64,000 bases of DNA from Agromyces mediolanus (lineage in GTDB: Bacteria; Actinomycetota; Actinomycetes; Actinomycetales; Microbacteriaceae), in assembly GCF_014648575.1 (NCBI RefSeq), contig NZ_BMRJ01000001.1, positions 434,653-498,652 on the forward strand, written 5' to 3'. Positions 1 to 64,000 of the stretch are shown piece by piece (within the stretch, counting starts at the first letter, position 1; each line of letters starts with the position of its first letter). Position numbers and translations under genes: made by a program. The notes under the pieces were generated by a model that did no database searches, was not told the origin of the DNA, and saw only the letters and a list, made by a program, of their open reading frames with translations.

Positions 1-224
1 ATGCCGCTGGGGCGGTGGCTCGTGGCCGCGACCTCGATGTGCGCGATGGGCCGCGCGGCCTGCGAGGGCGCGATGGCCGCGGCCTTGACGGTGCGCGTGA
101 TGCCGGTGGGCGCCGCGGCCTCGACGACGGTGCCCCACTGCTGGCACTCGGCGCAGCGACCGACCCATTTGGCGGTGCTCCACCCGCACTCGGTGCAGCG
201 GAAGGCGGTGCTCGTTCGGGCCAT
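1..224 (-). CDS. radA: DNA repair protein RadA, N-terminal part (partial)
   Basis: RadA is a RecA-like ATPase that acts in branch migration during recombinational repair. Only the first 74 codons lie in the window; the gene runs off the left edge. The N-terminus shows the family's C4 zinc finger: Cys10-x2-Cys13 and Cys24-x2-Cys27, in the context FRCTECGW and GRCAECQQW, followed by the usual linker before the ATPase domain. The ATG at 222-224 sits 9 bp after the stop of the GDSL hydrolase gene, so the two are probably co-transcribed. The ATPase and Lon-like domains cannot be seen here. Confidence 0.9.
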   Translation of the reverse strand, partial: MARTSTAFRCTECGWSTAKWVGRCAECQQWGTVVEAAAPTGITRTVKAAAIAPSQAARPIAHIEVAATSHRPSG

Positions 225-233
225 GCCCAGAGC

Positions 234-1004
234 CTAGCCGGGGCCCCCGACACGCCCCCGCAGTTCGGCCAGGCGCGAGATCACCGCGGGCCGGAACGCG
301 CCCGCCCAGACCCGATAGCCGCGGTCGTTCGGGTGGAACCAATCCTTCGCGAAGCCGGTCAGGATGCCGCGCACGCCCTGCCGCCTCGTCGCCTCGTGCA
401 GGGGCACGACGACGAGTCCGCGCGCCGCGGCCTCACGGCGGAGGATCGCGTTCGCCTCGGCGACCTTGCGCTCGTTCGCGGGGAAGTAGAAGCACGGCAG
501 ATCCGCGACGACGGCGTGCTCGGGGACCGCGTCGAACACGGCGCGGATGCCCTCGGCGAAGGCCGCGGCATCCCAGTCGGCGATGTCGTTCGCGCCGATC
601 GCGACGGTGACGACGTCGGGGCGCAGCTTGCCGAAGCGGGGGAGCTGGTCGCGCACCGCGAGCCCGACGGTCGCGCCGGAGACGCTGAGGTTCACGACCC
701 GCACCGTGCGCCCGCTGCGGCTGCGGAGCTCGTCGGCGAGCAGGCCGACGTAGCCGAGATCGGGACGGCTTGCGCCGATGCCCTGGGCGGCGCTGTCGCC
801 GATCGCGACGTAGAGCAGCTCGCCGCGGGTCTTCGCGAGCTCACGCCACCACTTCGAGTGCACGGGGAGCGTCTCGTTCAGCACCGCGGACTGCTCGCGC
901 CGGCGCTCGCCGAAGGCGCGCCAGCCGAGGGCGCCGGCAGCCGCGGCGGCACCGACGCCTCCCGCGACGAGCGCGATGGTGGCGAGACGGTGCGGAGCGG
1001 GCAT
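234..1004 (-). CDS. SGNH/GDSL-family hydrolase
   Basis: Predicted esterase or lipase of the SGNH fold, 256 aa. The N-terminus has a hydrophobic segment (about residues 8-28), which fits a signal anchor or export signal, so the enzyme may act at or outside the membrane. The block I motif AIGDSAAQG places the nucleophile at Ser71. The block III GAND motif is present, and DWFHPNDRGY near the C-terminus supplies the Asp-x-x-His pair. The gene ends 9 bp before radA on the same strand and probably reads into it. The substrate cannot be told from sequence. Confidence 0.87.
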   Translation of the reverse strand: MPAPHRLATIALVAGGVGAAAAAGALGWRAFGERRREQSAVLNETLPVHSKWWRELAKTRGELLYVAIGDSAAQGIGASRPDLGYVGLLADELRSRSGRTVRVVNLSVSGATVGLAVRDQLPRFGKLRPDVVTVAIGANDIADWDAAAFAEGIRAVFDAVPEHAVVADLPCFYFPANERKVAEANAILRREAAARGLVVVPLHEATRRQGVRGILTGFAKDWFHPNDRGYRVWAGAFRPAVISRLAELRGRVGGPG

Positions 1005-1062
1005 GCGACGAAACTATGGGTGTCCGCTGAACGTCTGCTGAGCCATCCGCCGTCCGTTCGTT

Positions 1063-1091
1063 TTGGCCAGCCGGGCGGGATCGTCTACTAT
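1063..1091 (+). promoter_or_regulatory. Promoter of tRNA-Ser
   Basis: A -35-like TTGGCC (1063-1068) and a -10-like TACTAT (1086-1091) are separated by 17 bp. The tRNA begins 8 bp after the -10 box, so the 5' leader would be almost absent. Confidence 0.55.
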
Positions 1092-1098
1092 CGATCCC

Positions 1099-1189
1099 GG
1101 TGACGTGTCCGAGCGGCCGAAGGTGCAACTCTCGAAAAGTTGTGTAGGGTAACCCCCTACCGTGGGTTCAAATCCCACCGTCACCGCCA
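1099..1189 (+). tRNA. tRNA-Ser (anticodon CGA)
   Basis: Class II tRNA that reads UCG codons. The acceptor stem GGTGACG (1099-1105) pairs with CGTCACC (1179-1185), followed by discriminator G1186 and an encoded CCA (1187-1189). The anticodon stem CAACT/AGTTG encloses the loop CTCGAAA, with anticodon CGA at 1133-1135. There is a long variable arm (TAGGGTAACCCCCTA region) and a T-loop GTTCAAATC. The G73 discriminator and the long arm are serine identity features. A strong terminator follows directly. Confidence 0.96.
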
Positions 1190-1193
1190 GTGA

Positions 1194-1227
1194 AAAACCC
1201 CCGATCTCAGCTGAGATCGGGGGTTTT
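1194..1227. terminator. Bidirectional intrinsic terminator
   Basis: Perfect inverted repeat: A-run, CCCCCGATCTCAG (1198-1210) and its complement CTGAGATCGGGGG (1211-1223), then TTTT. The stem is flanked by A4-5 on one side and T4 on the other, so it can end both the tRNA transcript (plus) and the MarR transcript (minus, stop at 1233). Confidence 0.93.
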
Positions 1228-1232
1228 CTGCG

Positions 1233-1661
1233 TTACTGGGACGGCAGGGCCTTCCGGAGCAGCGAGGTCAGCTGCGCCTGCTCGTCGGGCGACAGTCGGC
1301 CGAGGGCCTCGCGGGCGAAGCCGAAGGCGCGGTCGAATCGCTCGGTGAGCTGTTCGCCGGCCGCCGTGCGGGCCACCATCCTGACGCGCTTGTCCGTCGG
1401 GGATGCCTCGCGGGAAGTGAGCCCCATCCCGTCGAGGCGGCCGACGATCTGCGTGATGTTCGAGGCGTCGCAGCCGAGCTCCGCGGCGAGCCCGCCCATC
1501 GAGCGGTGCTCGGAGAGCCGGCCGAGCACGCACGCCTGGGCCGCGCTCAGCTGCACGGACGCGGCGGCCCGCTCGAACGCCTGCTCGTAGGCGTTCACGA
1601 GGTCGAGGAGCACGCCCTCGGCCTCCGTGGTCTCGGTCGCGATGCGGAGGGGGAGCGCCAT
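1233..1661 (-). CDS. MarR-family transcriptional regulator
   Basis: Winged-helix DNA-binding protein of 142 aa, the usual MarR length. The central part (residues about 38-100) holds the HTH (GLAAELGCDASNITQIVGRL) and the wing with the family motif SPTDKRVRMV. It lies 33 bp downstream of the oxidoreductase gene on the same strand, so it can be co-transcribed with it. MarR proteins commonly repress such a neighbouring oxidoreductase and respond to phenolic or oxidising ligands. A TTGAT-N3-ATCAA inverted repeat in the oxidoreductase promoter is a likely binding site. The start ATG has only a weak Shine-Dalgarno sequence. Confidence 0.9.
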   Translation of the reverse strand: MALPLRIATETTEAEGVLLDLVNAYEQAFERAAASVQLSAAQACVLGRLSEHRSMGGLAAELGCDASNITQIVGRLDGMGLTSREASPTDKRVRMVARTAAGEQLTERFDRAFGFAREALGRLSPDEQAQLTSLLRKALPSQ

Positions 1662-1694
1662 GCCCCGATCCTAACGCTGGAGCCGATCAAGCAA

Positions 1695-2729
1695 TCAGGG
1701 CCGGTGCGCCGGCGAACCCGGAGCGGCCTCGTCGTCGGCGACGAGCAACGCCAGCTTCCCGATGTAGTGCTCGCGGAGCGCGCGATGGGCGTCCTGCACC
1801 CGGGCCATCGGGAATCGCTGCGCGACGTGCGGCGTGAACGCGCCCGCCGCGATGACGGCGTTGAGCCGGTCAAATGCCGCGCGGCTCCGGTCTCCATCGA
1901 AGCGGAGGATCGGCGCTGCGGGCGCGGAGGAGGTGACGGGATGCACGCCGTTCGGCCAAGCGATCCGCCCGGTAGGGGAGACCGCGCGGAGCGCGCGCTC
2001 GGCGGCCGGGCCGCCCGCCGTTGCGAGCGCGCCATCGATCCCGCCCGGGGCGAACGCCTCCGCCGCGGCCAACACGTCCTGGGTGCGGCCGTCGACCACC
2101 GCGTCCGCGCCCTGCGCCCGCGACAGGGCGACGCCGTCGGCCCCGGAGGAGACAGCGAGGACCCGGATGCCTCGGTGCCGCGCCAGCTGCACCGCCAGGT
2201 GGCCCATGCCTCCGCTGGCGCCGAAGACCATGAGGGTCTGGCCGGGGCGGAGGTCGAGCAGTTCGAGGCCGCTCTGCGCGGTCAGGGCGTCCCAGGCCAT
2301 CACGCCGGCCTGCTCCATCGAGAGCGGTTCGGGGAGGTGCGCCGCGTGCTCCTCGTCGACGACGCCGAACTCGGCGTAGAAGCCTCCGCGCGGCACCGGC
2401 ATGGAGGCCGCGTAGACGCGGTCGCCGACCGCGAAGCGCGTGACCTCGGTGCCGACCGCCGCGACGGTGCCGGCCGCGTCCCAGCCGAGGATGTACGGGA
2501 AGCGCGACGGGATGCCGAACACGCCGTCGTAGTGCCCGCCGCGCTCCTCGGCGTCCCAGGAGGCCACGCCCGCCACGCTCACCCGGATGAGGACCTCGCG
2601 TGCGCCCAGCTCGGGGACGGCGATCCGTCGGACGGCGAGTTCGTCCTCGTCTCCGAAGCGGTCGAGGACGACGGCGTTCATCTGGGCGGGCGCCGTCGTC
2701 GGGGACGGCGGCTGAGGTTGCGTGCGCAT
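1695..2729 (-). CDS. NADPH:quinone oxidoreductase-type MDR (zinc-free alcohol dehydrogenase family)
   Basis: Medium-chain dehydrogenase/reductase, 344 aa, probably reducing quinones or enones with NADPH in the cytosol. The N-terminal GroES-like domain starts NAVVLDRFGDEDEL and includes the GWDAAGTVAAVG loop. The Rossmann domain carries VFGASGGMGHLAVQLA. The cysteine ligands for a structural zinc are not seen, as in quinone reductases of this branch. I start at the ATG at 2727-2729 because AGGAG (complement of 2735-2739) lies just upstream; an internal ATG 22 codons later is the alternative start. The gene is followed by the MarR gene and is likely controlled by it. Confidence 0.88.
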   Translation of the reverse strand: MRTQPQPPSPTTAPAQMNAVVLDRFGDEDELAVRRIAVPELGAREVLIRVSVAGVASWDAEERGGHYDGVFGIPSRFPYILGWDAAGTVAAVGTEVTRFAVGDRVYAASMPVPRGGFYAEFGVVDEEHAAHLPEPLSMEQAGVMAWDALTAQSGLELLDLRPGQTLMVFGASGGMGHLAVQLARHRGIRVLAVSSGADGVALSRAQGADAVVDGRTQDVLAAAEAFAPGGIDGALATAGGPAAERALRAVSPTGRIAWPNGVHPVTSSAPAAPILRFDGDRSRAAFDRLNAVIAAGAFTPHVAQRFPMARVQDAHRALREHYIGKLALLVADDEAAPGSPAHRP

Positions 2730-2745
2730 GCGTGCTCCTATTTGC

Positions 2746-2786
2746 TTGATCGAATCAACTAAAGCATCGATGCATGAGTCGATCAA
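2746..2786 (-). promoter_or_regulatory. Promoter with MarR-type operator for the oxidoreductase gene
   Basis: On the minus strand a -35 TTGATC (2786-2781) and a -10 TTTAGT (2763-2758) are separated by 17 bp. A perfect inverted repeat TTGAT-CGA-ATCAA (2746-2758) begins at the last -10 base and covers the expected transcription start. A second palindrome GCATCGATGC (2764-2773) sits inside the spacer. Binding by the adjacent MarR protein is inference. Confidence 0.55.
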
Positions 2787-2905
2787 GGAATTTGCCCCGC
2801 GGACCACCCAAGCCTCAGCCCTGACGGAATAATTGGGTACGCTGTACGCGTTTCAATGGATCGCGCACTGAGAACGCGACCAGGACCGGAAAGAGAGCAC
2901 GACGC

Positions 2906-3355
2906 ATGACGACCACAGAAACGCACGAGATCACCGCTGCCGCCGCAGGCGGCGACGCGACCGCCGAGCAGCTCGCCGAGGTGCTCGCCTGGTTCGACCA
3001 CTATGACGAGCGGGTCGCCGCCGGCGACCTGAACGGCATGGCGGACCTCGCCGCCTTCCCGATCAACGAAGTCACCGACGACGCCGACGGCTACGGCATC
3101 GCCGCGGCCTGCGACCGGGACCGGTACCTGGCGCAGATGCGCGAGGTGGTCGGCGCGAACTCCGCCGAGCTGACGATGCACTCGACGAGGCATCCGATCT
3201 TCCTCTCGCCGGCGCTCTGCTTCGTCGTCACCGACGCGAGCTTCGAGGTCGGCGGGCACACCCAGCAGATGCGCTACGGCGATCTGCTGGTGCGCTCGGC
3301 CGACGGCTGGCGCTTCCAGACGATGGTGGCGGGCGGATGGCAGGAGCAGTTGTGA
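2906..3355 (+). CDS. NTF2-like (SnoaL/DUF4440-type) protein
   Basis: Small protein of 149 aa with the size and pattern of the NTF2-like cone fold: an N-terminal helix (EQLAEVLAWFDHYDERVAAGDL), a YLAQMREVVG helix, and C-terminal strands ending in GWRFQTMVAGGW. Such proteins may be isomerases, dehydratases or simple ligand-binding units; no catalytic residue set is diagnostic here. GAAAGAGAG lies about 8 bases before the ATG. It is followed 32 bp later by a TetR gene on the same strand, which may be part of the same transcript. Confidence 0.65.
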   Translation: MTTTETHEITAAAAGGDATAEQLAEVLAWFDHYDERVAAGDLNGMADLAAFPINEVTDDADGYGIAAACDRDRYLAQMREVVGANSAELTMHSTRHPIFLSPALCFVVTDASFEVGGHTQQMRYGDLLVRSADGWRFQTMVAGGWQEQL

Positions 3356-3387
3356 CCCGCTGATCGGCGCCGGGGGAGAATGGCCGT

Positions 3388-4173
3388 ATGCCCGACGACC
3401 GCACCGGCACGAGCGCCGGCGATCCCGCCGCGTCGATCCGCCTGCTCTGGCGCGCCCGACTCGCCCAGCCGGCGTCCCGGCCGGGTCCGCGCCCGACCTT
3501 GAGCGTCGACCGGCTGGTCGAGGCGGCCATCGAGCTCGCGGACGCCGAGGGGATGACTGCGCTCACCATGCGCCGGTTGGCCGAGCGGCTCGCGACGAAG
3601 CCGATGAGCCTGTACCGCTATGTGCCCGGCCGCGCCGAGCTCGTCGACCTCATGTTCGACCGCGTGTACGAGGGGATGCCCCGGACGCCGCACGGCGGCA
3701 CCGACTGGCGCGCGCGAGTCCGGGCGCTCGCCGACGCGAACCGGGCGCTCTACCTGGCGCACCCGTGGGCCGCCGAGCTGTCGACGCTCCGCCCGCCGCT
3801 CGGACCGGGGCAGCTCGCCAAGTACGAGCACGAGCTGGGCGCGTTCGCAGGATCCGGGCTCTCGGACCTGGAGGTCGACGACGCGCTCACCCTCGTCCTG
3901 TCGTTCGTGCGGGCCAATGCCGCGGACGCCCTCGCCGCCGAACGAAGCCGCGCGGCCAGCGGCCTCGACGATCGCGGTTGGTGGGCGGTCGCCGGCCCGA
4001 TCCTCTCCGGACTCGTCACGGACGACGCGTATCCGCTCGCGTCGCGGATCGGCTCGGCCGCGGGCGAGGCACGGGGGAGTGCCCACGACCCCGAGCACGC
4101 CTACGAGTTCGGGCTCGAGGTCATCCTGTCGTCGCTCGGAGTCTTGGCCGCCGGGGCCCCTGACGCTGGCTAG
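3388..4173 (+). CDS. TetR/AcrR-family transcriptional regulator
   Basis: DNA-binding repressor, 261 aa. The HTH lies at about residues 50-96 (MTALTMRRLAERLATKPMSLYRYV), preceded by a basic, Pro-rich N-terminal extension. The C-terminal half resembles the tetracycline-repressor-type ligand domain. The stop codon overlaps the stop of the convergent DUF7882-type gene in a shared CTAG. Its target is unclear; the NTF2-like gene upstream is the nearest candidate. Confidence 0.87.
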   Translation: MPDDRTGTSAGDPAASIRLLWRARLAQPASRPGPRPTLSVDRLVEAAIELADAEGMTALTMRRLAERLATKPMSLYRYVPGRAELVDLMFDRVYEGMPRTPHGGTDWRARVRALADANRALYLAHPWAAELSTLRPPLGPGQLAKYEHELGAFAGSGLSDLEVDDALTLVLSFVRANAADALAAERSRAASGLDDRGWWAVAGPILSGLVTDDAYPLASRIGSAAGEARGSAHDPEHAYEFGLEVILSSLGVLAAGAPDAG

Positions 4174-4550
4174 TCCTGCGCGGGCTCCACGTCCTGCACG
4201 TCGGCGCCGACGCCGATCGGCTGCCGCGGGTCGACCGGGATGGGCTCGGGGTCGAGGTGCTCCGGCACGAGCTCGATGCCGCCCGTGCTGTTCGCCGAGC
4301 GCATGAGGTCTTCCAGCCACTGAGCGTTGAGCTCGGGGCGCTCGGGCTCGGTGAAGACGAAGCGCAGCGGGATGGCCGGGTGCAGCCAGAGCGTCTCGCG
4401 CCCGCGCGGCTCGTCGTCCGGGTGCCGCCAGGACAGGGTGAAGCTCTCGTTGCGGCGCAGCTTGGTGGTCAGGACGATCTTCAGATGCGCGAGGGCGCGA
4501 TCCTCGATCCCGATCGGGGTCTGCGAGTCCCCGTAGTACAGCGTTCCCAT
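4170..4550 (-). CDS. DUF7882-type small protein
   Basis: A 126-aa protein of a family I recognise from Microbacteriaceae: start GTLYYGDSQTPIGIEDRAL, a middle block with KLRRNESFTLSW, then LWLHPAIPLRFVF and the C-terminal MRSANSTGGIELVPE. Members have often been mislabelled as DNA ligases in automatic annotation; no ligase motif is present. The function is unknown. The small, probably single-domain protein has an acidic, Pro-rich tail. The start ATG at 4548-4550 is chosen because this is where family similarity begins. It is convergent with the TetR gene and its stop overlaps that gene's stop in CTAG. Confidence 0.8.
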   Translation of the reverse strand: MGTLYYGDSQTPIGIEDRALAHLKIVLTTKLRRNESFTLSWRHPDDEPRGRETLWLHPAIPLRFVFTEPERPELNAQWLEDLMRSANSTGGIELVPEHLDPEPIPVDPRQPIGVGADVQDVEPAQD

Positions 4551-4711
4551 GACGCCGACCGTACCGTTTTTCTCCGGTTGTATTGAAGTCGTCGGCGGGC
4601 GACTGCGCGTTCCGTCCTGCTCGCTGCGTATTGCGGCTCCTGCACGCCTGCGGCAGGGGCTTGACGTGATCCGATGCCGTGCGGGACGGTGCTGGGGAAC
4701 GGAGGAGCGGG

Positions 4712-5200
4712 ATGCCGGTGCGGAACGGAACGGACGAGGAGACCGAGCGGCTGGCGCAGGCGGTCGCCGCGGAGGCCGGTCGGCGCGGGCTGCGCATCGG
4801 GGCGGCGGAATCGCTGACGAGCGGCGCCATCGCGGTCGCGCTCGGAAAGGCGGATGACGCGAGCGAATGGTTCGCGGGATCCATCGTGGCGTACGAGGCA
4901 TCCGTGAAGTTCGAGGTGCTCGGGGTGACGCCCGGGCCGGTCGTCACCGCCCGCGCGGCCGAGCAGATGGCGACCGGCGCCCGGGAGCGGCTCGGCGCCG
5001 ATGCCGCCGTCGCGGTGACGGGGGTGGGCGGCCCCGGTGAGGAGGAGGGGCGGCCGGCGGGCACCGTCTACGTCGCGGTCGCCCTCGGCGACGAGGTGCG
5101 CAACGGCGAGCACCACTTCGACGGCGACCCCGCCGAGGTCGTCGCGGCGACCATCCGGGCGGCGCTCTCGGCGCTGCTGGAGGGCCTGCGCGGGGGTTGA
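4712..5200 (+). CDS. pncC: CinA C-terminal-type nicotinamide-nucleotide amidohydrolase
   Basis: Stand-alone CinA C-terminal domain (162 aa), predicted to deamidate nicotinamide mononucleotide to nicotinate mononucleotide in NAD recycling. Family motifs are AESLTSG (residues 32-38), the FAGSIVAYEASVKFEVLGV segment and AVTGVGGPG followed by RPAGTVYVAV. I start at the ATG at 4712 because GGAGGAG lies 6-11 bases upstream; an upstream in-frame ATG at 4679 lacks such a site. The N-terminal molybdopterin-binding-like domain of long CinA proteins is absent. It stands alone between the DUF7882-type gene and the csp leader. Confidence 0.88.
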   Translation: MPVRNGTDEETERLAQAVAAEAGRRGLRIGAAESLTSGAIAVALGKADDASEWFAGSIVAYEASVKFEVLGVTPGPVVTARAAEQMATGARERLGADAAVAVTGVGGPGEEEGRPAGTVYVAVALGDEVRNGEHHFDGDPAEVVAATIRAALSALLEGLRGG

Positions 5201-5213
5201 CCGGCCGCACCCC

Positions 5214-5242
5214 CTGGAACTCTCAGCTGCATCGCGTACACT
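5214..5242 (+). promoter_or_regulatory. Possible promoter of the csp leader transcript
   Basis: A -35-like CTGGAA (5214-5219) and a -10 TACACT (5237-5242) are 17 bp apart. A transcript starting near 5249 would have a leader of about 500 nt before the cold-shock gene. Confidence 0.4.
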
Positions 5243-5379
5243 GGGACGCAGTGACTCACCGTGCAGCCCAACCGGTCGTCACGCCCGAGTGCCCGTCATC
5301 TTCGAGCACCGTCGCGTTCAACGCGTCCCGATTCCACCACCGCGCTTGGAGCGCATCCTCAGCTTCCCGCAGCCGCTGA

Positions 5380-5745
5380 CGTCGACGTCACGCCGGCCGC
5401 CGTATCGAAACGATCGTTCTCATCTCTCTGCTCTTCACCAGTTCGTCCCCTCGCCTGCACTGGCGGCAAGCCGATCACGACGTGCACAGCGCCACGCGTG
5501 ATGGCGAATACGCCGGGCACGTCGTGGCCGACGGCGACGCCTTCCTCGTCTCCGACGCGATCGGCCGCGCCGTGGCCCGCTGCGACTCGCTCGATGCGGC
5601 CTTCCTCGCCCTCGAGACGGCGAGCCCTCCAGGCATCCACTCCGCCGGCGACCACCTCGCCCGGCGCACCAAAGCCCCGCGGCGGCGCCGTCGCCGCGGA
5701 TTCACGGATCACACCCGTGGTCCCAGACAACGAAGGAATGACGTC
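5380..5745 (+). other. Long leader of the csp gene with an in-frame protein-like segment
   Basis: This 545-bp stretch (5201-5745) has no clear gene. The csp reading frame stays open upstream from 5380, just after a TGA at 5377-5379, to the csp ATG. Within it codons 5455-5630 read like a small conserved protein ([10 protein letters not shown], then [18 protein letters not shown]), followed by an Arg-rich tail. The segment has no ATG, GTG or TTG before the GTG at 5482, which lies inside the protein-like part. It may be a decayed small gene, a non-canonically started leader peptide fused to Csp, or chance coding in a structured untranslated leader. The 5' part is rich in C and T. Confidence 0.35.
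5677..5699 (+). promoter_or_regulatory. Stable hairpin in the csp leader
   Basis: CCGCGGCG (5677-5684) pairs perfectly with CGCCGCGG (5692-5699) around a 7-base loop. It lies 46 bp before the csp start. There is no T-run, so it is more likely a leader RNA structure than a terminator. Confidence 0.45.
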
Positions 5746-5949
5746 ATGGCCACCGGCATCGTCAAATGGTTCAACACTGAAAAGGGCTTCGGCTTCATCG
5801 CTCCCGACGACGGCTCCGCCGACGTGTTCGCGCACTTCAGCGCGATCACCGGCAGCGGCTACCGCGAGCTGACCGAGAACCAGCGCGTCGAGTTCGACGT
5901 GGAGCAGGGTCAGAAGGGCCTCCAGGCCACCAACATCCGCGGCCTGTGA
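5746..5949 (+). CDS. cspA: Cold-shock protein (CspA family)
   Basis: Single-stranded nucleic-acid-binding OB-fold protein of 67 aa that acts as an RNA chaperone. RNP1 is KGFGFI (residues 13-18) and RNP2 is VFAHF (27-31); the N-terminal GIVKWFN is typical. The ATG at 5746 has AAGGAAT seven bases upstream. The upstream frame is open, so a longer translation product of 155 aa from the GTG at 5482 is formally possible. A strong hairpin terminator follows the stop. The long structured leader suggests post-transcriptional control, as known for csp genes elsewhere. Confidence 0.95.
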
Positions 5950-5954
5950 GCTCC

Positions 5955-5984
5955 CGGCCGGCCCCGTCGAGGCGGGGTCGGCCG
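5955..5984 (+). terminator. Terminator hairpin after csp
   Basis: CGGCCGGCCCCG (5955-5966) pairs with CGGGGTCGGCCG (5973-5984), a 12-bp stem with one G-U pair and a 6-base loop, starting 6 bp after the csp stop. There is no U-tract, as is common at high GC. Confidence 0.7.
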
Positions 5985-6117
5985 TCCACTCCCAGCAGGG
6001 TCACGGGAGGTATGCAGGCAGCGGCATGGTTCGCCGCCTAGCGTGGGGACAGCGATGGGCACCCGCCTTTGGCTTCACGGCCGAAGACTCGCGGCCCAGC
6101 ACAGACAGGCAGCCCCC

Positions 6118-7221
6118 ATGCCGACCGTCCCCATCGTCCAGGAGGCCGTGCTCGGCCCCGTCCGACAGACCTACGCCCGCGCCGGCGACTTCCCGCCGAT
6201 CACCCGGGCCTACAGCCAGCTCTCCCAGATCGTCCGCGAGACCGGGCTCCTGCGCCGCACGCCGTGGTTCTACGGCCTCGTCGGCGCGGGCATCGCGCTC
6301 GGCTTCGGCGGAGCGGTCGCCGGCTTCATCCTGCTCGGCGACAGCTGGTACCAGCTGCTCATCGCCGGGGCGCTCGGTGTGCTGTTCACGCAGCTCGCGT
6401 TCCTCGCGCACGAGGCGGCGCACCGCCAGATCCTCGCCTCCGGGCCCGCGAACGACCGGCTCGCGAGGGTGCTCGCCGGCCTCGTCGGCATGAGCTACGG
6501 CTGGTGGGACAGCAAGCACAGCCGGCACCACGCCAACCCGAACCGCGTCGGCAAGGACCCCGACATCGAGGTCGACACGATCTCCTTCCTCGACGAGGAT
6601 GCCGCGGCTGCCCGTGGCCTGCGCCGGCTCCTCACCCGCAAGCAGGGCTGGTGGTTCTTCCCCCTGCTGACGCTTGAGGGCCTCAACCTGCACTTCCAGA
6701 GCCTCCGGTATCTCTTCGCCCGCGGCCCCGTGTCCGGCCGCTGGACCGAGCTCGGCCTCATCGCGGCGCGCTTCGCCGTGCTCTTCGTGCCGGTGTTCCT
6801 CGTGCTCCCGCTCGGCATGGCGTTCGCCTTCGTCGGTGTGCAGCTCGCCGTCTTCGGCGTGTACATGGGGGCCTCCTTCGCGCCGAACCACAAGGGCATG
6901 CCGGTGATCGCCCCCGACGCGAAGCTCGACTTCTTCCAGAAGCAGGTGCGCACCTCACGCAACATCCGCGGCGGCTGGTGGGCGACGTGGCTCTACGGCG
7001 GCCTCAACTATCAGGTCGAGCACCACCTCTTCCCGAGCATGTCCCGCATGCACCTCGCCCAGACCCGGGAGATCGTGCGCGAGTACTGCCAGACGCACGA
7101 CGTGCCGTACGCCGAGACGTCGATGTGGCGCTCCTACGCGATCGTGATCGCGTACCTGAACCGCGTCGGGCTCGCCGCCCGCGACCCCTTCGACTGCCCG
7201 GTGGCCGCCAGGTACCGCTGA
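6118..7221 (+). CDS. Membrane fatty-acid desaturase
   Basis: Di-iron acyl desaturase, 367 aa from the ATG at 6118. The three His boxes are HEAAH (residues 98-102), HSRHH (134-138) and QVEHH (299-303). The Gln in place of the first His of box 3 is typical of front-end (delta-6-like) and related acyl-lipid desaturases. Hydrophobic pairs at about 55-97 and 210-255 supply the membrane segments. The frame is open for 25 codons upstream, so an earlier start is possible; the Shine-Dalgarno sequence is weak for either. Position next to the cold-shock gene fits a role in membrane fluidity at low temperature, but that link is inference. Confidence 0.88.
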   Translation: MPTVPIVQEAVLGPVRQTYARAGDFPPITRAYSQLSQIVRETGLLRRTPWFYGLVGAGIALGFGGAVAGFILLGDSWYQLLIAGALGVLFTQLAFLAHEAAHRQILASGPANDRLARVLAGLVGMSYGWWDSKHSRHHANPNRVGKDPDIEVDTISFLDEDAAAARGLRRLLTRKQGWWFFPLLTLEGLNLHFQSLRYLFARGPVSGRWTELGLIAARFAVLFVPVFLVLPLGMAFAFVGVQLAVFGVYMGASFAPNHKGMPVIAPDAKLDFFQKQVRTSRNIRGGWWATWLYGGLNYQVEHHLFPSMSRMHLAQTREIVREYCQTHDVPYAETSMWRSYAIVIAYLNRVGLAARDPFDCPVAARYR

Positions 7222-7333
7222 GCGCGCGCTGCTCGTCCGCCGCGCCGCTCGTCCGTGGCTCTGGGGGAGTTCCCGGGTGGATGGCGGACACTGGATGGAA
7301 CCGGGGACCGGGGCTGACGGGGGAGGCGCGACG

Positions 7334-7525
7334 ATGGGCATCAGACGACGTCGCGATGCGCCGCCGCCGACGAACCCCGAGGACGACCCGTATCTCGCCT
7401 ACCTGATCTGGAAGGGCGAGCAGCCGCAGGCCGAGCCGGAGCCCGAGGCGCCGCCGAAGCGCGGCTGGTGGCAGCGCGTGCTCGGCCGGCGCGACCCCGA
7501 CGGCGGCTCGCGGCGCGAGTCGTGA
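7334..7525 (+). CDS. Small hypothetical protein
   Basis: A 63-aa protein with a basic N-terminus, an acidic/Pro segment containing DDPYLAYLIWKGEQPQ, and a basic, Trp-containing C-terminus (KRGWWQRVLGRR). No recognised domain, signal peptide or membrane segment. GGGGGAGG lies 7-14 bases before the ATG, which favours this start over one 19 codons upstream. Codon use matches the neighbours. I cannot assign a function. Confidence 0.5.
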   Translation: MGIRRRRDAPPPTNPEDDPYLAYLIWKGEQPQAEPEPEAPPKRGWWQRVLGRRDPDGGSRRES

Positions 7526-7543
7526 GGCGCTGCCTGCCGGGGC

Positions 7544-7918
7544 TCAGTGCGTGACGGTCGTCTGCTGGTAGAGCGCGAGCCGCGTCCGGCCGTCGCGGAG
7601 CACGTACACGCTCGTCATCAGGGCGGAGAACGGGTCCTCATCGCCGTCGCGCGCCGCGCGCGCCCGGTAGACGAGCGCCGCGGCATCGTCGCTGATTCGC
7701 ACGAGCCTGGGCTCGGTGAGCTCGAACTCGGCCCAGGGCGGCGCCTCGTCGAGCGAGGCGGCGACCGCGTCGCGGTCGAGGACCATGCCGTTCACGAGTA
7801 CCATGACGGCCTCCGCCGTCATCAGCTCGCCGTAGAAGCGCCCGCCGCGTGCACTGCAGAGCGCGTTCCAGCCGTCGCGCTCGAGGGCGAGCAGGGTCTC
7901 GAGGGTGAGTGCCGTCAT
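7544..7918 (-). CDS. DUF4440/NTF2-like protein
   Basis: A 124-aa protein of the SnoaL/DUF4440 type: N-terminal helix TLETLLALERDGWNALCS, the segment YGELMTAEAVMVLVNGMVLDRDAVAASLDEA, then strands ending in TSVYVLRDGRTRLALYQQT. Members include ketosteroid-isomerase-like enzymes and ligand-binding proteins. It is transcribed toward the small hypothetical gene and away from the amine oxidase-like gene's 3' end. Specific function unknown. Confidence 0.75.
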   Translation of the reverse strand: MTALTLETLLALERDGWNALCSARGGRFYGELMTAEAVMVLVNGMVLDRDAVAASLDEAPPWAEFELTEPRLVRISDDAAALVYRARAARDGDEDPFSALMTSVYVLRDGRTRLALYQQTTVTH

Positions 7919-7973
7919 GCGGCGGAATTTACGCGATCCTCGCGGGCGCCGGGAGGGCTTGACCGCGGGATCG

Positions 7974-9344
7974 TCAGCGCCCGGCGATCACATCGGCGAC
8001 CTTCGCGATCACGGAAGTGCGCGGACTCGAGGAGCGCTGCTCGACCCAGTCGGCCACGGAGTAGGCGCGGTACAGGCCGTTCGCCCCGATCCAGCGCAGC
8101 GGCTCCGGCTCCCAGCGCCGCGGGCGCTGCCGGACCCAGGGGATGCGGGCGATCGGGTCGTCACTGCCGGTGAGGAGCGCGGCCGCCGCATCGGCCGCGA
8201 GCCGCGCCGCCGTCACCCCTTGACCGGCGTAGCCGCCGAGCTGGAGGATGCCGCTGCCGGAGTCCCAGTCGATGAACGGCGTCCAGTCGCGGGGCACGCC
8301 GAGCACGCCGCACCAGGCGTACTCCGCCTCGGCGCCGAGGCCGGGGAAGAGGTCCTCGACGATGGCCTCGAGCGCGCGGACGGTGCCGTGGTCGACCTGG
8401 CCGCGGTCGTCGAAGCCGGAGCCGAAGCGGTACGGCTTGCCCCGGCCGCCGATGATGATGCGGCCGTCGGGCGTGCGCTGGCCGTAGAAGTAGGTGTGCG
8501 CGGAGCCGGACAGCCCGGCCGCCGGGTCCCAGCCGATCCGGGCCCACTCGGCGTCGTCGAGCCGACGGGTCGCGATCATGGCGCTGTTCAGCGGCAGCAT
8601 CTCGCGACCGCGGCCGGCGAGGCCGGCGGTGTAGCCCTCGGTGCCGAGCACGATCCGCTGGGCGCGCAGCTCGAGCGCGCCGACGCGGACGGCGCCGGGC
8701 TCGACGGCGGTGACGCGGGAGCGCTCGTAGAGTCGGATGCCGGCGGCGCGCGCCCGCTCGACGACGCCGCGCAGCAGCAGGAACGGGTCGACCCGCACGC
8801 AGTCGGGGGAGACGAGGGCGCCGACGGCGTCGTGGATGTCGATGCGCTCGCGCAGGGCGTCGCCGTCGACGAGGCGCACGTGTTCCTCGCCGAGGCCCCA
8901 CGAGCGATGGCCGGCGAGGCTCGACTGCAGGCGGGCGAGCTCGGGGGCGGTGCGGGCGACTTGGATCCACCCGCCGCGCTCGGCGCCGATGTCGACGCCC
9001 GCCGCGGCGAACTCGTCGACGACGGTCTCCATGGTCTCGAGCAGACGCCGCTCCACGTCGAGCACGGCCTCGCGACCGCTGCCGCGGGCAAGCACGCGGC
9101 GCATCCCGACGGGCTTCGAGGAGAGCCATCCGCCGTTGCGACCCGAGGCGCCGAAGCCGAACTGCTCGGCCTCGAGCACGGCGATGTCGAGCGAGGGGTC
9201 GGCCGCGCGCAGGGCGAGGGCGGTCCAGAGGCCGGTGTACCCACCGCCGACGATCACGACGTCGGCGCGGCCGGACTCGCGCAGCGGGTCGGCTCGGATG
9301 GGTTCGTTCCGGTTCGCCCAGAAGCCGAATTCACCGTTGATCAC
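7974..9344 (-). CDS. FAD-dependent oxidoreductase, DAO family (amine oxidase-like)
   Basis: Cytosolic flavoprotein of 456 aa related to gamma-glutamylputrescine oxidase and other D-amino-acid-oxidase-family enzymes that oxidise C-N bonds. The FAD-binding Rossmann motif VVIVGGGYTGLWTA lies near residue 30, preceded by the short N-terminal lead typical of this branch. A conserved block GASGRNGGWLS follows, and the C-terminal FAD-contact segment reads LGGYAGQGVTAARLA. The start is GTG at 9342-9344 with GGCGGAA upstream. It is divergent from an XRE-cupin regulator and the hyuAB operon, and the two promoters overlap, so it is probably part of the same pathway. Substrate unknown. Confidence 0.85.
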   Translation of the reverse strand: MINGEFGFWANRNEPIRADPLRESGRADVVIVGGGYTGLWTALALRAADPSLDIAVLEAEQFGFGASGRNGGWLSSKPVGMRRVLARGSGREAVLDVERRLLETMETVVDEFAAAGVDIGAERGGWIQVARTAPELARLQSSLAGHRSWGLGEEHVRLVDGDALRERIDIHDAVGALVSPDCVRVDPFLLLRGVVERARAAGIRLYERSRVTAVEPGAVRVGALELRAQRIVLGTEGYTAGLAGRGREMLPLNSAMIATRRLDDAEWARIGWDPAAGLSGSAHTYFYGQRTPDGRIIIGGRGKPYRFGSGFDDRGQVDHGTVRALEAIVEDLFPGLGAEAEYAWCGVLGVPRDWTPFIDWDSGSGILQLGGYAGQGVTAARLAADAAAALLTGSDDPIARIPWVRQRPRRWEPEPLRWIGANGLYRAYSVADWVEQRSSSPRTSVIAKVADVIAGR

Positions 9345-9381
9345 GTGGGGTTCCGCCCTTCACATACCTCGTCGTTGCCCC

Positions 9382-9413
9382 TTGACTGTAAAGTTTTCTG
9401 AACCAATATTCAA
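9382..9413. promoter_or_regulatory. Overlapping divergent promoters
   Basis: Plus strand: TTGACT (9382-9387) with a 17-bp spacer to AATATT (9405-9410). Minus strand: TTGAAT (9413-9408), 17 bp, TACAGT (9390-9385). The two promoters occupy the same 32 bp, so one bound XRE-cupin regulator could control both the FAD oxidoreductase and its own operon. The outer ends form an inverted pair CTTGA/TCAAG. Confidence 0.55.
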
Positions 9414-9455
9414 GTCTTCTTGCGTGGGTGTGAACTCTGCTGTACGTTCGTGGCC

Positions 9456-10019
9456 ATGCCGGAGAACGAGCTCCCGAACACCCACACCGTCGGCGAACGC
9501 CTGCGCTCACGCCGACGGGTGCTGCGCAAGACGCTCGCGAGCGTCTCGACCGAGGCGAACATCAGCGAGAGCTTCCTGAGCCAGCTCGAGCGCGACCGGG
9601 CGAGCGCGAGCATCGCGACCCTGCAACGCATCTGCGCCGCCCTCGAGATGCCCGTCGGCGACCTCTTCAACGAGCGCCGCCAGCTCTCCGTGCACCGGCA
9701 CGCCTCGGCGAACTTCAACCCTTACGGCATCGGCGCGCGCAAAGTGCGCATCACGCCGACCACGAACACCCAGCTCGAATCGTTCATCGGCGAGTTCGAC
9801 GCGCACGGCACGACCGGCGACGAGCTCTACGCCCACGGGGACTCCGAAGAGACCCTGCTCGTCGTGAGCGGCCGGCTCGAGGTCACCATCGGCACCGAGA
9901 CCCACGTGCTCGGCCCGCTCGACAGCATCTCCTACGCGTCCTCGACGCCGCACCGGGCGCGCGAGGCCGACGGCGGCCGCGCGGTCGCCGTGTGGCTCAT
10001 GTCGCCGCCGAGCTACTGA
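9456..10019 (+). CDS. XRE-cupin transcriptional regulator
   Basis: A 187-aa regulator with an N-terminal XRE HTH (residues about 12-70, including SESFLSQLERDRASASIATLQRI read in parts) and a C-terminal cupin sensor (about 110-182). This architecture is that of PuuR-like regulators, which control amine and amino-acid catabolism. It is divergent from the FAD oxidoreductase and lies 26 bp before hyuA, with which it is probably co-transcribed. I start at the ATG at 9456 because domain similarity begins shortly after; the frame extends 12 codons further up. Confidence 0.88.
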   Translation: MPENELPNTHTVGERLRSRRRVLRKTLASVSTEANISESFLSQLERDRASASIATLQRICAALEMPVGDLFNERRQLSVHRHASANFNPYGIGARKVRITPTTNTQLESFIGEFDAHGTTGDELYAHGDSEETLLVVSGRLEVTIGTETHVLGPLDSISYASSTPHRAREADGGRAVAVWLMSPPSY

Positions 10020-10045
10020 CCCCCACAGAAAGCAAGAGGAACACC

Positions 10046-12046
10046 ATGCGCATCGGAATCGAATGCGGCGGCACCTTCACGGATGTCGTCGTCGTCGATG
10101 ACGTCGGACGGATCGTCGCGACGAACAAGGTCTTCTCCACCCCCGAGGACCCCTCGCTCGCCGTGCTCGAGGGCCTCGGCGGGCTTCCCGACGAGCTCGT
10201 CGACGGCGCCGAGCTGATGCACGGCAGCACGGTCGCCACCAACGCCCTGCTCGAGCGGAAGGGCGGCCCCATCGGCCTCATCACCACGAAGGGCTTCCGC
10301 GACCTCGTCTTCCTGCAGCGCCAGGACCGCACCCGGATGTACGACCTCGGCTACACCAAGCCCGAGCCGCTCGTCGCCCGCCGCCACATCGTCGAGGTCG
10401 ACGAGCGCGTGTCGGCCGAGGGCGAGGTGCTCCGCGGCCTCGACGAGGAGGGCGTCGCCCGCGCCGTCGCGACGCTGGCCGAGGCCGGGGTCTCCGCGAT
10501 CGCGGTCTGCCTGCTGCACGCCTACGCCAACCCCGAGCACGAGCGCCGCATCGCCGCCGCGATCGAGGCCGCCGGGCTCGGTCTGCCGGTCTCACTCAGC
10601 CACGAGGTCGTGCGCGAGTTCCGCGAGTACGAGCGCACCACGACGACGGTGGTCGACGCCTTCATCCGTCCCCGTGTCGGCGTCTACCTCGAGAACCTGC
10701 GCTCGCACGTCGCCGAGCGCAGCATCCGCTCGATGGCCGTCATGCAGTCCAACGGCGGCATCGTCCCGCCCGAGGCCGCCATCTCCCGGCCCGTGACCAT
10801 GCTGCTGAGCGGGCCCGCCGCGGGCGTGAGCGGGGCGGTCACGATCGCCTCCGCGGCCGGCGTCGACCGCATCGTCACCATGGACATGGGCGGCACCAGC
10901 ACCGACGTCTCCTTCGTCGAGGGCGAGGAGCCCGAGCTCGCGACGGGGACCGTCGTCGACGGCCTGCCGCTGCGGGTGCCGCTCGTCGACATCCACACCG
11001 TCGGCGCGGGCGGCGGCAGTATCGTGCACATCGACGCCGGCGGACTGCTCTCGGTCGGCCCGGAGAGCGCCGGCGCCGACCCCGGCCCCGCGTGCTACGG
11101 CCGCGGCGGCACCCGACCCACGATCACCGATGCGAACCTCCTCGTCGGCGCCATGCCCGCCGGGGCCCGGCTCGCCGGTCGCTTCGAGCTCGACCGGGAT
11201 GCCGCGCGCGCCGCCTTCGAGCCGCTCGCCGCCGCCCTCGGGCGCTCCGTCGAGCAGGTCGCCGCCGACGCGCTGCAGCTCGCCGACGTCACGATGGCCG
11301 GTGCCATCCGCGAGGTCTCGCTCGAGCGCGGCCACGAGCTGGACGGCGCCGCGCTCATCGCCTACGGCGGGGCCGGTGCGCTGCACGCCGCCTCGGTCGC
11401 CGAGGAGCTCGGCATCGACCGGGTGCTCGTGCCGCCGCACGCGGGGCTCACCTCCGCCTACGGCCTGCTCACGGCCTCCTTCAAGCGCGACTTCTCGGCC
11501 ACCTGGTTCCAGCCCGACCTCGCCGCGGTCTCCGCCGCCGAGCTCGCGGCCGCCTGCCGCGAGATCGAGGCCGCCGCGCGCGCCGAGATCGCCGCGACCG
11601 GCGTCGCCGCCGGCGGGCTCGTCGCGAGCTGGCTCGCCGACATCCGCTACCGCGGCCAGGGCTTCGAGCTCGCGGTGCCGTTCGCGCCGGGCGACGAGGC
11701 GGGTGAGCTGCTCGCCGGCTTCCACGCCGCGCATCACCGGCAGTTCGGCCACTCGAGCGAACAGCGCGCCGCGCAGCTCGTCACGGTGCGCCTCCGGCTC
11801 ACCGGCGAGAAGCCGCCCGTCGCCGCGGTGCAGACCGCCGCGAACGACACTCCGGCCGGCACGACCTCGATCCTCGTCGACGGCGAGCGCCGGGACGCCC
11901 CGGTGCTGCACCGCGGCGGCATGTCCGCGCCGGTGCAGGGGCCCGCGGTCGTCGCCGACGACACCTCGACCACGCTCGTGCCCGCCGGCTGGCTGGCGGA
12001 GATCGACGAGCACGGAAACCTCCTCCTGGAACGGAGCGCCGCATGA
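10046..12046 (+). CDS. hyuA: Hydantoinase/oxoprolinase family protein, subunit A
   Basis: ATP-dependent amidohydrolase subunit, 666 aa, of the 5-oxoprolinase/N-methylhydantoinase family. The N-terminus carries the acetokinase-like nucleotide-binding motif IGIECGGTFTDVVVVD. The central hydantoinase-A block contains MDMGGTSTDVSFVEG and VGAGGGSI. The start ATG at 10046 follows AGAGGA; an in-frame upstream start would overlap the regulator. It overlaps hyuB by 4 bp (ATGA). With HyuB it would open a cyclic amide such as hydantoin, N-methylhydantoin or an oxoproline analogue. The neighbouring FAD oxidase hints at a pathway yielding a secondary amine, but the substrate is unproven. Confidence 0.88.
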   Translation: MRIGIECGGTFTDVVVVDDVGRIVATNKVFSTPEDPSLAVLEGLGGLPDELVDGAELMHGSTVATNALLERKGGPIGLITTKGFRDLVFLQRQDRTRMYDLGYTKPEPLVARRHIVEVDERVSAEGEVLRGLDEEGVARAVATLAEAGVSAIAVCLLHAYANPEHERRIAAAIEAAGLGLPVSLSHEVVREFREYERTTTTVVDAFIRPRVGVYLENLRSHVAERSIRSMAVMQSNGGIVPPEAAISRPVTMLLSGPAAGVSGAVTIASAAGVDRIVTMDMGGTSTDVSFVEGEEPELATGTVVDGLPLRVPLVDIHTVGAGGGSIVHIDAGGLLSVGPESAGADPGPACYGRGGTRPTITDANLLVGAMPAGARLAGRFELDRDAARAAFEPLAAALGRSVEQVAADALQLADVTMAGAIREVSLERGHELDGAALIAYGGAGALHAASVAEELGIDRVLVPPHAGLTSAYGLLTASFKRDFSATWFQPDLAAVSAAELAAACREIEAAARAEIAATGVAAGGLVASWLADIRYRGQGFELAVPFAPGDEAGELLAGFHAAHHRQFGHSSEQRAAQLVTVRLRLTGEKPPVAAVQTAANDTPAGTTSILVDGERRDAPVLHRGGMSAPVQGPAVVADDTSTTLVPAGWLAEIDEHGNLLLERSAA

Positions 12047-13686
12047 CCCAGCAGCACCAACTCGGCCTCTTCAAGTCGGCCTTCGAGTCGCTCACCCGCG
12101 AGATGGCGGTGAACCTCCGCCGCGCCGCGTTCTCCTCGATCGTGCGTGAGGCGCGGGACTTCTCGGTCGCGCTCGCCGACCGCCGCGGCGCGATCGTCGC
12201 GCAGGCGGAGTGCATCCCGATCATGACGGCGGGCGTCGCCATCGCCCTGCAGCACGCGCTCGCCGAGCTCGACGTCGACGCGCTCACCGAGGACGACGCG
12301 ATCCTCTACAACGACCCGTACAAGGGCGGGCAGCACCTGCAGGACATCTACCTGTTCAACCCGATCTTCCTCGACGGCTCGCTCGTCGGCTTCGCGGCGA
12401 CCACGGCGCACCACGTCGACGTCGGCGGGGCGTACGCCGGCCTCAGCGCCGACGCGACCGAGATCTACCAGGAGGGGCTGCGCCTGCCCGTGTCGACCTT
12501 CTCGCTCAGCCGGGACTGGGGCGAGCGCGGCTTCGTGCGGCGCATCATCGAGGCGAACGTGCGGGTGCCCGACCTCGTCATCGGCGATCTCGAGGCGCAG
12601 CTCGCCGCGAACCGCATCGCTCAGCAGCGCTTCGCCGAGATCGCGGCGCGGTACGGGCTCGACCCGACGCTCGCGGCGATGGACGAGCTGCAGGATTACG
12701 CCGAGCGCCGCTTCCGCAGCGCGATCCGGGCGATCCCCGACGGCGAGTACCGCGCGGCGGACTTCGTCGACGGCTCGCCGTGGGGCGCCGGCGACATCCC
12801 CGTCGAGGTCGTGCTCACGGTCGCCGGCGACGAGATCGTCGTCGACCTGCGCGGCAGCGGACCGCAGGTGGTCGGCAACGTGAACTGCCCCTACGCCTCG
12901 ACGGTGTCCGCGGTGCAGAGCGCCATCCGCTGCATGATCAGCGACACCGACATCCCGTTCAACGAGGGCTGCAACCGGCCGATCACCGTGCTCACCGAGT
13001 ACGGCTCGATCCTGAATCCCGCGCCTCCGGCGGCGGTGCGCGCCCGGCTCACCCCGGCGAGCCGGGTCTTCAACGTCGTGGTGAGCGCGATGGGGCAGGC
13101 GGTGCCCGAGGCCGCGGTCGCCACCGGCTTCGACACCACGACCGCGTTCGCGATCAGCCACCTCGCCGCGACGGGCGACTACCAGGTCGTCGTCGAGATC
13201 CTCGGCGGCGGCTGGGGCGGATGCCAGGCGCACGACGGGGCCGACGCCCTCGACAACCCCATCTCGAACTGCGCGAACGCGCCCATCGAGTCACTCGAGA
13301 CGGACTACTCGCACTTCGCGATCACCGAGTACTCGCTCGTCGAGTCGAGCGGCGGCGACGGCGAGCACCGCGGCGGCCTCGGCATCCGCCGCGTCTACGA
13401 GGCGCTCGCCGACGGCGTGCAGATCGCCGGCTACGCCGACCGGCACCGCAGCGGCGCCCCCGGTCTCGCCGGCGGCGAGCCGGGCGCGGTCGGCCGCTTC
13501 CGGCTGACGCGGGCCGACGGCCGCGTCGAGCCGATCACCGCCGTGTTCAGCGGCACGCTCGACCGCGGAGACCGGATCGAGGTGCTGACCGGAGGCGGCG
13601 GCGGCATCGGCGACCCCGGCTCCCGTTCGGCGCGCGCCCGAGAATCCGACACCACCGATGGCTATGCGAAGGAGCATCAGCGATGA
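12043..13686 (+). CDS. hyuB: Hydantoinase/oxoprolinase family protein, subunit B
   Basis: Partner of HyuA, 547 aa, the usual size. Family blocks are the N-terminal SLTREMAVNLRRAAFSSIVREA region split over residues 15-36, YNDPYKGGQHLQD (about 87-99), TAHHVDVGG, and a Gly-rich C-terminal GGGGGIGDP. The ATG overlaps the hyuA stop (ATGA), implying translational coupling for a heteromeric enzyme. Its own stop overlaps the transporter start in the same way. Confidence 0.88.
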   Translation: MTQQHQLGLFKSAFESLTREMAVNLRRAAFSSIVREARDFSVALADRRGAIVAQAECIPIMTAGVAIALQHALAELDVDALTEDDAILYNDPYKGGQHLQDIYLFNPIFLDGSLVGFAATTAHHVDVGGAYAGLSADATEIYQEGLRLPVSTFSLSRDWGERGFVRRIIEANVRVPDLVIGDLEAQLAANRIAQQRFAEIAARYGLDPTLAAMDELQDYAERRFRSAIRAIPDGEYRAADFVDGSPWGAGDIPVEVVLTVAGDEIVVDLRGSGPQVVGNVNCPYASTVSAVQSAIRCMISDTDIPFNEGCNRPITVLTEYGSILNPAPPAAVRARLTPASRVFNVVVSAMGQAVPEAAVATGFDTTTAFAISHLAATGDYQVVVEILGGGWGGCQAHDGADALDNPISNCANAPIESLETDYSHFAITEYSLVESSGGDGEHRGGLGIRRVYEALADGVQIAGYADRHRSGAPGLAGGEPGAVGRFRLTRADGRVEPITAVFSGTLDRGDRIEVLTGGGGGIGDPGSRSARARESDTTDGYAKEHQR

Positions 13687-15026
13687 GCACCACCTCCCCC
13701 ACCACCTCCCAACCCACCTCGATGCGCCGCGTCGCCGCGGCGGCCGTGATCGGCACCTCGATCGAGTGGTACGACTTCTTCGTCTACGCGCAGGCCGCCG
13801 CCCTCGCGCTGAACGTCGTCTTCTTCCCCGAGGTGTCGCCGCTCACCGGCGTCCTCATCCTCTTCGCGACGATGGGCGTGGGCTTCGTCGCCCGCCCCCT
13901 CGGCGCGATCATCTTCGGCCACATCGGCGACCGCATCGGCCGCAAGAAGACGCTGATCATCACGCTCCTGATGATGGGCGTCGCGACCTTCGCGATGGGC
14001 CTGCTGCCGGGCTACGACGCCTGGGGTGCGGCCGCGCCCGTGCTGCTCGTCGCCCTGCGGCTCTGCCAGGGACTCGCGGCGGGCGGCGAGTGGGGCGGCG
14101 CCGCCCTCATCGGCGTCGAGCACGCGCCGCCGGAGAAGAAGGCGCTGTTCGGCTCCTTCGCCCAGCTCGGCTCCCCGATCGGCCTCGTGCTCGCGACCTC
14201 GATGACCCTCGCGGTGAACGCCGCGTTCGGCCAGGAGGCGATGCAGGAGTGGGCCTGGCGCATCCCGTTCCTCGCCTCGATCGTGCTCATCCCGATCGGC
14301 TTCATCATCCGTTCGAAGGTCGCCGAGAGCCCCGAGTTCGCGGCTCTCTCGAAGCAGGAGCGCAGCGGCTCCGTGCCGATCGTGAAGCTGTTCCGCTTCC
14401 AGACCCCGCACCTGCTCGTCGGCATCGGCTCGTTCGCCGCCGTGTTCCTCACCTACTACCTGATGACGAGCTTCATGCTCGTGTACGCGACGGACTCCGT
14501 CGGGCTGTCCTCTGCGGTGTCACTGCCGGCGAACCTCATCGCGGCGGTGGTCGAGGGCGTGTTCATCGTGATCGCGGCGGTGCTCAGCGTGCGGATCGGC
14601 ACGAAGCGCATCAACGTCGTGTCCGCGGTCGCGCTGCTGCTCTGGGCGTTCCCCTCGTTCTACCTGGCCGCGGCGGCGCCGCCGTGGGGCCTGTACGTCT
14701 CGGTCGGCGTCTCGATGGTGTTCGTCGGCGCGGCCTACGGCGTGCTCGCCTCCGACGTGGCGCGGCTGTTCACGACCGACACCCGCTACACGGGCGCCTC
14801 GCTCTCGTACCACCTCGCCGCGGTCATCGGCGGCGGCCTGGCGCCGATCGCCGCGACGGCGATCCTCGAGGCGACCGGCGGCGATGTCTTCTTCATCGCG
14901 CTGATCCCGGCGGTCACCGCCGCCGTGATGATCGTCTGCGTGCTGATCCTGCCGCGCCTGCAGCAGCCCGACGTGGCCGGCGAGGGCGAGGCGACGACCG
15001 CCGACGGCGAGCTCGTCCGCGCCTGA
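13683..15026 (+). CDS. MFS transporter, metabolite:H+ symporter type
   Basis: Inner-membrane transporter of 447 aa with about 12 hydrophobic segments. The N-terminal signature AAAVIGTSIEWYDFFVYA and the loop GDRIGRKKTL are those of the MHS family (ShiA, ProP, KgtP relatives), which co-import organic acids, betaines or related solutes with protons. Loop RGLAAGGEWGG-like text (QGLAAGGEWGGAALI) is also typical. Its start overlaps the hyuB stop (ATGA), so it is the likely importer of the HyuAB pathway substrate. A hairpin terminator follows. Confidence 0.87.
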   Translation: MSTTSPTTSQPTSMRRVAAAAVIGTSIEWYDFFVYAQAAALALNVVFFPEVSPLTGVLILFATMGVGFVARPLGAIIFGHIGDRIGRKKTLIITLLMMGVATFAMGLLPGYDAWGAAAPVLLVALRLCQGLAAGGEWGGAALIGVEHAPPEKKALFGSFAQLGSPIGLVLATSMTLAVNAAFGQEAMQEWAWRIPFLASIVLIPIGFIIRSKVAESPEFAALSKQERSGSVPIVKLFRFQTPHLLVGIGSFAAVFLTYYLMTSFMLVYATDSVGLSSAVSLPANLIAAVVEGVFIVIAAVLSVRIGTKRINVVSAVALLLWAFPSFYLAAAAPPWGLYVSVGVSMVFVGAAYGVLASDVARLFTTDTRYTGASLSYHLAAVIGGGLAPIAATAILEATGGDVFFIALIPAVTAAVMIVCVLILPRLQQPDVAGEGEATTADGELVRA

Positions 15027-15058
15027 CGCGCACCCACCGGGAAGACCGGTACGGCGGG

Positions 15059-15085
15059 CCCGGCCCGCGACGATCGCGGGCCGGG
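15059..15085. terminator. Terminator hairpin between convergent genes
   Basis: CCCGGCCCGCGA (15059-15070) and TCGCGGGCCGGG (15074-15085) form a perfect 12-bp stem with a CGA loop, between the transporter stop and the convergent VOC gene stop. Symmetric, so it may serve both. Confidence 0.7.
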
Positions 15086-15101
15086 GCCGTTCGGCGTTCC
15101 G

Positions 15102-15557
15102 CTAGCCCGCGACGTCGATCACCCAGGTGACGCCGAAGCGGTCGGCGAGCATGCCGAAGCCCGGCGACCACGCCGAGGCCGCGAGCGGTTCGACGATGGC
15201 CGCCCCCTCGGCGAGCCCGTCCCAGGCGCGCTCCGCCTCGGCGAGCGAGTCGGCCCGGAGCGACAAGAAGAAGGGGCGGTCCGTGAGGGTCGCGCCGTGC
15301 TCGCGCCGGGTCGCGGTGGGGGAGGCATCCGCCGGCCCGGCATCGCCGGGCACGTCGTAGGCCATGACGCGGAAGCCGTCGGGGCTCGTGACGCTGCCGA
15401 ACACGATCCGCTCGGCGTCGGGGGCGTCGGCGGGCATGCCGAGCTCGCCGTAGCTCGTGAGCGCGAGCTCGCCGCCGAACACGCGGTGGTAGTGCTCGAG
15501 GGCCACGCGGGCGCGGCCGTCGCGGAAGTTCAGGTGGGTGGTGGTGCGCAGGCTCAT
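15102..15557 (-). CDS. VOC-family (PhnB/glyoxalase-like) protein
   Basis: A 151-aa vicinal-oxygen-chelate fold protein. It starts LRTTTHLNFRDGRARVALEHYHRVFGGEL in two recognisable blocks, and ends with FGMLADRFGVTWVIDV, the classic PhnB-like C-terminal motif. Such proteins may be dioxygenases, glyoxalases or antibiotic-binding proteins. The start ATG at 15555-15557 has GAGAGGAAC upstream. It is divergent from a WYL-domain regulator 103 bp away, which often regulates the gene it faces. Confidence 0.83.
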   Translation of the reverse strand: MSLRTTTHLNFRDGRARVALEHYHRVFGGELALTSYGELGMPADAPDAERIVFGSVTSPDGFRVMAYDVPGDAGPADASPTATRREHGATLTDRPFFLSLRADSLAEAERAWDGLAEGAAIVEPLAASAWSPGFGMLADRFGVTWVIDVAG

Positions 15558-15660
15558 CGCCGTTCCTCTCGGTCGTGGGCGGCCGGGTTCGACCGCCTGC
15601 GCCCAGTGTTCCCGCAGTTGAGGACACCGAATGTCCGCGACCTGACGCAGACTGGACGGC

Positions 15661-16701
15661 ATGACGGATGGCTCGGCGCGCATGCTCTCGCTGCTCTCCC
15701 TGCTGCAGGCGAGACGCGAGTGGCCGGCCGCCGAGCTCGCGGAGCGGCTCGCGGTCAGCACCCGCACCATCCGTCGCGACGTCGAGCGGCTGCGGGAGCT
15801 CGGCTATCGAGTGTCTGCGACGATGGGCCCCGACGGCGGCTACCGGCTCGCCGCGGGGGAGGAGCTGCCGCCGCTCCGCTTCGACGACGAGCAGGCGGTC
15901 GCCCTCGCGATCGCGCTGAGCTCGGTCGCGGGCGGCGGCGCGGCGATCGAGGAGGCGGCCGAGCGGGCGCTCGCCACGGTGCGCAAGGTGCTGCCCTCGC
16001 GGCTCCGGCACCGCGTCGACGGACTGCGCTTCGCGCACGAGCCGAGCGCGGTGCGCACGGACCCCGAGGTGATCCTCGCCGTCAGCGAGGCGGTGCGCGA
16101 ACGCCGGGTGCTGCGCTTCGGCTACCGGCGCGGCGATGGCGTCGAGGCCGACGGCGGCCCGCCGCGCCGCGTCGAGCCGCACGAGCTCGTCGCCCGCGAC
16201 GGCCGCTGGTACCTCGTCGCCTTCGAGCTCGAGCGCGAGGACTGGCGGCTGTACCGGCTCGACCGGATGGCACCGCGCGCGCCGCACGGGGCGCGCTTCG
16301 CCCCGCGGCGCATCCCGCACGGCGACGCGCTGGCGTTCCTGACCGCGCGCTTCCGCGGGGCGGTGGAGCACCGCGACGTGGCCGCGGGCAGCGCGGACGC
16401 CGGCAGCGGGGCCACGCCGGCGTGGCCGTGCATCGGCGAGGCGGTGGTGCGGGCCGAGGCATCCGAGCTCGCGCCCTGGCTGGAACCGGGCGAGCTGATC
16501 GAGGCGGCCGACGGCCGCTGCCGGCTGGCGCTCGGCTCCTGGTCGTGGGCGGGGGTCATCGCGCGCCTGCTGCAGTTCGAGCGGCCGTTCGAACTGCTCG
16601 GCCCGCCCGAGCTCGAGGTCGCGGCCGAGTCGGCCGCGGCGAGACTCAGTTCGGCCGGTAGAGCGTCGCCTGGAACTCGTACGCGTCGTGCCGGTAGGTG
16701 A
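15661..16701 (+). CDS. WYL-domain transcriptional regulator (YafY type)
   Basis: Regulator of 346 aa with an N-terminal winged HTH of DeoR-like type (LAERLAVSTRTIRRDVERLRELG, about residues 22-45, including the YRVSATMGPDGGYRL wing) and a C-terminal WYL domain (about 135-330; the W-Y-L signature region reads DGRWYLVAFE). WYL domains sense ligands, often nucleic acids or small effectors. The 3' end overlaps the convergent GntR gene by 56 bp. The extreme C-terminus after LSSAG looks non-conserved. It probably regulates the divergent VOC gene. Confidence 0.87.
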   Translation: MTDGSARMLSLLSLLQARREWPAAELAERLAVSTRTIRRDVERLRELGYRVSATMGPDGGYRLAAGEELPPLRFDDEQAVALAIALSSVAGGGAAIEEAAERALATVRKVLPSRLRHRVDGLRFAHEPSAVRTDPEVILAVSEAVRERRVLRFGYRRGDGVEADGGPPRRVEPHELVARDGRWYLVAFELEREDWRLYRLDRMAPRAPHGARFAPRRIPHGDALAFLTARFRGAVEHRDVAAGSADAGSGATPAWPCIGEAVVRAEASELAPWLEPGELIEAADGRCRLALGSWSWAGVIARLLQFERPFELLGPPELEVAAESAAARLSSAGRASPGTRTRRAGR

Positions 16702-17395
16702 CCCGGCCGAGCAGCACCGGCGTGCCGGAGAGCTCCGAGGCGGTCTCCTCGCCGACGAGCACCGGGGCGCCCGCCGCGATGCCGAGCGCGGCGGCGATCG
16801 CCTCGTCGGCGGCCTCGGCGCGCACCGTGTAGTCGCTGCGCACCACGCGCAGCCCGCACACCGACTCGAGCGTGCCGTAGAGGGAGGCGTCCTCGAGCAT
16901 CTCGGGCTCGAGGCCCACCGCCCGCTGTGCCGGGATGATCGACACGTCGTAGCAGATCGGCACCTCGTCGAGGGTGCGTACCCGGTGCACCTCGAGCACG
17001 GGGGAGGCTGGGGCGAGGGCGAGACTGCCCGCCTCACCGAGGCTCGCGGGGCGCACCTCGCTGCGGTGCACCCGGGCCCCGGGACGCAGCCCGCGGGCGA
17101 GCGCCATCTCGGTGAACGACTGCAGGGCGACCCGCTCAGCCATGTGCGGGGCGGTGACGAACCAGCCGCGCCAGGGGGAGCTCTCGAGCAGGCCGTCGCG
17201 CTCGAGCGACGCGAGGGCGTCGCGCAGCACGACCCGGCTGACCGAGACCCGCTCGGCGAGCTCGCGCTCGCCGGGCAGCTTCTGCCCCGGCTCGAAGACG
17301 CCCGCCTCGATGAGTTCGCGGATCGCGTCCTTGGCCCGGGCCGCGGTGCGCCCGAGCTGGCGCGGCGCAGCCGTCGCGGTCGCGTGTTCGCTCAT
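16646..17395 (-). CDS. GntR-family regulator with UTRA domain (HutC subfamily)
   Basis: A 249-aa regulator. The N-terminal winged HTH (residues about 17-85) reads KLPGERELAERVSVSRVVLRDAL. The C-terminal UTRA sensor (about 95-245) contains VLEVHRVRTLDEVPICYDVS and ends FQATLYRPN. UTRA regulators usually bind a sugar phosphate or similar effector. It lies 82 bp downstream of the CUT1 ABC operon on the same strand and is probably its repressor. GACCA/TGGTC inverted repeats upstream of the binding-protein gene resemble operators of this subfamily. Confidence 0.87.
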   Translation of the reverse strand: MSEHATATAAPRQLGRTAARAKDAIRELIEAGVFEPGQKLPGERELAERVSVSRVVLRDALASLERDGLLESSPWRGWFVTAPHMAERVALQSFTEMALARGLRPGARVHRSEVRPASLGEAGSLALAPASPVLEVHRVRTLDEVPICYDVSIIPAQRAVGLEPEMLEDASLYGTLESVCGLRVVRSDYTVRAEAADEAIAAALGIAAGAPVLVGEETASELSGTPVLLGRVTYRHDAYEFQATLYRPN

Positions 17396-17477
17396 CGTGG
17401 CCGCCTCCCCGCCCCGATTCTCCTGAGCGGGTGGCCGCCGGTCAAGCCGGGCCGGCGCGTGCCGCCGGGCTCCCGGT

Positions 17478-18308
17478 TCACTCCTTCACCGCCCCGGCGA
17501 CGACGCCCGTGATGAAGCGGCGCTGGAAGATCGCGTAGACGACGAGGATCGGCAGCGCGACGATGACGGCGGCGGCCGCCGTCACCGAGGGGTCGAAGTT
17601 GCGCGTGCTGCCCGCGAAGAAGGAGAGGGCCAGCGGCGCGGTCTGCACGTCGGGGTTCTGCGGCACGAGCACGAGCGCCATCAGGAACTCGTTCCACGTG
17701 TACAGGAACAGCAGCGTGCCGAGGGTGGCGATCGCGGGCGCGGAGACCGGCACGTACACGCGCCAGAGCGTCGCCCAGCGACCGGCCCCGTCGATCGAGG
17801 CGGCCTCGCCCAGCGAGCGCGGCACGTTCGCGTACGCGGTGCGCATCCACAGCACTCCGAGCGAGACCGAGGTCGCGATCTGCGGCAGGATGAGCGCCCA
17901 GTACGTGTTGAGCAGGCCCATGCCCTCGAGCAGGTAGTAGAGCGGCACGATGATGCCCTCGTAGGGCATCACGAGGCCGACGAGCAGGATGCCGAGCAGC
18001 ACGAAGCGCCCGGGGAAGCGCATGGTGGAGAACGCGTAGCCGGCGAGCACCGAGACGAGGCTCGCCCCCAGCACGACCGCGACGGCCACGACGAGCGAGG
18101 ACCAGAGCGCCTGCCCGAAGCCGCCCCGCGTCCACGCGGTCGCGAAGTTCTCGAGCGTGAGGCTCGACGGCAGGCCGCCCCCGCCCGTGCGCTCGCCGGA
18201 CGGCGTGAGCGCGAGCAGGACGATGGAGAGGAAGGGGAGCAGCGCGAGCAGCGCTCCGACGATGAGCAGCAGGAGTCCCAGGAGCTGCTCGGAGCGGCGG
18301 ATCCTCAT
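17478..18308 (-). CDS. CUT1-type sugar ABC transporter permease (MalG-like)
   Basis: Inner-membrane permease of 276 aa with six hydrophobic segments. The EAA loop reads EAASIDGAGRWATLWRVYVPVSAPA, where the transporter contacts its ATPase. The start ATG (18306-18308) overlaps the stop of the partner permease in ATGA. Together with the binding protein it forms a carbohydrate importer; no ATPase gene is adjacent, so a shared MsmK/MsiK-type ATPase encoded elsewhere is likely, as usual in actinobacteria. Confidence 0.88.
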   Translation of the reverse strand: MRIRRSEQLLGLLLLIVGALLALLPFLSIVLLALTPSGERTGGGGLPSSLTLENFATAWTRGGFGQALWSSLVVAVAVVLGASLVSVLAGYAFSTMRFPGRFVLLGILLVGLVMPYEGIIVPLYYLLEGMGLLNTYWALILPQIATSVSLGVLWMRTAYANVPRSLGEAASIDGAGRWATLWRVYVPVSAPAIATLGTLLFLYTWNEFLMALVLVPQNPDVQTAPLALSFFAGSTRNFDPSVTAAAAVIVALPILVVYAIFQRRFITGVVAGAVKE

Positions 18309-19267
18309 CGGGTCCCTCCTCGGGGTGCGGCGGCGTCGCGGTCGCGGGTGAGCCACATCACCGCGCCGACGATGGCGAAGATGAGCAGCGTCAGCACGAC
18401 GGCGATGGCCGAGGCGCGGCCGACCTGGTGGGTGACGAAGGCCTCGCGGTAGATGAAGTAGGAGGGCACCGTGGTCGAGGTGCCCGGGCCGCCGGCGGTC
18501 GTGTTCCAGACGATGTCGAAGTTGCGCAGCGCCGCGGTGATCATCAGCACGAGTGCGACCTGGATCTCGCCGCGGAGCGCGGGGAGGGTGACCGCGAAGA
18601 ACTCGCGCACGGGCCCGGCGCCGTCGAGGCGGGCGGCCTCGAACTGCTCGGCGGGGATGTTCTGCAGGCCGCTCACGAACAGCACGAAGGCGAGGCCGAA
18701 CATCACCCAGGTGCCGATGATGCCGACCGAGGGCAGCGCCGTGGTGAAGTCGCCGAGCCAGGTGCGGGTGAGCCCGTCGAGCCCGATCGCGCGCAGCGCG
18801 GTGTTCAGGGGTCCGGTCTCGGCGAAGATCCAGCGCCAGGAGATCGCGACGACGACGGTCGAGAGGATGTACGGCACGAACAGCAGCGCGCGGAACGCGG
18901 CGAGGCCGCGCACCCGGATGCGGGCGATCGCGCCGACGAAGACGAGGGCGAGCGCCGTCGGCAGGAGGGCGTAGAAGACCACGAAGACGAGGGAGTGCAG
19001 CGTCGCCTGCCAGATCTGCGGATCGGCGAGCACGTCGGCGAAGTTGTCGAAGCCGACCCATTCGCTCGCGGTGATGCCGTCCCAGTCGAACAGCGCGATC
19101 CAGATCGACTCCACGACGGGGCGGACGAGGAAGACCAGGTAGAACGCGAAGGCGGGGACGAGGTAGAGGTACGCGTCCCAGTCGTAGCGGCGGAGGAGCG
19201 GCCGGCGGCGCGGGGCGCTGCCGGTGGCCCGGGCGGGGCCCGGGCGCGGGGGCGAGAGGGTCGTCAT
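18305..19267 (-). CDS. CUT1-type sugar ABC transporter permease (MalF-like)
   Basis: Inner-membrane permease of 320 aa. A basic N-terminal tail is followed by a first membrane segment (AYLYLVPAFAFYLVFLVRPV in two blocks). The EAA loop reads EQFEAARLDGAGPVREFFAVTLPAL. It lies between the binding-protein gene and the second permease gene, overlapping the latter by 4 bp. A GC-rich hairpin separates it from the binding-protein gene upstream. Confidence 0.88.
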   Translation of the reverse strand: MTTLSPPRPGPARATGSAPRRRPLLRRYDWDAYLYLVPAFAFYLVFLVRPVVESIWIALFDWDGITASEWVGFDNFADVLADPQIWQATLHSLVFVVFYALLPTALALVFVGAIARIRVRGLAAFRALLFVPYILSTVVVAISWRWIFAETGPLNTALRAIGLDGLTRTWLGDFTTALPSVGIIGTWVMFGLAFVLFVSGLQNIPAEQFEAARLDGAGPVREFFAVTLPALRGEIQVALVLMITAALRNFDIVWNTTAGGPGTSTTVPSYFIYREAFVTHQVGRASAIAVVLTLLIFAIVGAVMWLTRDRDAAAPRGGTR

Positions 19268-19288
19268 CGAGGAGTCTCCGGGTGGATG

Positions 19289-19320
19289 CCGGGGGCGGGC
19301 CGCGATCGGCCCGCCCCCGG
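19289..19320 (-). terminator. Intra-operon hairpin between binding-protein and permease genes
   Basis: CCGGGGGCGGGCC (19289-19301) and GGCCCGCCCCCGG (19308-19320) form a perfect 13-bp stem with a 6-base loop. Position between a binding-protein gene and its permease gene suggests a partial terminator or RNA stabiliser that keeps binding-protein mRNA in excess. Confidence 0.6.
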
Positions 19321-19326
19321 TCGCGG

Positions 19327-20673
19327 TCAGTCGGTGTGGAAGTCGACCCAGTCGGACTGCACGCGCTCGAGCAGCGCGTCGGCGCTCTCGCGTCCGGCGA
19401 GCACCTCCTGCAGGCCGCCCGTGAAGGTGTCGAACATCGTGTCGGTCGCCCAGTCGTACCAGTAGAGCGGGCCCGCACCGTCGAGCTGGGTGGCGGAGGC
19501 GTCGAGCAGCGCCGCGAACATCGCGTCGTCGCCGGCGGCCTCGACCGGCTGGATCGGCACCCGGTGCGTGCCGGCGAGGAGCTCGGCGGACTCGGGGGAG
19601 TTCACCATGCCGACGAAGGCGATCGCCGCGAGGGTCGCGTCCGACTTGGAGCTCACGTGCCACGGCATGCCGAAGGAGCCGCTGGAGGCGTAGTCGCCGT
19701 CGGAGAGGCCGGGGGTGAAGTCGAAGGCGGCGCCGTCGGAAATCGCGCCGGCGTACCAGTTGCCGCCGATGAAGAAGACGCCCTCGCCCGAGGCGAACGC
19801 CGCTGCCGCGTCGTCGGGGCTCGTGCCATCGTAGCCGGCGGAGACGTAGCCCTTCGCGACCCACTCGGCGAAGCGGTCGAGCGCCTCGCGGTTGGAGTCG
19901 ACGGCGAAGTCGGCGTCCTTCGCGCCGGTGATCCACTCGCGGGTGTCGGCCGCCGGGGTGAGCGCGCCCTGCAGGATCGAGAAGGTCTGCATCGCGGAGG
20001 CCTTGTCGGCGTTGCCGAGCACGAGCGGGGTCTGCCCGGCGGCCTTCGCGGCGGCGAATGCCGCCTCGAGCTCGTCGAGGGTCGTCGGGGTGCCGAGGCC
20101 GAGCGCGGCGAGCTTCTCGCGGTTCGAGAACAGGCCGACCATCTGGTTGTCGGGCGACATGCCGTAGACGGCGCCCTCGCCGAAGGCGGAGCCGTCCTCG
20201 GACCACTGCAGCTGGGTGATGGCGTCGCCCGCGGCGTCGCGGTAGTCGTAGGCGTCGGCGACGTCGTCGAGCGGGCGGATGAGGCCGGCCTTCACGAGCG
20301 CGCCGTCGGTGGCCCAGCCCTGGTTGCCCTGGGCGACGTCGGGGGCGTCGGCGGAGTTCATCGCGTTCAGGACCGTCGCGGTGAGGTCGTTGAAGCTCTT
20401 GAACTGGATGTCGACGGTGACGTTCGGGAACTCCGCCTCGTAGGCGGGCACGAGCTGGTCCATGAAGTCCTGCTCGCCCTGGTCGGCCCAGACGTTGAGC
20501 GTGACCTCGCCGAGCTCGGCGACCTGCTCCGGGGTGACGGGGGCGGTGATCTCCTCGACCGGCGCGGAGGGGGCGGTGCGCGAACCGCCGGGGGCGCTGC
20601 ACGCGGCGAGCCCCAGGGCGAGTGCGGTGACCGCGGCGGCGGCACCGGTGAGACGCATTCGACGGGTGGGCAT
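19327..20673 (-). CDS. Sugar ABC transporter substrate-binding lipoprotein
   Basis: Extracellular family-1 solute-binding protein, 448 aa. The signal peptide ends in the lipobox LAAC with lipidated Cys25. The mature part has the expected LNVWADQGEQDF start and a C-terminal TFTGGLQEVLAG block. I start at the ATG at 20671-20673, preceded by AAAGGA; an in-frame upstream start at 20724 would add a non-hydrophobic lead. First gene of the CUT1 importer operon and divergent from the inositol operon, so inositol or a related polyol is a reasonable guess for its ligand. Confidence 0.87.
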   Translation of the reverse strand: MPTRRMRLTGAAAAVTALALGLAACSAPGGSRTAPSAPVEEITAPVTPEQVAELGEVTLNVWADQGEQDFMDQLVPAYEAEFPNVTVDIQFKSFNDLTATVLNAMNSADAPDVAQGNQGWATDGALVKAGLIRPLDDVADAYDYRDAAGDAITQLQWSEDGSAFGEGAVYGMSPDNQMVGLFSNREKLAALGLGTPTTLDELEAAFAAAKAAGQTPLVLGNADKASAMQTFSILQGALTPAADTREWITGAKDADFAVDSNREALDRFAEWVAKGYVSAGYDGTSPDDAAAAFASGEGVFFIGGNWYAGAISDGAAFDFTPGLSDGDYASSGSFGMPWHVSSKSDATLAAIAFVGMVNSPESAELLAGTHRVPIQPVEAAGDDAMFAALLDASATQLDGAGPLYWYDWATDTMFDTFTGGLQEVLAGRESADALLERVQSDWVDFHTD

Positions 20674-20804
20674 GAGTGGTCCTTTCCGGAGCGGCAGCGA
20701 TGTCGCTCGCGGGGTGGTCGGCATCGCTGCCGAATCGGGGGAACGCCCGGGCGTCTCGGGTTGTCGCCGTCGGCGCCGCGGACGTCGTCATCGTGTCATG
20801 ATGA

Positions 20805-20836
20805 GACCAATTAGTCCAGTTTCAGGACCAGTGGTC
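20805..20836. promoter_or_regulatory. Pair of GntR-type operator-like inverted repeats
   Basis: Two related sites, GACCAATTAGTC (20805-20816) and GACCA-G-TGGTC (20826-20836), have centres about 20.5 bp apart, close to two helical turns. They lie between the binding-protein gene and the inositol operon. The GGTC/GACC core matches operators known for HutC/DasR-like GntR proteins, so the GntR at 16.6 kb is the best candidate. Confidence 0.45.
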
Positions 20837-20869
20837 AGTTCGCTGATTCAACCATCCGTAATTCATGTT

Positions 20870-20887
20870 ACTTTGTCAAGACAAAGT
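20870..20887. promoter_or_regulatory. Operator of the iolC operon (TTTGTC-AA-GACAAA type)
   Basis: ACTTTGTC-AA-GACAAAGT is a perfect inverted repeat with 8-bp arms, 28 bp before the iolC start and next to a TACTTT -10-like box. The core TGTCAAGACA recurs at 36058-36067, just before the GntR gene at 35.3-36.0 kb, which is therefore the likely binding protein. Confidence 0.6.
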
Positions 20888-20915
20888 TCCCCCTCGAAAC
20901 CGGAGCGCCAGCCGT

Positions 20916-21893
20916 ATGAACCCCACCCCCGACGCCGCCCTCGACGTCCTGACCATCGGCCGGGTCGGCGTCGACCTGTACCCGCTGCAGGACGCGACCC
21001 CGCTCGAGGAGGTGTCGACCTTCGGCAAGTACCTCGGCGGCAGCGCGACGAACGTCGCCGTCGCGGCGGCCCGGCACGGCCTCTCCTCCGCCGTGGTCAC
21101 GCGCACCGGCGACGACCCCTTCGGCCGCTTCGTGAGCCAGGAGCTCACCCGCCTCGGCGTCGACGCCCGCTTCGTCGCGCCCCTGCCCGGCCGCAAGACG
21201 CCGATCACCTTCTGCGAGATCTACCCGCCCGACGACTTCCCGCTGTACTTCTACCGCGACCCGATCGCGCCCGACCTCCTCATCGAGGCCGCCGAGCTCG
21301 ACCTCGACGCGATCCGCGACGCCCGCGTCTACTGGGCGACGGCGACGGGGCTCTCCGAGGAGCCGAGCCGCTCGGCGCACCTCGCCGCCTGGACCGCCCG
21401 CGGTCGCGCGCCGCTCACCGTGCTCGACCTCGACTACCGCGCGGTGTTCTGGGAGCACGAGCAGCTCGCCCGCGAGCAGGTGTCCGCCGCGCTCGAGCAC
21501 GTCACCGTCGCCGTCGGCAACCTCGAGGAGTGCGACATCGCCGTGGGCGAGCGCGACCCCCAGCGGGCCGCCGACGCGCTCCTCGACCGCGGCGTCGAGC
21601 TCGCCGTGGTCAAGCAGGGGCCGCGCGGCGTCCTCGCGAAGACCCGTGACGAGACGGTCGAGGTGCCGCCGCACCTCGTCTCGGTCGTGAACGGCCTCGG
21701 CGCGGGCGACGGCTTCGGCGGCGCGCTGTGCCGCGGGCTGCTCGCGGGCGAGTCGCTCGACCGGGTCATCCGCTTCGCCAACGCGGCCGGCGCCATCGTC
21801 GCCGGCCGCCGCGAGTGCTCGACCGCCATGCCGACGACCGCCGAGGTCGAGACCGCGCTCGCCGCGGCCGCCGAGGGGAGCCGGGATGCCTGA
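20916..21893 (+). CDS. iolC: 5-dehydro-2-deoxygluconokinase (IolC)
   Basis: PfkB-type sugar kinase, 325 aa, that phosphorylates 2-deoxy-5-keto-gluconate in myo-inositol breakdown. The N-terminal ribokinase motif reads GRVGVDLYPLQ..., then GGSATNVAVAAARHG. The C-terminal signature is NGLGAGDGFGGALCRGLL with the catalytic Asp in GAGD. ATG at 20916 with CGGAG upstream. First gene of the inositol operon; it overlaps the next gene by 8 bp. Order and neighbours (aldolase-fold gene, iolB, iolD) support the assignment. Confidence 0.93.
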   Translation: MNPTPDAALDVLTIGRVGVDLYPLQDATPLEEVSTFGKYLGGSATNVAVAAARHGLSSAVVTRTGDDPFGRFVSQELTRLGVDARFVAPLPGRKTPITFCEIYPPDDFPLYFYRDPIAPDLLIEAAELDLDAIRDARVYWATATGLSEEPSRSAHLAAWTARGRAPLTVLDLDYRAVFWEHEQLAREQVSAALEHVTVAVGNLEECDIAVGERDPQRAADALLDRGVELAVVKQGPRGVLAKTRDETVEVPPHLVSVVNGLGAGDGFGGALCRGLLAGESLDRVIRFANAAGAIVAGRRECSTAMPTTAEVETALAAAAEGSRDA

Positions 21894-22818
21894 GCCGACC
21901 ATCGCCGCCGAGCCCGCCGCGGGCGGGCTGCCGCCCGAGTCCTACGCGGCGCTCCGCGAGGCGCGCGCCGCCGACCCCGACGCCATCGCCCGCGCGCTCG
22001 ACGCGCGCCGCTCGCGCCAGCTGCTCCGCGGCGACCGCCGGCTGTTCATCGTCGCGGCCGACCACCCGGCCCGGGGCGCCCTCGGCGTCCGCGACGACGA
22101 CTTCGCCATGGCCGACCGCTACCGCCTGCTCGACCGGCTCGCGATCGCCCTCCGCCACCCCGGCGTCGACGGTGTGCTCGGCACCCCGGACGTCATCGAG
22201 GACCTCGCCCTGCTCGGCCTCCTCGACGACAAGATCGTCGTCGGCTCGATGAACCGGGGCGGCCTGCGCGGTGCCGCGTTCGAGATGGACGACCGCTACA
22301 CGGGCTACGACGTGCCGACGATGGTGCGCTCGCGGCTCGACTTCGGCAAGCTCCTGGTGCGGGTGAACCTCGAGGACCGGGCCACCGCGCCGACCCTGCA
22401 GGCCACCGCCGAGGCGGTCGGCCAGGCCGCCGCGGCCCGGCTGCCGATCATGCTCGAGCCCTTCATGAGCTCCTGGCGCGACGGGCGCATCGTCAACGAC
22501 CTGAGCGCGGAGGCCGTGATCACCTCGATGGCGATCGCCTCCGGCCTCGGCACCAGCTCGGCGTACTCGTGGCTGAAGCTGCCCGTGGTGCCCGAGATGG
22601 AGCGCGTGATGGCCGCCTCCACCCTGCCGACCCTGCTACTCGGCGGCGACCCGCGCGAGCGCCCCGACGAGACGTACGCCTCGTGGGCCGACGCGCTCGA
22701 GCTGCCGGGCGTGCACGGGCTCGTCGTCGGCCGCACCCTGCTCTACCCGCCGGACGGCGACGTGCACCGGGCCATCGACACCGCGGCCCGCCTCGTGCAC
22801 CCGGGAGGACTGGCATGA
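21886..22818 (+). CDS. Cgl0159-family (beta/alpha)8-fold protein, putative IolJ-type aldolase
   Basis: A 310-aa TIM-barrel protein of the family named after Corynebacterium glutamicum Cgl0159, which is found beside iolC and iolB in actinobacterial inositol clusters. Visible blocks are LFIVAADHPARGALGV near residue 53, the HPGVDGVLGTPDVIEDLALLG stretch in two parts, and VGRTLLYPPDGDV near the C-terminus. By context it may cleave 2-deoxy-5-keto-gluconate 6-phosphate to dihydroxyacetone phosphate and malonate semialdehyde, replacing IolJ. That role is inference. It overlaps iolC by 8 bp and iolB by 4 bp. Confidence 0.83.
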   Translation: MPEPTIAAEPAAGGLPPESYAALREARAADPDAIARALDARRSRQLLRGDRRLFIVAADHPARGALGVRDDDFAMADRYRLLDRLAIALRHPGVDGVLGTPDVIEDLALLGLLDDKIVVGSMNRGGLRGAAFEMDDRYTGYDVPTMVRSRLDFGKLLVRVNLEDRATAPTLQATAEAVGQAAAARLPIMLEPFMSSWRDGRIVNDLSAEAVITSMAIASGLGTSSAYSWLKLPVVPEMERVMAASTLPTLLLGGDPRERPDETYASWADALELPGVHGLVVGRTLLYPPDGDVHRAIDTAARLVHPGGLA

Positions 22819-23732
22819 GCGCGCGCTGGCTGCACCGGCGCGGCGAGCTGGCCGAGGGGCCCTGGGAGTCCGTCGTCGACGACCGTGTCGAGGGCTGGAG
22901 CTGGACGGGCCTCCGAGTGGCCGAACTCGACGCCGACGCCGCGCTCGCCCTCCCCGCCGGCGGGCTCGAGCGCCTCGTCGTGCCGCTCGCCGGCAGCTTC
23001 GCGCTCGAACTGGAGCACGCCGACGGGCGGCGCGAGCGCCTCGATCTGCGCGGCCGCGACTCGGTCTTCGCCGGGCCGAGCGATGTCGCCTACCTCGGCG
23101 TCGGCACCGCCGCGACGCTCAGCGGCTCCGGCCGGGTGGCCGTCGCCGAGGCGCCGAGCGACGAGCGGCACCCCTCCCGGCGGATCGCCGCCGAGGAGGT
23201 GCCCGTCGAGCTCCGCGGCGCCGGGCGCTCGAGCCGGCAGGTGCACAACTTCGGCACGCCGGAGACGCTCGCGGCCGGCCGCTTCATCGTCTGCGAGGTG
23301 CTCACCCCGGCCGAGAACTGGTCGTCGTACCCGCCGCACAAGCACGACGAGCACGTGCCGGGCGCCGAGTCGCAGCTCGAGGAGATCTACTACTTCGAGG
23401 CGGCCGTGACCCGCGGCGCCGAGGCGCCGGCCGGCGCGGAGCCGTTCGGCCTGTTCTCCACCTCGAGCTCCCCGGCCGGCGAGATCGAGATCGACGGCCG
23501 GGTGGGCACGGGCGACATCGCGCTCGTCCCCTTCGGCTACCACGGGCCGGCGGTCGCCGCGCCCGGCTACGACCTGTACTACCTGAACGTCATGGCCGGC
23601 CCCGGGCCGGAGCGCGCCTGGCGGATCAGCGACGACCCCGCGCACGCGTGGGTGCGCGACAGCTGGGCGGGCCAGGAGCTCGACCCGCGACTGCCGTACC
23701 GCGCGCCCGCCTCGGAAGGAGCACGACCATGA
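22815..23732 (+). CDS. iolB: 5-deoxy-glucuronate isomerase (IolB)
   Basis: Bicupin isomerase of 305 aa that converts 5-deoxy-glucuronate to 2-deoxy-5-keto-gluconate. The metal site shows SYPPHKHDEH (His175, His177) and Glu190 in QLEEIYYFE, all family-typical. Its start overlaps the upstream stop (ATGA) and its own stop overlaps the iolD start (ATGA), so translation is coupled along the operon. Confidence 0.93.
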   Translation: MSARWLHRRGELAEGPWESVVDDRVEGWSWTGLRVAELDADAALALPAGGLERLVVPLAGSFALELEHADGRRERLDLRGRDSVFAGPSDVAYLGVGTAATLSGSGRVAVAEAPSDERHPSRRIAAEEVPVELRGAGRSSRQVHNFGTPETLAAGRFIVCEVLTPAENWSSYPPHKHDEHVPGAESQLEEIYYFEAAVTRGAEAPAGAEPFGLFSTSSSPAGEIEIDGRVGTGDIALVPFGYHGPAVAAPGYDLYYLNVMAGPGPERAWRISDDPAHAWVRDSWAGQELDPRLPYRAPASEGARP

Positions 23733-25636
23733 CCGCACGCAACGCCACCCGGCGGATGACCGTGAGCCAGGCCCTCGTCGAGTTCCTGGCCAATCAGTGG
23801 ACCGTCGACGGCGACGTCCGCGAGCGCACCATCGCCGGCACCTTCGGCATCTTCGGCCACGGCAACATCGCCGGCGTCGCGCAGGCGCTGAAACAGCTCG
23901 CCCGCGAGGACCCGGCCCGCATGCCATACCACCAGGCGCGCAACGAGCAGGCGATGGTGCATCAGGCCGTCGGCTACGCGCGGATGCACCGCCGGCGCGC
24001 GACCTACGCGTGCACCGCCTCGGTCGGCCCCGGCGCGACGAACATGCTGACGGGGGCGGCCCTCGCCACCACCAACCGGCTGCCCGTGCTGCTGCTGCCC
24101 TCGGACACCTTCGCGACGCGCGTCGCCGACCCGGTGCTGCAGCAGCTCGAGCTGCCGCACGACGCGACGGTGTCGGTGAACGACGCGTTCCGCCCGCTCT
24201 CGCGCTTCTTCGACCGGGTGAGCCGCCCCGAGCAGCTCTTCTCGGCCGCGCTCGGCGCGATGCGCGTGCTGACCGACCCCGTGGAGACCGGCGCGGCCAC
24301 GATCTCGCTCCCGGAGGACGTGCAGGCCGAGCTCATCGACGTGCCGCTCGAGTTCCTCCGCGAGCGGGAGTGGCACGTGCGCCGACCGCAGCCCGAGCCG
24401 GGCGAACTCGCCCGCGCCGTGGCGGCCATCCGCGGCGCGGCGGCGCCGCTCATCGTGGCCGGCGGCGGCGTGCTCTACTCCGACGCGGCCGAGGAGCTGC
24501 GCCGCTTCGCCGAGGCGACGGGCATCGCGGTCGCGACGACGCAGGCCGGCGTCGGCGCCCTGCCGTGGGACCACCCGCTCGCCGCGGGCTCGGTCGGCGC
24601 GACCGGCACCACGACCGCCAACCGGCTCGCCGCCGAGGCCGACCTGGTGATCGGCATCGGCACGAGGTACAGCGACTTCACGACCGCGTCGCGTTCGGCG
24701 TTCCAGCACCCCGGGGTGCGCTTCGTGAACCTCAACGTCGCGAGCTTCGACGCGCTGAAGCACGGCACCGAGCTGCCCCTCGTTGCCGACGCCAGGGCCG
24801 GCCTCGCCGCCCTCGGCGCCGAGCTGGCGGGCTACACCACCTCCGCCGGGTACCGCGGCGCGCTCGCCGAGGGCAAGGCGGCCTGGGACGGCGTGGTGGA
24901 TGCCGCGTTCGCCCCGAGCGGTCGGCCGCGGCCCGCGCAGTCCGAGATCATCGGGGCCGTGCAGGCGGCGAGCGATCCCCGCGACGTCGTCGTCTGCGCC
25001 GCCGGCTCGCTGCCGGGCGACCTGCACAAGCTGTGGCGGGTGCGCGACGACCTCGGCTACCACGTCGAGTACGCGTACTCCTGCATGGGCTACGAGATCG
25101 CGGGCGGCCTCGGCGTGCGCCGCGGCGCCCCCGACCGCGACGTGATCGTCATGGTCGGCGACGGCTCGTACCTGATGATGCACACCGAGATCGTCACGGC
25201 GGTCGCCGAGGGGCTGAAGGTGATCATCGTGCTGATCCAGAACCACGGCTACGCCTCGATCGGCGCGCTCAGCGACACGGTCGGCACCGACCGCTACGGC
25301 ACGCGCTACCGCTATCAGGATGCCGAGGCGAACGACGTCGACCCGGAGCGGGCACTGCCCGTCGACCTCGCGGCGAACGCGGCGAGCCTCGGCATCGACG
25401 TCGTCCGCATCGAGCCCGGCGCCGACGTCGTCGCGCAGCTGGGCGAGGCGGTGCGGGCGGCGAAGGCCTCGCCGACCGCGACGCTCATCCACGTCGAGAG
25501 CGATCCGCTCATCCCCGCGCCCGACGGCGGCGGCTGGTGGGACGTGCCCGTCGCGGCCGTCTCGGAGCTGTCGAGCACGCAGCGCGCCCGCGCGGCGTAC
25601 GAGGCGGCCCGCGAGGCGCAGCGCCCGCTCGTCTGA
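23729..25636 (+). CDS. iolD: 3D-(3,5/4)-trihydroxycyclohexane-1,2-dione hydrolase (IolD)
   Basis: Thiamine-diphosphate enzyme, 635 aa, that opens the ring of the diketone formed from inosose to give 5-deoxy-glucuronate. The N-terminal MTVSQALVEFLANQ and GIFGHGNIAGVAQAL are IolD hallmarks. The pyrimidine-domain glutamate region is RNEQAMVHQAVGYA, and the ThDP/Mg motif begins MVGDGSYLMM. The ATG at 23729 with GGAAGGAG upstream overlaps the iolB stop. The frame stays open past the stop only in another phase; the real stop is at 25634-25636. Confidence 0.94.
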   Translation: MTARNATRRMTVSQALVEFLANQWTVDGDVRERTIAGTFGIFGHGNIAGVAQALKQLAREDPARMPYHQARNEQAMVHQAVGYARMHRRRATYACTASVGPGATNMLTGAALATTNRLPVLLLPSDTFATRVADPVLQQLELPHDATVSVNDAFRPLSRFFDRVSRPEQLFSAALGAMRVLTDPVETGAATISLPEDVQAELIDVPLEFLREREWHVRRPQPEPGELARAVAAIRGAAAPLIVAGGGVLYSDAAEELRRFAEATGIAVATTQAGVGALPWDHPLAAGSVGATGTTTANRLAAEADLVIGIGTRYSDFTTASRSAFQHPGVRFVNLNVASFDALKHGTELPLVADARAGLAALGAELAGYTTSAGYRGALAEGKAAWDGVVDAAFAPSGRPRPAQSEIIGAVQAASDPRDVVVCAAGSLPGDLHKLWRVRDDLGYHVEYAYSCMGYEIAGGLGVRRGAPDRDVIVMVGDGSYLMMHTEIVTAVAEGLKVIIVLIQNHGYASIGALSDTVGTDRYGTRYRYQDAEANDVDPERALPVDLAANAASLGIDVVRIEPGADVVAQLGEAVRAAKASPTATLIHVESDPLIPAPDGGGWWDVPVAAVSELSSTQRARAAYEAAREAQRPLV

Positions 25637-25689
25637 GCCCGCGCGACCGAATCATCGGGGCGCCCGGCGCCCCAGTCGAGAGGAGAACC

Positions 25690-26487
25690 ATGTCCACCGT
25701 CCCCGTGACCCGGGTGCTGGCCGACGCCGAGGCCGTCGCCGAGTTCGTCGCCGAACGCATCGCCGACGGCATCGAGCGCGCCCGCGAGGCCGGCGCCGAC
25801 TACGTGCTCGGCTGCCCGAGCGGCCGCACGCCGCTGCCGACGTACCGCGCGCTCGCGCGCCTCGTCCGCGAGCGCGGGCTCGCCATCTCGCACGTGCGCA
25901 TCGCCCTGATGGACGACTACGTGGTCGAGACCGAGTCGGGCTTCCGCAACGTCGACCTCGAGGCGCACAACAGCTGCCGCCGCTTCGTCCGCGACGAGGT
26001 GGTCGGCCCGCTGAACGCGGCCGCGGCCGACGAGGGGATGCCGGAGGACCGGCTGCTCCAGCCGGATCCGGCGAACCCCGAGGCGTACGACGAACTGCTG
26101 CGCGAGGCGGGCGGCATCGACTGCTTCCTGCTCGCGAGCGGTGCCGGCGACGGGCACGTGGCCTTCAACCCGCCCGGTTCGGCCCGCGACAGCGGCAGCC
26201 GGATCGTGCGGCTGGCCGAGCAGACCCGCATCGACAACCTGGGCACCTTCCCCGAGTTCGGCTCGCTCGACGCGGTGCCGAGCCACGGGCTCACGGTCGG
26301 CATCGGCACGATCGCGGAGCTCTCCCGCAGCGCGGTGATGATCATCACGACAGCGGAGAAGCGCGAGGCGTTCGAGCGCATCTCGACCGCTGCGGCGTAC
26401 GACCCGGAGTGGCCCGCGACCGTCGTCGCGGAGTGCGCCGACGCGCTCGTCGTGGCCGATCGCGCCGCCGCCGGAGTGCGCGAGTAG
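25690..26487 (+). CDS. NagB/6-phosphogluconolactonase-family protein
   Basis: A 265-aa protein of the sugar-phosphate isomerase/deaminase family. The motifs LGCPSGRTPLPTYRAL (phosphate loop), IALMDDYV (NagB: MDEY) and GDGHVAFNPPGS (NagB: GDGHIAFNEPGS) fit glucosamine-6-phosphate deaminase better than gluconolactonase. AGGAGAACC precedes the ATG, 53 bp after iolD on the same strand, so it is the last gene of the inositol operon. NagB would turn an amino-sugar phosphate into a keto-sugar phosphate plus ammonia. Classical inositol breakdown needs no such step, which makes its presence notable. Confidence 0.85.
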   Translation: MSTVPVTRVLADAEAVAEFVAERIADGIERAREAGADYVLGCPSGRTPLPTYRALARLVRERGLAISHVRIALMDDYVVETESGFRNVDLEAHNSCRRFVRDEVVGPLNAAAADEGMPEDRLLQPDPANPEAYDELLREAGGIDCFLLASGAGDGHVAFNPPGSARDSGSRIVRLAEQTRIDNLGTFPEFGSLDAVPSHGLTVGIGTIAELSRSAVMIITTAEKREAFERISTAAAYDPEWPATVVAECADALVVADRAAAGVRE

Positions 26488-26519
26488 GCGGCGCGCCATC
26501 CCGTTCGATGGCTTTGTAT

Positions 26520-26532
26520 TGTCAAATTGACA
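26520..26532. promoter_or_regulatory. Candidate operator/promoter of the PHP-transporter operon
   Basis: TGTCA-AAT-TGACA is an inverted repeat 64 bp before the PHP gene. It shares the TGTC/GACA half-sites of the operators at 20870 and 36055 but with wider spacing. The TTGACA at 26527-26532 can also serve as a -35 box (weak -10 GAGGAT at 26550-26555), so the site would overlap the promoter. Confidence 0.4.
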
Positions 26533-26596
26533 TTCTGACATCACTGGTCGAGGATGGGACTGCGCTCGCGCACCTCCCCCGATTCAAGGACGCATC

Positions 26597-28072
26597 ATGA
26601 CCGCACCCTCTGCCGATCGACCCGGCACCGTGCTGCTCGACGTCGCCGACGTGCTGCGGCAGCCGCTGCCCGGCGAGTACCTCGATCGGGTCGTCGACGT
26701 GCCTGCGGGCACGGGGGAGCTGCGGGTCGAGCTCGACTACGACAAGGTCACCGACCGCTTCCAGCTCTACGCCGCGCTCATCGACCCCGACGGCGTGTTC
26801 CGCGGGCACGTGCAGTGCCCCGGCGGCCCGGGCCCGCGCGAGCTGCGCTTCACCGTCGGTGAGCGGCACGCGAGCCCCGGCGCCATCGCGGGGCCCATCC
26901 CCGCGGGGGCCTGGACCCTCCGGATCGACCTCGACCGCTTCCGCGAGGACGGCCCCTATGCGCTGCGGCTCATCGCGGTGCCGGGAGAGTCCGGAGCGCC
27001 GACGGCGGCGCCCGACGCCGAGGGGCGGACCGAGGCATCCGCCGCGCCGGCCTCCGGTGCCGAGCCCGCGAGCGCGCCGAGCTGGCTCCGCGGCGAGCTG
27101 CACTGCCACTCGGTGCACAGCGACGGGCGCGACGGGGTCGACGCCATCGTCGCCGAGGCGCGCCACCGCGGCTTCGACTTCCTCGCGCTCAGCGACCACT
27201 TCACCTGGAGCCACTGGGGGCCGCTCGCCGAGGCCGCGACCGCGGCCGGCGGGCCGATCGTGCTGCCCTCGATCGAGGTCACCACGCACCGCGGCCACGG
27301 CAACGCCCACGGCCTACGCGAGTGGGTCGACGTGTACGTCGACGGCCCCGGGCGGGGCGCGGGCGAACTCGTCCGCGAGGTCCACGCGCAGGGTGGGCTG
27401 TTCGGCGTCAACCACCCCTTCAGCGGCCAGCAGGCCTGGCGGCGCGCCGACGTGCCGTGGGCCGAGGTCGACCTGCTCGAGGTCGTGAACCAGGGGCAGG
27501 ACGCCAACAACGACGCCGCCATCGGCCTCTGGGACCGCCTGCTCGCCGAGGGCCACGACATCGCCCCCGTCGCCGGCACCGACTGCCACGAGCTCGGCGA
27601 CCCCGCCCAGCGCCTCGGCCAGGTGGTCACCGCCGTGCGGGTCGCCGAGCGCAGCGCCGAGGGCCTGCTCGACGGGCTCCGCCGCGCCGCCACCGTCGTC
27701 ACCCGCGGCGCGGAGCTCGAGCTGCGGCTGCGCAGCGAGGGCCGGGAGGCCGGCCTCGGCGAGCACCTCGAGCTCGGGGCGGGCCCCGTCGAGCTCGAGA
27801 TCGACTTCCGCATCGACGTGCCCTGCGCCCTGTTCGTGCTGCGCGACGGCCTGATGTGGTTCCAGGGCGACGTCGAGCCCGAGCAGTCGCGGCTCGTCGT
27901 CGTCGACGAGGAGCCCGTCGCCGCGGCGTACCGCGTCGAGCTGCACCGCCGCTCCGACGACCCGCGGCACTGGGCGTCCGCCTGGCGCTCGCACGAGTCC
28001 TTCGAAGCCCTCACGAGCTTCGTCCGCACTGTCCATCGCACCACCAGTCACACGCACGAAGGAGAATCATGA
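26597..28072 (+). CDS. PHP-domain metallophosphoesterase (CehA-like)
   Basis: A 491-aa protein with an N-terminal beta-rich domain (about 1-130), a Pro/Ala linker (130-162) and a PHP domain (165-375). Metal ligands are visible: HCH (169-171), SDH (199-201), Glu227, NHP (272-274) and GTDCH (327-331). PHP enzymes hydrolyse phosphate mono- or diesters with two or three metals. A C-terminal beta domain (about 390-470) follows. No export signal is seen, so it should act in the cytosol on an imported phosphate ester. It is first in an operon with an AfuA-type importer and an IolE-like enzyme; the stop overlaps the next start (ATGA). Confidence 0.85.
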   Translation: MTAPSADRPGTVLLDVADVLRQPLPGEYLDRVVDVPAGTGELRVELDYDKVTDRFQLYAALIDPDGVFRGHVQCPGGPGPRELRFTVGERHASPGAIAGPIPAGAWTLRIDLDRFREDGPYALRLIAVPGESGAPTAAPDAEGRTEASAAPASGAEPASAPSWLRGELHCHSVHSDGRDGVDAIVAEARHRGFDFLALSDHFTWSHWGPLAEAATAAGGPIVLPSIEVTTHRGHGNAHGLREWVDVYVDGPGRGAGELVREVHAQGGLFGVNHPFSGQQAWRRADVPWAEVDLLEVVNQGQDANNDAAIGLWDRLLAEGHDIAPVAGTDCHELGDPAQRLGQVVTAVRVAERSAEGLLDGLRRAATVVTRGAELELRLRSEGREAGLGEHLELGAGPVELEIDFRIDVPCALFVLRDGLMWFQGDVEPEQSRLVVVDEEPVAAAYRVELHRRSDDPRHWASAWRSHESFEALTSFVRTVHRTTSHTHEGES

Positions 28073-29106
28073 AGCACGGCAGGAAGTTCGCCGCGGTCGG
28101 CATCGCCGCCGTCTCGGCGTCGCTCGTCCTCAGCGGCTGCAGCGCCATCGTCGGCGGCCAGCCCGCGGGCGGCGACGACTCGGCCGAGTCCGGCACCGTC
28201 GTCGTCTACGCGGCGCACGGCCCCGAGGTGACCGACCCCATCATCGCCGCGTTCGAGAAGGCGTACCCCGACATCTCGGTCTCGCTCACCGCGAGCCCCG
28301 GCACGGGCGAGCTCATCAGCCGCGTCGAGAGCGAGATGAAGAACCCGCTCGGCGACGTCGCCTGGGGCGGCTCGAGCGAGAACTACGCGGCCGCGTCCGA
28401 GGGCGCCTTCGCCGCGGTCGAGCTCGAGAACGACGAGGCCACCGTCGTCACCGACCCCGAGCACAAGTGGCACGCCACCGACGCGCTCTTCCAGGCCATC
28501 GCGGTGAACACCGAGCGCGTCACCGACGCGTCGAGCTACCCCGAGAGCTTCGAGGACCTGGCCGACCCGAAGTGGCGCGAGGCGGGCCAGATCGCCTTCG
28601 CGAACCCGCGCTCCTCGGGCACCTCCTACTCGCTGCTCGCCGCCATGGTGACCGCGCACGACTGGGACTTCCTCGACGGTTTCCTGCCGAACGCGAAGGT
28701 CGTCGACGGCAGCTCGCAGATGTTCGACGGCGTGCGCACCGGCGAGTACGCGCTCGGCTTCATCAACGAGGACCTCGGCGCGACCTGGGTCGCCGAGGGC
28801 GCCCCGCTCGAGCTCATCTACCCGAGCGACGTCGTGTCGAACCAGATCGGCGTCGCCGCCGTGATCGAGGGCGCGAAGCACCCGAAGGCCGCCGAGACCT
28901 TCGTGAACTACCTCATGTCGAAGGAGGCGCAGCAGCTCATGGTCGACGAGGTCGGCCGCCGCTCCGCGCGCACCGACGTCGCCCCGCCCGCCGGGCTGCC
29001 CGCCGCCGACGAGCTGAACCTCGCCGCTCCGGACCCCAAGGTCTTCGCGACCGACAAGGACGCCGTGCTCGCCCGCTTCGACGAGAAGCTCGCGAGCGCC
29101 AAGTAA
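28069..29106 (+). CDS. AfuA/FbpA-type ABC substrate-binding lipoprotein
   Basis: Solute-binding protein of 345 aa with lipobox LSGC (Cys24). After the signal peptide comes VVVYAAHGPEVTDPIIAAFEKAYPD, the usual start of this class. The ferric-binding tyrosine pair of FbpA is not seen; the C-terminal part reads LGFINEDLGATWVAEGAPLELIYPSD in two blocks, as in AfuA-type proteins that bind hexose phosphates or phosphonates. A phosphorylated ligand is therefore plausible, matching the phosphoesterase encoded just upstream. A strong hairpin follows the stop. Confidence 0.82.
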   Translation: MKHGRKFAAVGIAAVSASLVLSGCSAIVGGQPAGGDDSAESGTVVVYAAHGPEVTDPIIAAFEKAYPDISVSLTASPGTGELISRVESEMKNPLGDVAWGGSSENYAAASEGAFAAVELENDEATVVTDPEHKWHATDALFQAIAVNTERVTDASSYPESFEDLADPKWREAGQIAFANPRSSGTSYSLLAAMVTAHDWDFLDGFLPNAKVVDGSSQMFDGVRTGEYALGFINEDLGATWVAEGAPLELIYPSDVVSNQIGVAAVIEGAKHPKAAETFVNYLMSKEAQQLMVDEVGRRSARTDVAPPAGLPAADELNLAAPDPKVFATDKDAVLARFDEKLASAK

Positions 29107-29117
29107 TCCATCCCCGA

Positions 29118-29148
29118 GGCCGGGTCGACGCGACGCGTCGGCCCGGCC
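29118..29148 (+). terminator. Intra-operon hairpin after the binding-protein gene
   Basis: GGCCGGGTCGACGC (29118-29131) pairs with GCGTCGGCCCGGCC (29135-29148), 14 bp with one G-U pair and a 3-base loop. Like the hairpin at 19289-19320 it separates a binding-protein gene from its permease gene and probably sets their ratio. Confidence 0.6.
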
Positions 29149-29163
29149 GGAAACGGTGCCACC

Positions 29164-30897
29164 ATGCCTAGCAACGACCTGCGGGAACGCGTCGAACCGC
29201 TCGAGGAGACGCTCGCGCCGCCCGCACCCGTCCCCGTCAAGCGCCGCGCGAGCCGTCGCCCCGGCGTCTGGCTCCTCGTCGCGCTCGGGCTGCTCCTGCT
29301 GCTCGCCTCGACGATCGTGCTCCCGCAGCTGCGGCTCGTCGGCGAGGCGTTCACGGACGACGGCGGCTTCTCGTTCGCGAACTTCATCGAGTTCTTCACG
29401 ACGCCGAGGTTCCAGGAAGCCATCCTGAACTCCCTCGTCGTCGCGGTCGTCGCGGGCGTGCTCGCCTGCGCCGTCGCGGTGCCGGCGGCCTACGTGCTCG
29501 CGCAGTTCGACCTGCCGGGCCGCAACGGCTTCCTCACCCTCGCCACGATGGCGACGGTGTCGCCGCCGTTCCTCGGCGCCTACGCGTGGGTGCTGCTGCT
29601 CGGCCGCGGCGGCATCCTCACCACCCAGCTGCGGGCGTGGGGCATCGAGCTGCCGTTCGACACCATCATCGGGCCCGGCGGCATCGTCTGGGTGACCGTC
29701 TGGGCCACCCAGGCCCTCGTCTTCCTGCTCGCCTACGACGCGTTCCGGGCGATCGACCCGAGCCTCGACGAGGCCTCCTCGAGCGTCGGCGCCGGCCCCT
29801 GGCGCACCCGCCTGCGGATCGTGCTGCCGATGGCGGTGCCGGCACTTGTGACCGGGTTCTACATGTCGAGCATGAAGATCTTCACCGACTTCGGCACGCC
29901 GCTCATCATCGGCGGCGGCACCCCCATGCTGCCCACCGCGGTGTACTACGAGTTCCTCTCCGAGGTCTCGACGAACCCGGCCATCGCTTCGGCCGGCAGC
30001 CTCGTCATGCTCGGCGTCGCCTGCATCGCCCTCGCCCTGCAGCAGTGGGCGCTGCGCCGCCGCACCTACGCCTCGGTGTCGAGCCGGCGCCGTCCGCTCC
30101 AGCCGGTGCGCGGTGTGAAGAAGGGCCTCATGATCGCGTACCTGGGCGTCGTCTTCGGCCTCTCCTTCGTGCCGCACCTCGTCGTCGTCGGCACGAGCCT
30201 GCTCACCTGGAAGGCGGGCATCCTGAAGTGGATCCCCACCTTCGACAACTACGTGCGGCTCTTCGACGAGAACCTCGAGGTCATCCTGATGAGCCTGCTG
30301 CTCGCGGGCATCGCCTGCGTGCTCTGCGTCATCGTCGCCGTGCTCGTCGCGTACCTCACCGTGCGCCGCCGCTACACGGTCATCAGCCCCGCGCTGAACG
30401 TCATCACGATGGTGCCGTACATCATCCCGGGCACCGTGCTCGCGATCGGCCTCATCCTCGCCTTCGGCAGCGGGCCGCTGATCCTCACCGGCACGGCGAC
30501 GATCCTCGTGCTGGCGTACTTCATCCGCCGCATCCCGTACGTGACCAAGTCGATCGAGGCCGCGCTCACGCAGGTGCACCCGGCCCTTGAGGAGGCGGCC
30601 ATGAGCGTCGGCGCGAAGCCCATGCGCGCCTTCCGGCAGATCACGGTGCCGCTCGTGCGGCCCGCGATCGTGTCCGGCGGCACCGTCGGCTTCCTGCAGA
30701 TGGTCACCGAGCTGAGCGCCACGGTGATGCTGTACTCGGTGCCGTTCATCACGATGACCGTCGTCATCTTCACGAACGCGATGCAGCCGGCGAGCCCCTT
30801 CGGCGTCGCCTCCGCCATGACCGTCGTGCTGATGCTGGCCGTCTACATCCCGCTGTACTTCGTGCGGCGCAAGTTCGCCTCGGTCACGAGCGTCTAA
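29164..30897 (+). CDS. Fused two-domain ABC permease (AfuB/FbpB type)
   Basis: Inner-membrane permease of 577 aa made of two consecutive binding-protein-dependent transport domains with about 12 membrane segments. Two EAA-type loops are visible: SLDEASSSVGAGPWRTRLRI (about 198-217) and ALEEAAMSVGAKPMRAFRQI (about 475-494), one per half. This fused layout is typical of the AfuABC/FbpABC class. It sits between the binding protein and the ATPase genes (16 bp to the next). Confidence 0.88.
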   Translation: MPSNDLRERVEPLEETLAPPAPVPVKRRASRRPGVWLLVALGLLLLLASTIVLPQLRLVGEAFTDDGGFSFANFIEFFTTPRFQEAILNSLVVAVVAGVLACAVAVPAAYVLAQFDLPGRNGFLTLATMATVSPPFLGAYAWVLLLGRGGILTTQLRAWGIELPFDTIIGPGGIVWVTVWATQALVFLLAYDAFRAIDPSLDEASSSVGAGPWRTRLRIVLPMAVPALVTGFYMSSMKIFTDFGTPLIIGGGTPMLPTAVYYEFLSEVSTNPAIASAGSLVMLGVACIALALQQWALRRRTYASVSSRRRPLQPVRGVKKGLMIAYLGVVFGLSFVPHLVVVGTSLLTWKAGILKWIPTFDNYVRLFDENLEVILMSLLLAGIACVLCVIVAVLVAYLTVRRRYTVISPALNVITMVPYIIPGTVLAIGLILAFGSGPLILTGTATILVLAYFIRRIPYVTKSIEAALTQVHPALEEAAMSVGAKPMRAFRQITVPLVRPAIVSGGTVGFLQMVTELSATVMLYSVPFITMTVVIFTNAMQPASPFGVASAMTVVLMLAVYIPLYFVRRKFASVTSV

Positions 30898-30913
30898 AGA
30901 AAGCGAGAGAGCA

Positions 30914-32041
30914 ATGGAACGTGGCAACGGAGTCGCCGTCGGCGTCGAGGCCATCAGCAAGGAGTTCCCGGGGCACGTCGCGCTGAAGGGCGTCGACCTC
31001 GAGATCGAGGCGCGCTCGTTCACGACGCTGCTGGGGCCCTCGGGCTGCGGCAAGACGACGCTGCTGCGCATCCTCGCGGGCTTCGAGACCGCGACGAGCG
31101 GCCGGGTCACCTTCGACGGGCGCGACATCGCGCGGATGCCGTCGTGGAAGCGCAACATCGGCTTCGTCTTCCAGAACTATGCGCTCTGGCCGCACATGAG
31201 CATCCGCGACAACATCGCCTACGGGCTGAAGCTGCGCAAGCTCGGCAAGGAGCAGATCGCCGAGCGGGTCGCCGAGTCGCTGCGGATGGTCGGCCTCGAC
31301 GGCCGCGCCGAGGCGTTCCCGGGCCAGCTCTCCGGCGGGCAGCAGCAGCGCGTCGCCATCGCCCGCGCCCTCGCGCTCCGGCCGAACGTGCTGCTCCTCG
31401 ACGAGCCGCTGTCGAACCTCGACGCGAAGATGCGCATCGGCATGCGCCAGGAGCTGCTGCGCCTGCAGCGCGAGGTCGGCATCACCGCGGTCTACGTGAC
31501 GCACGACCAGGAGGAGGCGCTCGAGATGAGCGACCAGGTCGCGGTCATGCACGACGGCCGCATCGACCAGGTCGGCTCGCCGCAGGCGATCTACGAGACC
31601 CCGGAGACGGCGTTCGTCGCCTCCTTCATCGGCCACGTGACCCTCCTCGGCGGCGTGAGCGACGGCGCCGGCGGCTTCCGCCCCGACCTGCCGATCGCCG
31701 GCACCCTGCCCGCGTTCAGCGGTGCGCTCCCGAACGGCCGGGCGCAGCTCGTGCTCCGGCCCGAGGACCTCGACCTCGTCGACGACGTCGAGCAGGCGCA
31801 CCTCCGCGGCACCCTGGTGCGCTCGAGCTACCACGGCCGCGGCTACCGGTCCGCGCTGCGGCTGGCCGACGGCACGATGTGCGAGGTCGACCACCGCCGT
31901 CCGGTGGCGGCCGGCACGGGCGAGGAGGCCGGCATCCGCGTCGGCGCAGCCGCCCTCGTCCCCGAGTCGGACGACTACTATCGCGAAGCGGCGCCCGAGG
32001 CCGAGGCGGCCGAGGAGCTCGTCGCCGCACCGGCCGCGTGA
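30914..32041 (+). CDS. ABC transporter ATPase (AfuC/PotA type)
   Basis: ATPase of 375 aa that powers the adjacent importer. Walker A is GPSGCGKT (41-48), the Q-loop is FVFQNYALWPH, the signature is LSGGQQQRVA, Walker B is LLLDEPLSNLD and the switch is VTHDQEEALE. A C-terminal TOBE-like regulatory domain follows (about 240-350). The extreme C-terminus is Ala/Glu-rich and probably disordered. The AAAGAAAGCGAGAG segment ahead of the ATG supplies the ribosome site. Confidence 0.9.
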   Translation: MERGNGVAVGVEAISKEFPGHVALKGVDLEIEARSFTTLLGPSGCGKTTLLRILAGFETATSGRVTFDGRDIARMPSWKRNIGFVFQNYALWPHMSIRDNIAYGLKLRKLGKEQIAERVAESLRMVGLDGRAEAFPGQLSGGQQQRVAIARALALRPNVLLLDEPLSNLDAKMRIGMRQELLRLQREVGITAVYVTHDQEEALEMSDQVAVMHDGRIDQVGSPQAIYETPETAFVASFIGHVTLLGGVSDGAGGFRPDLPIAGTLPAFSGALPNGRAQLVLRPEDLDLVDDVEQAHLRGTLVRSSYHGRGYRSALRLADGTMCEVDHRRPVAAGTGEEAGIRVGAAALVPESDDYYREAAPEAEAAEELVAAPAA

Positions 32042-32067
32042 GCGACCGCAGGAAGAAGGAGCAGCAG

Positions 32068-32961
32068 ATGCGCATCGGTTCGGCCCCCGTCAGCTTCGGC
32101 ATCCACGGCGGGGCGGATGTCTCCAAGCTCGCCGCGACCCCGCGCGAGCTCGTCGCGGCGATGGCGGCCGCCGGCTACACCGGCTCGGAGCTCGGCCCGC
32201 CCGGGTTCTTCGGCACCCCCGAGCAGACCGCGACCCTGTTCGCCGACCACGGCCTCGCCGTGCTCGGCGCCTACGTGCCGCTGCACCTCAGCCAGCCGGA
32301 CGAGGTCATGGCGGCCGACCTCGAGGGCATGCGCCGCACGCTCGAGGAGCTGGCCGCGGCCGGCGGCGAGGGGCTCGCCATCCTCGCCGACGAGGGCGAC
32401 GAGGCGATCATCGCGCACCCGTTCCGCCCGAACGCCGAGCGCGGCCTCGACGCCGCGCAGTGGGACCTCGCGCTCGAGCGCCTCGCCGCGGCCGAGGAAC
32501 TGGCCCGCCAGGCCGGCCTGCGCACGAGCTTCCACCCGCACTTCGGCACCTACGTGGAGCAGGCGCCCGAGATCGACGTGCTGCTCCAGCGCACCGGCAT
32601 CGGCCTCTGCCTCGACACCGGCCACTTCGTGCTCGGCGGCGCCGACCCGGTCGCGTACCTGCGCGAGTGGGGCCACCGCGTGAACCACGTGCACGTGAAG
32701 GACGTCCGCCCCGCCGTGCTCGAGGCCGCGAAGGCCTCGGGCAACGAGCGCATCGACGACTGGTGGGACGAGGTCTCGGTGCCGCTCGGCACCGGCGACG
32801 GGCCGCTCGAGGAGTTCCTCGCCGAGATCCGCCGCAGCGACTACGACGGCTGGCTCGTCGTCGAGCAGGACGGCGCGCCCGCGACCGCCGAGACCTGGGA
32901 CCGCATCGTCGGCGACCAGCGGCACAACCACGACTGGATCGCCGAGCGGCTCGGCCGATGA
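32068..32961 (+). CDS. iolE: IolE-like TIM-barrel dehydratase/isomerase
   Basis: A 297-aa sugar-phosphate isomerase/epimerase-fold protein. It resembles inosose dehydratase IolE: N-terminal IGSAPVSFGI, AGYTGSELGPPGFFG, HPHFGTYVE (about 154-162), LCLDTGHFVLGGADP and the metal-site segment VNHVHVKDVRP, then DGWLVVEQD. The metal ligands of the family (Glu, Asp, His, Glu) have counterparts here. IolE makes the trihydroxycyclohexane-dione that IolD opens, so it would complete the inositol route. A relative acting on another inosose or keto-glycoside is possible. AAGGAG lies 7 bases before the ATG. Confidence 0.78.
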   Translation: MRIGSAPVSFGIHGGADVSKLAATPRELVAAMAAAGYTGSELGPPGFFGTPEQTATLFADHGLAVLGAYVPLHLSQPDEVMAADLEGMRRTLEELAAAGGEGLAILADEGDEAIIAHPFRPNAERGLDAAQWDLALERLAAAEELARQAGLRTSFHPHFGTYVEQAPEIDVLLQRTGIGLCLDTGHFVLGGADPVAYLREWGHRVNHVHVKDVRPAVLEAAKASGNERIDDWWDEVSVPLGTGDGPLEEFLAEIRRSDYDGWLVVEQDGAPATAETWDRIVGDQRHNHDWIAERLGR

Positions 32962-33920
32962 CCGAGGCCGTGCTCGCCCTCGACGTCGGGGGCACGAAGG
33001 CGCACGGCGCGCTCGTCGACCGCGAGTACCGGCTGCTCGACGAGGGCTTCGCGCGGACCGCCGGGCGCGACCCCGGCCTCGCGGCGACGCTCGGCCTCGC
33101 CGCCGAGCTGCTCGAGCGGGCCCGGAACACCGGCACGGCGGTGCGCGCCGTCGTCGCCGGCTTCCCCGAGTACGTCTCGAACGAGGGCGTCGTGACCGCG
33201 CACGAGGTGCTCGACTGGACCGTGCAGCCCGGCGAGGCGCTCGCCGGGCTCGCGGGCGGCGTGCCGGTTCGCATCGCGAGCGACGTGAAGGCGGGCGCGC
33301 TCGGCGAGCTCGCCCTCGGCCGCGGGCGGGAACACGACGGCTTCGTCTACGTGTCGCTCGGCACCGGCATCTCGACCGCGATCGTGCTCGACCGCACGCT
33401 CCACGATGGCGTGCGCGGCGAGGCGATCGGCTTCGGCGAGTGGTCGGTGCCCGCCGAGCTCGACCCCGAGTGGCGCGGCAACCTCGAGGGCTTCGCCTCC
33501 GGCTCCGGCATCGCGGCCCGCTACCTCGCCCGCACCGGCACCGAGCTCGCCGAGGGCGGCGCGCGCGGCGTGCTCCAGGCGGATGCCTCGGGCGACCCCG
33601 TCGCCGCCGAGATCGTCGACACCGCCGCCGTCGCGATCGGGCGCGCCATCGCGCAGCTCGTCTCGCTGCTCGACCCGCCCGCGATCGTGCTGGCGGGCGG
33701 CCTCGGCTCCGCGGACACCCGGCTGGCCCGAGGCATCCGCACCGAGTACGAGCGCGTCGCATCGCGCCGGCCGTCCCCGCCGCCGCTGCTGTCGAGCGGC
33801 GTGCCCACGAACCCCGGACTCCTGGGCGCCGCCGCGCTCGCCTGGGAGCTCGCCACCGCCTCCGAGGCCGCACCGCCGCCCGCGGCCGGCCCGGCATCAC
33901 GAGAAGAGAGAACCGCATGA
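32958..33920 (+). CDS. ROK-family sugar kinase lacking the zinc motif
   Basis: A 320-aa sugar kinase-like protein. The ATP phosphate loop LALDVGGTKAHGAL lies at residues 6-19, and the catalytic-base region SDVKAGALGE places Asp109. VYVSLGTGISTAIVLD follows. The usual ROK zinc site CxCGxxGC is missing: the matching region reads EWRGNLEGFASG without any Cys, as in a minority of ROK proteins. The start overlaps the upstream stop (ATGA). A hexose or hexosamine kinase role would fit the NagB-like gene of operon 1; the substrate is not shown by sequence. Confidence 0.82.
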   Translation: MTEAVLALDVGGTKAHGALVDREYRLLDEGFARTAGRDPGLAATLGLAAELLERARNTGTAVRAVVAGFPEYVSNEGVVTAHEVLDWTVQPGEALAGLAGGVPVRIASDVKAGALGELALGRGREHDGFVYVSLGTGISTAIVLDRTLHDGVRGEAIGFGEWSVPAELDPEWRGNLEGFASGSGIAARYLARTGTELAEGGARGVLQADASGDPVAAEIVDTAAVAIGRAIAQLVSLLDPPAIVLAGGLGSADTRLARGIRTEYERVASRRPSPPPLLSSGVPTNPGLLGAAALAWELATASEAAPPPAAGPASREERTA

Positions 33921-35038
33921 CCGCACCCGTCCGCATCGCCGTGATCGGCGCAGGCACCATCACCCAGTCGGTGCACCTGCCGAGCCTCGCGCGCGCCGGC
34001 TACGAGATCGCCGTCGTCTGCGACCTGTCGCCGTCGCGCGTCGCCGAGGTCACCGGACGCACCGGCATCCGCGGCACCACCTCCCCGGCCGAGGCGATCG
34101 CCGCGCCCGAGGTCGAGGCGGTGCTCATCGCCACGCCCGGCTCGCACGCGCAGCTCGCGCTCGCCGCCATCCGCGCCGGCAAGCACGTGCTCGCCGAGAA
34201 GCCGCTCGCGCTCACCATCGCCGAGATCGAGGAGCTCGAGGCGGCGGCCGCGGAGGCCGGCGTCGTCGCGCAGGTCGGCTACATGAAGATGTACGACCCG
34301 CTCACCGAGCGGGCGCGCGCGGAGCTCGCCGAGCTCGACGACGTGCGCCTGGTGCGCATCACCGTCGCCCACCCCGACGACCTGCCGCAGGTCGACCACC
34401 TGCGGATGACGCCGCCGCAGCCCGACGCCGACCTCGCCGAGATCGAGCGGGCGCAGGCGTACGAGGCCGAGCAGTCGGCGATCGCCCTGCCCGGCGCTTC
34501 GGAGGCGGTGCAGCGCTACTACCGGAACGTGCTGAACGGCTCGGTCGTGCACGAGCTGAGCCTGCTGCGCGCCCTCGGTCTGGAGCTGCCCGAGACGTGG
34601 ACCGCCGAGGCGTTCCCCAGCCTCGAGGGCAGCGCGCCGGCCTCGCTCATCGCGACCGCCGCCGTCGGCGACGTGCGCTACGTCCTGAGCTGGAACTGGC
34701 TGCCCGAGTACCCCGAGTACGACGAGGAGCTGAAGGTGCTCGCCTCGAACGGCCGCCTCGAGTACCACCTCGCGAAGCCGTACCTGCTCGAGGAGCGCAG
34801 CCGCCTCCGCGTCGAGCGGAACGTCGGGCTCGAGCGCCGCGACACGAGCTACGCCGACGGCTACGAGACGGGCTTCCTTCGCCAGCTCGACGCCTTCGCC
34901 CGCTCCATCCGCCACGACGAGCCCGTCGTCTCGGACTTCGCCGGCGCCAAGCGCGACGTGCGCAGCCTGCAGGCGCTCGCGAAGGCCGTCGCGGCCGCCC
35001 GCGGCGAGACGGTCCGCACGGAGTCCGACGCGGCCTGA
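33917..35038 (+). CDS. Gfo/Idh/MocA-family oxidoreductase
   Basis: NAD(P)-dependent dehydrogenase, 373 aa. The Rossmann motif VIGAGTITQSVHLPSL lies at residues 9-24 and the catalytic motif AEKPLAL at 93-99. The domain layout is that of inositol 2-dehydrogenase and glycoside 3-dehydrogenases. With no other IolG-like gene in the window, it may oxidise inositol or an inositol derivative to the inosose used by the IolE-like enzyme. Its ATG overlaps the ROK stop (ATGA), and it is the last gene of the operon before a long repeat region. Confidence 0.84.
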   Translation: MTAPVRIAVIGAGTITQSVHLPSLARAGYEIAVVCDLSPSRVAEVTGRTGIRGTTSPAEAIAAPEVEAVLIATPGSHAQLALAAIRAGKHVLAEKPLALTIAEIEELEAAAAEAGVVAQVGYMKMYDPLTERARAELAELDDVRLVRITVAHPDDLPQVDHLRMTPPQPDADLAEIERAQAYEAEQSAIALPGASEAVQRYYRNVLNGSVVHELSLLRALGLELPETWTAEAFPSLEGSAPASLIATAAVGDVRYVLSWNWLPEYPEYDEELKVLASNGRLEYHLAKPYLLEERSRLRVERNVGLERRDTSYADGYETGFLRQLDAFARSIRHDEPVVSDFAGAKRDVRSLQALAKAVAAARGETVRTESDAA

Positions 35039-35051
35039 GGCCAGCCCCCCT

Positions 35052-35093
35052 CGACGGGCTCGGGGAACCACGCGTGGTTCCCCGAGCCCGTCG
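35052..35093. repeat. 42-bp perfect palindrome
   Basis: The half CGACGGGCTCGGGGAACCAC plus G (35052-35072) is followed directly by its exact complement (35073-35093), giving a 21-bp-arm perfect palindrome. It lies 13 bp after the last operon gene and can form a very stable hairpin, so it may end that transcript. Its arms share the GACGGGCTC core with the neighbouring repeat array. Confidence 0.85.
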
Positions 35094-35104
35094 TTCGGCT
35101 GGCC

Positions 35105-35250
35105 CGCTGAGCCCGTCGAAGCGTTGGTCCGCTGAGCTCGTCGAAGCGTTGGTTCGCTGAGCCCGTCGAAGCGTTGGCCCGCTGAGCCTGTCGAAGCGCC
35201 CCCTCGACGGGCTCGGGGAACCAAGATGGTTCGCTGAGCCCGTCGAAGCG
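35105..35250. repeat. 25-bp-period tandem array of CGCTGAGCCCGTCGAAGCG
   Basis: Near-identical 19-mers start at 35105, 35130, 35155 and 35180, exactly 25 bp apart, with single substitutions (GAGCTC, GAGCCT) and TTGGTC-like linkers. A fifth copy is at 35232-35250. Between the fourth and fifth lies an inverted arm CTCGACGGGCTCGGGGAACC. This GAGCCTGTCGAAG-type element is a dispersed intergenic repeat that I recognise from actinobacterial genomes. It fills the gap between two convergent operons. Confidence 0.85.
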
Positions 35251-35262
35251 CGGGGGCCGCTT

Positions 35263-36036
35263 TTACTTCTGCACGAGCGTGACGTCGAAGGAGTAGAGGT
35301 CGGGGCGGTAGCAGTGCGTGCCGAGCTCCACCGCCCGCCCGGAGTCGTCGAAGACGGTCCGCGAGGCGGTGAGCACCGGGGCGCCGTCCTCGAGCTCCAG
35401 CAGCTCGCTCTCGTCGGCGCTCGCACGGCGGGCGCCGATGCGCTGTCGGGCGACGCGCATGGTCGTGCCGCGGGAGCGCAGCACCTGGTAGAGCCCGTAG
35501 CTCTGCAGTGCCGCCGTGTCGAGATCGAGGTAGTCGGCGGGCAGCACGTTGTCGAGCACCGCGACGGGCACCCCGTCGGCGGAGCGCAGCCGGCGCAGGT
35601 GCAGCGTGTCGCTGCCGAGCGGCACGGCGAGCGCCTCGGCGACCGCCGCGCTCGCCGGCAGCGTCTCGCGGGAGAGCAGCGCGGTCGTGGGCACCTGGCC
35701 GCCGCGGATGAGGTCGTCGAAGAGGCTCGTGAGTTCGAGCCCGCGCGTCACCTGCCCCTGCACGACCTGCGTCCCGATGCCGCGCCGGCGGACGAGCAGG
35801 CCCTTGTCGACGACCTCCTGGATGGCCCGGCGGATCGTCGGCCGGGAGATGCCGAGCCGCTCGCTGAGGGCGATCTCGTTCTCGATGCGGGACCCGGCGG
35901 GCAGGGCGTGCGAGGTGATCGCCGATTCGATGCGCTCGGCGACCTGGTAATACAGCGGGACGGGGCTCGAACGATCGAGGTCCATGAACAGCTCGGGCGG
36001 GAACGGGGCGTCGCCCACCGTCGTCGTCTCTGCCAC
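35263..36036 (-). CDS. GntR-family regulator with UTRA domain, likely inositol-locus regulator
   Basis: A 257-aa regulator. The winged HTH (about 27-90) includes IENEIALSERLGISRPTIRRAI, and the UTRA sensor (about 105-250) includes ALLSRETLPASAAVAEAL and ends RPDLYSFDVTLVQK. I choose the GTG at 36034-36036 with GGAGGA upstream; a Met 17 codons later is the alternative. It is convergent with the PHP-transporter operon. An inverted repeat TGTC-AA-GACA lies 19 bp upstream of the start, and the same core precedes iolC, so it probably represses its own gene and the inositol locus. Confidence 0.86.
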   Translation of the reverse strand: MAETTTVGDAPFPPELFMDLDRSSPVPLYYQVAERIESAITSHALPAGSRIENEIALSERLGISRPTIRRAIQEVVDKGLLVRRRGIGTQVVQGQVTRGLELTSLFDDLIRGGQVPTTALLSRETLPASAAVAEALAVPLGSDTLHLRRLRSADGVPVAVLDNVLPADYLDLDTAALQSYGLYQVLRSRGTTMRVARQRIGARRASADESELLELEDGAPVLTASRTVFDDSGRAVELGTHCYRPDLYSFDVTLVQK

Positions 36037-36054
36037 GTCATCCTCCGAGCCTGG

Positions 36055-36072
36055 ATATGTCAAGACAAATAT
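36055..36072. promoter_or_regulatory. Operator of the GntR gene (TGTC-AA-GACA type)
   Basis: ATATGTCAAGACAAAT (36055-36070) is an inverted repeat with the core TGTC-AA-GACA (36058-36067), identical to the core of the iolC operator. On the minus strand a -10-like TATATT (36073-36068) overlaps its edge, so binding would block the gene's own promoter. Confidence 0.55.
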
Positions 36073-36125
36073 AGATGCTCGGAGCGGCATCCGCCCGGGT
36101 TTTCCGCGGCGGGGCGGGGCGGCTG

Positions 36126-36162
36126 GGCGGGGTGGGGCGCGCGGGCCGCGCCCCACCCCGCC
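36126..36162 (-). terminator. Terminator hairpin after the APC permease gene
   Basis: GGCGGGGTGGGGCGCG (36126-36141) and CGCGCCCCACCCCGCC (36147-36162) form a perfect 16-bp stem with a 5-base loop, 5 bp after the permease stop at 36168. Confidence 0.75.
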
Positions 36163-36167
36163 GGCGC

Positions 36168-37577
36168 CTACGGGGCGGTGACGGCCTCGGCGTCGGCCTT
36201 CGCCGGCGCGAGATCGCCCGTCTCGTCCTCGAGACGCGGCACGGGGCGCCGGAAGCCGCGGGTCGCGACGGCGAGCACCACCACGCCGAGCACGAGCCAG
36301 GCGCCGCCGATGAGGAAGGCGGTGTCGTGCAGCTGCGAGAACAGCGCCAGATCGATCGCGGCGCCCGCGATCGGCACGAGCGAGAGCAGGCTCGAGGCCC
36401 AGCCGGCGCGCTGCGCGCGCGCGCGCCAGATCCAGGCCAGGAAGGCGGTGTTCACCAGGGCGAAGGCGAGGAAGGCGCCGAAGTTGATCAGGGCGGTGGC
36501 CTGGGCGATGTCGAGCAGCATGCCGATCATCCCGATGCCGGCGATGAGCAGGATGTTGACCCACGGCACCCGGAACGCGTTCAGCCGCCCGAAGAGCCCG
36601 CGCGGCAGCACCCCGTCGCGGCCGATGACGTAGAGCAACCGGCTCGACGTCGCCTGGATGGCGAGGCCCGAGCCGAAGGCGGCGATGATGCCGACGAGGT
36701 TGATCACGTTCGCGAGCTGCTCGCCGCCCGCCGCGACGAGCAGCGAGTAGCCGGCGATGTCCGGGTTGTCGAAGTCGCCGCCCGGGTGCGCGAGCTGCAT
36801 CACGAAGGAGACGCCGACGAAGATCGCGCCGCCGATGAGCACGACGAGGATGATCCCGAGCGGGATGTTGCGGCGCGGGTTCCTGGTCTCCTCGCTGAGC
36901 GTCGACACGGCGTCGAAGCCGAGGAACGAGTAGGCGGCGACGGCCGCCGCCGCCGCGACGGCGAGGATCGAGGCATCCGCTCCCCAGAACGCGTCCGCCG
37001 GTGCGGCCGCGGGGCTCGCGCCGCTCACCACGAAGCCGATGATGACGGCCGTGGTCGTGGCGACGAGCGCCATCGCCGCGATGGTGAGCCACGTGTTCAC
37101 CCGGTCGGCGAGCGTGATGCCCAGCAGGTTCACGATGGTGGTGGGCACGATGTTCACGAGCACCCACACCCAGAGCGGCACGCTCGGGAACTGCGCGTTG
37201 AGGTACACCGACTGGATGAGCCAGGCCACCATCGGCAGGAACAGGTAGTCGAGCAGGATCACCCAGCCCGCGAGGAATCCCGCGTGGCGGCCGAGCAGCC
37301 GGCCGACGTAGCTGTACGAGGAGCCGGAGCTCGGGTAGGCGCGGGCGAGCATCGCGTAGGACACCGCGGTGAGGCCCATGGCGACGGTCGCCACGAGGTA
37401 CGCGGTCGGGGCCGCGCCGCCGCTCGTCGACGACACCACGCCGAACGTCGAGGTGACGATGCCGGGCGCCATGTACGCCAGGCCGAAGAACACGACGCCG
37501 GCGAGGCCGAGGCGGCGCAGCAGCCGGCGGGGGTCGGGCGCCGCGGCGGGCGTCGAGGTGGGGGATGGGGCGGTCAC
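36168..37577 (-). CDS. APC-superfamily amino-acid/amine permease
   Basis: Inner-membrane transporter of 469 aa with about 12 hydrophobic segments. The first reads GVVFFGLAYMAPGIVTSTFGVV in blocks, matching the unwound helix 1 of APC transporters; SFLGFDAVSTLSEETRNPRRNIP is the classic helix-6/7 motif. Start GTG (37575-37577) overlaps the nitrilase stop in GTGA, with GGAG upstream. It likely imports the amide, nitrile or amino-acid compound that the upstream nitrilase-family enzyme hydrolyses, or exports the product. Confidence 0.88.
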   Translation of the reverse strand: MTAPSPTSTPAAAPDPRRLLRRLGLAGVVFFGLAYMAPGIVTSTFGVVSSTSGGAAPTAYLVATVAMGLTAVSYAMLARAYPSSGSSYSYVGRLLGRHAGFLAGWVILLDYLFLPMVAWLIQSVYLNAQFPSVPLWVWVLVNIVPTTIVNLLGITLADRVNTWLTIAAMALVATTTAVIIGFVVSGASPAAAPADAFWGADASILAVAAAAAVAAYSFLGFDAVSTLSEETRNPRRNIPLGIILVVLIGGAIFVGVSFVMQLAHPGGDFDNPDIAGYSLLVAAGGEQLANVINLVGIIAAFGSGLAIQATSSRLLYVIGRDGVLPRGLFGRLNAFRVPWVNILLIAGIGMIGMLLDIAQATALINFGAFLAFALVNTAFLAWIWRARAQRAGWASSLLSLVPIAGAAIDLALFSQLHDTAFLIGGAWLVLGVVVLAVATRGFRRPVPRLEDETGDLAPAKADAEAVTAP

Positions 37578-38440
37578 GGGCGGTTCTCCTTCGAACGGGG
37601 GTGCCAGTTCGACGGCTCGATGCGGCCGTCGTAGAGGGGGAGGGCGACGGGGGCGTCGCCCTCGTGGAACTGCGACCAGGGTCGGGAGACCCCGGCGGTG
37701 CCGCGATCGCGGGTGAGCTCGGTGAGGCCGAAGTCGACGACGACGGTCAGCACCTCCTCGGATGCGTCGGGCGAGGCGGCCCGCACCGAGCCGGTGGGGT
37801 CGACGACGAGGGACCGGCCGCGGCCGGTGGGCGCGGCCGCGTTGACGGAGGCGATCCACAGCTGGTTCATGACGGCGTTGCCGCGCACGATTGCGAGCTC
37901 CTGCTCGCGGTCGCTCGTCGCGGTCTGCACGAGGTTCAGGATGACGTCGGCTCCGAGCCAGGCGAGGTGCCGCGCGTGCTCGGGGAACCAGATGTCGTAG
38001 CAGACGGACAGCCCCATCCGCCCGATCCCGGGAAGCTCGAACACCTCGAAGCGGTCGCCGGGCGCCGCGGTCTCGAGGGGGCGCCACGGGAAGATCTTGC
38101 GGTAGCCGGCGACGCGCTCCCCGCTCGGGGCGAACACGAGCGCCGTGTTGTGCACGGCGCCCGTCTCGCCGCGTTCGTAGATCGTGCCGGGAGCGAGCCA
38201 GACGCCCAGCTCGCGGGCGAGCTCGCCGAGCGCGGCGAGGCGCGGGTCGTCGAGCGGGCGGGCGGATGCCTCGATGCCCTCGGCGGTGTCGGCCGGGTCG
38301 AGGTGCAGCTCGGGGAATGCCCAGAACTCGGCCGTCGGATTGCGTCGCACGAGCGCTCGCAGGCGCTCGCCGAACTCCCCGACCTCGAACCGGGGCGCCG
38401 CCGCAAGCTGGGCGAGCGCGACCGTCAGACTCCGCGTCAT
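37574..38440 (-). CDS. Carbon-nitrogen hydrolase (nitrilase superfamily)
   Basis: Cytosolic C-N hydrolase of 288 aa with the full catalytic triad: Glu44 in FPELHLDP, Lys115 in YRKIFPW and Cys147 in SVCYDIWFPE. The SVCYDIWFPE context resembles aliphatic amidases and N-carbamoyl hydrolases more than true nitrilases. ATG at 38438-38440 has GGAGGT upstream. It is first in a two-gene operon with an APC permease and divergent from a TetR gene, probably its repressor. Confidence 0.88.
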   Translation of the reverse strand: MTRSLTVALAQLAAAPRFEVGEFGERLRALVRRNPTAEFWAFPELHLDPADTAEGIEASARPLDDPRLAALGELARELGVWLAPGTIYERGETGAVHNTALVFAPSGERVAGYRKIFPWRPLETAAPGDRFEVFELPGIGRMGLSVCYDIWFPEHARHLAWLGADVILNLVQTATSDREQELAIVRGNAVMNQLWIASVNAAAPTGRGRSLVVDPTGSVRAASPDASEEVLTVVVDFGLTELTRDRGTAGVSRPWSQFHEGDAPVALPLYDGRIEPSNWHPRSKENRP

Positions 38441-38456
38441 CGCAGACCTCCATTTA

Positions 38457-38512
38457 TTCGTCAAAGTTTGAAGAATGAATATACGGGCTGTCAAGCGTTC
38501 GTCAAAAGAACG
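38457..38512. promoter_or_regulatory. TetR operator region between nitrilase and TetR genes
   Basis: TTCGTCAAAGTTTGAAGAA (38457-38475) is a near-perfect inverted repeat, and TTCGTCAAA recurs at 38498-38506, 41 bp away, inside CGTTC-N7-GAACG (38496-38512). On the minus strand TTGACG (38505-38500) lies 16 bp from a TATATT -10-like box, the likely nitrilase promoter. The direct repeats fit two regulator dimers. Confidence 0.5.
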
Positions 38513-38527
38513 TGGAAGAATTGCGGC

Positions 38528-39151
38528 ATGGCGCGACCACGGAACCAGGCGCAGCGACGGAGCGAACTCGTCGCCGTGACCTCCCGGCTGCTCATCGAGC
38601 GGGGCGCCGCGGCCGCCCGGCTCACCGACATCGCCGACGCCGCGAAGCTCACGCCCGCCTCGGTGTCCTACTACTACCCGGAACTCCCCGCGCTCTACGC
38701 CGAGACCTACGAGACCGCGGCGCTCGAGTACATCGCCCGGCGCCGCGAACGCGTCGCGCTCGCCGAGGGCGCGCCGGCCCGACTCGCCGAGTGCCTGCGG
38801 CTCGGCATCCCGATCGCGGGCGAACCGTCGTTCGACGCGACCGTGCTCCTCATCGAGCTCGGCGCCCAGTGCGTGCGCGACCAGGGCTTCGAGGCCCCGG
38901 CGACCGAGTTCGAGCGGGCCCAGCTCGAGCTCTTCGAGGAGATCGTGCGCGACGGCCTCGACGCCGGCGACTTCCGCACCGAGCTCCCGCCCGGGCGCGT
39001 CGCCCGCCTGCTGCTCGCCGCGGAGGACGGGCTCGCCGGGCCGGTGATCACCGGTCGGCTCACGAGCGGCGAGGCGCTCGAGACCATCCTGAGCCTCGGA
39101 GCGGCGCTCCTCGGGGCCGTGCTGCCGGTGCCCGCGGGGGTCGCCCGGTGA
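38528..39151 (+). CDS. TetR-family transcriptional regulator
   Basis: A 207-aa repressor with N-terminal HTH (about residues 9-52: RSELVAVTSRLLIERG, then LTDIADAAKLTPASVSYYY). The C-terminal ligand domain is all-helical and not recognisable further. It is divergent from the nitrilase-APC operon, with repeated TTCGTCAAA motifs in the shared 87-bp spacer, so control of that operon is likely. The stop overlaps the GNAT start in GTGA. Confidence 0.88.
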   Translation: MARPRNQAQRRSELVAVTSRLLIERGAAAARLTDIADAAKLTPASVSYYYPELPALYAETYETAALEYIARRRERVALAEGAPARLAECLRLGIPIAGEPSFDATVLLIELGAQCVRDQGFEAPATEFERAQLELFEEIVRDGLDAGDFRTELPPGRVARLLLAAEDGLAGPVITGRLTSGEALETILSLGAALLGAVLPVPAGVAR

Positions 39152-39714
39152 TCACCCCCATCGAACTCGACGGCGGCATCGAGCTGCGGGCGATCGCCGC
39201 CGGAGACGGGGCCGCGCTCGCCGCGGCCTACGCGCGCAACCGGGCGCACCTCGCCCCGTGGGAGCCGGAGCGCACGCCCGAGTTCTTCAGCGCCTCCGTG
39301 CAGGAACGCGAAGCGGTCGCGAGCGTGCGCCGCCTCGCCGAGGGCACTGCGATCCCGCTCGTGCTCGTCGAGCGCGGCGACGACGGCGACGACCCGGGCG
39401 GCGAGCGCATCGTCGGCCGGGTGAACCTCAGCGACGTCGTGCGCGGCGTGTTCCTGAACGCGCACCTCGGCTACTGGATCGACGCCGAGCGGCAGGGGCG
39501 CGGACTCGCGACCGCCGCCGTCGGCGGCGCGCTGCACTTCGCCCGCCGCGCCGGCCTGCACCGGGTGCAGGCCGGCACCCTCGTGCACAACGCCGCCTCG
39601 CAGACGGTGCTCCAACGCAACGGCTTCACGCGCATCGGGCTCGCCCCGCGGTACCTCCGCATCGCGGGGGAGTGGCAGGACCACGTGCTCTTCCAGCGGC
39701 TCCTCGACGACTGA
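39148..39714 (+). CDS. GNAT acetyltransferase (RimJ/RimL type)
   Basis: Acetyl-CoA-dependent N-acetyltransferase of 188 aa. The family motifs are LNAHLGYWIDAERQGRGLATAAV (strand 4 and acetyl-CoA loop RQGRGLA) and NAASQTVLQRNGF near the C-terminus, as in ribosomal-protein or amine acetylases. Start GTG at 39148 overlaps the TetR stop. The substrate cannot be told; co-transcription with TetR may be incidental. Confidence 0.86.
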   Translation: MITPIELDGGIELRAIAAGDGAALAAAYARNRAHLAPWEPERTPEFFSASVQEREAVASVRRLAEGTAIPLVLVERGDDGDDPGGERIVGRVNLSDVVRGVFLNAHLGYWIDAERQGRGLATAAVGGALHFARRAGLHRVQAGTLVHNAASQTVLQRNGFTRIGLAPRYLRIAGEWQDHVLFQRLLDD

Positions 39715-39768
39715 CGCCACTGGCCTGGTACCGTCGAGGCAGCGCCCGCACGGGCGCGGGAGGACCCC

Positions 39769-40062
39769 ATGATCGAGCTGCTGACGAACCTGCTGCGCTT
39801 CCTCGCGGCCGCGTTCGAGCTCGGCGCGGCCGCGAACGGCCAGCTGAGCGTGCTGCTCCTCGGCGTCGTCGGCGCCGCGGCGGTCGCCGTCGTCGTGCTC
39901 TCGGTCCGCGCGCTGCCCGCGCTCGTCGCGGCCGATCCGGCGGGCGCGGCCACCAGGCTCCGGCAGACCGCCGACCCCTGGCGACTCCTCTCGCAGTCCG
40001 ACCCCGACGCCCCCGGGCGGGCGCGTCCCAGGGCGCCGGGACTGGCGGCCTCGGCCGCCTGA
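39769..40062 (+). CDS. DUF6412-type small membrane protein
   Basis: A 97-aa protein with two hydrophobic segments (about 5-22 and 27-50), a loop with DPAGAATRLRQTADPWRLLSQSDPDAPG split over residues 56-84, and an Ala-rich tail. I recognise this as the small protein that accompanies a second YidC-type gene in related genomes (DUF6412). It lies 100 bp before that gene on the same strand. A link to membrane-protein insertion is inference from this pairing. Confidence 0.65.
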   Translation: MIELLTNLLRFLAAAFELGAAANGQLSVLLLGVVGAAAVAVVVLSVRALPALVAADPAGAATRLRQTADPWRLLSQSDPDAPGRARPRAPGLAASAA

Positions 40063-40125
40063 CCCGCACGCCACCGCGCCCCGGCGCGAGCTGCGGCCCC
40101 GCGGCCAGACGGAACCCCGTTCCGC

Positions 40126-40143
40126 GCGCGACGATCGTCGCGC
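40126..40143. repeat. 18-bp perfect palindrome before the YidC paralogue
   Basis: GCGCGACGATCGTCGCGC is self-complementary over its whole length and lies between the DUF6412-type gene and the YidC paralogue, 19 bp before the latter's GTG. It may be a weak terminator or a regulator site. Confidence 0.4.
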
Positions 40144-40162
40144 CGACCGCTAGGACGCCTCA

Positions 40163-40945
40163 GTGGACCTCTACGCCTTTCCGCCCATCGCCGCCGTCAT
40201 CGACGGCGCCTACACCCTGCTCATGGGGCTCGCCGGATTCCTCGAGCCCCTCCTCGGCGGAGCCGCCGCCGCGGCCTCCGTCGTGCTCGTCACCCTCCTC
40301 GTGCGCGCCGCGCTCATCCCCGTCGGCGTCGCGCTCGCGAAGGGCGAGCAGACCCGCGCCAGGATCGCCCCGAAGCTGCAGGAGCTGCAGCGGAAGCACG
40401 CGAACAACCCGGAGCGGCTGCAGCGCGAGTTCCGCGCGCTCTACGCCGAGGAGGGCACGAGCCCGTTCGCGGGCTGCCTGCCGATGCTCGTGCAGGCGCC
40501 CGTCGTCGGCATCATCTACGCGCTGTTCATCCTGCCGGTGGTGAACGGGCACCCGAACCTGCTGCTCGACCAGACGCTCCTCGGCGTCCCGCTCGGGCAC
40601 AGCCTCGTCGGCACGATCGCGGCCGGCGTGCCGCAGCCGCTCGAGCTGCTCGTCTTCGCCGGGCTCGTCGTCGCGATCGCCGCGGTCGGCTTCCTGACGC
40701 TGCGGGCGGCGCGCCCCGGCGGGCCGCTCGCGGTGCCCCGGCCGGCCACGAGCGCCGCGCCGGTGCCCGCCGCGCCCGGCGCTCCGGCGATGCCGGACCT
40801 GTCGAAGGCGCTCCTGCCGCTGCATTTCCTCACCGCGGGCATCGCGATGTTCGTGCCGCTCGCGGCGGGGCTGTACCTGCTGACGACGGTCGCCTGGACG
40901 CTCGTGCAGCGGCTCGTGCTGCGCCGCCGCTACCCGCTCGGCTGA
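40163..40945 (+). CDS. YidC/Oxa1-family membrane insertase paralogue
   Basis: Membrane insertase of 260 aa with the Oxa1 core: about five membrane segments, a cytosolic basic coiled region (KGEQTRARIAPKLQELQRKHANNPERLQREFRALY, given here as residues about 55-90), the Gly-Cys-Leu-Pro block GCLPMLVQAPVVGIIYALF, and a basic C-terminus. It is shorter than housekeeping YidC and is not in the rnpA/rsmG context, so it is probably a second copy. Start GTG at 40163. The partner small DUF6412-type protein is encoded upstream. Confidence 0.85.
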   Translation: MDLYAFPPIAAVIDGAYTLLMGLAGFLEPLLGGAAAAASVVLVTLLVRAALIPVGVALAKGEQTRARIAPKLQELQRKHANNPERLQREFRALYAEEGTSPFAGCLPMLVQAPVVGIIYALFILPVVNGHPNLLLDQTLLGVPLGHSLVGTIAAGVPQPLELLVFAGLVVAIAAVGFLTLRAARPGGPLAVPRPATSAAPVPAAPGAPAMPDLSKALLPLHFLTAGIAMFVPLAAGLYLLTTVAWTLVQRLVLRRRYPLG

Positions 40946-40966
40946 CCCCTTTCCGACTGGGGAGGC

Positions 40967-41716
40967 TCAGGCGGGGTCGGCGGCGAGCTCGACGAAGCGG
41001 CGCAGCAGGCGCTGCGGCTCGGTGACGGATGCCGCGCCGAGCCGCAGCTCGACCTCGCGCAGCTCGCTCGCCGGGAAATAGCCGTGGTGCCGGTACACCC
41101 GCGCCCGCGCGACGAAGTCGGCCGTGGACACCTCGGGGTGGAACTGCGTCGCGTAGACGTGCTCGCCGACGCGGTACAGCTGCACGGGGCATCCGGCCGA
41201 GCCGGCGAGGAGCACCGCCTCGCCGGGCAGCTGCTCCGTCGCCTCCTTATGGCCGACGAGCGCGTCGAAGCGCTCGGAGAGCACGCCCGCGAGCCGGTCG
41301 GCGCGGCCGGCCTCGGTGAGCGCGAGCTCGACGGCGGCGGCGTCCTCGCCGAAGCGGGTGCCGACCGTGCCGCCGAGCAGCCGGGTGAGCACGCCGATGC
41401 CGTAGCAGGTGAACATGACGTGCCGGTCGCCCGCGAGCGCCCACTCGGCGAGCCGGGCGAGATCGTCCTCGACGCGGCGCTGCATCGCGCCCTTGCGCTC
41501 CTCGGGGGTGGTCACGTTGAACGGGCTGCCGCCGACGACGATGCCCGCGAAGTCGCCGAGCACGAGCTGCGACAGGGGCTCCACGTCGAGGCGGAGGTGC
41601 TCGAGTCGTGCGGCGTCGAGACCCATGGCCCGTCGCACGGCCTCGTACTCGGGGCCGACCGCCTCGGCCTCGGGCCGCGCCGAGAGGAAGAGGAAGGGGC
41701 GGGTCATGTCGTCCAT
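40967..41716 (-). CDS. Class I glutamine amidotransferase-like protein
   Basis: A 249-aa GATase-1 domain protein. The triad is visible: Cys104 in FTCYGIG, and His193 and Glu195 in QFHPEVS. The oxyanion-loop region is VVGGSPFNV. Stand-alone domains of this type, often annotated GuaA-like, hydrolyse glutamine or related gamma-glutamyl compounds. It is convergent with the YidC paralogue (22 bp) and 43 bp downstream of the LysR-like gene. A start 3 codons later (41707) is equally possible. Confidence 0.85.
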   Translation of the reverse strand: MDDMTRPFLFLSARPEAEAVGPEYEAVRRAMGLDAARLEHLRLDVEPLSQLVLGDFAGIVVGGSPFNVTTPEERKGAMQRRVEDDLARLAEWALAGDRHVMFTCYGIGVLTRLLGGTVGTRFGEDAAAVELALTEAGRADRLAGVLSERFDALVGHKEATEQLPGEAVLLAGSAGCPVQLYRVGEHVYATQFHPEVSTADFVARARVYRHHGYFPASELREVELRLGAASVTEPQRLLRRFVELAADPA

Positions 41717-41759
41717 CGTCTCCCGGGAGGCCGGGTGGGCGCCACTCGGTGACGAGGGC

Positions 41760-42503
41760 TCAGCGCTTGCGCCCGCGGTTCGGGCGGCCGCGCCCCGAGG
41801 CCCCGCGCCCGGAACCGCCGCCGCGCCCGGACCCGCCGCGCCCGGGCGTCCCGCGACCCTGGCCGCCGCCGCGCCCCGCGCCGGGCTTCCCGGCGGTGCC
41901 GCCGCCGTCGCCGCGCCCGCGCTCGCGGTGCCGCTCGGAGCCGCCGCGCTCCGCCGTCGCCTCGCCCTCCGCGCCGCGCGAGCTGCGCGCGGTGCGGCCG
42001 CGCACGACGCCGACGAACTCCTGCACCGTCTCGTCGTCGCGCTCGACGCGCCAGACGAGCGCGATGCGGGTGGTCGGCGCGCCCTCGAGCGGCAGCGCGA
42101 CGACGTCGCGCCGATGGTGCAACCGGGCGATCGCGTGCGGCACGACGGCGTAGCCGGTGCCCGCGGCGACGAGCTCGATGGTCATGGCCGGGTCGGGCTG
42201 CACGGGGGCGAGCGGCTCGCCCTCGAGCTCGGCGAGCGAGAGCGCCTCGGCGTCGGCGAAGGGATGCCCCTTCTCGAGCACGACGACGGGCTGCTCCTCC
42301 CAGAGCGGGATGACGTGCAGGCCGGCGTCGTCGACGGGCAGCCGCACGAAGGCGAGGTCGACCTCGCCGGCGAGCAGCCGGTCGAGCTGCGCGGGCTCGT
42401 CGACCCGCACGGCCTCGAGCGGGAGCTCCGGGTGCCGCTCGGCCCACGCGCGCAGCCACTTCGCCGGGCTCACCCCGGCGACGTAGTCGAGTCGCAGCGT
42501 CAT
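41760..42503 (-). CDS. LysR-type substrate-binding domain protein without HTH, RGG-rich tail
   Basis: A 247-aa protein that begins directly in a LysR effector domain: LRLDYVAGVSPAKWLRAWAERHPELPLE in parts, DLAFVRLPVD, AAGTGYAVVPHAIARL. The N-terminal HTH of LysR regulators is absent. After about residue 170 comes an Arg/Gly-rich, probably disordered tail ending RPNRGRKR, which could bind nucleic acid. The same pairing with a divergent DUF5997-type gene is known in related actinobacteria. Start codons are only 33 bp apart. Function unknown; a sensor or RNA/DNA-binding role is inference. Confidence 0.82.
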   Translation of the reverse strand: MTLRLDYVAGVSPAKWLRAWAERHPELPLEAVRVDEPAQLDRLLAGEVDLAFVRLPVDDAGLHVIPLWEEQPVVVLEKGHPFADAEALSLAELEGEPLAPVQPDPAMTIELVAAGTGYAVVPHAIARLHHRRDVVALPLEGAPTTRIALVWRVERDDETVQEFVGVVRGRTARSSRGAEGEATAERGGSERHRERGRGDGGGTAGKPGAGRGGGQGRGTPGRGGSGRGGGSGRGASGRGRPNRGRKR

Positions 42504-42536
42504 CCGTCTCAGGCTACCGTCGGCTACGGTTGCAGG

Positions 42537-42950
42537 GTGAGCGAGAACCAGCCGAGCCGCGCCAAGGCGCAGACCATGAAGCCCGAGACCGCGGCGAAGA
42601 AGCTCGGCATCCTGCTGTCGGCGGCGCCCGCCGAGTTCCAGGAGGGCGTCGTCTCCCGCGACGAGCTGGCCGCGCTGCAGGCCGACCCGCCGGAGTGGCT
42701 GCGCACCCTCCGCGCCGAGGGCCCGCACCCGCGCGGCGTCGTCGCCGCCAAGCTCGGGGTCTCGAACTCCGGCCTCGCCCGCGGCGGCGTGACCGACCCG
42801 CTGACGACCGCCGAGATCAAGGCGCTGCTCGCCGCACCGCCCGCCTGGCTCGTGCAGGAGCGGGCCACGCAGGCCGCCGTGCGCGCCGAGAAGGCCCGCA
42901 TCGCCGACCGCGACCGCGAGCGCGCCGCGCGCGCCGCCGAGCAGGACTGA
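42537..42950 (+). CDS. DUF5997-type protein
   Basis: A 137-aa protein matching the DUF5997 pattern: MKPETAAKKLGILLSAAPAEFQ after a short tail, SRDELAALQADPPEWLRTLRAEGPHPR in two blocks, VVAAKLGVSNSGLARGGV, and a Lys/Arg-rich helical C-terminus. The middle could be an HTH-like unit. Start GTG at 42537, 33 bp from the divergent LysR-like gene. Function unknown; the conserved divergent pair suggests that the HTH-less LysR domain and this protein may work together. Confidence 0.8.
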   Translation: MSENQPSRAKAQTMKPETAAKKLGILLSAAPAEFQEGVVSRDELAALQADPPEWLRTLRAEGPHPRGVVAAKLGVSNSGLARGGVTDPLTTAEIKALLAAPPAWLVQERATQAAVRAEKARIADRDRERAARAAEQD

Positions 42951-42969
42951 CGACGCGGCGCTCCGCCGG

Positions 42970-43764
42970 CTAGCTCCCGCCCGCCGGCCGCGTCCCTTCG
43001 CGGATGTGCGTGAGCACCGCCGTGCGCACGCGGGAGAACTCCGCGGTGGCGCGCGTCGCCAACTGGTCGCGGGCGGCGCCGAGCTCCACGTCGAGCACCT
43101 CCACGACCCGGGCCGGGGACTGCGCCAGCACGACGATGCGGTCGCTCAGGTACACCGCCTCGTCCACGTCGTGCGTGACGATCACGACGCTGAGGCCGAG
43201 GGTCCGGCGCAGCTCCAGCACGAGGTCCTCGAGCTCCAGGCGGGTCTGCGCGTCGACGGAGGCGAACGGCTCGTCCATGATCAGGATGGGTGCGCCGTAG
43301 GCGAGGGCCCGGGCGATCGCCACCCGCTGCTGCATCCCGCCAGAGAGCTGCCAGGGGTAGCGGGACGCGGCGTGGCCGAGGCCGACCTGCGCGAGCGCCG
43401 CATCGGCCAGGGCGTCGCGCTCGCTCCGTCCGACGCCCCGACCCTGGAGCGGGAACGCGACGTTGTCCAGCGCCGTCATCCAGGGCATGAGCGAGCGGCT
43501 GTAGTCCTGGAAGACGAGTCCGATCTCGCGCGGCGGCCCGCTCACGCGTGCCTCGTCGAGCCGGACCTCGCCCGCGCGCGGCTGGAGCAGCCCCGACAGG
43601 CAGCGCAGCAGCGTCGTCTTGCCGACCCCCGAGGGGCCGACGATGCAGACGATCTCGCCGCCGGCGACGGTCAGCTCGACGTCCGCGAAGACGGGTGCCG
43701 AGGCGCCGTAGGCCATCGTGAGCCCGTCGACGTGCAGGGTGGGCGGTGCCGCGGTGGTGGTCAT
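42970..43764 (-). CDS. ABC transporter ATPase (SsuB/TauB type)
   Basis: ATPase of 264 aa for the NMT1/SsuA-type importer. Walker A is GPSGVGKT (43-50), the Q-loop LVFQDYSRSLMPW, the signature LSGGMQQRVA, Walker B LIMDEPFASVD and the switch VTHDVDEAVYLS. It is the last gene of a five-gene minus-strand operon and its start overlaps the stop of the permease gene before it. The length and motifs match nitrate/sulfonate/riboflavin-precursor-class transporters. Confidence 0.9.
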   Translation of the reverse strand: MTTTAAPPTLHVDGLTMAYGASAPVFADVELTVAGGEIVCIVGPSGVGKTTLLRCLSGLLQPRAGEVRLDEARVSGPPREIGLVFQDYSRSLMPWMTALDNVAFPLQGRGVGRSERDALADAALAQVGLGHAASRYPWQLSGGMQQRVAIARALAYGAPILIMDEPFASVDAQTRLELEDLVLELRRTLGLSVVIVTHDVDEAVYLSDRIVVLAQSPARVVEVLDVELGAARDQLATRATAEFSRVRTAVLTHIREGTRPAGGS

Positions 43765-44558
43765 CCGCGCGCTCCTCTCTCTTCGGTCGACCCGTCGAGC
43801 GGGCCGTGGTGCCAGTGCAGGGCGCGGCGCTCGACGGCGAGCATCGCGAGGTTGAGCAGGTAGCCGACGACGCCGAGCACGATCGTGCCCGCCCAGGTGC
43901 CGACGATGTCGAAGCTCCGCCCGGACTGCAACACGGAGAAGCCGATGCCCTGCGTCGCCGCGTACATCTCCGACACGACGAGCACGGTCACGCCGAGCGA
44001 GAGCGCGATCGCCACCCCGGCCAGGATCTGCGGCAGCGCGGCGGGCAGGATGACCCGGCGGATCCGGAGCCCGAGCGGGATCTGGAAGGCGCGGGCCACG
44101 TCGACGGCGTTCGCCTCGAGCCCGCGCACGCCGTCGACCGTGTTGAGCAGGATCGGCCAGACGGCGGCGAGCGCCACGATGGCGATCTTCGGCTCGGCGC
44201 CGAGGCCGAGCAGCGCCACGAGCAGGGGGATGAGCGCGACCTTCGGCGTCGCGCGGAGCAGCTGCAGCGCCGGATCGACGACCCGGTGGGCGAGCTCGGA
44301 CATGCCGAGCAGGAGGCCGATCGAGACGCCGGCCACGGCGCCGATCGCGAGCCCCGCGAGCAGGTTGCCGAGGGAGTAGGCGAGGTGACCGAGCAGCGGG
44401 CCGTCGACGAATCCGCGCGCGATCGCGGCGAGCACCTCGCCGAGCGGCGGGAAGTACAGCGACGGCGCCAGCGCGGTCGCCACGAGGAGCACGGCGACGA
44501 GGAGCGCGACGAGCCAGAGCTCGCCGAGGACGCGGCGGACGGGATGGGCCCGGCGCAT
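43761..44558 (-). CDS. ABC permease (SsuC/TauC type), second of two
   Basis: Inner-membrane permease of 265 aa with six hydrophobic segments. The EAA loop reads NAVDVARAFQIPLGLRIRRVILPAALP in two parts. Its ATG shares one base with the stop of the preceding permease (TGATG). Two separate permease genes suggest a heterodimeric channel, as in RibXY-like and some thiamine-precursor importers. Confidence 0.88.
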   Translation of the reverse strand: MRRAHPVRRVLGELWLVALLVAVLLVATALAPSLYFPPLGEVLAAIARGFVDGPLLGHLAYSLGNLLAGLAIGAVAGVSIGLLLGMSELAHRVVDPALQLLRATPKVALIPLLVALLGLGAEPKIAIVALAAVWPILLNTVDGVRGLEANAVDVARAFQIPLGLRIRRVILPAALPQILAGVAIALSLGVTVLVVSEMYAATQGIGFSVLQSGRSFDIVGTWAGTIVLGVVGYLLNLAMLAVERRALHWHHGPLDGSTEERGARG

Positions 44559-45373
44559 CAGCCGACCTCCGCCGGGCGCCAGCGGGTGAGTGACCGTTCT
44601 GCAGCGACCGCGAGCACATTGCAGGCGAGGCCGAGGAGCGCGGCGAGCAGCACGTACGCGAACATCAGGGCCATCGCGCCCGACCGCTCGGCGATCGCGA
44701 TGCGCTCGCCGAGACCGGTCGACTGGATGATGGTCTCCGTGCCGATCGTGACGACGACGGCCATCGCGAGCGCGATGCGAAGGCCCGTGCCGATCATGGG
44801 CAGGGCCTGCGGCAGCAGCACTCGGCGCACGACGAGGGGGCGCGGCACCCGGTACGCGCGGACGACGTCCCGCAGTTGCGGGTGCAGCCCGGCGACGCCG
44901 AGCCTGGTCTGCACGAGGAACGGCCAGACGCAGGCGGTGACGACGATGACGACGGTCAGCGGGAACCCGGTGCCGAGCAGGAGGATGCACACGGGCAGCA
45001 GCCCGAACACCGGCATGGCGCGGGCGAGCTCGACGAGGAGTCGGGTCGCCCGCGCGACGGCCGGCAGCAGCCCGAGCAGCGTGCCGAGCGCGACCCCGAG
45101 CACTCCGGCGATCGCGAGGCCCGTGAGCGCGGCGCCGAGGGTCGCACCGACCGCCGCCCACGTCTCCGCGCGGAGCGGTAGCCCGGCGAGGGCGACGCCG
45201 ATGTCGGCGAGCGGCGGGAGCAGCTCGGCGGCGGGGCTCCACGGCGCCCGGGAGAGCTCCCAGAGCCCGGCGAGCAGCAGCACGAGCGCGAGCCGCCACC
45301 CCCAGACGAGTCGCCGGGTGCGCGCGCCGGCCGTCGCGACCGGCCGGCCGGTGGCGAGAGCGGTCGCGGTCAT
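44558..45373 (-). CDS. ABC permease (SsuC/TauC type), first of two
   Basis: Inner-membrane permease of 271 aa. Six hydrophobic segments are visible, with the EAA loop QLRDVVRAYRVPRPLVVRRVLLPQALP in blocks. The ATG overlaps the binding-protein stop (ATGA). It is distinct in sequence from its partner permease at 43.8-44.6 kb. Confidence 0.88.
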   Translation of the reverse strand: MTATALATGRPVATAGARTRRLVWGWRLALVLLLAGLWELSRAPWSPAAELLPPLADIGVALAGLPLRAETWAAVGATLGAALTGLAIAGVLGVALGTLLGLLPAVARATRLLVELARAMPVFGLLPVCILLLGTGFPLTVVIVVTACVWPFLVQTRLGVAGLHPQLRDVVRAYRVPRPLVVRRVLLPQALPMIGTGLRIALAMAVVVTIGTETIIQSTGLGERIAIAERSGAMALMFAYVLLAALLGLACNVLAVAAERSLTRWRPAEVG

Positions 45374-46344
45374 GATCCCTCGCGCAGGAGCTCGGCGAGC
45401 TCGACGCCGCGGTCGATGAAGCCGTAGTCGAGCATCGCGTCCGCGAGCCGGCCCACGACCTCCGGCTCGATCGTCATGCCGAACTCGATGAGCTCGGTGG
45501 CCTCGAGGTCCTCGGCCGAGAGCTCGGTGACCTCGTCGAGCACCGCGCGGACGGCGTCCGGGTGCTCGTTCGCATAGGCGTAGGCCTCGGCCATGGCCGC
45601 GGTGTAGGCGTCGATCACGGCGGGGTTCTGCTCCGCGTACGCGCTCGTGGCGACCCAGGCGACGGCGGGGGCGCCGGCGAAGTCGGCGGAGTACGGGTTC
45701 TCGAGCCGGACGCCGTCGACGCTCGAGGAGAACGGGCTGACCTGGTAGATCGCGTCGACCTGGCCGCTCGCGAGCGACTGGTTCATCGCCGAGTAGGGGA
45801 TCTCCACGAACTGGGTCTTCGACGAGTCGCCGCCGTCCTCGTCGATCGCGATCCGCAGCAGCAGCTCCGTGGTGTTGCGGAGGCCGTTGATCGCGATGGT
45901 CGCGCCGGTGAGGTCGGCCGGGGAGTCGAAGCCGGAGCCCGCGCCGACGTAGATGCCGCTGTTCGCGTCCTCGTCCATCCCGGAGATGCCGCCGACGATC
46001 CGGGCGTCGATCCCGCGGCTGGCGGCGGTGATCGTGGCGACGCCGCTGGAGCCGGCGAGCTGCGCGGAGCCGTTCGCCAGCGCCGCGAGCGCGGCGTCGG
46101 CGGTGGTTCCGCGCTGGATGGTGACGTCGAGGCCGTGCTCGGCGTAGAAGCCCTGCGCCTCGGCGACGTAGTTCGCCTCGAAGTAGACGGGGGCGACGAG
46201 CACCGTGATCGCGACCGGGGCGTCGGGGTCGGGGACGAGCGGCTCGGCGGCGGGGGCCGCGCAGCCGGCGAGGGCTGCGAGGAGGGCCGAGGCGGCGAGG
46301 GCGGCCGTGAGGACGGCGGCGGGGCGGTGGCGGTGGGCGTGCAT
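45370..46344 (-). CDS. NMT1/THI5/SsuA-type ABC substrate-binding lipoprotein
   Basis: Solute-binding protein of 324 aa with lipobox LAGC (Cys28). The mature start ITVLVAPVYFEANYVAEAQGFYAEHGLDV is typical of the NMT1/SsuA class (read in two blocks), as is NGSAQLAGSSGVATITAASRGI. Ligands of this class include thiamine and riboflavin precursors, taurine, alkanesulfonates and nitriles. GAAGGAGAC lies before the ATG. The operon begins with an aldo-keto reductase gene and faces a FadR-type regulator; the ligand is not evident. Confidence 0.85.
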   Translation of the reverse strand: MHAHRHRPAAVLTAALAASALLAALAGCAAPAAEPLVPDPDAPVAITVLVAPVYFEANYVAEAQGFYAEHGLDVTIQRGTTADAALAALANGSAQLAGSSGVATITAASRGIDARIVGGISGMDEDANSGIYVGAGSGFDSPADLTGATIAINGLRNTTELLLRIAIDEDGGDSSKTQFVEIPYSAMNQSLASGQVDAIYQVSPFSSSVDGVRLENPYSADFAGAPAVAWVATSAYAEQNPAVIDAYTAAMAEAYAYANEHPDAVRAVLDEVTELSAEDLEATELIEFGMTIEPEVVGRLADAMLDYGFIDRGVELAELLREGS

Positions 46345-46386
46345 GTGGTCTCCTTCGACGATGCGGGGCGGATGCCTCGGGCGGGG

Positions 46387-47307
46387 TCAGTGGTACTCGT
46401 CCCAGGTGTGCCCCGGGATGCTGAGACGGTCGGCGGCGGCCTGGACGTCCGCCGGCGAGCTCGCCGCGAGTGCGGCGGCCGCCGAGTTCTGCTGCAGCTG
46501 GGCGAGGCTCGACGCGCCGAACACGGTGCACGTGGTCCGCGGGTCGAGCAGGGTGAAGGCGAGGGCGAGCGTCGCGGGGGCGACCTCGAGCCGCTCCGCC
46601 TCGCGGGCGAGGCCCGGCGCGACCTCGTCGACGATGCGCCCGCGGATGCCTCCCGGATCCCTCGCGATCGTGCGGTCCGCACTGCGCCGGCCGAGGAGCA
46701 CCCCGCCCTCGAGCGCATCGGCCGCGCAGAGGGTGATGCCGCTCTCCTCGTGGAACCTGGCGAACTCCGGGCTCTCGACGACGGCGCGGCGGGCGATGCC
46801 GTACTTCAGCTCGATGAGCTGCGGGCCCGTGCCGCCGGCGGCGCGCGCGTGCCGCCAGGCGGCGAGCGCGTCGTCGAGGTGCCAGTTGCAGAGGCCCCAG
46901 GAGCGGATGACGCCGTCGGCGAGCAGCTGCTCGAACTCGTCGGTCAGGGCGGCGAGCACCGTGCCGGGTTGCGGGTCGAAGGCGACGACGGCGTCGAAGC
47001 GGTCGAAGCCGAGCCGTTCCGCGCTGCGTTCGAGCTGCCCGCGGAGGGTGCCGTTGACGCTCTCGACCTTCTCGATGAGCGAGAACTCCTCGCGGCGCGC
47101 CCCGGCCGCCCTGAGATGCTCGCCGAGGAGCACCTCGCTGGAGCCGTCGCCGTACGCGGCGACGTCGAAGGAGGCGGGCCCCGAGCGGAGCGCCCATTCG
47201 ACCATCGCCGCTCCGGTCTCGCGGGGGATGCGGGCGTAGGTCTGCCAGGAGCCGACCGTGAGGACGGGGAGCTCGAGCTCGGTGGTGCCGATCGTTCGGC
47301 GCTCCAT
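46387..47307 (-). CDS. Aldo/keto reductase-family protein with altered catalytic residue
   Basis: A TIM-barrel AKR of 306 aa. Of the catalytic tetrad, Asp48 (FDVAAYGDG), Tyr52 and Lys80 (SLIEKVE) are visible, but the fourth position, usually His in LQLHNP-type text, reads VVAFDPQP with Phe110. This change can alter proton relay and substrate choice (it is seen in 5-beta-reductase-like activities as Glu elsewhere). GAAGGAGG precedes the ATG. It is the first gene of the operon with the NMT1-type importer, so it probably acts on the imported compound. Confidence 0.82.
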   Translation of the reverse strand: MERRTIGTTELELPVLTVGSWQTYARIPRETGAAMVEWALRSGPASFDVAAYGDGSSEVLLGEHLRAAGARREEFSLIEKVESVNGTLRGQLERSAERLGFDRFDAVVAFDPQPGTVLAALTDEFEQLLADGVIRSWGLCNWHLDDALAAWRHARAAGGTGPQLIELKYGIARRAVVESPEFARFHEESGITLCAADALEGGVLLGRRSADRTIARDPGGIRGRIVDEVAPGLAREAERLEVAPATLALAFTLLDPRTTCTVFGASSLAQLQQNSAAAALAASSPADVQAAADRLSIPGHTWDEYH

Positions 47308-47351
47308 CGGCGCCTCCTTCCGGATCTGCGTCGCTCCTCGGCCATCGAGGA

Positions 47352-47394
47352 CGATCTAATCGCTATATTGAATAGATCGATAAGGTAGTGTCAA
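47352..47394. promoter_or_regulatory. Divergent promoter/operator between AKR operon and FadR-type regulator
   Basis: CGATCTA (47352-47358) and TAGATCG (47373-47379) form an inverted repeat around an AT-rich centre. On the minus strand a consensus TTGACA -35 box lies at 47394-47389, reading toward the AKR operon, and the repeat falls over its expected -10 and start region. Binding by the divergent GntR protein is likely. Confidence 0.5.
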
Positions 47395-47457
47395 GTCCAG
47401 ACGGCGTCAACCCGATGCCGTCGGGTTCCGAAAACACCAGGGGGGAGTGGGGTTCGG

Positions 47458-48174
47458 ATGGATCAGGAGGGGCTCCAGCCGCAGTTGCGGCGCTCGAGCC
47501 AGCTGGCCGACCTCATCGTGCAGCGGATCCTCGATCAGGGGCTCGCCGTCGGCACGAGGCTCGGCACGAAGCAGTCGCTCGCCGAGGAGTACGGGGTCGC
47601 CGTCGCGACGCTGACGGAGGCGATCCGCGCCCTCGAGGAGCTCGGCCGGGTCGAGACGCGCACCGGCCGCTACGGCGGGGTGTTCGTTCGGGAGCCGAGC
47701 GAGGTGTTCCGGCTCGCCAGGGGGAGCAGCTTCGTCATCCACGGCGACGCCAGCTCGTTCAGCGAGATGCTGCAGGTCGTGGACGCCCTCGAGCCCGAGA
47801 TCGCCCAGGAGGCCGCCCTGCACTGCAGCCCGGCCGACGCCCGCCTGCTCCGCGAGCGGCTGGCGCGGCTCGAGCAGGCGTGGACCGGTGCCGCCGCCGT
47901 CGAGCAGCAGCGGCGGAACTGGGAACTGCACCTCGCGATCGGGGCGATCACCCCGAATCGCACCCTCTCGACCCTCTACACGGGCATGCTGCAGCACGTG
48001 GCGAACCGCCTCGAGGACCGGGAGCTCGGCGAGGGGCCCAACACGGTCGGCCTCGAGATCCACCAGCAGCTCGTCGAGGCCATCATCGCCGGAGACGTCG
48101 CCGGCGCGCGCGAGCAGGCCCGCCGGCACCGGCTGCTCGCGACCGGCGAGGAGCTCGAGGACGGCGCCGGCTAG
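47458..48174 (+). CDS. GntR-family regulator (FadR subfamily, FCD domain)
   Basis: A 238-aa regulator with winged HTH (about 12-78; LGTKQSLAEEYGVAVATLTEAIRAL) and a helical FCD ligand domain (about 95-225). Metal-site residues of FCD domains may correspond to Asp/His in NWELHLAIGAIT and IHQQLVEAIIAGD. It is divergent from the AKR-ABC operon and probably controls it. Its stop overlaps that of the convergent esterase gene in CTAG. Confidence 0.87.
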   Translation: MDQEGLQPQLRRSSQLADLIVQRILDQGLAVGTRLGTKQSLAEEYGVAVATLTEAIRALEELGRVETRTGRYGGVFVREPSEVFRLARGSSFVIHGDASSFSEMLQVVDALEPEIAQEAALHCSPADARLLRERLARLEQAWTGAAAVEQQRRNWELHLAIGAITPNRTLSTLYTGMLQHVANRLEDRELGEGPNTVGLEIHQQLVEAIIAGDVAGAREQARRHRLLATGEELEDGAG

Positions 48175-48815
48175 TACCGGGCGCCGACGAAGGCCGTGAG
48201 GTCGGCGAGCTCCCGCTCGGAGACCGAGTGCGCGAGGCCCTCGTAGATCCGCGAGTCGAGCTCGCTGTGCCCGGGCAGCCAGGCGGCCGTGCGGGCGACG
48301 GCCGAGGCGGGGATGACCGCATCCTCCGTGCCGCGCCCCCAGAACACCGGGCGCGCCAGCTCGGCGAGGCGGGCGTCGCCGTCGCGCACGCCCGGCATCG
48401 CGAATCCGGCCAGGATGGCGGCGAAGGCGAAGCGCTCCGGGGCGCGGCGCAGAAGTTCGAGGCTCATCGCCCCGCCCTGCGAGAAGCCGATGAGGCCGAT
48501 GGACGGCGCGTCGCCCGCGTTCCGGTCGAGCCAGCCGATCACGGCGTCGACCGCCTCCTCGGCGGCGGCGAGCTTCGCCGGATCGTCGTCGTCGAGCCGC
48601 CCGGCCGCGTCGAAGATCTCGAACCACGCGTAGCCGTAGCCGGCGTCGAGCGGGGCGCGGAGCGACGCGATCACGGGGTCGAGCGGCAGGTACGGGGCGA
48701 GCCCGAACAGGTCGCCCTCGTTCGAGTTGTAGCCGTGCAGCAGCACGAGCAGTGGGCGGCCCGCCCGGTCGTCGCCGGAGGCCGACCAGAGCACCGCCTC
48801 GTCATCGATCCGCAT
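48171..48815 (-). CDS. Alpha/beta-hydrolase (phospholipase/carboxylesterase type)
   Basis: Cytosolic serine hydrolase of 214 aa. The triad is Ser112 in GFSQGG, Asp165 in GTEDAVIP and His196 in LAHSV, and the HGYNSNEGDL oxyanion-loop region lies near residue 27. The size and motifs fit the carboxylesterase/lysophospholipase (YpfH-like) group. It is convergent with the FadR-type gene (4-bp overlap) and divergent from the NUDIX gene, 44 bp away. Confidence 0.88.
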   Translation of the reverse strand: MRIDDEAVLWSASGDDRAGRPLLVLLHGYNSNEGDLFGLAPYLPLDPVIASLRAPLDAGYGYAWFEIFDAAGRLDDDDPAKLAAAEEAVDAVIGWLDRNAGDAPSIGLIGFSQGGAMSLELLRRAPERFAFAAILAGFAMPGVRDGDARLAELARPVFWGRGTEDAVIPASAVARTAAWLPGHSELDSRIYEGLAHSVSERELADLTAFVGARY

Positions 48816-48859
48816 CGTCCGAGCGTACGCCGGGCGGCCGGGTGGGGCAGAATCGACGC

Positions 48860-49441
48860 ATGAGCGTGCGCACCCCGGACCCCGACTGGACCCCGGGCGA
48901 CGAGCCCGACGTCCCGCAGCCCACGAACCCCGGCTGGCTGAGCGACCTCGAGCTCGCCGAAGTCCGCGGCCGACTGCCGCTGCTCTACGTCGAGGCGCTG
49001 CCGGTGCGCGTCGACGGACTCGGCCAGGTCACCGAGGTCGGCCTGCTGCTGCGGGCGAACACGGTCGGCGAGATGACCCGCACGCTCGTCTCCGGGCGGG
49101 TGATGTACGGCGAGACGCTGCGCGACGCGCTGTTCCGCCACCTCGAGAAGGATCTCGGGCCGATGGCGTTCCCGCTGCTGCCGGCGAGCCCGGTGCCCGC
49201 GACGGTCGCCGAGTACTTCCCGATGCCGGGCATCACGCCCTTCACCGACGAGCGGCAGCACGCCGTCTCGCTCGTCTACGTCGTGCCCGTCACCGGCACC
49301 TGCGAGCCGCGCCAGGACGCGCTCGAAGTGAGCTGGATGCCGCCCGAGGAGGCGGCGAGCCGCGCCGTCGGCGACGAGCTCGAGGGCGGTCGCGGGGTCC
49401 TCGTGCGCCAGGCGCTCGCCTCCGTCGGCGCTCTGCGCTGA
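48860..49441 (+). CDS. NUDIX-family protein (DUF4916 type)
   Basis: A 193-aa protein of the DUF4916 group within the NUDIX fold. Visible blocks are DPDWTPGDEPDVPQPTNPGWLSD-like N-terminus, LLLRANTVGEMTRTLVSGRVMYGETLRDALFRHLEKDLGP in parts, and YFPMPG...HAVSLVYVVPV. The NUDIX box is poorly kept: REXXEEXGU is replaced by the RDALFRHLEKDLG segment, so pyrophosphohydrolase activity is uncertain. Start ATG at 48860. Confidence 0.8.
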   Translation: MSVRTPDPDWTPGDEPDVPQPTNPGWLSDLELAEVRGRLPLLYVEALPVRVDGLGQVTEVGLLLRANTVGEMTRTLVSGRVMYGETLRDALFRHLEKDLGPMAFPLLPASPVPATVAEYFPMPGITPFTDERQHAVSLVYVVPVTGTCEPRQDALEVSWMPPEEAASRAVGDELEGGRGVLVRQALASVGALR

Positions 49442-49496
49442 GGGGCGCAGCTGCTAGCCTGAACCGTCCGTGCAGCGAGCCGAGGAGGTGGTACCC

Positions 49497-49547
49497 GTGA
49501 ACGAATCCACGTCGGTGCTCCCCAGCGGAGTCACGGTCGGGCGATAA
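49497..49547 (+). CDS. 16-codon upstream ORF with strong Shine-Dalgarno
   Basis: GTG at 49497-49499 opens a 16-residue peptide MNESTSVLPSGVTVGR, ending at TAA 49545-49547. It is preceded by GAGGAGGTGG, the best ribosome-binding sequence in the window, 8 bases upstream. It lies 47 bp before the alpha/beta-hydrolase gene on the same strand, so it may be a leader peptide that controls that gene or simply a translated small gene. A -10-like TAGCCT at 49455-49460 could start the transcript. I cannot assign a function. Confidence 0.45.
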   Translation: MNESTSVLPSGVTVGR

Positions 49548-49594
49548 GTCGTCCGGGAGCGCCGCGAATCCGCCGCACTCCGAAAGGCACGACC

Positions 49595-50350
49595 ATGCAC
49601 GTCACCTCCACGCACCGTCACGACGACGGCCTCACTGAACGGACCTTCGCCCTCGGCGACGTCCCCGGCATCCTCTGGACGCCGCCCTCCGCCTCGCCAT
49701 CCGCCCCGGCCCCGCTGATCCTCATGGGCCAGCCGGGCGGGATCGGGATGGCCAGGATGCATCCGCGCCTCGCCGCACGCGCCCGCGCCGCGGCCGCGCA
49801 GGGCTTCGCCTCGGCCACCCTCGAGCTGCCCGGGGCGGGCGAGCGGGCCCCGCTGCCCGGCGCGGCGGAGGCCAGGGCCGAGCTCGGCCGGGCGATCGCC
49901 GCCGGCGTCCCGCCGACGGAGGACACCGTCGACCGGCTCATCCTGCCGCTCGTCGATCGCGCCGTCCCCGAGTGGCGGGCCGCGCTCGACGAGCTGCTCG
50001 GGCTCCCCGAGCTCGCCGAGCGGGTCGGCTTCTCCGGCGGCGTCATCGCGATCGGGGTGCGCCTCGCCGCGATCGAGCCGCGCATCCGGGCGGCCGGGCT
50101 GTTCGCCGGCAGCTACGTGCCCCGCGCGACCCTGGCGGAGGCGCGGGAGGTCACCATCCCGCTGCACGTGCTCCTGCAGTGGGACGACGAGGGCAACGAC
50201 CGCGGGATGGCGCTCGAGCTCTTCGACGCCTTCGGCTCCGCGGAGAAGACCCTGCAGGCCAACCTCGGCGGCCACACCGGGGTGCCCGCGTTCGCGGGCG
50301 AGGACGCCGCCCGCTTCTTCGCCCGCCACCTCGGACCTCTGGCCGACTGA
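49595..50350 (+). CDS. Alpha/beta-hydrolase
   Basis: Serine hydrolase of 251 aa with nucleophile elbow GFSGG (Ser147), acid Asp196/Asp197 in QWDDEGN and His226 in GGHTGV. The oxyanion region is LMGQPGGIG near residue 43. The N-terminal strands lead in from HVTSTHRHDDGL. AAAGG precedes the ATG. A translated 16-codon ORF with a strong ribosome site lies just upstream, and a 15-bp perfect hairpin follows the stop. Substrate unknown. Confidence 0.82.
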   Translation: MHVTSTHRHDDGLTERTFALGDVPGILWTPPSASPSAPAPLILMGQPGGIGMARMHPRLAARARAAAAQGFASATLELPGAGERAPLPGAAEARAELGRAIAAGVPPTEDTVDRLILPLVDRAVPEWRAALDELLGLPELAERVGFSGGVIAIGVRLAAIEPRIRAAGLFAGSYVPRATLAEAREVTIPLHVLLQWDDEGNDRGMALELFDAFGSAEKTLQANLGGHTGVPAFAGEDAARFFARHLGPLAD

Positions 50351-50368
50351 ACCGGGCCGGAACCCGAG

Positions 50369-50401
50369 CGGCGGGCTGCGCGGATTCCGCGCAGCCCGCC
50401 G
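50369..50401 (+). terminator. Very strong hairpin between hydrolase and TerC genes
   Basis: CGGCGGGCTGCGCGG (50369-50383) and CCGCGCAGCCCGCCG (50387-50401) form a perfect 15-bp stem with a 3-base ATT loop. It lies 18 bp after the hydrolase stop and only 16 bp before the TerC start, with no T-run. It may end the hydrolase transcript or regulate terC. Confidence 0.7.
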
Positions 50402-50417
50402 TGGTATTCATGTGCAC

Positions 50418-51320
50418 ATGGAGTTCTCGCTCGAGTTCACGCCCGACCTGATCGCCGTCTTCCTGACGCTCTTCGTGCTCGAGGTGGTCCTCGGCGTCGA
50501 CAACGTCATCTTCATCTCGATCCTCGCCTCGAAACTGCCGGTGGATCAGCAGGCGAAGGCCCGCAACCTCGGCCTCACGCTCGCGATGCTCATGCGCGTG
50601 CTGCTGGTGCTCTTCGCGGGCTGGATCATCACGCTGAAGACCGACCTCTTCGAGATCGCCGGCATCGGCTTCTCCGGCCGCGACCTCATCCTCATCGCCG
50701 GCGGGCTCTTCCTCGTGTACAAGGCCGTGCACGAGATCCACCAGAAGCTCGAGGGCGCCGAGGAGCACACCGCGGGCTCGGCAGCCCGGGCGAGCTTCGG
50801 CTCGGTGATCGCGCAGATCCTCGTGCTCGACCTGGTGTTCTCGCTCGACTCGGTGATCACCGCGGTCGGCATGACCGAGAACCTCGTCGTCATCATCACG
50901 GTCGTCGTGCTGTCGTTCGGCATCATGCTCTTCGCCGCCCGGTTCATCTTCGCCTTCGTGAACGCGCACCCGACGGTGAAGATGCTCGCGCTCGCGTTCC
51001 TGCTGCTCATCGGCGTGTTCCTCATCGCCGACGGCTTCGGCGTGAAGATCGACAAGGCGCTCATCTACGGCCCGATGGCGTTCGCGATCTTCGTCGAGGC
51101 GCTGAACCTCATCGCCGCGGGCCGGCGCGCCAAGCGCCTCGCCCAGCAACGCGACCCGGTGCGCCTGCACACCGCGTTCCCGGTCGAGAACGAGGAGATC
51201 GCGGTGCACGCCGCGACGTCCACGGCGCCGGGCAGCGGGGCGGTCGGCCTCTCCGGCAAGCCCGTCGAGGGCGAGCTCGCCGCCGGCGACGGGCACCAGG
51301 AGCCCCGCGGACTCGGCTGA
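50418..51320 (+). CDS. TerC-family integral membrane protein
   Basis: A 300-aa membrane protein with about seven hydrophobic segments. The TerC signature text LEVVLGVDNVIFISILASKLP (about 22-42, read in parts) and a second acidic site LDLVFSLDSVITAVGM are both present; these membrane acidic residues are thought to bind metal ions. Family members include the Mn exporters MntY/Alx-like proteins and tellurite-resistance TerC. The C-terminal tail is Gly/Ala-rich and probably disordered. I start at ATG 50418; a GTG two codons earlier is possible. No recognisable Shine-Dalgarno. Confidence 0.88.
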   Translation: MEFSLEFTPDLIAVFLTLFVLEVVLGVDNVIFISILASKLPVDQQAKARNLGLTLAMLMRVLLVLFAGWIITLKTDLFEIAGIGFSGRDLILIAGGLFLVYKAVHEIHQKLEGAEEHTAGSAARASFGSVIAQILVLDLVFSLDSVITAVGMTENLVVIITVVVLSFGIMLFAARFIFAFVNAHPTVKMLALAFLLLIGVFLIADGFGVKIDKALIYGPMAFAIFVEALNLIAAGRRAKRLAQQRDPVRLHTAFPVENEEIAVHAATSTAPGSGAVGLSGKPVEGELAAGDGHQEPRGLG

Positions 51321-51342
51321 GCCGGCTCGGTCGGTCCGCGAC

Positions 51343-51453
51343 GTCGCGCGAACGGGGTATCCCCGGGCGCCGAAGCAGCCGTTCGCGCGACTCCACGATG
51401 CGAAGTCGCGCGAACGATGGGAGCCGCCGGTCCGTCGGAGCCGTTCGTGCGAC
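51343..51453. repeat. Four alternating copies of GTCGCGCGAACG
   Basis: Copies at 51343-51354 (+), 51380-51391 (inverted), 51405-51416 (+) and 51442-51453 (inverted, one mismatch: CGTTCGTGCGAC). Adjacent copies can pair into hairpins. They occupy the 171-bp gap between convergent terC and nucleoside hydrolase genes, where a terminator or REP-like element would sit. No coding potential seen. Confidence 0.75.
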
Positions 51454-51491
51454 GTCGTGGCGCCGGCGGGTCGGCGGGTCGGCGGGGCGGC

Positions 51492-52442
51492 TCAGCCGAG
51501 CACGGTGTCGAGGAAGAGCGCGGCGACCCGCTCCGCGTCCACGCCGAGCGCGACCTCGGCGGTCGCCCACTCGCCGGCGAGGCCGTGCACGACGTCCTCG
51601 CCGGGGAACTCGCGGAGGTCGACGAGCGTCTGCCCGCGGCTGTAGCCCGCCAGCTCGACCCGGACCGGGCGCTGCTCGGTGCGGAGCGCCGCGGGGTCGA
51701 CGAGCGCGCAGACGGCGCCGGCGTCGCCGATGAGGCCCGTGTACTGGGCGTGCTCGTCCTCGCTGAGGGCGATGCGGTGGCCGAGCAGGGCGCCGATGAC
51801 GCGGCCGACGGGGTGCTCGCCCGCCTCGAGCTCGGCGGCGCGGTCCTGCGCGACCGAGACCCGGTTGAAGACGTCGAGGCCGTACATGTAGCACGGCACG
51901 CCCGAGTCGAGCACGATCGCGGCGGCCTCCGGGTCGTGCCAGACGTTGAACTCCGCGACCGCGGTCGCATTGCCGACGCTCGCCGAGCCGCCCATGAAGA
52001 CGATCCGCTCGAGGTTCGCGGCGACCTCCGGGTGGGTGCGCAGCAGCAGCGCGAGGTTCGTCTGCGGCGCGAGTGCGACGAGCGTCACCGGCGTCGGGTG
52101 CTCGAGGATGGTGCGGCGCAGCAGCTCGACGGCGCTCAGCTCGACCGCGCGGCGGGAAGTCTCGGGCAGCACGAGCCCGCCGAGGCCGTCGGCGCCGTGC
52201 ACGTGGGAGGCGGAGCGGGCGGGCTCGAGCAGCGGCCGCACGGCGCCCGCGGCGACCGGGACCTCACCGGCCCCGGCGACGTCGAGGATCCGCAGCGTGT
52301 TGTCGACGACCTGCTCGAGCGAGGCGTTGCCCGCGACGCAGGAGACGGCGAGCACGTCGATCTCGGGGTGCGCGACGGCGAAGAGGAGGGCGAGGGCGTC
52401 GTCGACACCGGTGTCGACGTCGAGGATCACGGGAATCGGCAT
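51492..52442 (-). CDS. Nucleoside hydrolase (IUNH family)
   Basis: Ribonucleoside hydrolase of 316 aa that cleaves the N-glycosidic bond of nucleosides with a bound calcium ion. The Ca-binding motif DVDTGVDD lies at residues 8-15. The segment FMGGSASVGNATAVAEFNVWHDPEAA gives the conserved Asn and Asp-Pro-Glu-Ala region. The C-terminal residues are less typical. It faces terC across the repeat region. Purine or pyrimidine preference cannot be told. Confidence 0.9.
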   Translation of the reverse strand: MPIPVILDVDTGVDDALALLFAVAHPEIDVLAVSCVAGNASLEQVVDNTLRILDVAGAGEVPVAAGAVRPLLEPARSASHVHGADGLGGLVLPETSRRAVELSAVELLRRTILEHPTPVTLVALAPQTNLALLLRTHPEVAANLERIVFMGGSASVGNATAVAEFNVWHDPEAAAIVLDSGVPCYMYGLDVFNRVSVAQDRAAELEAGEHPVGRVIGALLGHRIALSEDEHAQYTGLIGDAGAVCALVDPAALRTEQRPVRVELAGYSRGQTLVDLREFPGEDVVHGLAGEWATAEVALGVDAERVAALFLDTVLG

Positions 52443-52485
52443 GCCGAGAAGCCTAAGCCCGCCGGGGCGTCCGTGACGCGCGCGG

Positions 52486-52989
52486 TCAGCGCACGAAGCG
52501 GACCTCGTCGATCTCCTCGCCGAGGAACGGCTGGCGCTGCGTCGCGCCGTCGAGCACGAAGCCGTTGCGCTCGTAGAAGCGGTGCGCGCGCGGGTTGTCG
52601 GCGGCGACCCAGAGGTAGACGGGCTCGTCGCCGACGGCCGCGTCGAAGAGCTTCTTGCCGATGCCCGTGCCGTGGTACGCGTCGAGCACGTAGATGAAGT
52701 TCAGCTCGCGCTCGCGCGGGGCGTCCTCGTCGCGGGCCGGACCGGAGCCGACGAAGCCGACGATCTCACCGTCGACGAGTGCCGCGAACTGGCGGTACTC
52801 CTCGCCGCGGGAGGCCATGTGGCTCCACAGCTCGGCCATGCGGCGGGGCGAGAGGTTCTCGAGCGCCGCCTTCGAGATCAGGTGGTCGTAGGTCTCGTGC
52901 CAGCAGGTCGCGTGCACGCGACCGAGGGCCTCGACATCCGAATCGCGGATGGGGCGGACGACGACCTGTGCAACAACCTCGGTGCTCAT
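52486..52989 (-). CDS. GNAT-family acetyltransferase
   Basis: A 167-aa N-acetyltransferase. The motifs are VVVRPIRDSDVEALGRVHATCWHETY (read in parts), LNFIYVLDAYHGTGIGKKLFDAAV (acetyl-CoA loop YHGTGIGKKL) and NPRAHRFYERNGF. This pattern is common in small-molecule or toxin-resistance acetylases. I start at the ATG at 52987-52989; the frame extends 10 codons upstream. It stands between the nucleoside hydrolase and the helicase genes on the same strand. Confidence 0.87.
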   Translation of the reverse strand: MSTEVVAQVVVRPIRDSDVEALGRVHATCWHETYDHLISKAALENLSPRRMAELWSHMASRGEEYRQFAALVDGEIVGFVGSGPARDEDAPRERELNFIYVLDAYHGTGIGKKLFDAAVGDEPVYLWVAADNPRAHRFYERNGFVLDGATQRQPFLGEEIDEVRFVR

Positions 52990-53075
52990 GCACCTGAGAG
53001 TAGGCCAGCACGGCCGCACGACGAAATCGGGCGGCGACGGAGCACCGTCGCCGCCCGATCATCGGGGAAGGCGGG

Positions 53076-54713
53076 TCAGCCCTGCGCGCGGCGGTTCGTG
53101 CGGGCGCCCCGCGAAGAGCCGCCCACGAGGCTGCCGACGCGCAGCGGCTGGGGGCCGCGCGCGCTCTTCGCCGTGCCGCCCTGGCCGCGGCCCGAACCGG
53201 CGGCCCGGCCGCCCGAGGTGCTCGACGAGCCGCGCTCGCCGCCGCGCCCGGAGCCCTGCGACGAGGCCGAGCGCGACGCGGCATCCGCCCCGCCCTGACC
53301 GCGACCGCTGCCGCCGCGACGACGGCGCGAACCGCCGCCCTCGCCGCTGCGCTCGGTGCGCTCGGCGTCGCCGCGGGGCGCGCCGCCGCGCCCGCCGCGG
53401 CCACGGCCGCCCTCGCGGGGCTCGCCGCCCTCCGCACCGCCGGTGCGTCGGGCGCGCTTGCGCTGCGCGTTCGCGCCCTGCGAAGTGCCGCCGCCGCCGC
53501 CCTGCGGCTTCGCCTGGCGCGGGGCCGGCTTCACGTAGGGCGCGACGTCGCCGACGAGCGCGACGACCTCGGGGGAGGCCGGCGTGGCCGGCTTCGGGGT
53601 GACGGTGATCGCCGCCTTGCGGAGCAGCTGCTTCAGGTCCTGCAGCTGGCTCGGCAGGGCGATCGTGACGACGTCGCCCTCGTTGCCGGCGCGCGCGGTG
53701 CGGCCCGAGCGGTGCAGGTACGCCTTGTGCTCGACGGGCGGGTCGACGTGCACCACGAGCTCGACCTCGTCGACGTGCACGCCGCGCGCCGCGACATCCG
53801 TCGCGACCATCACGCGCACCGAGCCGTCGCCGAAGGCGGCGAGGTTGCGGTCGCGCTGCGGCTGCGAGAGGTTGCCGTGGAGGTCGACGGCGGGGATGCC
53901 GGACTCGGTCAGCTTCTTCGCGAGCTTCTTGGCCTGGTGCTTCGTGCGCATGAAGAGCATGCGGCGGCCGGTGCCGCTCGCGAGGGACTTCACGAGCTCG
54001 AACTTCGTGTCCTGATCCTCGGTGAGGTAGACGTGGTGGGTCATCGCGGCGACCGGCGAGTTCGCCTCGTCGACGGAGTGCAGCACCTCGTTCTGCAGGT
54101 AGCGCTTCACGAGCTTGTCGACCCCGTTGTCGAGGGTCGCCGAGAAGAGCAGGCGCTGCCCGCCGCGCGGCGTCTTGTCGAGGATGCGGGTGACGACCGG
54201 CAGGAAGCCGAGGTCGGCCATGTGGTCGGCTTCGTCGAGCACGGTGATCTCGACGGCGTCGAGGTGCACGAAGCCCTGCTGCATGAGGTCTTCGAGGCGG
54301 CCGGGCGCGGCCACGACGATGTCGACGCCGGCGCGCAGCGCCTCGACCTGGCGCTTCTGGTTGATGCCGCCGAAGATCGTCGTCACCTTCAGGCCGTAGG
54401 CCTCGGCGAGGGGCTCGATCGTGCGGGCGATCTGCGTGACGAGCTCGCGCGTCGGCGCGAGCACGAGGCCGAGCGGGCGGCCGGCACGACGCGAGCCGCC
54501 GGCGAGCACGGTGCCGAGGCGCGCGACCATCGGCAGCGCGAAGGCGATCGTCTTGCCCGAGCCGGTGCGGCCGCGGCCGAGCACGTCGCGCCCGGCGAGG
54601 GTGTCCGGCAGGGAGTCGGCCTGGATCGGGGTAGGAGTGGTCTTGCCGTCGGCGGCGAGGATATCGACGAGCGGCGCGGGCACGCCGAGCGTGCGGAAAT
54701 CGGGGGTGGTCAT
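53076..54713 (-). CDS. DEAD-box RNA helicase with RGG-rich tail
   Basis: ATP-dependent RNA helicase of 545 aa. Motifs in order: Q-motif TPTPIQ (26-31), I GRTGSGKT (48-55, Arg instead of the usual Ala), Ia PTREL (87-91), II DEAD (160-163), III SAT (191-193), V ATDVAARGV and VI HRSGRTARAG. From about residue 400 a long Arg/Gly/Ser-rich tail follows, probably RNA-binding and disordered. Start ATG 54711-54713 with AAAGG upstream. The 225 bp between this start and the SRPBCC gene hold no other gene, so a long leader is likely. Confidence 0.92.
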   Translation of the reverse strand: MTTPDFRTLGVPAPLVDILAADGKTTPTPIQADSLPDTLAGRDVLGRGRTGSGKTIAFALPMVARLGTVLAGGSRRAGRPLGLVLAPTRELVTQIARTIEPLAEAYGLKVTTIFGGINQKRQVEALRAGVDIVVAAPGRLEDLMQQGFVHLDAVEITVLDEADHMADLGFLPVVTRILDKTPRGGQRLLFSATLDNGVDKLVKRYLQNEVLHSVDEANSPVAAMTHHVYLTEDQDTKFELVKSLASGTGRRMLFMRTKHQAKKLAKKLTESGIPAVDLHGNLSQPQRDRNLAAFGDGSVRVMVATDVAARGVHVDEVELVVHVDPPVEHKAYLHRSGRTARAGNEGDVVTIALPSQLQDLKQLLRKAAITVTPKPATPASPEVVALVGDVAPYVKPAPRQAKPQGGGGGTSQGANAQRKRARRTGGAEGGEPREGGRGRGGRGGAPRGDAERTERSGEGGGSRRRRGGSGRGQGGADAASRSASSQGSGRGGERGSSSTSGGRAAGSGRGQGGTAKSARGPQPLRVGSLVGGSSRGARTNRRAQG

Positions 54714-54938
54714 GCGTGCCTTTCGGGCATGGCCCACGGGCGGGAGCGCGCACGGGCGTCGCGATTCGTGCGGCACGCCGTGGCGGTTCGACCCGTCGGT
54801 GGGTGAGTGGCGAAGGCGCCGGTCGGCGCATCCGTTCGCCGTACGAATGAGTCATCGGGGCGGCCTGAGCCGGCCCGGAAGCGTTCTACGACGCGGGGCG
54901 CGCAAGGCGCGCCACACCCACAGTCTAGCCGATGCCGC

Positions 54939-55448
54939 TCATTCGGCCGATTCGGGCTCGTGCGCCCAGCTCGGCGCGAGGGCCCGCAGGCGCGCGCCGC
55001 GCCACTGCCAGAACGCCCAGACCGGGTACCAGGCGAGGGCGTCGCCGAGCGTCGATCCCGAGCTCACCCGCAGCTGGTCGCGGTACCGGGTGCGCCCGCC
55101 GGGCGCGGGGGAGACGGCCATCCGGTGGTCCCAGCTGCGGAACGCCGCGAACGGGCCGGAGGTGGCGCCGCCGCCGTCCCGCAGCATCCGCACCTCGGGC
55201 GGCAGGCCGTCGCGCTCGCCCTCGAGGAAGCGCAGATCGACCACCTCCTCGCCCGCCGGCCAGCGCCGCAGCGCGAGCGGCTGCACCCGGTGCGGCCCCT
55301 CCGACCACGTGGTCGGCAGCCCGCCCGGCTCGAGGGAGCGGAAGTCGAGCCAGGGCGCCACGACCTCCCGCAGCACCGCGGGGCTCCGCAGGGCCCGCCA
55401 GGCGGCGTCCGGGTCGCAGTCGAGGGTGAGCTTCAGCAGCACGCGCAT
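54939..55448 (-). CDS. SRPBCC/START-like protein
   Basis: A 169-aa protein with the helix-grip pattern: first strand LLKLTLDCDPDAAWRALRSPAVL in parts, the central SGPFAAFRSWDHRMAVSPAPGGRTRYRDQL strands, and a long C-terminal helix (ALAWYPVWAFWQWRGARLRALA). Such proteins bind hydrophobic ligands. It is divergent from the coiled-coil gene and upstream of the helicase. Function unknown. Confidence 0.72.
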   Translation of the reverse strand: MRVLLKLTLDCDPDAAWRALRSPAVLREVVAPWLDFRSLEPGGLPTTWSEGPHRVQPLALRRWPAGEEVVDLRFLEGERDGLPPEVRMLRDGGGATSGPFAAFRSWDHRMAVSPAPGGRTRYRDQLRVSSGSTLGDALAWYPVWAFWQWRGARLRALAPSWAHEPESAE

Positions 55449-55507
55449 GCCCGAGAGGCTACGCGGCCGCTCGGCCGCCGTCGAGGCGCGCGCCGTAGAC
55501 TCCGGCC

Positions 55508-56782
55508 ATGGCCGATGGACTCTGGTGGCTGCCCTCCCTCCTCGTCTTCGGCGGCGCCGCGGTCGCGTTCGTCGCCGCGATCGTCGGAGTGCGCCGGCTC
55601 GGCCGCCGCCGCGAGCTCGCCGACCTCGAGGGGGGCCGCGCCGCGGAGGTGCGGGCGAAGCAGCTCATCGTCGAGACCGACGAGCGGGTGCGCGAGGCGC
55701 GCCGCGAGATCGCGTTCGCCGAGGCGCAGTTCGGCGCCGAAGCCGCCCGCCCGGTGCGCGAGGCGAGTGAACGGGCCGAGCGCTGGCTGCGCGAGGCCTT
55801 CCTGCTGCAGCAGCGGCTCGACGACGCGGAGCCCGACACGGCTGCCGAACGACGCAGCTGGAGCGAACGCATCGCCGGGCTGTGCACCTCGGCGCTCGGC
55901 GCGCTCGACCAGGCCGAGCAGGCGCTCGGCGCCCGCCGGGCCGCCGAACGGGGCGCGGGCGCGACGCTCGCCGAGCTGCCGGAGACGGCCGCGAGGCTCG
56001 GACGACGCCGAGCGGATGCCGCGGCCGCCCTAGACCGGCTCGGCACCCGTTTCCGGCCCACCGCCCTCGTCGGCGGGCGCGCCGCCCTCGATCGCGTCGA
56101 CCTCTCGCTCGCCGCGGCCGGCGCCGCCCTCGCCGCCACCGGGCCCGCGGCCGGTGCGGGCGACGCCGAGCGCGCCGCGCGGATCGCCGCGGACCTCGAC
56201 CGGGCCGCCGCCGACCTCGACGCGATCGACCGGCTCGAGCTCGAGCTCGCCGACGCGGAGCGCGCCGCGGAGCAGGGGATGCGCCGCCTCGACGCCGAGC
56301 TCGTCGACGCCCGGCGCCAGCGCGACGCGCTGAGCGAGCCCGAGGACGCGCGCGCGCTCGGCGAGGCCATCGCGGGCGTCGCCGAGCTGATCGGCGGCGC
56401 GGCCGCCGCATCCGCCGCCACCGAGCTGCCCGATCCCTTCGCCGAGCGCGACCGGCTCGACGCCGCCCTCGACCGCCTCGAAGCGGCGCGGGCCGAGGCG
56501 CGCACCGCGCAGGCGCGGCTCGACGGCGCCCGTTCGGCGCTCGGCGGCGCGCTCGCGATCGCCGAGAGCCAGCTGGGCGTCGCCCGCGCCCTCGTCGAAC
56601 GCGGGCGCGGCCTCGTCGGCGCGGGGGCGCGCACCCGGCTCGCCGAGGCGGAGCGCCAGCTCGTCATCGCCCGGCAGGAGCCCGATCCGGTCGCCGCTCT
56701 CGATGCCGCCCGGCGTGCCGCGGCGCGGGCCGCGGACGCCGAGGCGCTCGCCTCCTGGGACGCCGGCGCCGGGCGGCGCTGA
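55508..56782 (+). CDS. Membrane-anchored coiled-coil protein of unknown function
   Basis: A 424-aa protein with one N-terminal membrane segment (about residues 5-29: WWLPSLLVFGGAAVAFVAAIVG in blocks) followed almost entirely by Ala/Glu/Arg-rich helical, coiled-coil-like sequence to the end, with many RA/EA heptads. There are no Cys and no catalytic motif. It resembles the C-terminal halves of some TPM-domain membrane proteins in actinobacteria but lacks the TPM domain itself. The GC-rich repeats do not look like an insertion. Possibly a cell-envelope or division scaffold; I cannot assign a function. Confidence 0.65.
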   Translation: MADGLWWLPSLLVFGGAAVAFVAAIVGVRRLGRRRELADLEGGRAAEVRAKQLIVETDERVREARREIAFAEAQFGAEAARPVREASERAERWLREAFLLQQRLDDAEPDTAAERRSWSERIAGLCTSALGALDQAEQALGARRAAERGAGATLAELPETAARLGRRRADAAAALDRLGTRFRPTALVGGRAALDRVDLSLAAAGAALAATGPAAGAGDAERAARIAADLDRAAADLDAIDRLELELADAERAAEQGMRRLDAELVDARRQRDALSEPEDARALGEAIAGVAELIGGAAAASAATELPDPFAERDRLDAALDRLEAARAEARTAQARLDGARSALGGALAIAESQLGVARALVERGRGLVGAGARTRLAEAERQLVIARQEPDPVAALDAARRAAARAADAEALASWDAGAGRR

Positions 56783-56835
56783 CGCACGAGGACGCACGGG
56801 CGGGCCATCCCTCCCGCGTCCACTAGCCTGGCCCG

Positions 56836-57612
56836 GTGCAGCCTGACGCCCCCTTCGCCCAGTCCAAGTACCAGGTCCGGTTCGAGTGGGGCGCCGAGGG
56901 CCTCGAACGCCTCGCCCCCGCCGACGTCGTCGTGCTCGTCGACGCGCTCTCCTTCACGACGGCGGTCGTCGCGGCCGCCGAGCACGGCCTCGCCGTGGCG
57001 CCCTGGCCGAAGGGCGAGCCCGGCGCCGAGGCGTTCGCCGCGGGCCTCGGCGACGGCACCGGCCTGAGCGCCCCCGCCGCCTTCCTCGCCGGCCTCGCGA
57101 GCGGGCAGGAGCTGCCCGCCCGTCCCGGTGCGACCGTCGTGCTCGCCTCGCCGAACGGGGCGACCCTGGCGCGCGGCTTCGCCGTGCGAGCCCAGGCGGG
57201 CGGCGCCGACGCCCCCGTCGTGCTCGCCGCGTCGCTGCGCAACCGCACGGCGGTCGCCCGGCGCATCCTCGCCCTGCAGGAGGAGCGCGGCCGACGTCTC
57301 AGCGTCGCGATCCTCGCCGCGGGCGAGCGCGGCGGCGACGGCGTGCGCTTCGCCGTCGAGGACCAGCTCGCCGGCGGCGCGGTCGTCGACGCCCTCGTCG
57401 CGCTCGGCATCGACCACACGTCGCCGGAGGCCGCCGTCGCCTGCGCCGCCTTCGAGGGCCTGCGCCGTGCGGTCGGCCACCTGCAGAGCGCGAGCGGCAG
57501 CGGGGTCGAGCTCCTCGGCCGGGGCGTCGGCGCGGGCGTCGCCGCGGCGGCGCAGACCGACGTCACCGAGCTCGTGCCCGAGCTCCGCGGCGAGGTGTTC
57601 CGCGTCGGCTGA
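56836..57612 (+). CDS. comB: 2-phosphosulfolactate phosphatase-family protein (ComB)
   Basis: A 258-aa protein of the ComB family, which hydrolyses 2-phosphosulfolactate in coenzyme M synthesis in methanogens; bacterial members have unknown substrates. Visible motifs are VVVLVDALSFTTAVVAAAEHG (acidic loop, read in parts), VVLASPNGATLARGF and the LAAGERGGDGVRFAVEDQLAGGAVV region. Start GTG at 56836. It lies 53 bp after the coiled-coil gene on the same strand. Confidence 0.83.
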   Translation: MQPDAPFAQSKYQVRFEWGAEGLERLAPADVVVLVDALSFTTAVVAAAEHGLAVAPWPKGEPGAEAFAAGLGDGTGLSAPAAFLAGLASGQELPARPGATVVLASPNGATLARGFAVRAQAGGADAPVVLAASLRNRTAVARRILALQEERGRRLSVAILAAGERGGDGVRFAVEDQLAGGAVVDALVALGIDHTSPEAAVACAAFEGLRRAVGHLQSASGSGVELLGRGVGAGVAAAAQTDVTELVPELRGEVFRVG

Positions 57613-57618
57613 GCCCGC

Positions 57619-58230
57619 TCAGCCCGCCGCGACGGGCCGCTTGCGCGCGCGGTGGGCGCGCACCTTCGCCCGGTTGCCGCAGCGCTGCATCGAGCACCAC
57701 CGGCGGCTGCCCGCCCGCGAGGTGTCGAGGAAGACGATGTCGCAGTCGTCGCCGGCGCAGACGCGGATGCGCTCGGCGTTCGCCGCCCCGAGGAGGTCGA
57801 CCGCGTCGCGGGCGATCGTCGACAGCGCCTGAGCGACGAGCTGCACCGAACGGCCCGCCTGACGCGAGCCGCCCGCGAGCGACGGCGGGATGTCGGGGGT
57901 CGCCGCGTAGAGGTTCACGATGTCGACGTCGTCGCTGCGGCGCTCGCCGCCGTGCGCCGCGGCGAGAGTGAGCCGGGTGATCGCGTCGCGGAGCGCCGTG
58001 GCGTCGAAGAGGTCGCGGGTGCGGGCATCGCCGATCGCCATCGGGAAGCGCTCGCGCAGCCAGCCGGCGAGGTCGTCGGGGGAGTGCAGCAGCTCCTCGG
58101 CGAGCGAGGCGCCGATCGGGCCCGTGCACGCGAAGTCGAGGGCGAGCGAGCCGGAGTCGAACCACCAGCGGAGCCCGTCGCCGGAGACGACCCACTGGCC
58201 GACGGGGATCTGCACGGTGGAGACGGGCAT
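57619..58230 (-). CDS. CGNR zinc-finger (ABATE-domain) regulator
   Basis: A 203-aa protein with an N-terminal ABATE-type domain (stress-linked, about 1-150) and a C-terminal CGNR zinc finger: VCAGDDCDIVFLD followed by RRWCSMQRCGNRAKVRAHR. The four Cys residues would bind zinc and the basic tail would bind DNA. Such proteins are common actinobacterial regulators of unknown targets. It is convergent with comB. Confidence 0.88.
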   Translation of the reverse strand: MPVSTVQIPVGQWVVSGDGLRWWFDSGSLALDFACTGPIGASLAEELLHSPDDLAGWLRERFPMAIGDARTRDLFDATALRDAITRLTLAAAHGGERRSDDVDIVNLYAATPDIPPSLAGGSRQAGRSVQLVAQALSTIARDAVDLLGAANAERIRVCAGDDCDIVFLDTSRAGSRRWCSMQRCGNRAKVRAHRARKRPVAAG

Positions 58231-58319
58231 GCTGCGCTTTCGGGTGGGGAGGTGCGGGGCGCCGCTCGGGCGCGCTGTCCATTCTGCCCGACGTGCGGGC
58301 CGCGTTCGGCGCGGCGCAG

Positions 58320-58817
58320 TCAGCCGGCCGCGGCGCTCGCGGCGCGGCGGCGCATCGCCGGGGTGATGTCGCGGCGGTGCCACTCGATGAGGTTCGCCCG
58401 GTCGAAGCCGCGCCGGCAGAGCCCGCAGCTGAGCGGCCGCTCGGGCCGGCGGTACCGGTAGTGCACGTGCCCCGCCGGGCAGCGGCCGACCCAGGGCGCG
58501 AGCTCGTCGGCGATCTCGCCGTCGTGGGTGCGGCGGCCGACGTAGCCGAGCTCGGCCGCGGTCTTGGCCCACTTCGGGCCGTGTCCGGCGCGCGGGCCGG
58601 CGAGCGCGTGCGCGACCTCGTGCAGCAGGATCTGGTGGATCTCGTCGTCGTCGTAGCGGGCGGCGAGGTAGCGCGACACCGAGATGTGCTTCGCCGTGTA
58701 ATTGCAGAGGCCTGCGCGCTTCTTCGCATTGTCGAAGCCGAAGCTCCACTGGGCGGGATCGAGGTGCAGGGCGATGAGCGCCTCGGCCCACCGCCTGACC
58801 CGTTCGAGTTCCGCCAT
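58320..58817 (-). CDS. SprT-like zinc metalloprotein
   Basis: A 165-aa protein with the zincin motif HEVAH (66-70) and a C-terminal C4-like zinc ribbon (GRCPAGHVHYRYRRP...LSCGLCRRGFD). Related eukaryotic SPRTN cleaves DNA-protein cross-links; bacterial SprT proteins have unproven roles. ATG at 58815-58817 is chosen because family similarity starts here. It lies 89 bp upstream of the CGNR gene on the same strand. Confidence 0.85.
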   Translation of the reverse strand: MAELERVRRWAEALIALHLDPAQWSFGFDNAKKRAGLCNYTAKHISVSRYLAARYDDDEIHQILLHEVAHALAGPRAGHGPKWAKTAAELGYVGRRTHDGEIADELAPWVGRCPAGHVHYRYRRPERPLSCGLCRRGFDRANLIEWHRRDITPAMRRRAASAAAG

Positions 58818-58887
58818 GGGACAGAGAATAGCGCCGCCCACCGGCACCCGGCCCGCGTCGGCGTCGGCGCTCGGCTTCGGCGTCCGC

Positions 58888-60051
58888 TCAGCCCGTGAGG
58901 CCGACGAGCAGCAGCCGGTCGTCGCCCGCGCGGGGGTCGCCGCGGCCGTCGGTGTTGTTCGTCAGCACCCAGAGCCCGCCGCCCGGCGCCGCGACGACGT
59001 CGCGCAGCCGCCCGTGCTCGCCCGCGAACCAGGCCTCCGCCGTCGGCGCGGCCGCGCTCGCCGGGGAGACCGCCCACAGCCGTTCGCCGCGGAGTGCCGC
59101 GAGGAACAGTGCGTCCCCGGCCGCCGTCAGCCCGCTCGGACTGGCCTCCGACGTCGGCCACTGCAGCACCGGGTCGACGAAGGCCGGGTCGCCCGCGACG
59201 CCCTCCACGACGGGCCAGCCGTAGTCGCCGCCCGGCTGGATGAGGTTGAGCTCGTCCCAGGTGTTCTGGCCGAACTCCGCCGCCCACAGCCGGCCCGAGG
59301 CATCCCAGGCGATGCCCTGCGGATTGCGGTGGCCGAGGCTCCAGACCTGCGTGCCGAAGGGGTTGCCGGGCGCGGGCGCGCCGTCCGGCGTCATCCGCAG
59401 GATCTTGCCGGCGAGCGAGCCGCGGTCGCGCGCCGCGTCGCGCAGCCCGGCGTCGCCCGTCGTCGCGTAGAGGAAGCCGTCGGGGCCGAAGGCGAGCCGG
59501 CCGCCGTTGTGGTTGCCCGCCTTCGGGATGCCGGTGAGCACCGGCTCGGCCGCGCCGAGCGCGATCGCGCCGGGGTCGCCGGTCACCGGCATCCGCACGA
59601 TCCGGTTGTCCTCGGGCCCGGTGAACATCGCGTAGAGGGATGCCTCGCGCGCGCCGTCGCCCGGCAGCTGGGCGAGGCCCAGCAGGCCGCCCTCGCCGCC
59701 CGGGGCGACGCCCGGCACCTCGGCGACCACGCGGGTGCCGCCGCCGGGCAGCACCTCGACGATGCGGGCGAGGTCGCGCTCGCTCACGAGCACCGCGCCG
59801 TTCGGCAGGGCGACGACCGACCACGGCGCGTCGAGGCCCGTCGCGAGCTCGCGGACCGAGCCGTCCGGTCGGAGCACCGGGGGCGGCGCGGGCGGCGGGG
59901 AGGGGGCCGGGCTGGTCGCGGCGGGCGTCCCCGGGGCGCTCGGCGGCGGGCTCGTCGGCGCGGCGTCGCCCGGCCCGCAGGCGGTGAACGCGAGGAGCGC
60001 GAGGGCCGCGACCGCGACGGGGCCGCTCATGCGGCGGGTGCGGTTCGGCAT
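58888..60051 (-). CDS. PQQ-dependent sugar dehydrogenase-like lipoprotein
   Basis: Secreted lipoprotein of 387 aa with lipobox FTAC (Cys25), a Pro/Ser/Ala-rich linker (about 28-60) and a six-bladed beta-propeller of the soluble glucose dehydrogenase type. Typical blocks are GLDAPWSVVALPNGAVLVSER, KAGNHNGGRLAFGPDGFLYATTGD (with the catalytic-base-like His), SLGHRNPQGIAWD and GQNTWDELNLI, each read in short parts. PQQ binding is not certain from sequence. It is divergent from pxpA by 106 bp. Confidence 0.85.
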   Translation of the reverse strand: MPNRTRRMSGPVAVAALALLAFTACGPGDAAPTSPPPSAPGTPAATSPAPSPPPAPPPVLRPDGSVRELATGLDAPWSVVALPNGAVLVSERDLARIVEVLPGGGTRVVAEVPGVAPGGEGGLLGLAQLPGDGAREASLYAMFTGPEDNRIVRMPVTGDPGAIALGAAEPVLTGIPKAGNHNGGRLAFGPDGFLYATTGDAGLRDAARDRGSLAGKILRMTPDGAPAPGNPFGTQVWSLGHRNPQGIAWDASGRLWAAEFGQNTWDELNLIQPGGDYGWPVVEGVAGDPAFVDPVLQWPTSEASPSGLTAAGDALFLAALRGERLWAVSPASAAAPTAEAWFAGEHGRLRDVVAAPGGGLWVLTNNTDGRGDPRAGDDRLLLVGLTG

Positions 60052-60157
60052 CCTGCCCCCGTTCCTCGTCGACGTCGTCGGCTCCAGTCTGCGCGCCGCG
60101 CACCCGCGCGGCAACGCCCGCCGCGCGACGCCGCACGCGGCGCGGCAGAATGGGGTC

Positions 60158-60919
60158 ATGGCGGCGGCGATCGATCTGAACTGCGACCTCGGCGAGTCGT
60201 TCGGGGCGTGGCGGCTCGGCGACGACGAGACGATGTTCGGCCTCGTGACGAGCGCGAACGTCGCGTGCGGCTTCCACGCCGGCGACCCCGCCACGATGCG
60301 CCGGAGCGTCGGGCTCGCCGCCCGGCACGGCGTCGCCCTCGGCGCGCACCCCGGCTACCGCGACCTCGGGGGCTTCGGCCGGCGCGCGCTCGACGTCGCG
60401 CCCGAGGAACTCGCCGCCGAACTGCTCTACCAGCTCGGCGCCCTCGACGGCCTCGCCCGGGCGCAGGGCGTCCGCGTCCGCTACGTCAAGGCGCACGGTG
60501 CGCTGTACCACCGGCTCGGCGCCGACGAGCGCGCCGCCGCCGCGTTCGCCGAGGCCCTCGCCGCCTACGATCCCGCGCTGCCCGTGCTCGGTGCTCCCGG
60601 CGGGGCGATCGAGCGGGCGGCGCAGGCGGCCGGCCTCCGCTTCGCCCGCGAGGCGTTCGCCGACCGCGGCTACGGCGCCGACGGCCTGCTGCTGCCGCGC
60701 GGGGCCGAGGGCGCGCTCGTCACGGACCCCGAGGAGGTCGCCGCCCGCGCCGTCGCCCTCGCCACGACCGGGGCGGTGCCGCTCGCGGACGGCGGTGCGC
60801 TCGAACTCGCCCCCGACTCGATCTGCCTGCACGGCGACACCCCCGGCGCGCCCGAGCTCGCCCGGCGCGTGCGGGCGGCGCTCGAGGCGGCCGGCGTCCT
60901 GGTGCGGGCGTTCGCATGA
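60158..60919 (+). CDS. pxpA: 5-oxoprolinase subunit PxpA (LamB/YcsF family)
   Basis: A 253-aa TIM-barrel-like subunit of the ATP-dependent 5-oxoprolinase, which opens pyroglutamate to glutamate. The N-terminal IDLNCDLGESFGAW and VACGFHAGDPATMRR, then GAHPGYRDLGGFGRR and VRYVKAHGALYHRL, are hallmark motifs. Start ATG at 60158. It overlaps pxpB by 4 bp (ATGA). Confidence 0.93.
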   Translation: MAAAIDLNCDLGESFGAWRLGDDETMFGLVTSANVACGFHAGDPATMRRSVGLAARHGVALGAHPGYRDLGGFGRRALDVAPEELAAELLYQLGALDGLARAQGVRVRYVKAHGALYHRLGADERAAAAFAEALAAYDPALPVLGAPGGAIERAAQAAGLRFAREAFADRGYGADGLLLPRGAEGALVTDPEEVAARAVALATTGAVPLADGGALELAPDSICLHGDTPGAPELARRVRAALEAAGVLVRAFA

Positions 60920-61590
60920 CCGTGCGACTGCTGCCGAGCGGACCCGACGCGATCCTCGTCGAGTGCGGCTCGCAGGCCGAGGTGCTCGCGCTGCACGAGG
61001 CGCTCGCCGCCGAGCCGCCCGCGGGGCTCGTCGAACTCGTGCCGGCCGCGCGCACCGTGCTCGTCAGCGTCGATCACCGGGTGCTGCCGCTCGAGACGGC
61101 GGCGAGCTGGGTGCGGCGCGCGGCGCAGCGGAGCCCGGCCGACGGCGCAGTGGCCCCGTCCTCCGCCACGGTTCTCCCCGAACGCGCCGCGCCGGTCGTC
61201 CTCGACGTCAGCTACGACGGCGAGGACCTCGACGACACCGCGCGGCTGCTCGGCATCGGGACGGCCGAGCTCGTCGCCCGCCACCTCGCCGCCGAGTGGC
61301 GGGTCGCGTTCATCGGCTTCGCCCCCGGCTTCGCCTACCTCGTGAGCGACGACTGGCCCTATCGCGTGCCCCGGCTCGACGCCCCGCGCACGCGCGTGCC
61401 CGCCGGATCGCTCGCGCTCGCCGACGGCTACACCGGGGCCTACCCGCGGGAGAGCCCGGGCGGCTGGCGGCTCATCGGCCGCACGGAGGCGGTGCTCTGG
61501 GACGAGCTGGCCGAGCCGCCGGCCCGGCTCGTGCCCGGGGCGCGGGTGCGGTTCCGCGAGTCCGGCTCGCGGATCGGGGCGGACTCGTGA
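60916..61590 (+). CDS. pxpB: 5-oxoprolinase subunit PxpB (KipI-like)
   Basis: A 224-aa cyclophilin-like subunit. The C-terminal half has the family text FIGFAPGFAYL, RLDAPRTRVPAGSLALADGYTGAYP and GGWRLIGRT, each read in short parts. Coupled by ATGA to pxpA and GTGA to pxpC. In Bacillus the same family includes KipI, a kinase inhibitor, but the pxpABC order supports the oxoprolinase role. Confidence 0.9.
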   Translation: MTVRLLPSGPDAILVECGSQAEVLALHEALAAEPPAGLVELVPAARTVLVSVDHRVLPLETAASWVRRAAQRSPADGAVAPSSATVLPERAAPVVLDVSYDGEDLDDTARLLGIGTAELVARHLAAEWRVAFIGFAPGFAYLVSDDWPYRVPRLDAPRTRVPAGSLALADGYTGAYPRESPGGWRLIGRTEAVLWDELAEPPARLVPGARVRFRESGSRIGADS

Positions 61591-62450
61591 CGGCGCTCCG
61601 CATCGTCGCGCCCGGCGCATCCTGCCTCGTCGAGGACCTCGGCCGGCCGGGCCTCGCCCGCCTCGGCGTCGGGCGCTCGGGCGCCGCCGACCGCGGCGCG
61701 CTCGCGCTCGCGAACCGGCTCGTCGGCAACGCGGAGGGGGCGGCCGGCCTCGAGGTGCTGCTCGGCGGCTTCCGCGCGGTCGCGGAGGCGGATGCCTGGA
61801 TCGCCGTCACGGGCGCGCGCGGCCCCATCCTCGTCGACGGCGTCGAGGCGCCGCCGGCCGTCGCCGTGCGGGTGCCGGCCGGCGCCGAGCTGGAGCTGCG
61901 GCCCGCCGAGCACGGCCTCCGCTATCTCGTCGGGGTGCGCGGCGGCATCGCGGCGCCCGAGGTGCTCGGCTCGCGCTCCCGGGACACGCTCGCCGGGCTC
62001 GGTCCCGTCCCGGTCGCGGCGGGCGACCGCCTGCCGATCGGCCCGGAGCCCGAGGCGCCGGTCGCGCTCCTCGACCGCGAGGCGGCGTTCGCCCCGGTGG
62101 ACGGGCCCGTCGTGCTCGAACTCGTGCCGGGCCCGCGCGCCGACTGGTTCACCGACGCGGCCCGGGCGCTCCTCTTCGACGCGGAGTGGCGCACCTCGGC
62201 GGCGGCCGACCGGGTCGGCACCCGGCTCGAGGGGCCGGCGCTCGATCGGCTCGTGGCCGGCGAGCTCGCGAGCGAGGCGACGGTGCCGGGCTCGATGCAG
62301 GTCTCCACCTCGGGGCAGCCGACGATCCTCGGGCCCGACCGCCCGGTCACGGGCGGCTACCCGGTGATCGCGATCGTCGCGCCCGCCTCGCTCGACCGCG
62401 TCGCCCAGCTCCGCCCCGGCCAGCCCGTGCGCTTCCGCCACGCCCGCTGA
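61587..62450 (+). CDS. pxpC: 5-oxoprolinase subunit PxpC (KipA-like)
   Basis: A 287-aa biotin-dependent-carboxyltransferase-like fold subunit. Motifs are VEDLGRPGLARLGVGRSGAAD, LRYLVGVRGGIAAPEVLGSRSRDTLAGLG in two parts, and the C-terminal EATVPGSMQVSTSGQPTILGPD. Start GTG at 61587 overlaps the pxpB stop. It completes a pxpABC operon for pyroglutamate clearance, which is separate from the HyuAB cassette at 10-15 kb. Confidence 0.91.
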   Translation: MTALRIVAPGASCLVEDLGRPGLARLGVGRSGAADRGALALANRLVGNAEGAAGLEVLLGGFRAVAEADAWIAVTGARGPILVDGVEAPPAVAVRVPAGAELELRPAEHGLRYLVGVRGGIAAPEVLGSRSRDTLAGLGPVPVAAGDRLPIGPEPEAPVALLDREAAFAPVDGPVVLELVPGPRADWFTDAARALLFDAEWRTSAAADRVGTRLEGPALDRLVAGELASEATVPGSMQVSTSGQPTILGPDRPVTGGYPVIAIVAPASLDRVAQLRPGQPVRFRHAR

Positions 62451-62485
62451 CTCGCCGGGACCTCGCCGCGACTCGGCCGGGACGC

Positions 62486-62523
62486 GCTACTTGGCGAGGA
62501 AGACGCTATTTGGCGAGGAAGAC
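62486..62523. repeat. 19-bp tandem duplication over a stop codon
   Basis: GCTACTTGGCGAGGAAGAC (62486-62504) and GCTATTTGGCGAGGAAGAC (62505-62523) are adjacent, with one difference. The second copy encodes the last residues VFLAK and stop of the spermidine-synthase-like gene; the first copy lies just beyond that stop. Confidence 0.85.
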
Positions 62524-63372
62524 GGAGCGGGCCGGCGGCGGGCTCGGCACCGCCGTGGCATCCGTCACCACCGGCGCGCCCGCGACGAAGCGGCGCAGCT
62601 CCTCGCCGTCGACGAGCTTGGCGGGCGCCGGATCGCTCGCGAGCCGGCGCGGCAGCTCGGCGAAGGGCAGCTCGGCGTCGCTCGCGTACATCACGACGTT
62701 GCCGAAGCGGCGCCCCTTCAGCATCGAGGCGTCGGCGGCGATCGCGACGTGCGCGAAGACGTGGCCGAGGGTCGCCGCCTGCGCCCGGGCGAAGCCGAGC
62801 CCGGCCCCGTCGGCGACGTTCACCGCGACGATGCCGCCGGGCGCGAGCCGCGGCTGCAGCAGGCCGTAGAACTCGGCGCTCGTCACGTGCGCGGGCGTGC
62901 GCGCGCCCGAGAAGATGTCGACGACGGCGAGGTCGACGGCGCCGTCGAGCCCGGCGGGCAGCTTCTGCAGCACGGCGCGCGCGTCCCCGTGGCGAACCCG
63001 CAGCTGCGCGCCGCGGGGGAGCGGCAGCACCTCGCGCACGAGCTCGACGAGCTCCGACTCGAGCTCGATCACCTGCTGCCGGGAGCCCGGGCGGGTCGCG
63101 ATGACGTAGCGGGGCAGGGTGAGCGCCCCGCCGCCGAGGTGCAGCGCCGTGATCGGCTCGCCCTCGGCGCGGACGAGGTCGATCGCGTGCCCGATGCGGC
63201 GCACGTATTCGAAGCCGAGCCACTCGGGCCGTTCGAGCTCGACGTGCGACTGCGGGGTGCCGTCGACGTAGAGCGTCCAGGAGCCGGGCGTGCTGCGGGA
63301 CTCCTCGAGCTTCGCGAGGTGGCCGCTCGCGGAGAGGCGGCGTTCGAGCGGCGGATCGTCGTGGTGCGGCAC
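62506..63372 (-). CDS. Spermidine-synthase-like (SAM-dependent) protein
   Basis: A 288-aa class I methyltransferase-fold protein of the spermidine synthase-like group. Visible blocks are GHLAKLEESRSTPGSW near the N-terminus, ALHLGGGALTLPRYVIATRP (SAM loop), RVRHGDARAVLQKL and DLAVVDIFSGARTPAHVTSAEFY. The aminopropyltransferase active-site Asp pair is only partly kept, so polyamine synthesis is doubtful. Start GTG at 63370-63372. A 19-bp tandem duplication covers its stop codon. A paralogue follows upstream at the window end. Confidence 0.83.
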   Translation of the reverse strand: MPHHDDPPLERRLSASGHLAKLEESRSTPGSWTLYVDGTPQSHVELERPEWLGFEYVRRIGHAIDLVRAEGEPITALHLGGGALTLPRYVIATRPGSRQQVIELESELVELVREVLPLPRGAQLRVRHGDARAVLQKLPAGLDGAVDLAVVDIFSGARTPAHVTSAEFYGLLQPRLAPGGIVAVNVADGAGLGFARAQAATLGHVFAHVAIAADASMLKGRRFGNVVMYASDAELPFAELPRRLASDPAPAKLVDGEELRRFVAGAPVVTDATAVPSPPPARSVFLAK

Positions 63373-63415
63373 GCCCCCAACGGTACCCCGCGCCCTCGGC
63401 GGGTGCGCCGGGCGG

Positions 63416-63441
63416 GCGGCTTCAGCAGGCGGCTTCAGCAG
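63416..63441. repeat. 13-bp tandem duplication over a stop codon
   Basis: GCGGCTTCAGCAG at 63416-63428 is repeated exactly at 63429-63441. The inner copy holds the TGA stop of the second spermidine-synthase-like gene and the outer copy repeats it just beyond. Confidence 0.85.
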
Positions 63442-64000
63442 GCGCCGAAGAGCACCGCGTCGAGGCGGTCCCGTTCCAGGACGGAGGCGGGGTGGGGGCC
63501 GTGCAGCGCGAGGCGCTCCGCGACGAGGGGCGGGATGCCGGCCGGGCCGGCGACGAGGACCGCGTTCCCCTCCTCGGCGCCCGCCAGCACGCCCGCGTCG
63601 CCCGCGACGAGCAGCTCGGTGCCCGGCCGCGCCCTGGCGATCGCCCGCGCCTGCTCGCGCAGCCGGCCGAGGCCGGCGGCGTCGGCGACGTTCGCGATGA
63701 GCAGCGGCGGCCCGTCGGCGGGGTCCAGCAGGGCGAGCAGCTCGCGCTGGAAGGCGACGTCGGCGACGAAGGCGGGCGGATCGAGCCGGCTGTACAGGTC
63801 GAGCACGACGAGGTCGAAGCCCGCGCCCGCCTCCCGCAGCGCCGGCACGGCGTGGGCGGCGTCGGCGATGCGGGTCTCGACGCCCGCGGGGGCGGGCAGC
63901 CGCTCGAGCACGAGGTCCAGGAGCTCCGCGTCGAGCTCGACCACGAGCTGCGCGGAGCCCGGCCGGGTCGCCGCCACGTAGCGCGGGATGGTCAGCGCCC
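63435..64000 (-). CDS. Second spermidine-synthase-like protein (partial)
   Basis: The C-terminal 188 codons of a paralogue of the gene at 62.5-63.4 kb; the 5' part lies beyond the window. The visible start reads GALTIPRYVAATRPGSAQLVVELD, close to the neighbour's GALTLPRYVIATRPGSRQQVIELE (about 12 of the first 17 residues match). Then come TRIADAAHAVPAL, DLVVLDLYSRLDPPAF and IANVADAAGLGRLREQARA. Codons are typical of the region. A 13-bp tandem duplication covers the stop. Tandem gene duplication is likely. Confidence 0.82.
   Translation of the reverse strand, partial: ALTIPRYVAATRPGSAQLVVELDAELLDLVLERLPAPAGVETRIADAAHAVPALREAGAGFDLVVLDLYSRLDPPAFVADVAFQRELLALLDPADGPPLLIANVADAAGLGRLREQARAIARARPGTELLVAGDAGVLAGAEEGNAVLVAGPAGIPPLVAERLALHGPHPASVLERDRLDAVLFGAC

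Follow-up and report, generated by a model that had tools for sequence, protein, structure and literature searches.

The window (the whole 64,000-nucleotide stretch of DNA that was analyzed) encodes on the forward strand iolC (5-dehydro-2-deoxygluconokinase; 20916..21893; TIGR04382, 371.6 bits, cut-off 300), a Cgl0159-like aldolase (21886..22818; PF22649, 421.9 bits), iolB (5-deoxy-glucuronate isomerase; 22815..23732; TIGR04378, 222.8 bits, cut-off 205), iolD (23729..25636; TIGR04377, 832.3 bits, cut-off 715) and a NagB-like protein (25690..26487). These are followed on the same strand by a PHP phosphoesterase of the CehA/McbA family (26597..28072), an AfuA/PhnS2-type solute-binding protein (SBP; 28069..29106; phnS2, 116.2 bits; best PDB match AfuA, 4r72), a fused PhnU2-type ABC permease (29164..30897; TIGR03262, 177.5 bits), a PhnT2-type ABC ATPase (30914..32041; TIGR03265, 362.8 bits), an IolE-like TIM-barrel protein placed in clade A by trees (32068..32961), a ROK-family kinase (32958..33920; PF00480, 122.8 bits; alignment) and a Gfo/Idh/MocA oxidoreductase with the full two-domain Gfo fold, also in a clade A (33917..35038; PF01408, 88.2 bits; trees). 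The reverse-strand gene gntR (35263..35985) encodes a GntR regulator of the kind that flanks iol operons in Microbacteriaceae (56-68% identity beside iol genes). In the ORF list and profile searches, all genes named in the first-pass annotation were present as open ORFs, mostly overlapping or closely spaced, and their names were correct. The iolC, Cgl0159, iolB and iolD products scored above curated cut-offs; the NagB-like, IolE-like, Gfo, ROK and SBP proteins matched their families, yet fell under the equivalog cut-offs.

Divergent from iolC, the reverse strand carries GntR0 (16646..17395), a GntR/UTRA-type regulator of NagB-like modules that was assigned with the NCBIfam GntR families and whose homologues adjoin NagB-like genes in most compared loci, the CUT1-type sugar ABC permeases mgl3 (17478..18308) and perm0 (18305..19267), and the sugar-binding protein sbp0 (19327..20673), whose PDB matches, to ABC sugar-binding proteins, were weak. 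In two loci with clade-A modules (L042 and L048), identities were 66-67% for mgl3, 67% for perm0 and 59% for sbp0. Because other genomes carry homologues of these genes alongside Gfo, IolE-like, NagB-like and ROK genes, genome comparison places the divergent importer and GntR gene (16646-20673) in the system, and the predicted locus is larger than first reported.

Compared across genomes, the locus is resolved into three predicted units: the iol operon with gntR; the PHP gene with its ABC importer; and the Gfo, IolE-like, NagB-like and ROK genes with the sugar importer. In the window these are interleaved: the PHP operon contains the IolE-like, ROK and Gfo genes, and the iol operon contains the NagB-like gene. 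The genes from PHP to Gfo, described in the first-pass annotation as one operon, are contiguous, but by genome comparison they form a composite of two units. The window is Agromyces DNA close to A. soli. The same gene set and the order of the whole stretch were found in three Agromyces genomes, the proteins being 94-100% identical to those of A. soli (L016) and 88-99% identical to those of A. mediolanus (L017); therefore, the stretch is no chance array.

Adjacent and above cut-off, iolC, iolB and iolD form an iol gene cluster (IolCatGC), which PMC9430895 defines as at least three of iolB, iolC, iolD and iolE within 10 kb. By profile search, iolB is the sole KduI/IolB match in the genome; as had been noted from the sequence, the locus contains no standard iolA, and two MMSDH-family genes above cut-off lie elsewhere in the genome. 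An operator, TTTGTCNNGACAAA, precedes iolC and gntR, and a weak copy precedes PHP. The putative sites, all read on the forward strand, are TTTGTCAAGACAAA at 20872..20885, 43 bp upstream of iolC; TATGTCAAGACAAA at 36056..36069, upstream of gntR, with one mismatch; and an operator-like site with two mismatches at 26513..26526, upstream of PHP. Matches with up to two mismatches numbered 3 in the window versus 0.14 expected, and in A. mediolanus a core site with one mismatch lies 83 bp upstream of the PHP gene. The operator was found near iolC or gntR in 9 of 17 scanned Microbacteriaceae iol loci and was absent in the other eight; a motif scan detected it in 0/6 other loci with clade-A modules.

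Comparison with relatives showed the iol operon and its GntR gene to be ordinary for the family, and extra genes are common in iol clusters (PMC9430895). Both observations would suit an ordinary free-inositol locus in which the PHP, ROK and NagB-like genes were chance neighbors or served general phosphate or amino-sugar salvage. We regard this explanation as very doubtful, since the gene order is kept in the three Agromyces genomes, the PHP/importer genes recur with IolE, Gfo and iol genes, and the NagB-like gene recurs with Gfo, IolE-like and ROK genes. The earlier view that the genes beyond iol are not random neighbors held, since other Actinomycetes also have inositol genes near the PHP/importer cassette.

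The PHP protein passes the CehA/McbA cut-off (NF038032, 178.6 bits versus 80), and its metal-type residues (H169, H171, D176, H201, E227, H273, D329 and H331) were kept in 26/26 alignment rows. PHP relatives occur in 69 of 394 genomes of the class. From these 69 genomes, 20 PHP loci were chosen, mostly as top matches and not by random draw. In the loci compared, 17 had an ABC ATPase next to the PHP relative, and 10 of these had an IolE-like gene within ~10 kb, against 0/6 of those lacking the ATPase (Fisher P 0.017-0.019); the L103 ATPase (36% identity) was scored as no cassette. Across the 20 kb viewed around the closest PHP cassette (G334), iol genes were absent. One distant genome (G589) independently brings together, in ~15 kb, NagB-like and ROK genes, a GDPD::inositol-monophosphatase fusion adjoining a PhnT2-type ATPase, an ABC importer, iolB, iolD, Gfo and two IolE-like genes. 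A PHP gene occupies a place comparable to that of the fusion in G462, which belongs to the same family as G589. The comparison offers testable functions for this widespread PHP/importer cassette.

The NagB-like protein is below every NagB cut-off (TIGR00502, 112.3 bits versus 236.9). In the alignment, D75, D154 and H156 at the catalytic Asp/Asp/His positions, which we take to correspond to those in E. coli NagB numbering, were present in 22/22 rows. At the position of E. coli Glu148, which contacts the catalytic His, P, G or Q was found in all 22 NagB-like proteins and E in 3/3 ordinary NagB proteins; the clade has lost the ring-opening Glu and gained an Arg (22/22). The L049 gene, which is broken into three pieces, was omitted from these counts. 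Profiles, the tree and residues set the NagB-like protein in a clade of its own, apart from ordinary NagB, and the role given to it in the first-pass annotation, a deaminase for the amino sugar, did not hold in the sense of an ordinary GlcN-6-P deaminase. Two identities were rejected, ordinary NagB because of the separate clade and the residue changes, and 6-phosphogluconolactonase because pgl scored 34.0 bits versus 132.4 for the GlcN-6-P deaminase subfamily. The comparison thereby defines a clade whose members are labeled glucosamine-6-phosphate deaminase or 6-phosphogluconolactonase in databases. The NagB-like gene is within ~13 kb of iolD in G000, G330 and G589.

The loss of this His-contacting Glu from 22/22 proteins would also suit degradation of an aminocyclitol, an inosamine of the kind found in rhizopine, in place of an amino-sugar glycoside, as a carbocycle needs no ring opening: Gfo would oxidize beside the amine, the NagB-like enzyme would deaminate the amino ketone and the IolE-like enzyme would make the IolD substrate. 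The presence of the gene combination on rhizobial plasmids agrees with this scheme, as do the rhizopine catabolism genes mocA, mocB and mocC, for which an inositol link is proposed in PMC10107442. We nevertheless consider it improbable: GH4 accompanies members of this NagB-like clade in other loci, which suggests a glycoside, and the ROK kinase together with the kept Lys224 suggests a phosphosugar substrate.

The IolE-like protein scored below the TIGR04379 cut-off (148.6 versus 290 bits), but that cut-off discriminates poorly in this family because only 1/49 iolD-bearing relatives pass; with 48/49 of these relatives missing it, failure at the NCBIfam IolE or IolG cut-off was no longer taken to show that the gene is absent. 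All ten checked IolE active-site-type residues were kept in 23/23 rows. As a profile search found no second IolE above 34.6 bits in the genome, the protein is the sole candidate to feed IolD. The Gfo protein is below the IolG cut-off (TIGR04380, 107.5 bits; best in the genome, 135.8; cut-off, 355), which 3/12 genomes tested pass. In a fold search it tied with many structures, DgpA and 8qc6 among them, and inositol and glycoside dehydrogenases were not separated. L097 and L109 were omitted from the Gfo and IolE trees. Oxidative deglycosylation pairs consist of a Gfo/Idh/MocA-fold oxidoreductase and an AP_endonuc_2 TIM barrel encoded together, and the window has this arrangement. The oxidative cleavage offered as an alternative in the first-pass annotation fits this arrangement, and related loci with NagB-like genes have GH4 in place of the Gfo/IolE pair.

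The module of clade-A Gfo and IolE with NagB-like genes was accompanied by iolD over cut-off in 6/6 Actinomycete genera tested (G000, G003, G024, G330, G447 and G296), with the type-A loci L019, L020 and L021 outside this count. If the base rate of 49/150 for iolD applied, this would have P 0.0012; that rate comes from one family, and three of the six genera are outside it. In 4/6 Actinomycete genomes with both located (G003, G024, G447 and G296), the module is away from the iol genes, and two of them, G003 and G024, encode an IolG and an IolE of their own at other genome positions. NagB-like loci with GH4 or a BadF-type kinase had iolD in 7/12 genomes, not significantly different from 6/6 (P 0.11). 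Eight plasmid records hold the gene combination apart from iol genes (of the 11 plasmid records, all but H3 and H11 were viewed), with no iol genes in the 18-27 kb rhizobial plasmid stretches viewed. Because the plasmid Gfo and IolE proteins fall in other branches, it is the gene combination and not the orthologous module that recurs; the proposal that the orthologous module reaches Proteobacteria was withdrawn after the trees, only the combination and the NagB-like and cupin genes matching. A motif scan of 24 loci gave no match to PIG-L/LmbE deacetylase, a mycothiol marker.

That the second operon normally occurs without iol genes and serves an unrelated sugar had been set beforehand as evidence against use of a conjugated inositol. 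This was found in part, because the Gfo/IolE-like/NagB-like/ROK module is away from iol genes in the four Actinomycete genomes and the eight plasmid records. Two independent pathways may adjoin here: one formed by the iol operon and an inositol-phosphate cassette, the other an unrelated module for an amino-sugar glycoside with an aglycone other than inositol. The frequent distance of the module from iol genes, the GntR0 regulator that NagB-like modules have as their own, and the 5/12 genomes in which GH4 or a BadF-type kinase accompanies NagB-like modules and iolD is missing speak for such a pairing; iolD in 6/6 genera with the clade-A form, the status of the IolE-like gene as the genome's only IolE candidate and the interleaving of the operons in the window speak against it, and we judge it unlikely, though far from negligible.

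Amino-sugar inositols, which form parts of mycothiol and GPI, are abundant, as are inositol phosphates and the head groups of phosphatidylinositol. Our literature search found no paper on bacterial catabolism of amino-sugar inositol forms and no described pathway. The reading that we tentatively favor, which falls somewhat short of probable, is that the locus serves use of a phosphorylated, amino-sugar-bearing inositol conjugate, with substrate and chemistry proposed by inference. It draws on the nearness of IolE-like genes to PHP cassettes, the G589 and G462 loci, the operator, the hydroxyls kept in the SBP, iolD in 6/6 genera, the NagB-like genes close to iolD, the conserved residues and sole-candidate status of the IolE-like protein, and the replacement of the Gfo/IolE pair by GH4. 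The conjugated-inositol proposal of the first-pass annotation gains from the linkage of the PHP cassette, the operator and the G589 locus, and loses from the separation of the third unit from iol genes in four of the six Actinomycete genomes and in the plasmid records. In this favored scheme, the three units would be at least partly under one iol regulator; the AfuA-type importer would take up a phosphorylated inositol derivative, such as a deacylated (glycosyl-)phosphatidylinositol head group, from which PHP would take off the phosphate side; and the sugar importer might bring in the corresponding inositol glycoside without phosphate. Gfo and the IolE-like enzyme would cut the glycoside via oxidation and beta-elimination, ROK would phosphorylate the amino sugar, the NagB-like enzyme would then deaminate or isomerize it, and the ring would pass via IolD, IolB and IolC. 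A more specific and distinctly doubtful version is that clade-A Gfo oxidizes the inositol half of the conjugate, the IolE-like enzyme expels the sugar in place of water and gives the IolD substrate directly, and a NagB relative remodeled to act on an amino-sugar phosphate of a non-standard kind finishes the pathway. If true, this would be a new way of cutting a glycosidic bond, with IolE chemistry from the aglycone side.

With known iol clusters, the locus shares iolB, iolC and iolD genes that pass their cut-offs, along with a Cgl0159-like aldolase and the usual GntR and operator; unlike them, it is without iolA and without an IolG over cut-off, has two further modules inserted, and encodes an IolE-like protein that falls in a NagB-associated branch. 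The NagB-like protein resembles NagB in fold family, catalytic Asp and His positions and a Lys at the C-terminal site, and differs from it in Ser to Arg and Glu to Pro/Gly/Gln changes and the loss of an Arg. In comparison with the AfuABC sugar-phosphate importer, source of its best PDB match, the SBP, by alignment, keeps hydroxyls at both reported phosphate contacts (AfuA Ser37 to Thr, Thr150 kept), but three reported ring-binding residues are changed (His205 to Asn, Asp206 to Glu and Glu229 to Gln) and the permease of the window is the fused PhnU2-type. MocA and MocC belong to Gfo-type and TIM-barrel families. As in rhizopine catabolism, described in part in PMC10107442, Gfo-type and TIM-barrel genes are tied to an inositol pathway; the window locus differs in adding NagB-like, ROK and PHP genes. 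DgpBC, GH4 and GH188 represent oxidative deglycosylation biochemistry. As in such pairs (DgpA with DgpB/DgpC; GH4; GH188 sulfoquinovosidase), a Gfo-fold dehydrogenase adjoins an AP_endonuc_2 TIM barrel, which differs in the window pair in being IolE-like.

The ORFs and gene families listed in the first-pass annotation were borne out by ORF and profile checks. The Agromyces genome carrying the locus (3.86 Mb, 11 contigs, completeness 99.97%) encodes one IolB and one IolE-like protein above 34.6 bits, whereas no protein reaches the IolG cut-off; two MMSDH genes pass theirs, both elsewhere than the locus. The same gene order was found in A. soli KACC 16215 and A. mediolanus, whose NagB-like genes are 99% and 94% identical to that of the window. 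On the minus strand next to the locus (36168-39151) are genes of APC-type permease and nitrilase-like kinds, accompanied by a TetR gene, all named from sequence reading alone. The favoured reading is that a phosphorylated inositol conjugate would be imported and then dephosphorylated, an amino sugar would be released from it oxidatively, phosphorylated and deaminated, and the inositol ring would be degraded via IolD-IolB-IolC. Because the IolE-like protein is the only IolE candidate in the genome, a bolder form is suggested, in which this protein would drive the sugar off the inositol ring once that is oxidised; genomes G003 and G024, each of which encodes a separate IolG and IolE, allow either form.

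Close NagB-like homologues are rare, occurring in 10/150 genomes of the family (E ≤ 6e-39), 5/60 of the genus and 14/394 of the class. Their clade splits from ordinary NagB with support 100/100. In 22/22 rows the substrate-loop Ser is replaced by Arg, the Glu after FN and the Arg of DNxRFF are lost, and D75, D154, H156 and K224 are kept, at positions matched by alignment to those of E. coli NagB. In the latter, catalytic His143 is described as contacted by Glu148 (PMC4008608). In one genome (L049:9822-12278, G009), the NagB-like gene and that for the GntR0 regulator (window 16646-17395, minus strand) are each in pieces.

NagB-like genes stand with Gfo, IolE-like and ROK genes (type A) in the window and in loci L018, L021, L023, L042, L048 and L079; a recurrent second context (type B) pairs them with GH4 and/or a BadF-type kinase, and a CUT1 importer and GntR0 are usual in both. 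GH4 enzymes act by NAD-dependent oxidation and elimination. Because GH4 swaps with Gfo/IolE-like between type B and type A, the analogy suggests that Gfo and the IolE-like protein may likewise combine oxidation with elimination. GH4 proteins beside NagB-like genes at L043:8129-9544 and L022:3953-5269 carry CEG and CSG, at positions where CHS or CNP motifs are expected. Other neighbourhoods were seen: phosphotriesterase-family and SIS-domain genes plus ROK in an Agromyces genome lacking iolD (G166, L075:3865-11585); genes for a GMC-type oxidoreductase, an apionate-lactonase-like protein and an IolE-like protein adjoining NagB-like and ROK genes (L085:1076-9392); and a PfkB kinase and DeoC-family aldolase downstream of the type-A module (L023:11402-13098).

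In trees, the window IolE-like protein (11 rows, support 100/99) and Gfo (10 rows, 100/99 to 100/100) group with NagB-associated proteins, apart from PHP-associated and iol-associated ones; genome G296 holds both sets, at loci distant from one another (L079; L092/L097). Each of the ten IolE active-site-type positions that were compared is unchanged across 23/23 rows. Plasmid records, rhizobial and one Roseateles-labelled, were also found (11, nine viewed); eight of the nine hold SBP, IolE-like, NagB-like, ROK, ATPase, two permeases, Gfo and cupin together, with Gfo and IolE-like proteins on other branches than the window's.

iolD exceeded the cut-off in 49/150 genomes, a base rate drawn from the window's family only and close to the 41% of 789 Microbacteriaceae species stated to carry an inositol cluster (PMC9430895). 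It also exceeded that cut-off in 6/6 testable genera with type A versus 7/12 type B genomes, a difference that is not significant (P 0.11). Other NagB-like genomes have iolD (G338, G368, G589) or lack it (G166, G318, G398, G454), and the two genes are near each other in the window's genome, G330 and G589.

Most fetched iol loci adjoin a GntR gene 56-68% identical to that at 35263-35985. The palindrome TTTGTCNNGACAAA precedes iolC by 43 bp and also stands upstream of gntR, and a third match, with two mismatches, lies upstream of PHP. Three matches with ≤2 mismatches in the window compare with 0.14 expected and were reached in 0/100 shuffles. A one-mismatch core precedes PHP in A. mediolanus. 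Scanning of further iol loci in Microbacteriaceae placed a core site near iolC or gntR in 9/17; the corresponding figures are 5/13 PHP loci (near iolE or gntR) and 0/6 other type-A loci (near a recognised gene). Between gfo and gntR (35046-35258), repeats at a 25-bp spacing form an array whose arms are inverted.

Relatives of PHP, the CehA/McbA-family phosphoesterase (26597-28072), occur in 4/150 family genomes (E up to 1e-20) and 69/394 class genomes (E up to 1e-18); eight PHP-type metal-binding positions are kept in 26/26 sequences. The comparison covered 23 PHP loci from beyond the window lineage (a chosen set of 20, plus L050, L051 and L052), of which 17 have an adjoining ABC ATPase ≥44% identical to the window's; in L096 it comes after SBP and permease. 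An IolE-like gene is present in 10 of these 17 (L050, L097, L099, L100, L104, L108, L109, L110, L113, L115) versus 0/6 without such an ATPase (P 0.017, one-sided). iol genes share the PHP stretch in L104 and L110, and for G079 and G296 they are in a stretch that adjoins or overlaps it (L055, L092). The exact cassette (PHP, AfuA-type SBP, fused permease, ATPase) recurs 45-58% identical in G334 (L096), with no iol genes within 20 kb.

A comparable set, put together independently, occurs in G589, whose 1.9-Mb genome belongs to another family. On one contig, its NagB-like gene neighbours ROK, a GDPD::inositol monophosphatase fusion (L083:11236-12783; 515 residues, GDPD 18-228, inositol monophosphatase 277-502), a PhnT2-type ATPase, two permeases and SBP, together with a pair of IolE-like genes and an MGH1-like glycosidase, followed by iolB, iolD and Gfo. 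Two more members of that family, G462 and G418, have PHP behind ABC genes and, close to it, an MGH1-like glycosidase and IolE-like genes; given these like settings, both PHP and the fusion may serve to cleave a phosphate ester of an inositol compound. In G418 the genes for NagA (228.5 bits) and a NagK-like protein converge on the PHP operon, which hints weakly at an amino sugar.

The best PDB relative of the window SBP (28069-29106) is AfuA, for which Ser37 and Thr150 are reported to bind phosphate and His205, Asp206 and Glu229 the sugar ring (PMC4546632). On alignment, the phosphate positions are Thr and Thr in the window SBP, whereas the ring positions are Asn, Glu and Gln, which suggests a phosphorylated ligand with a ring other than that bound by AfuA.
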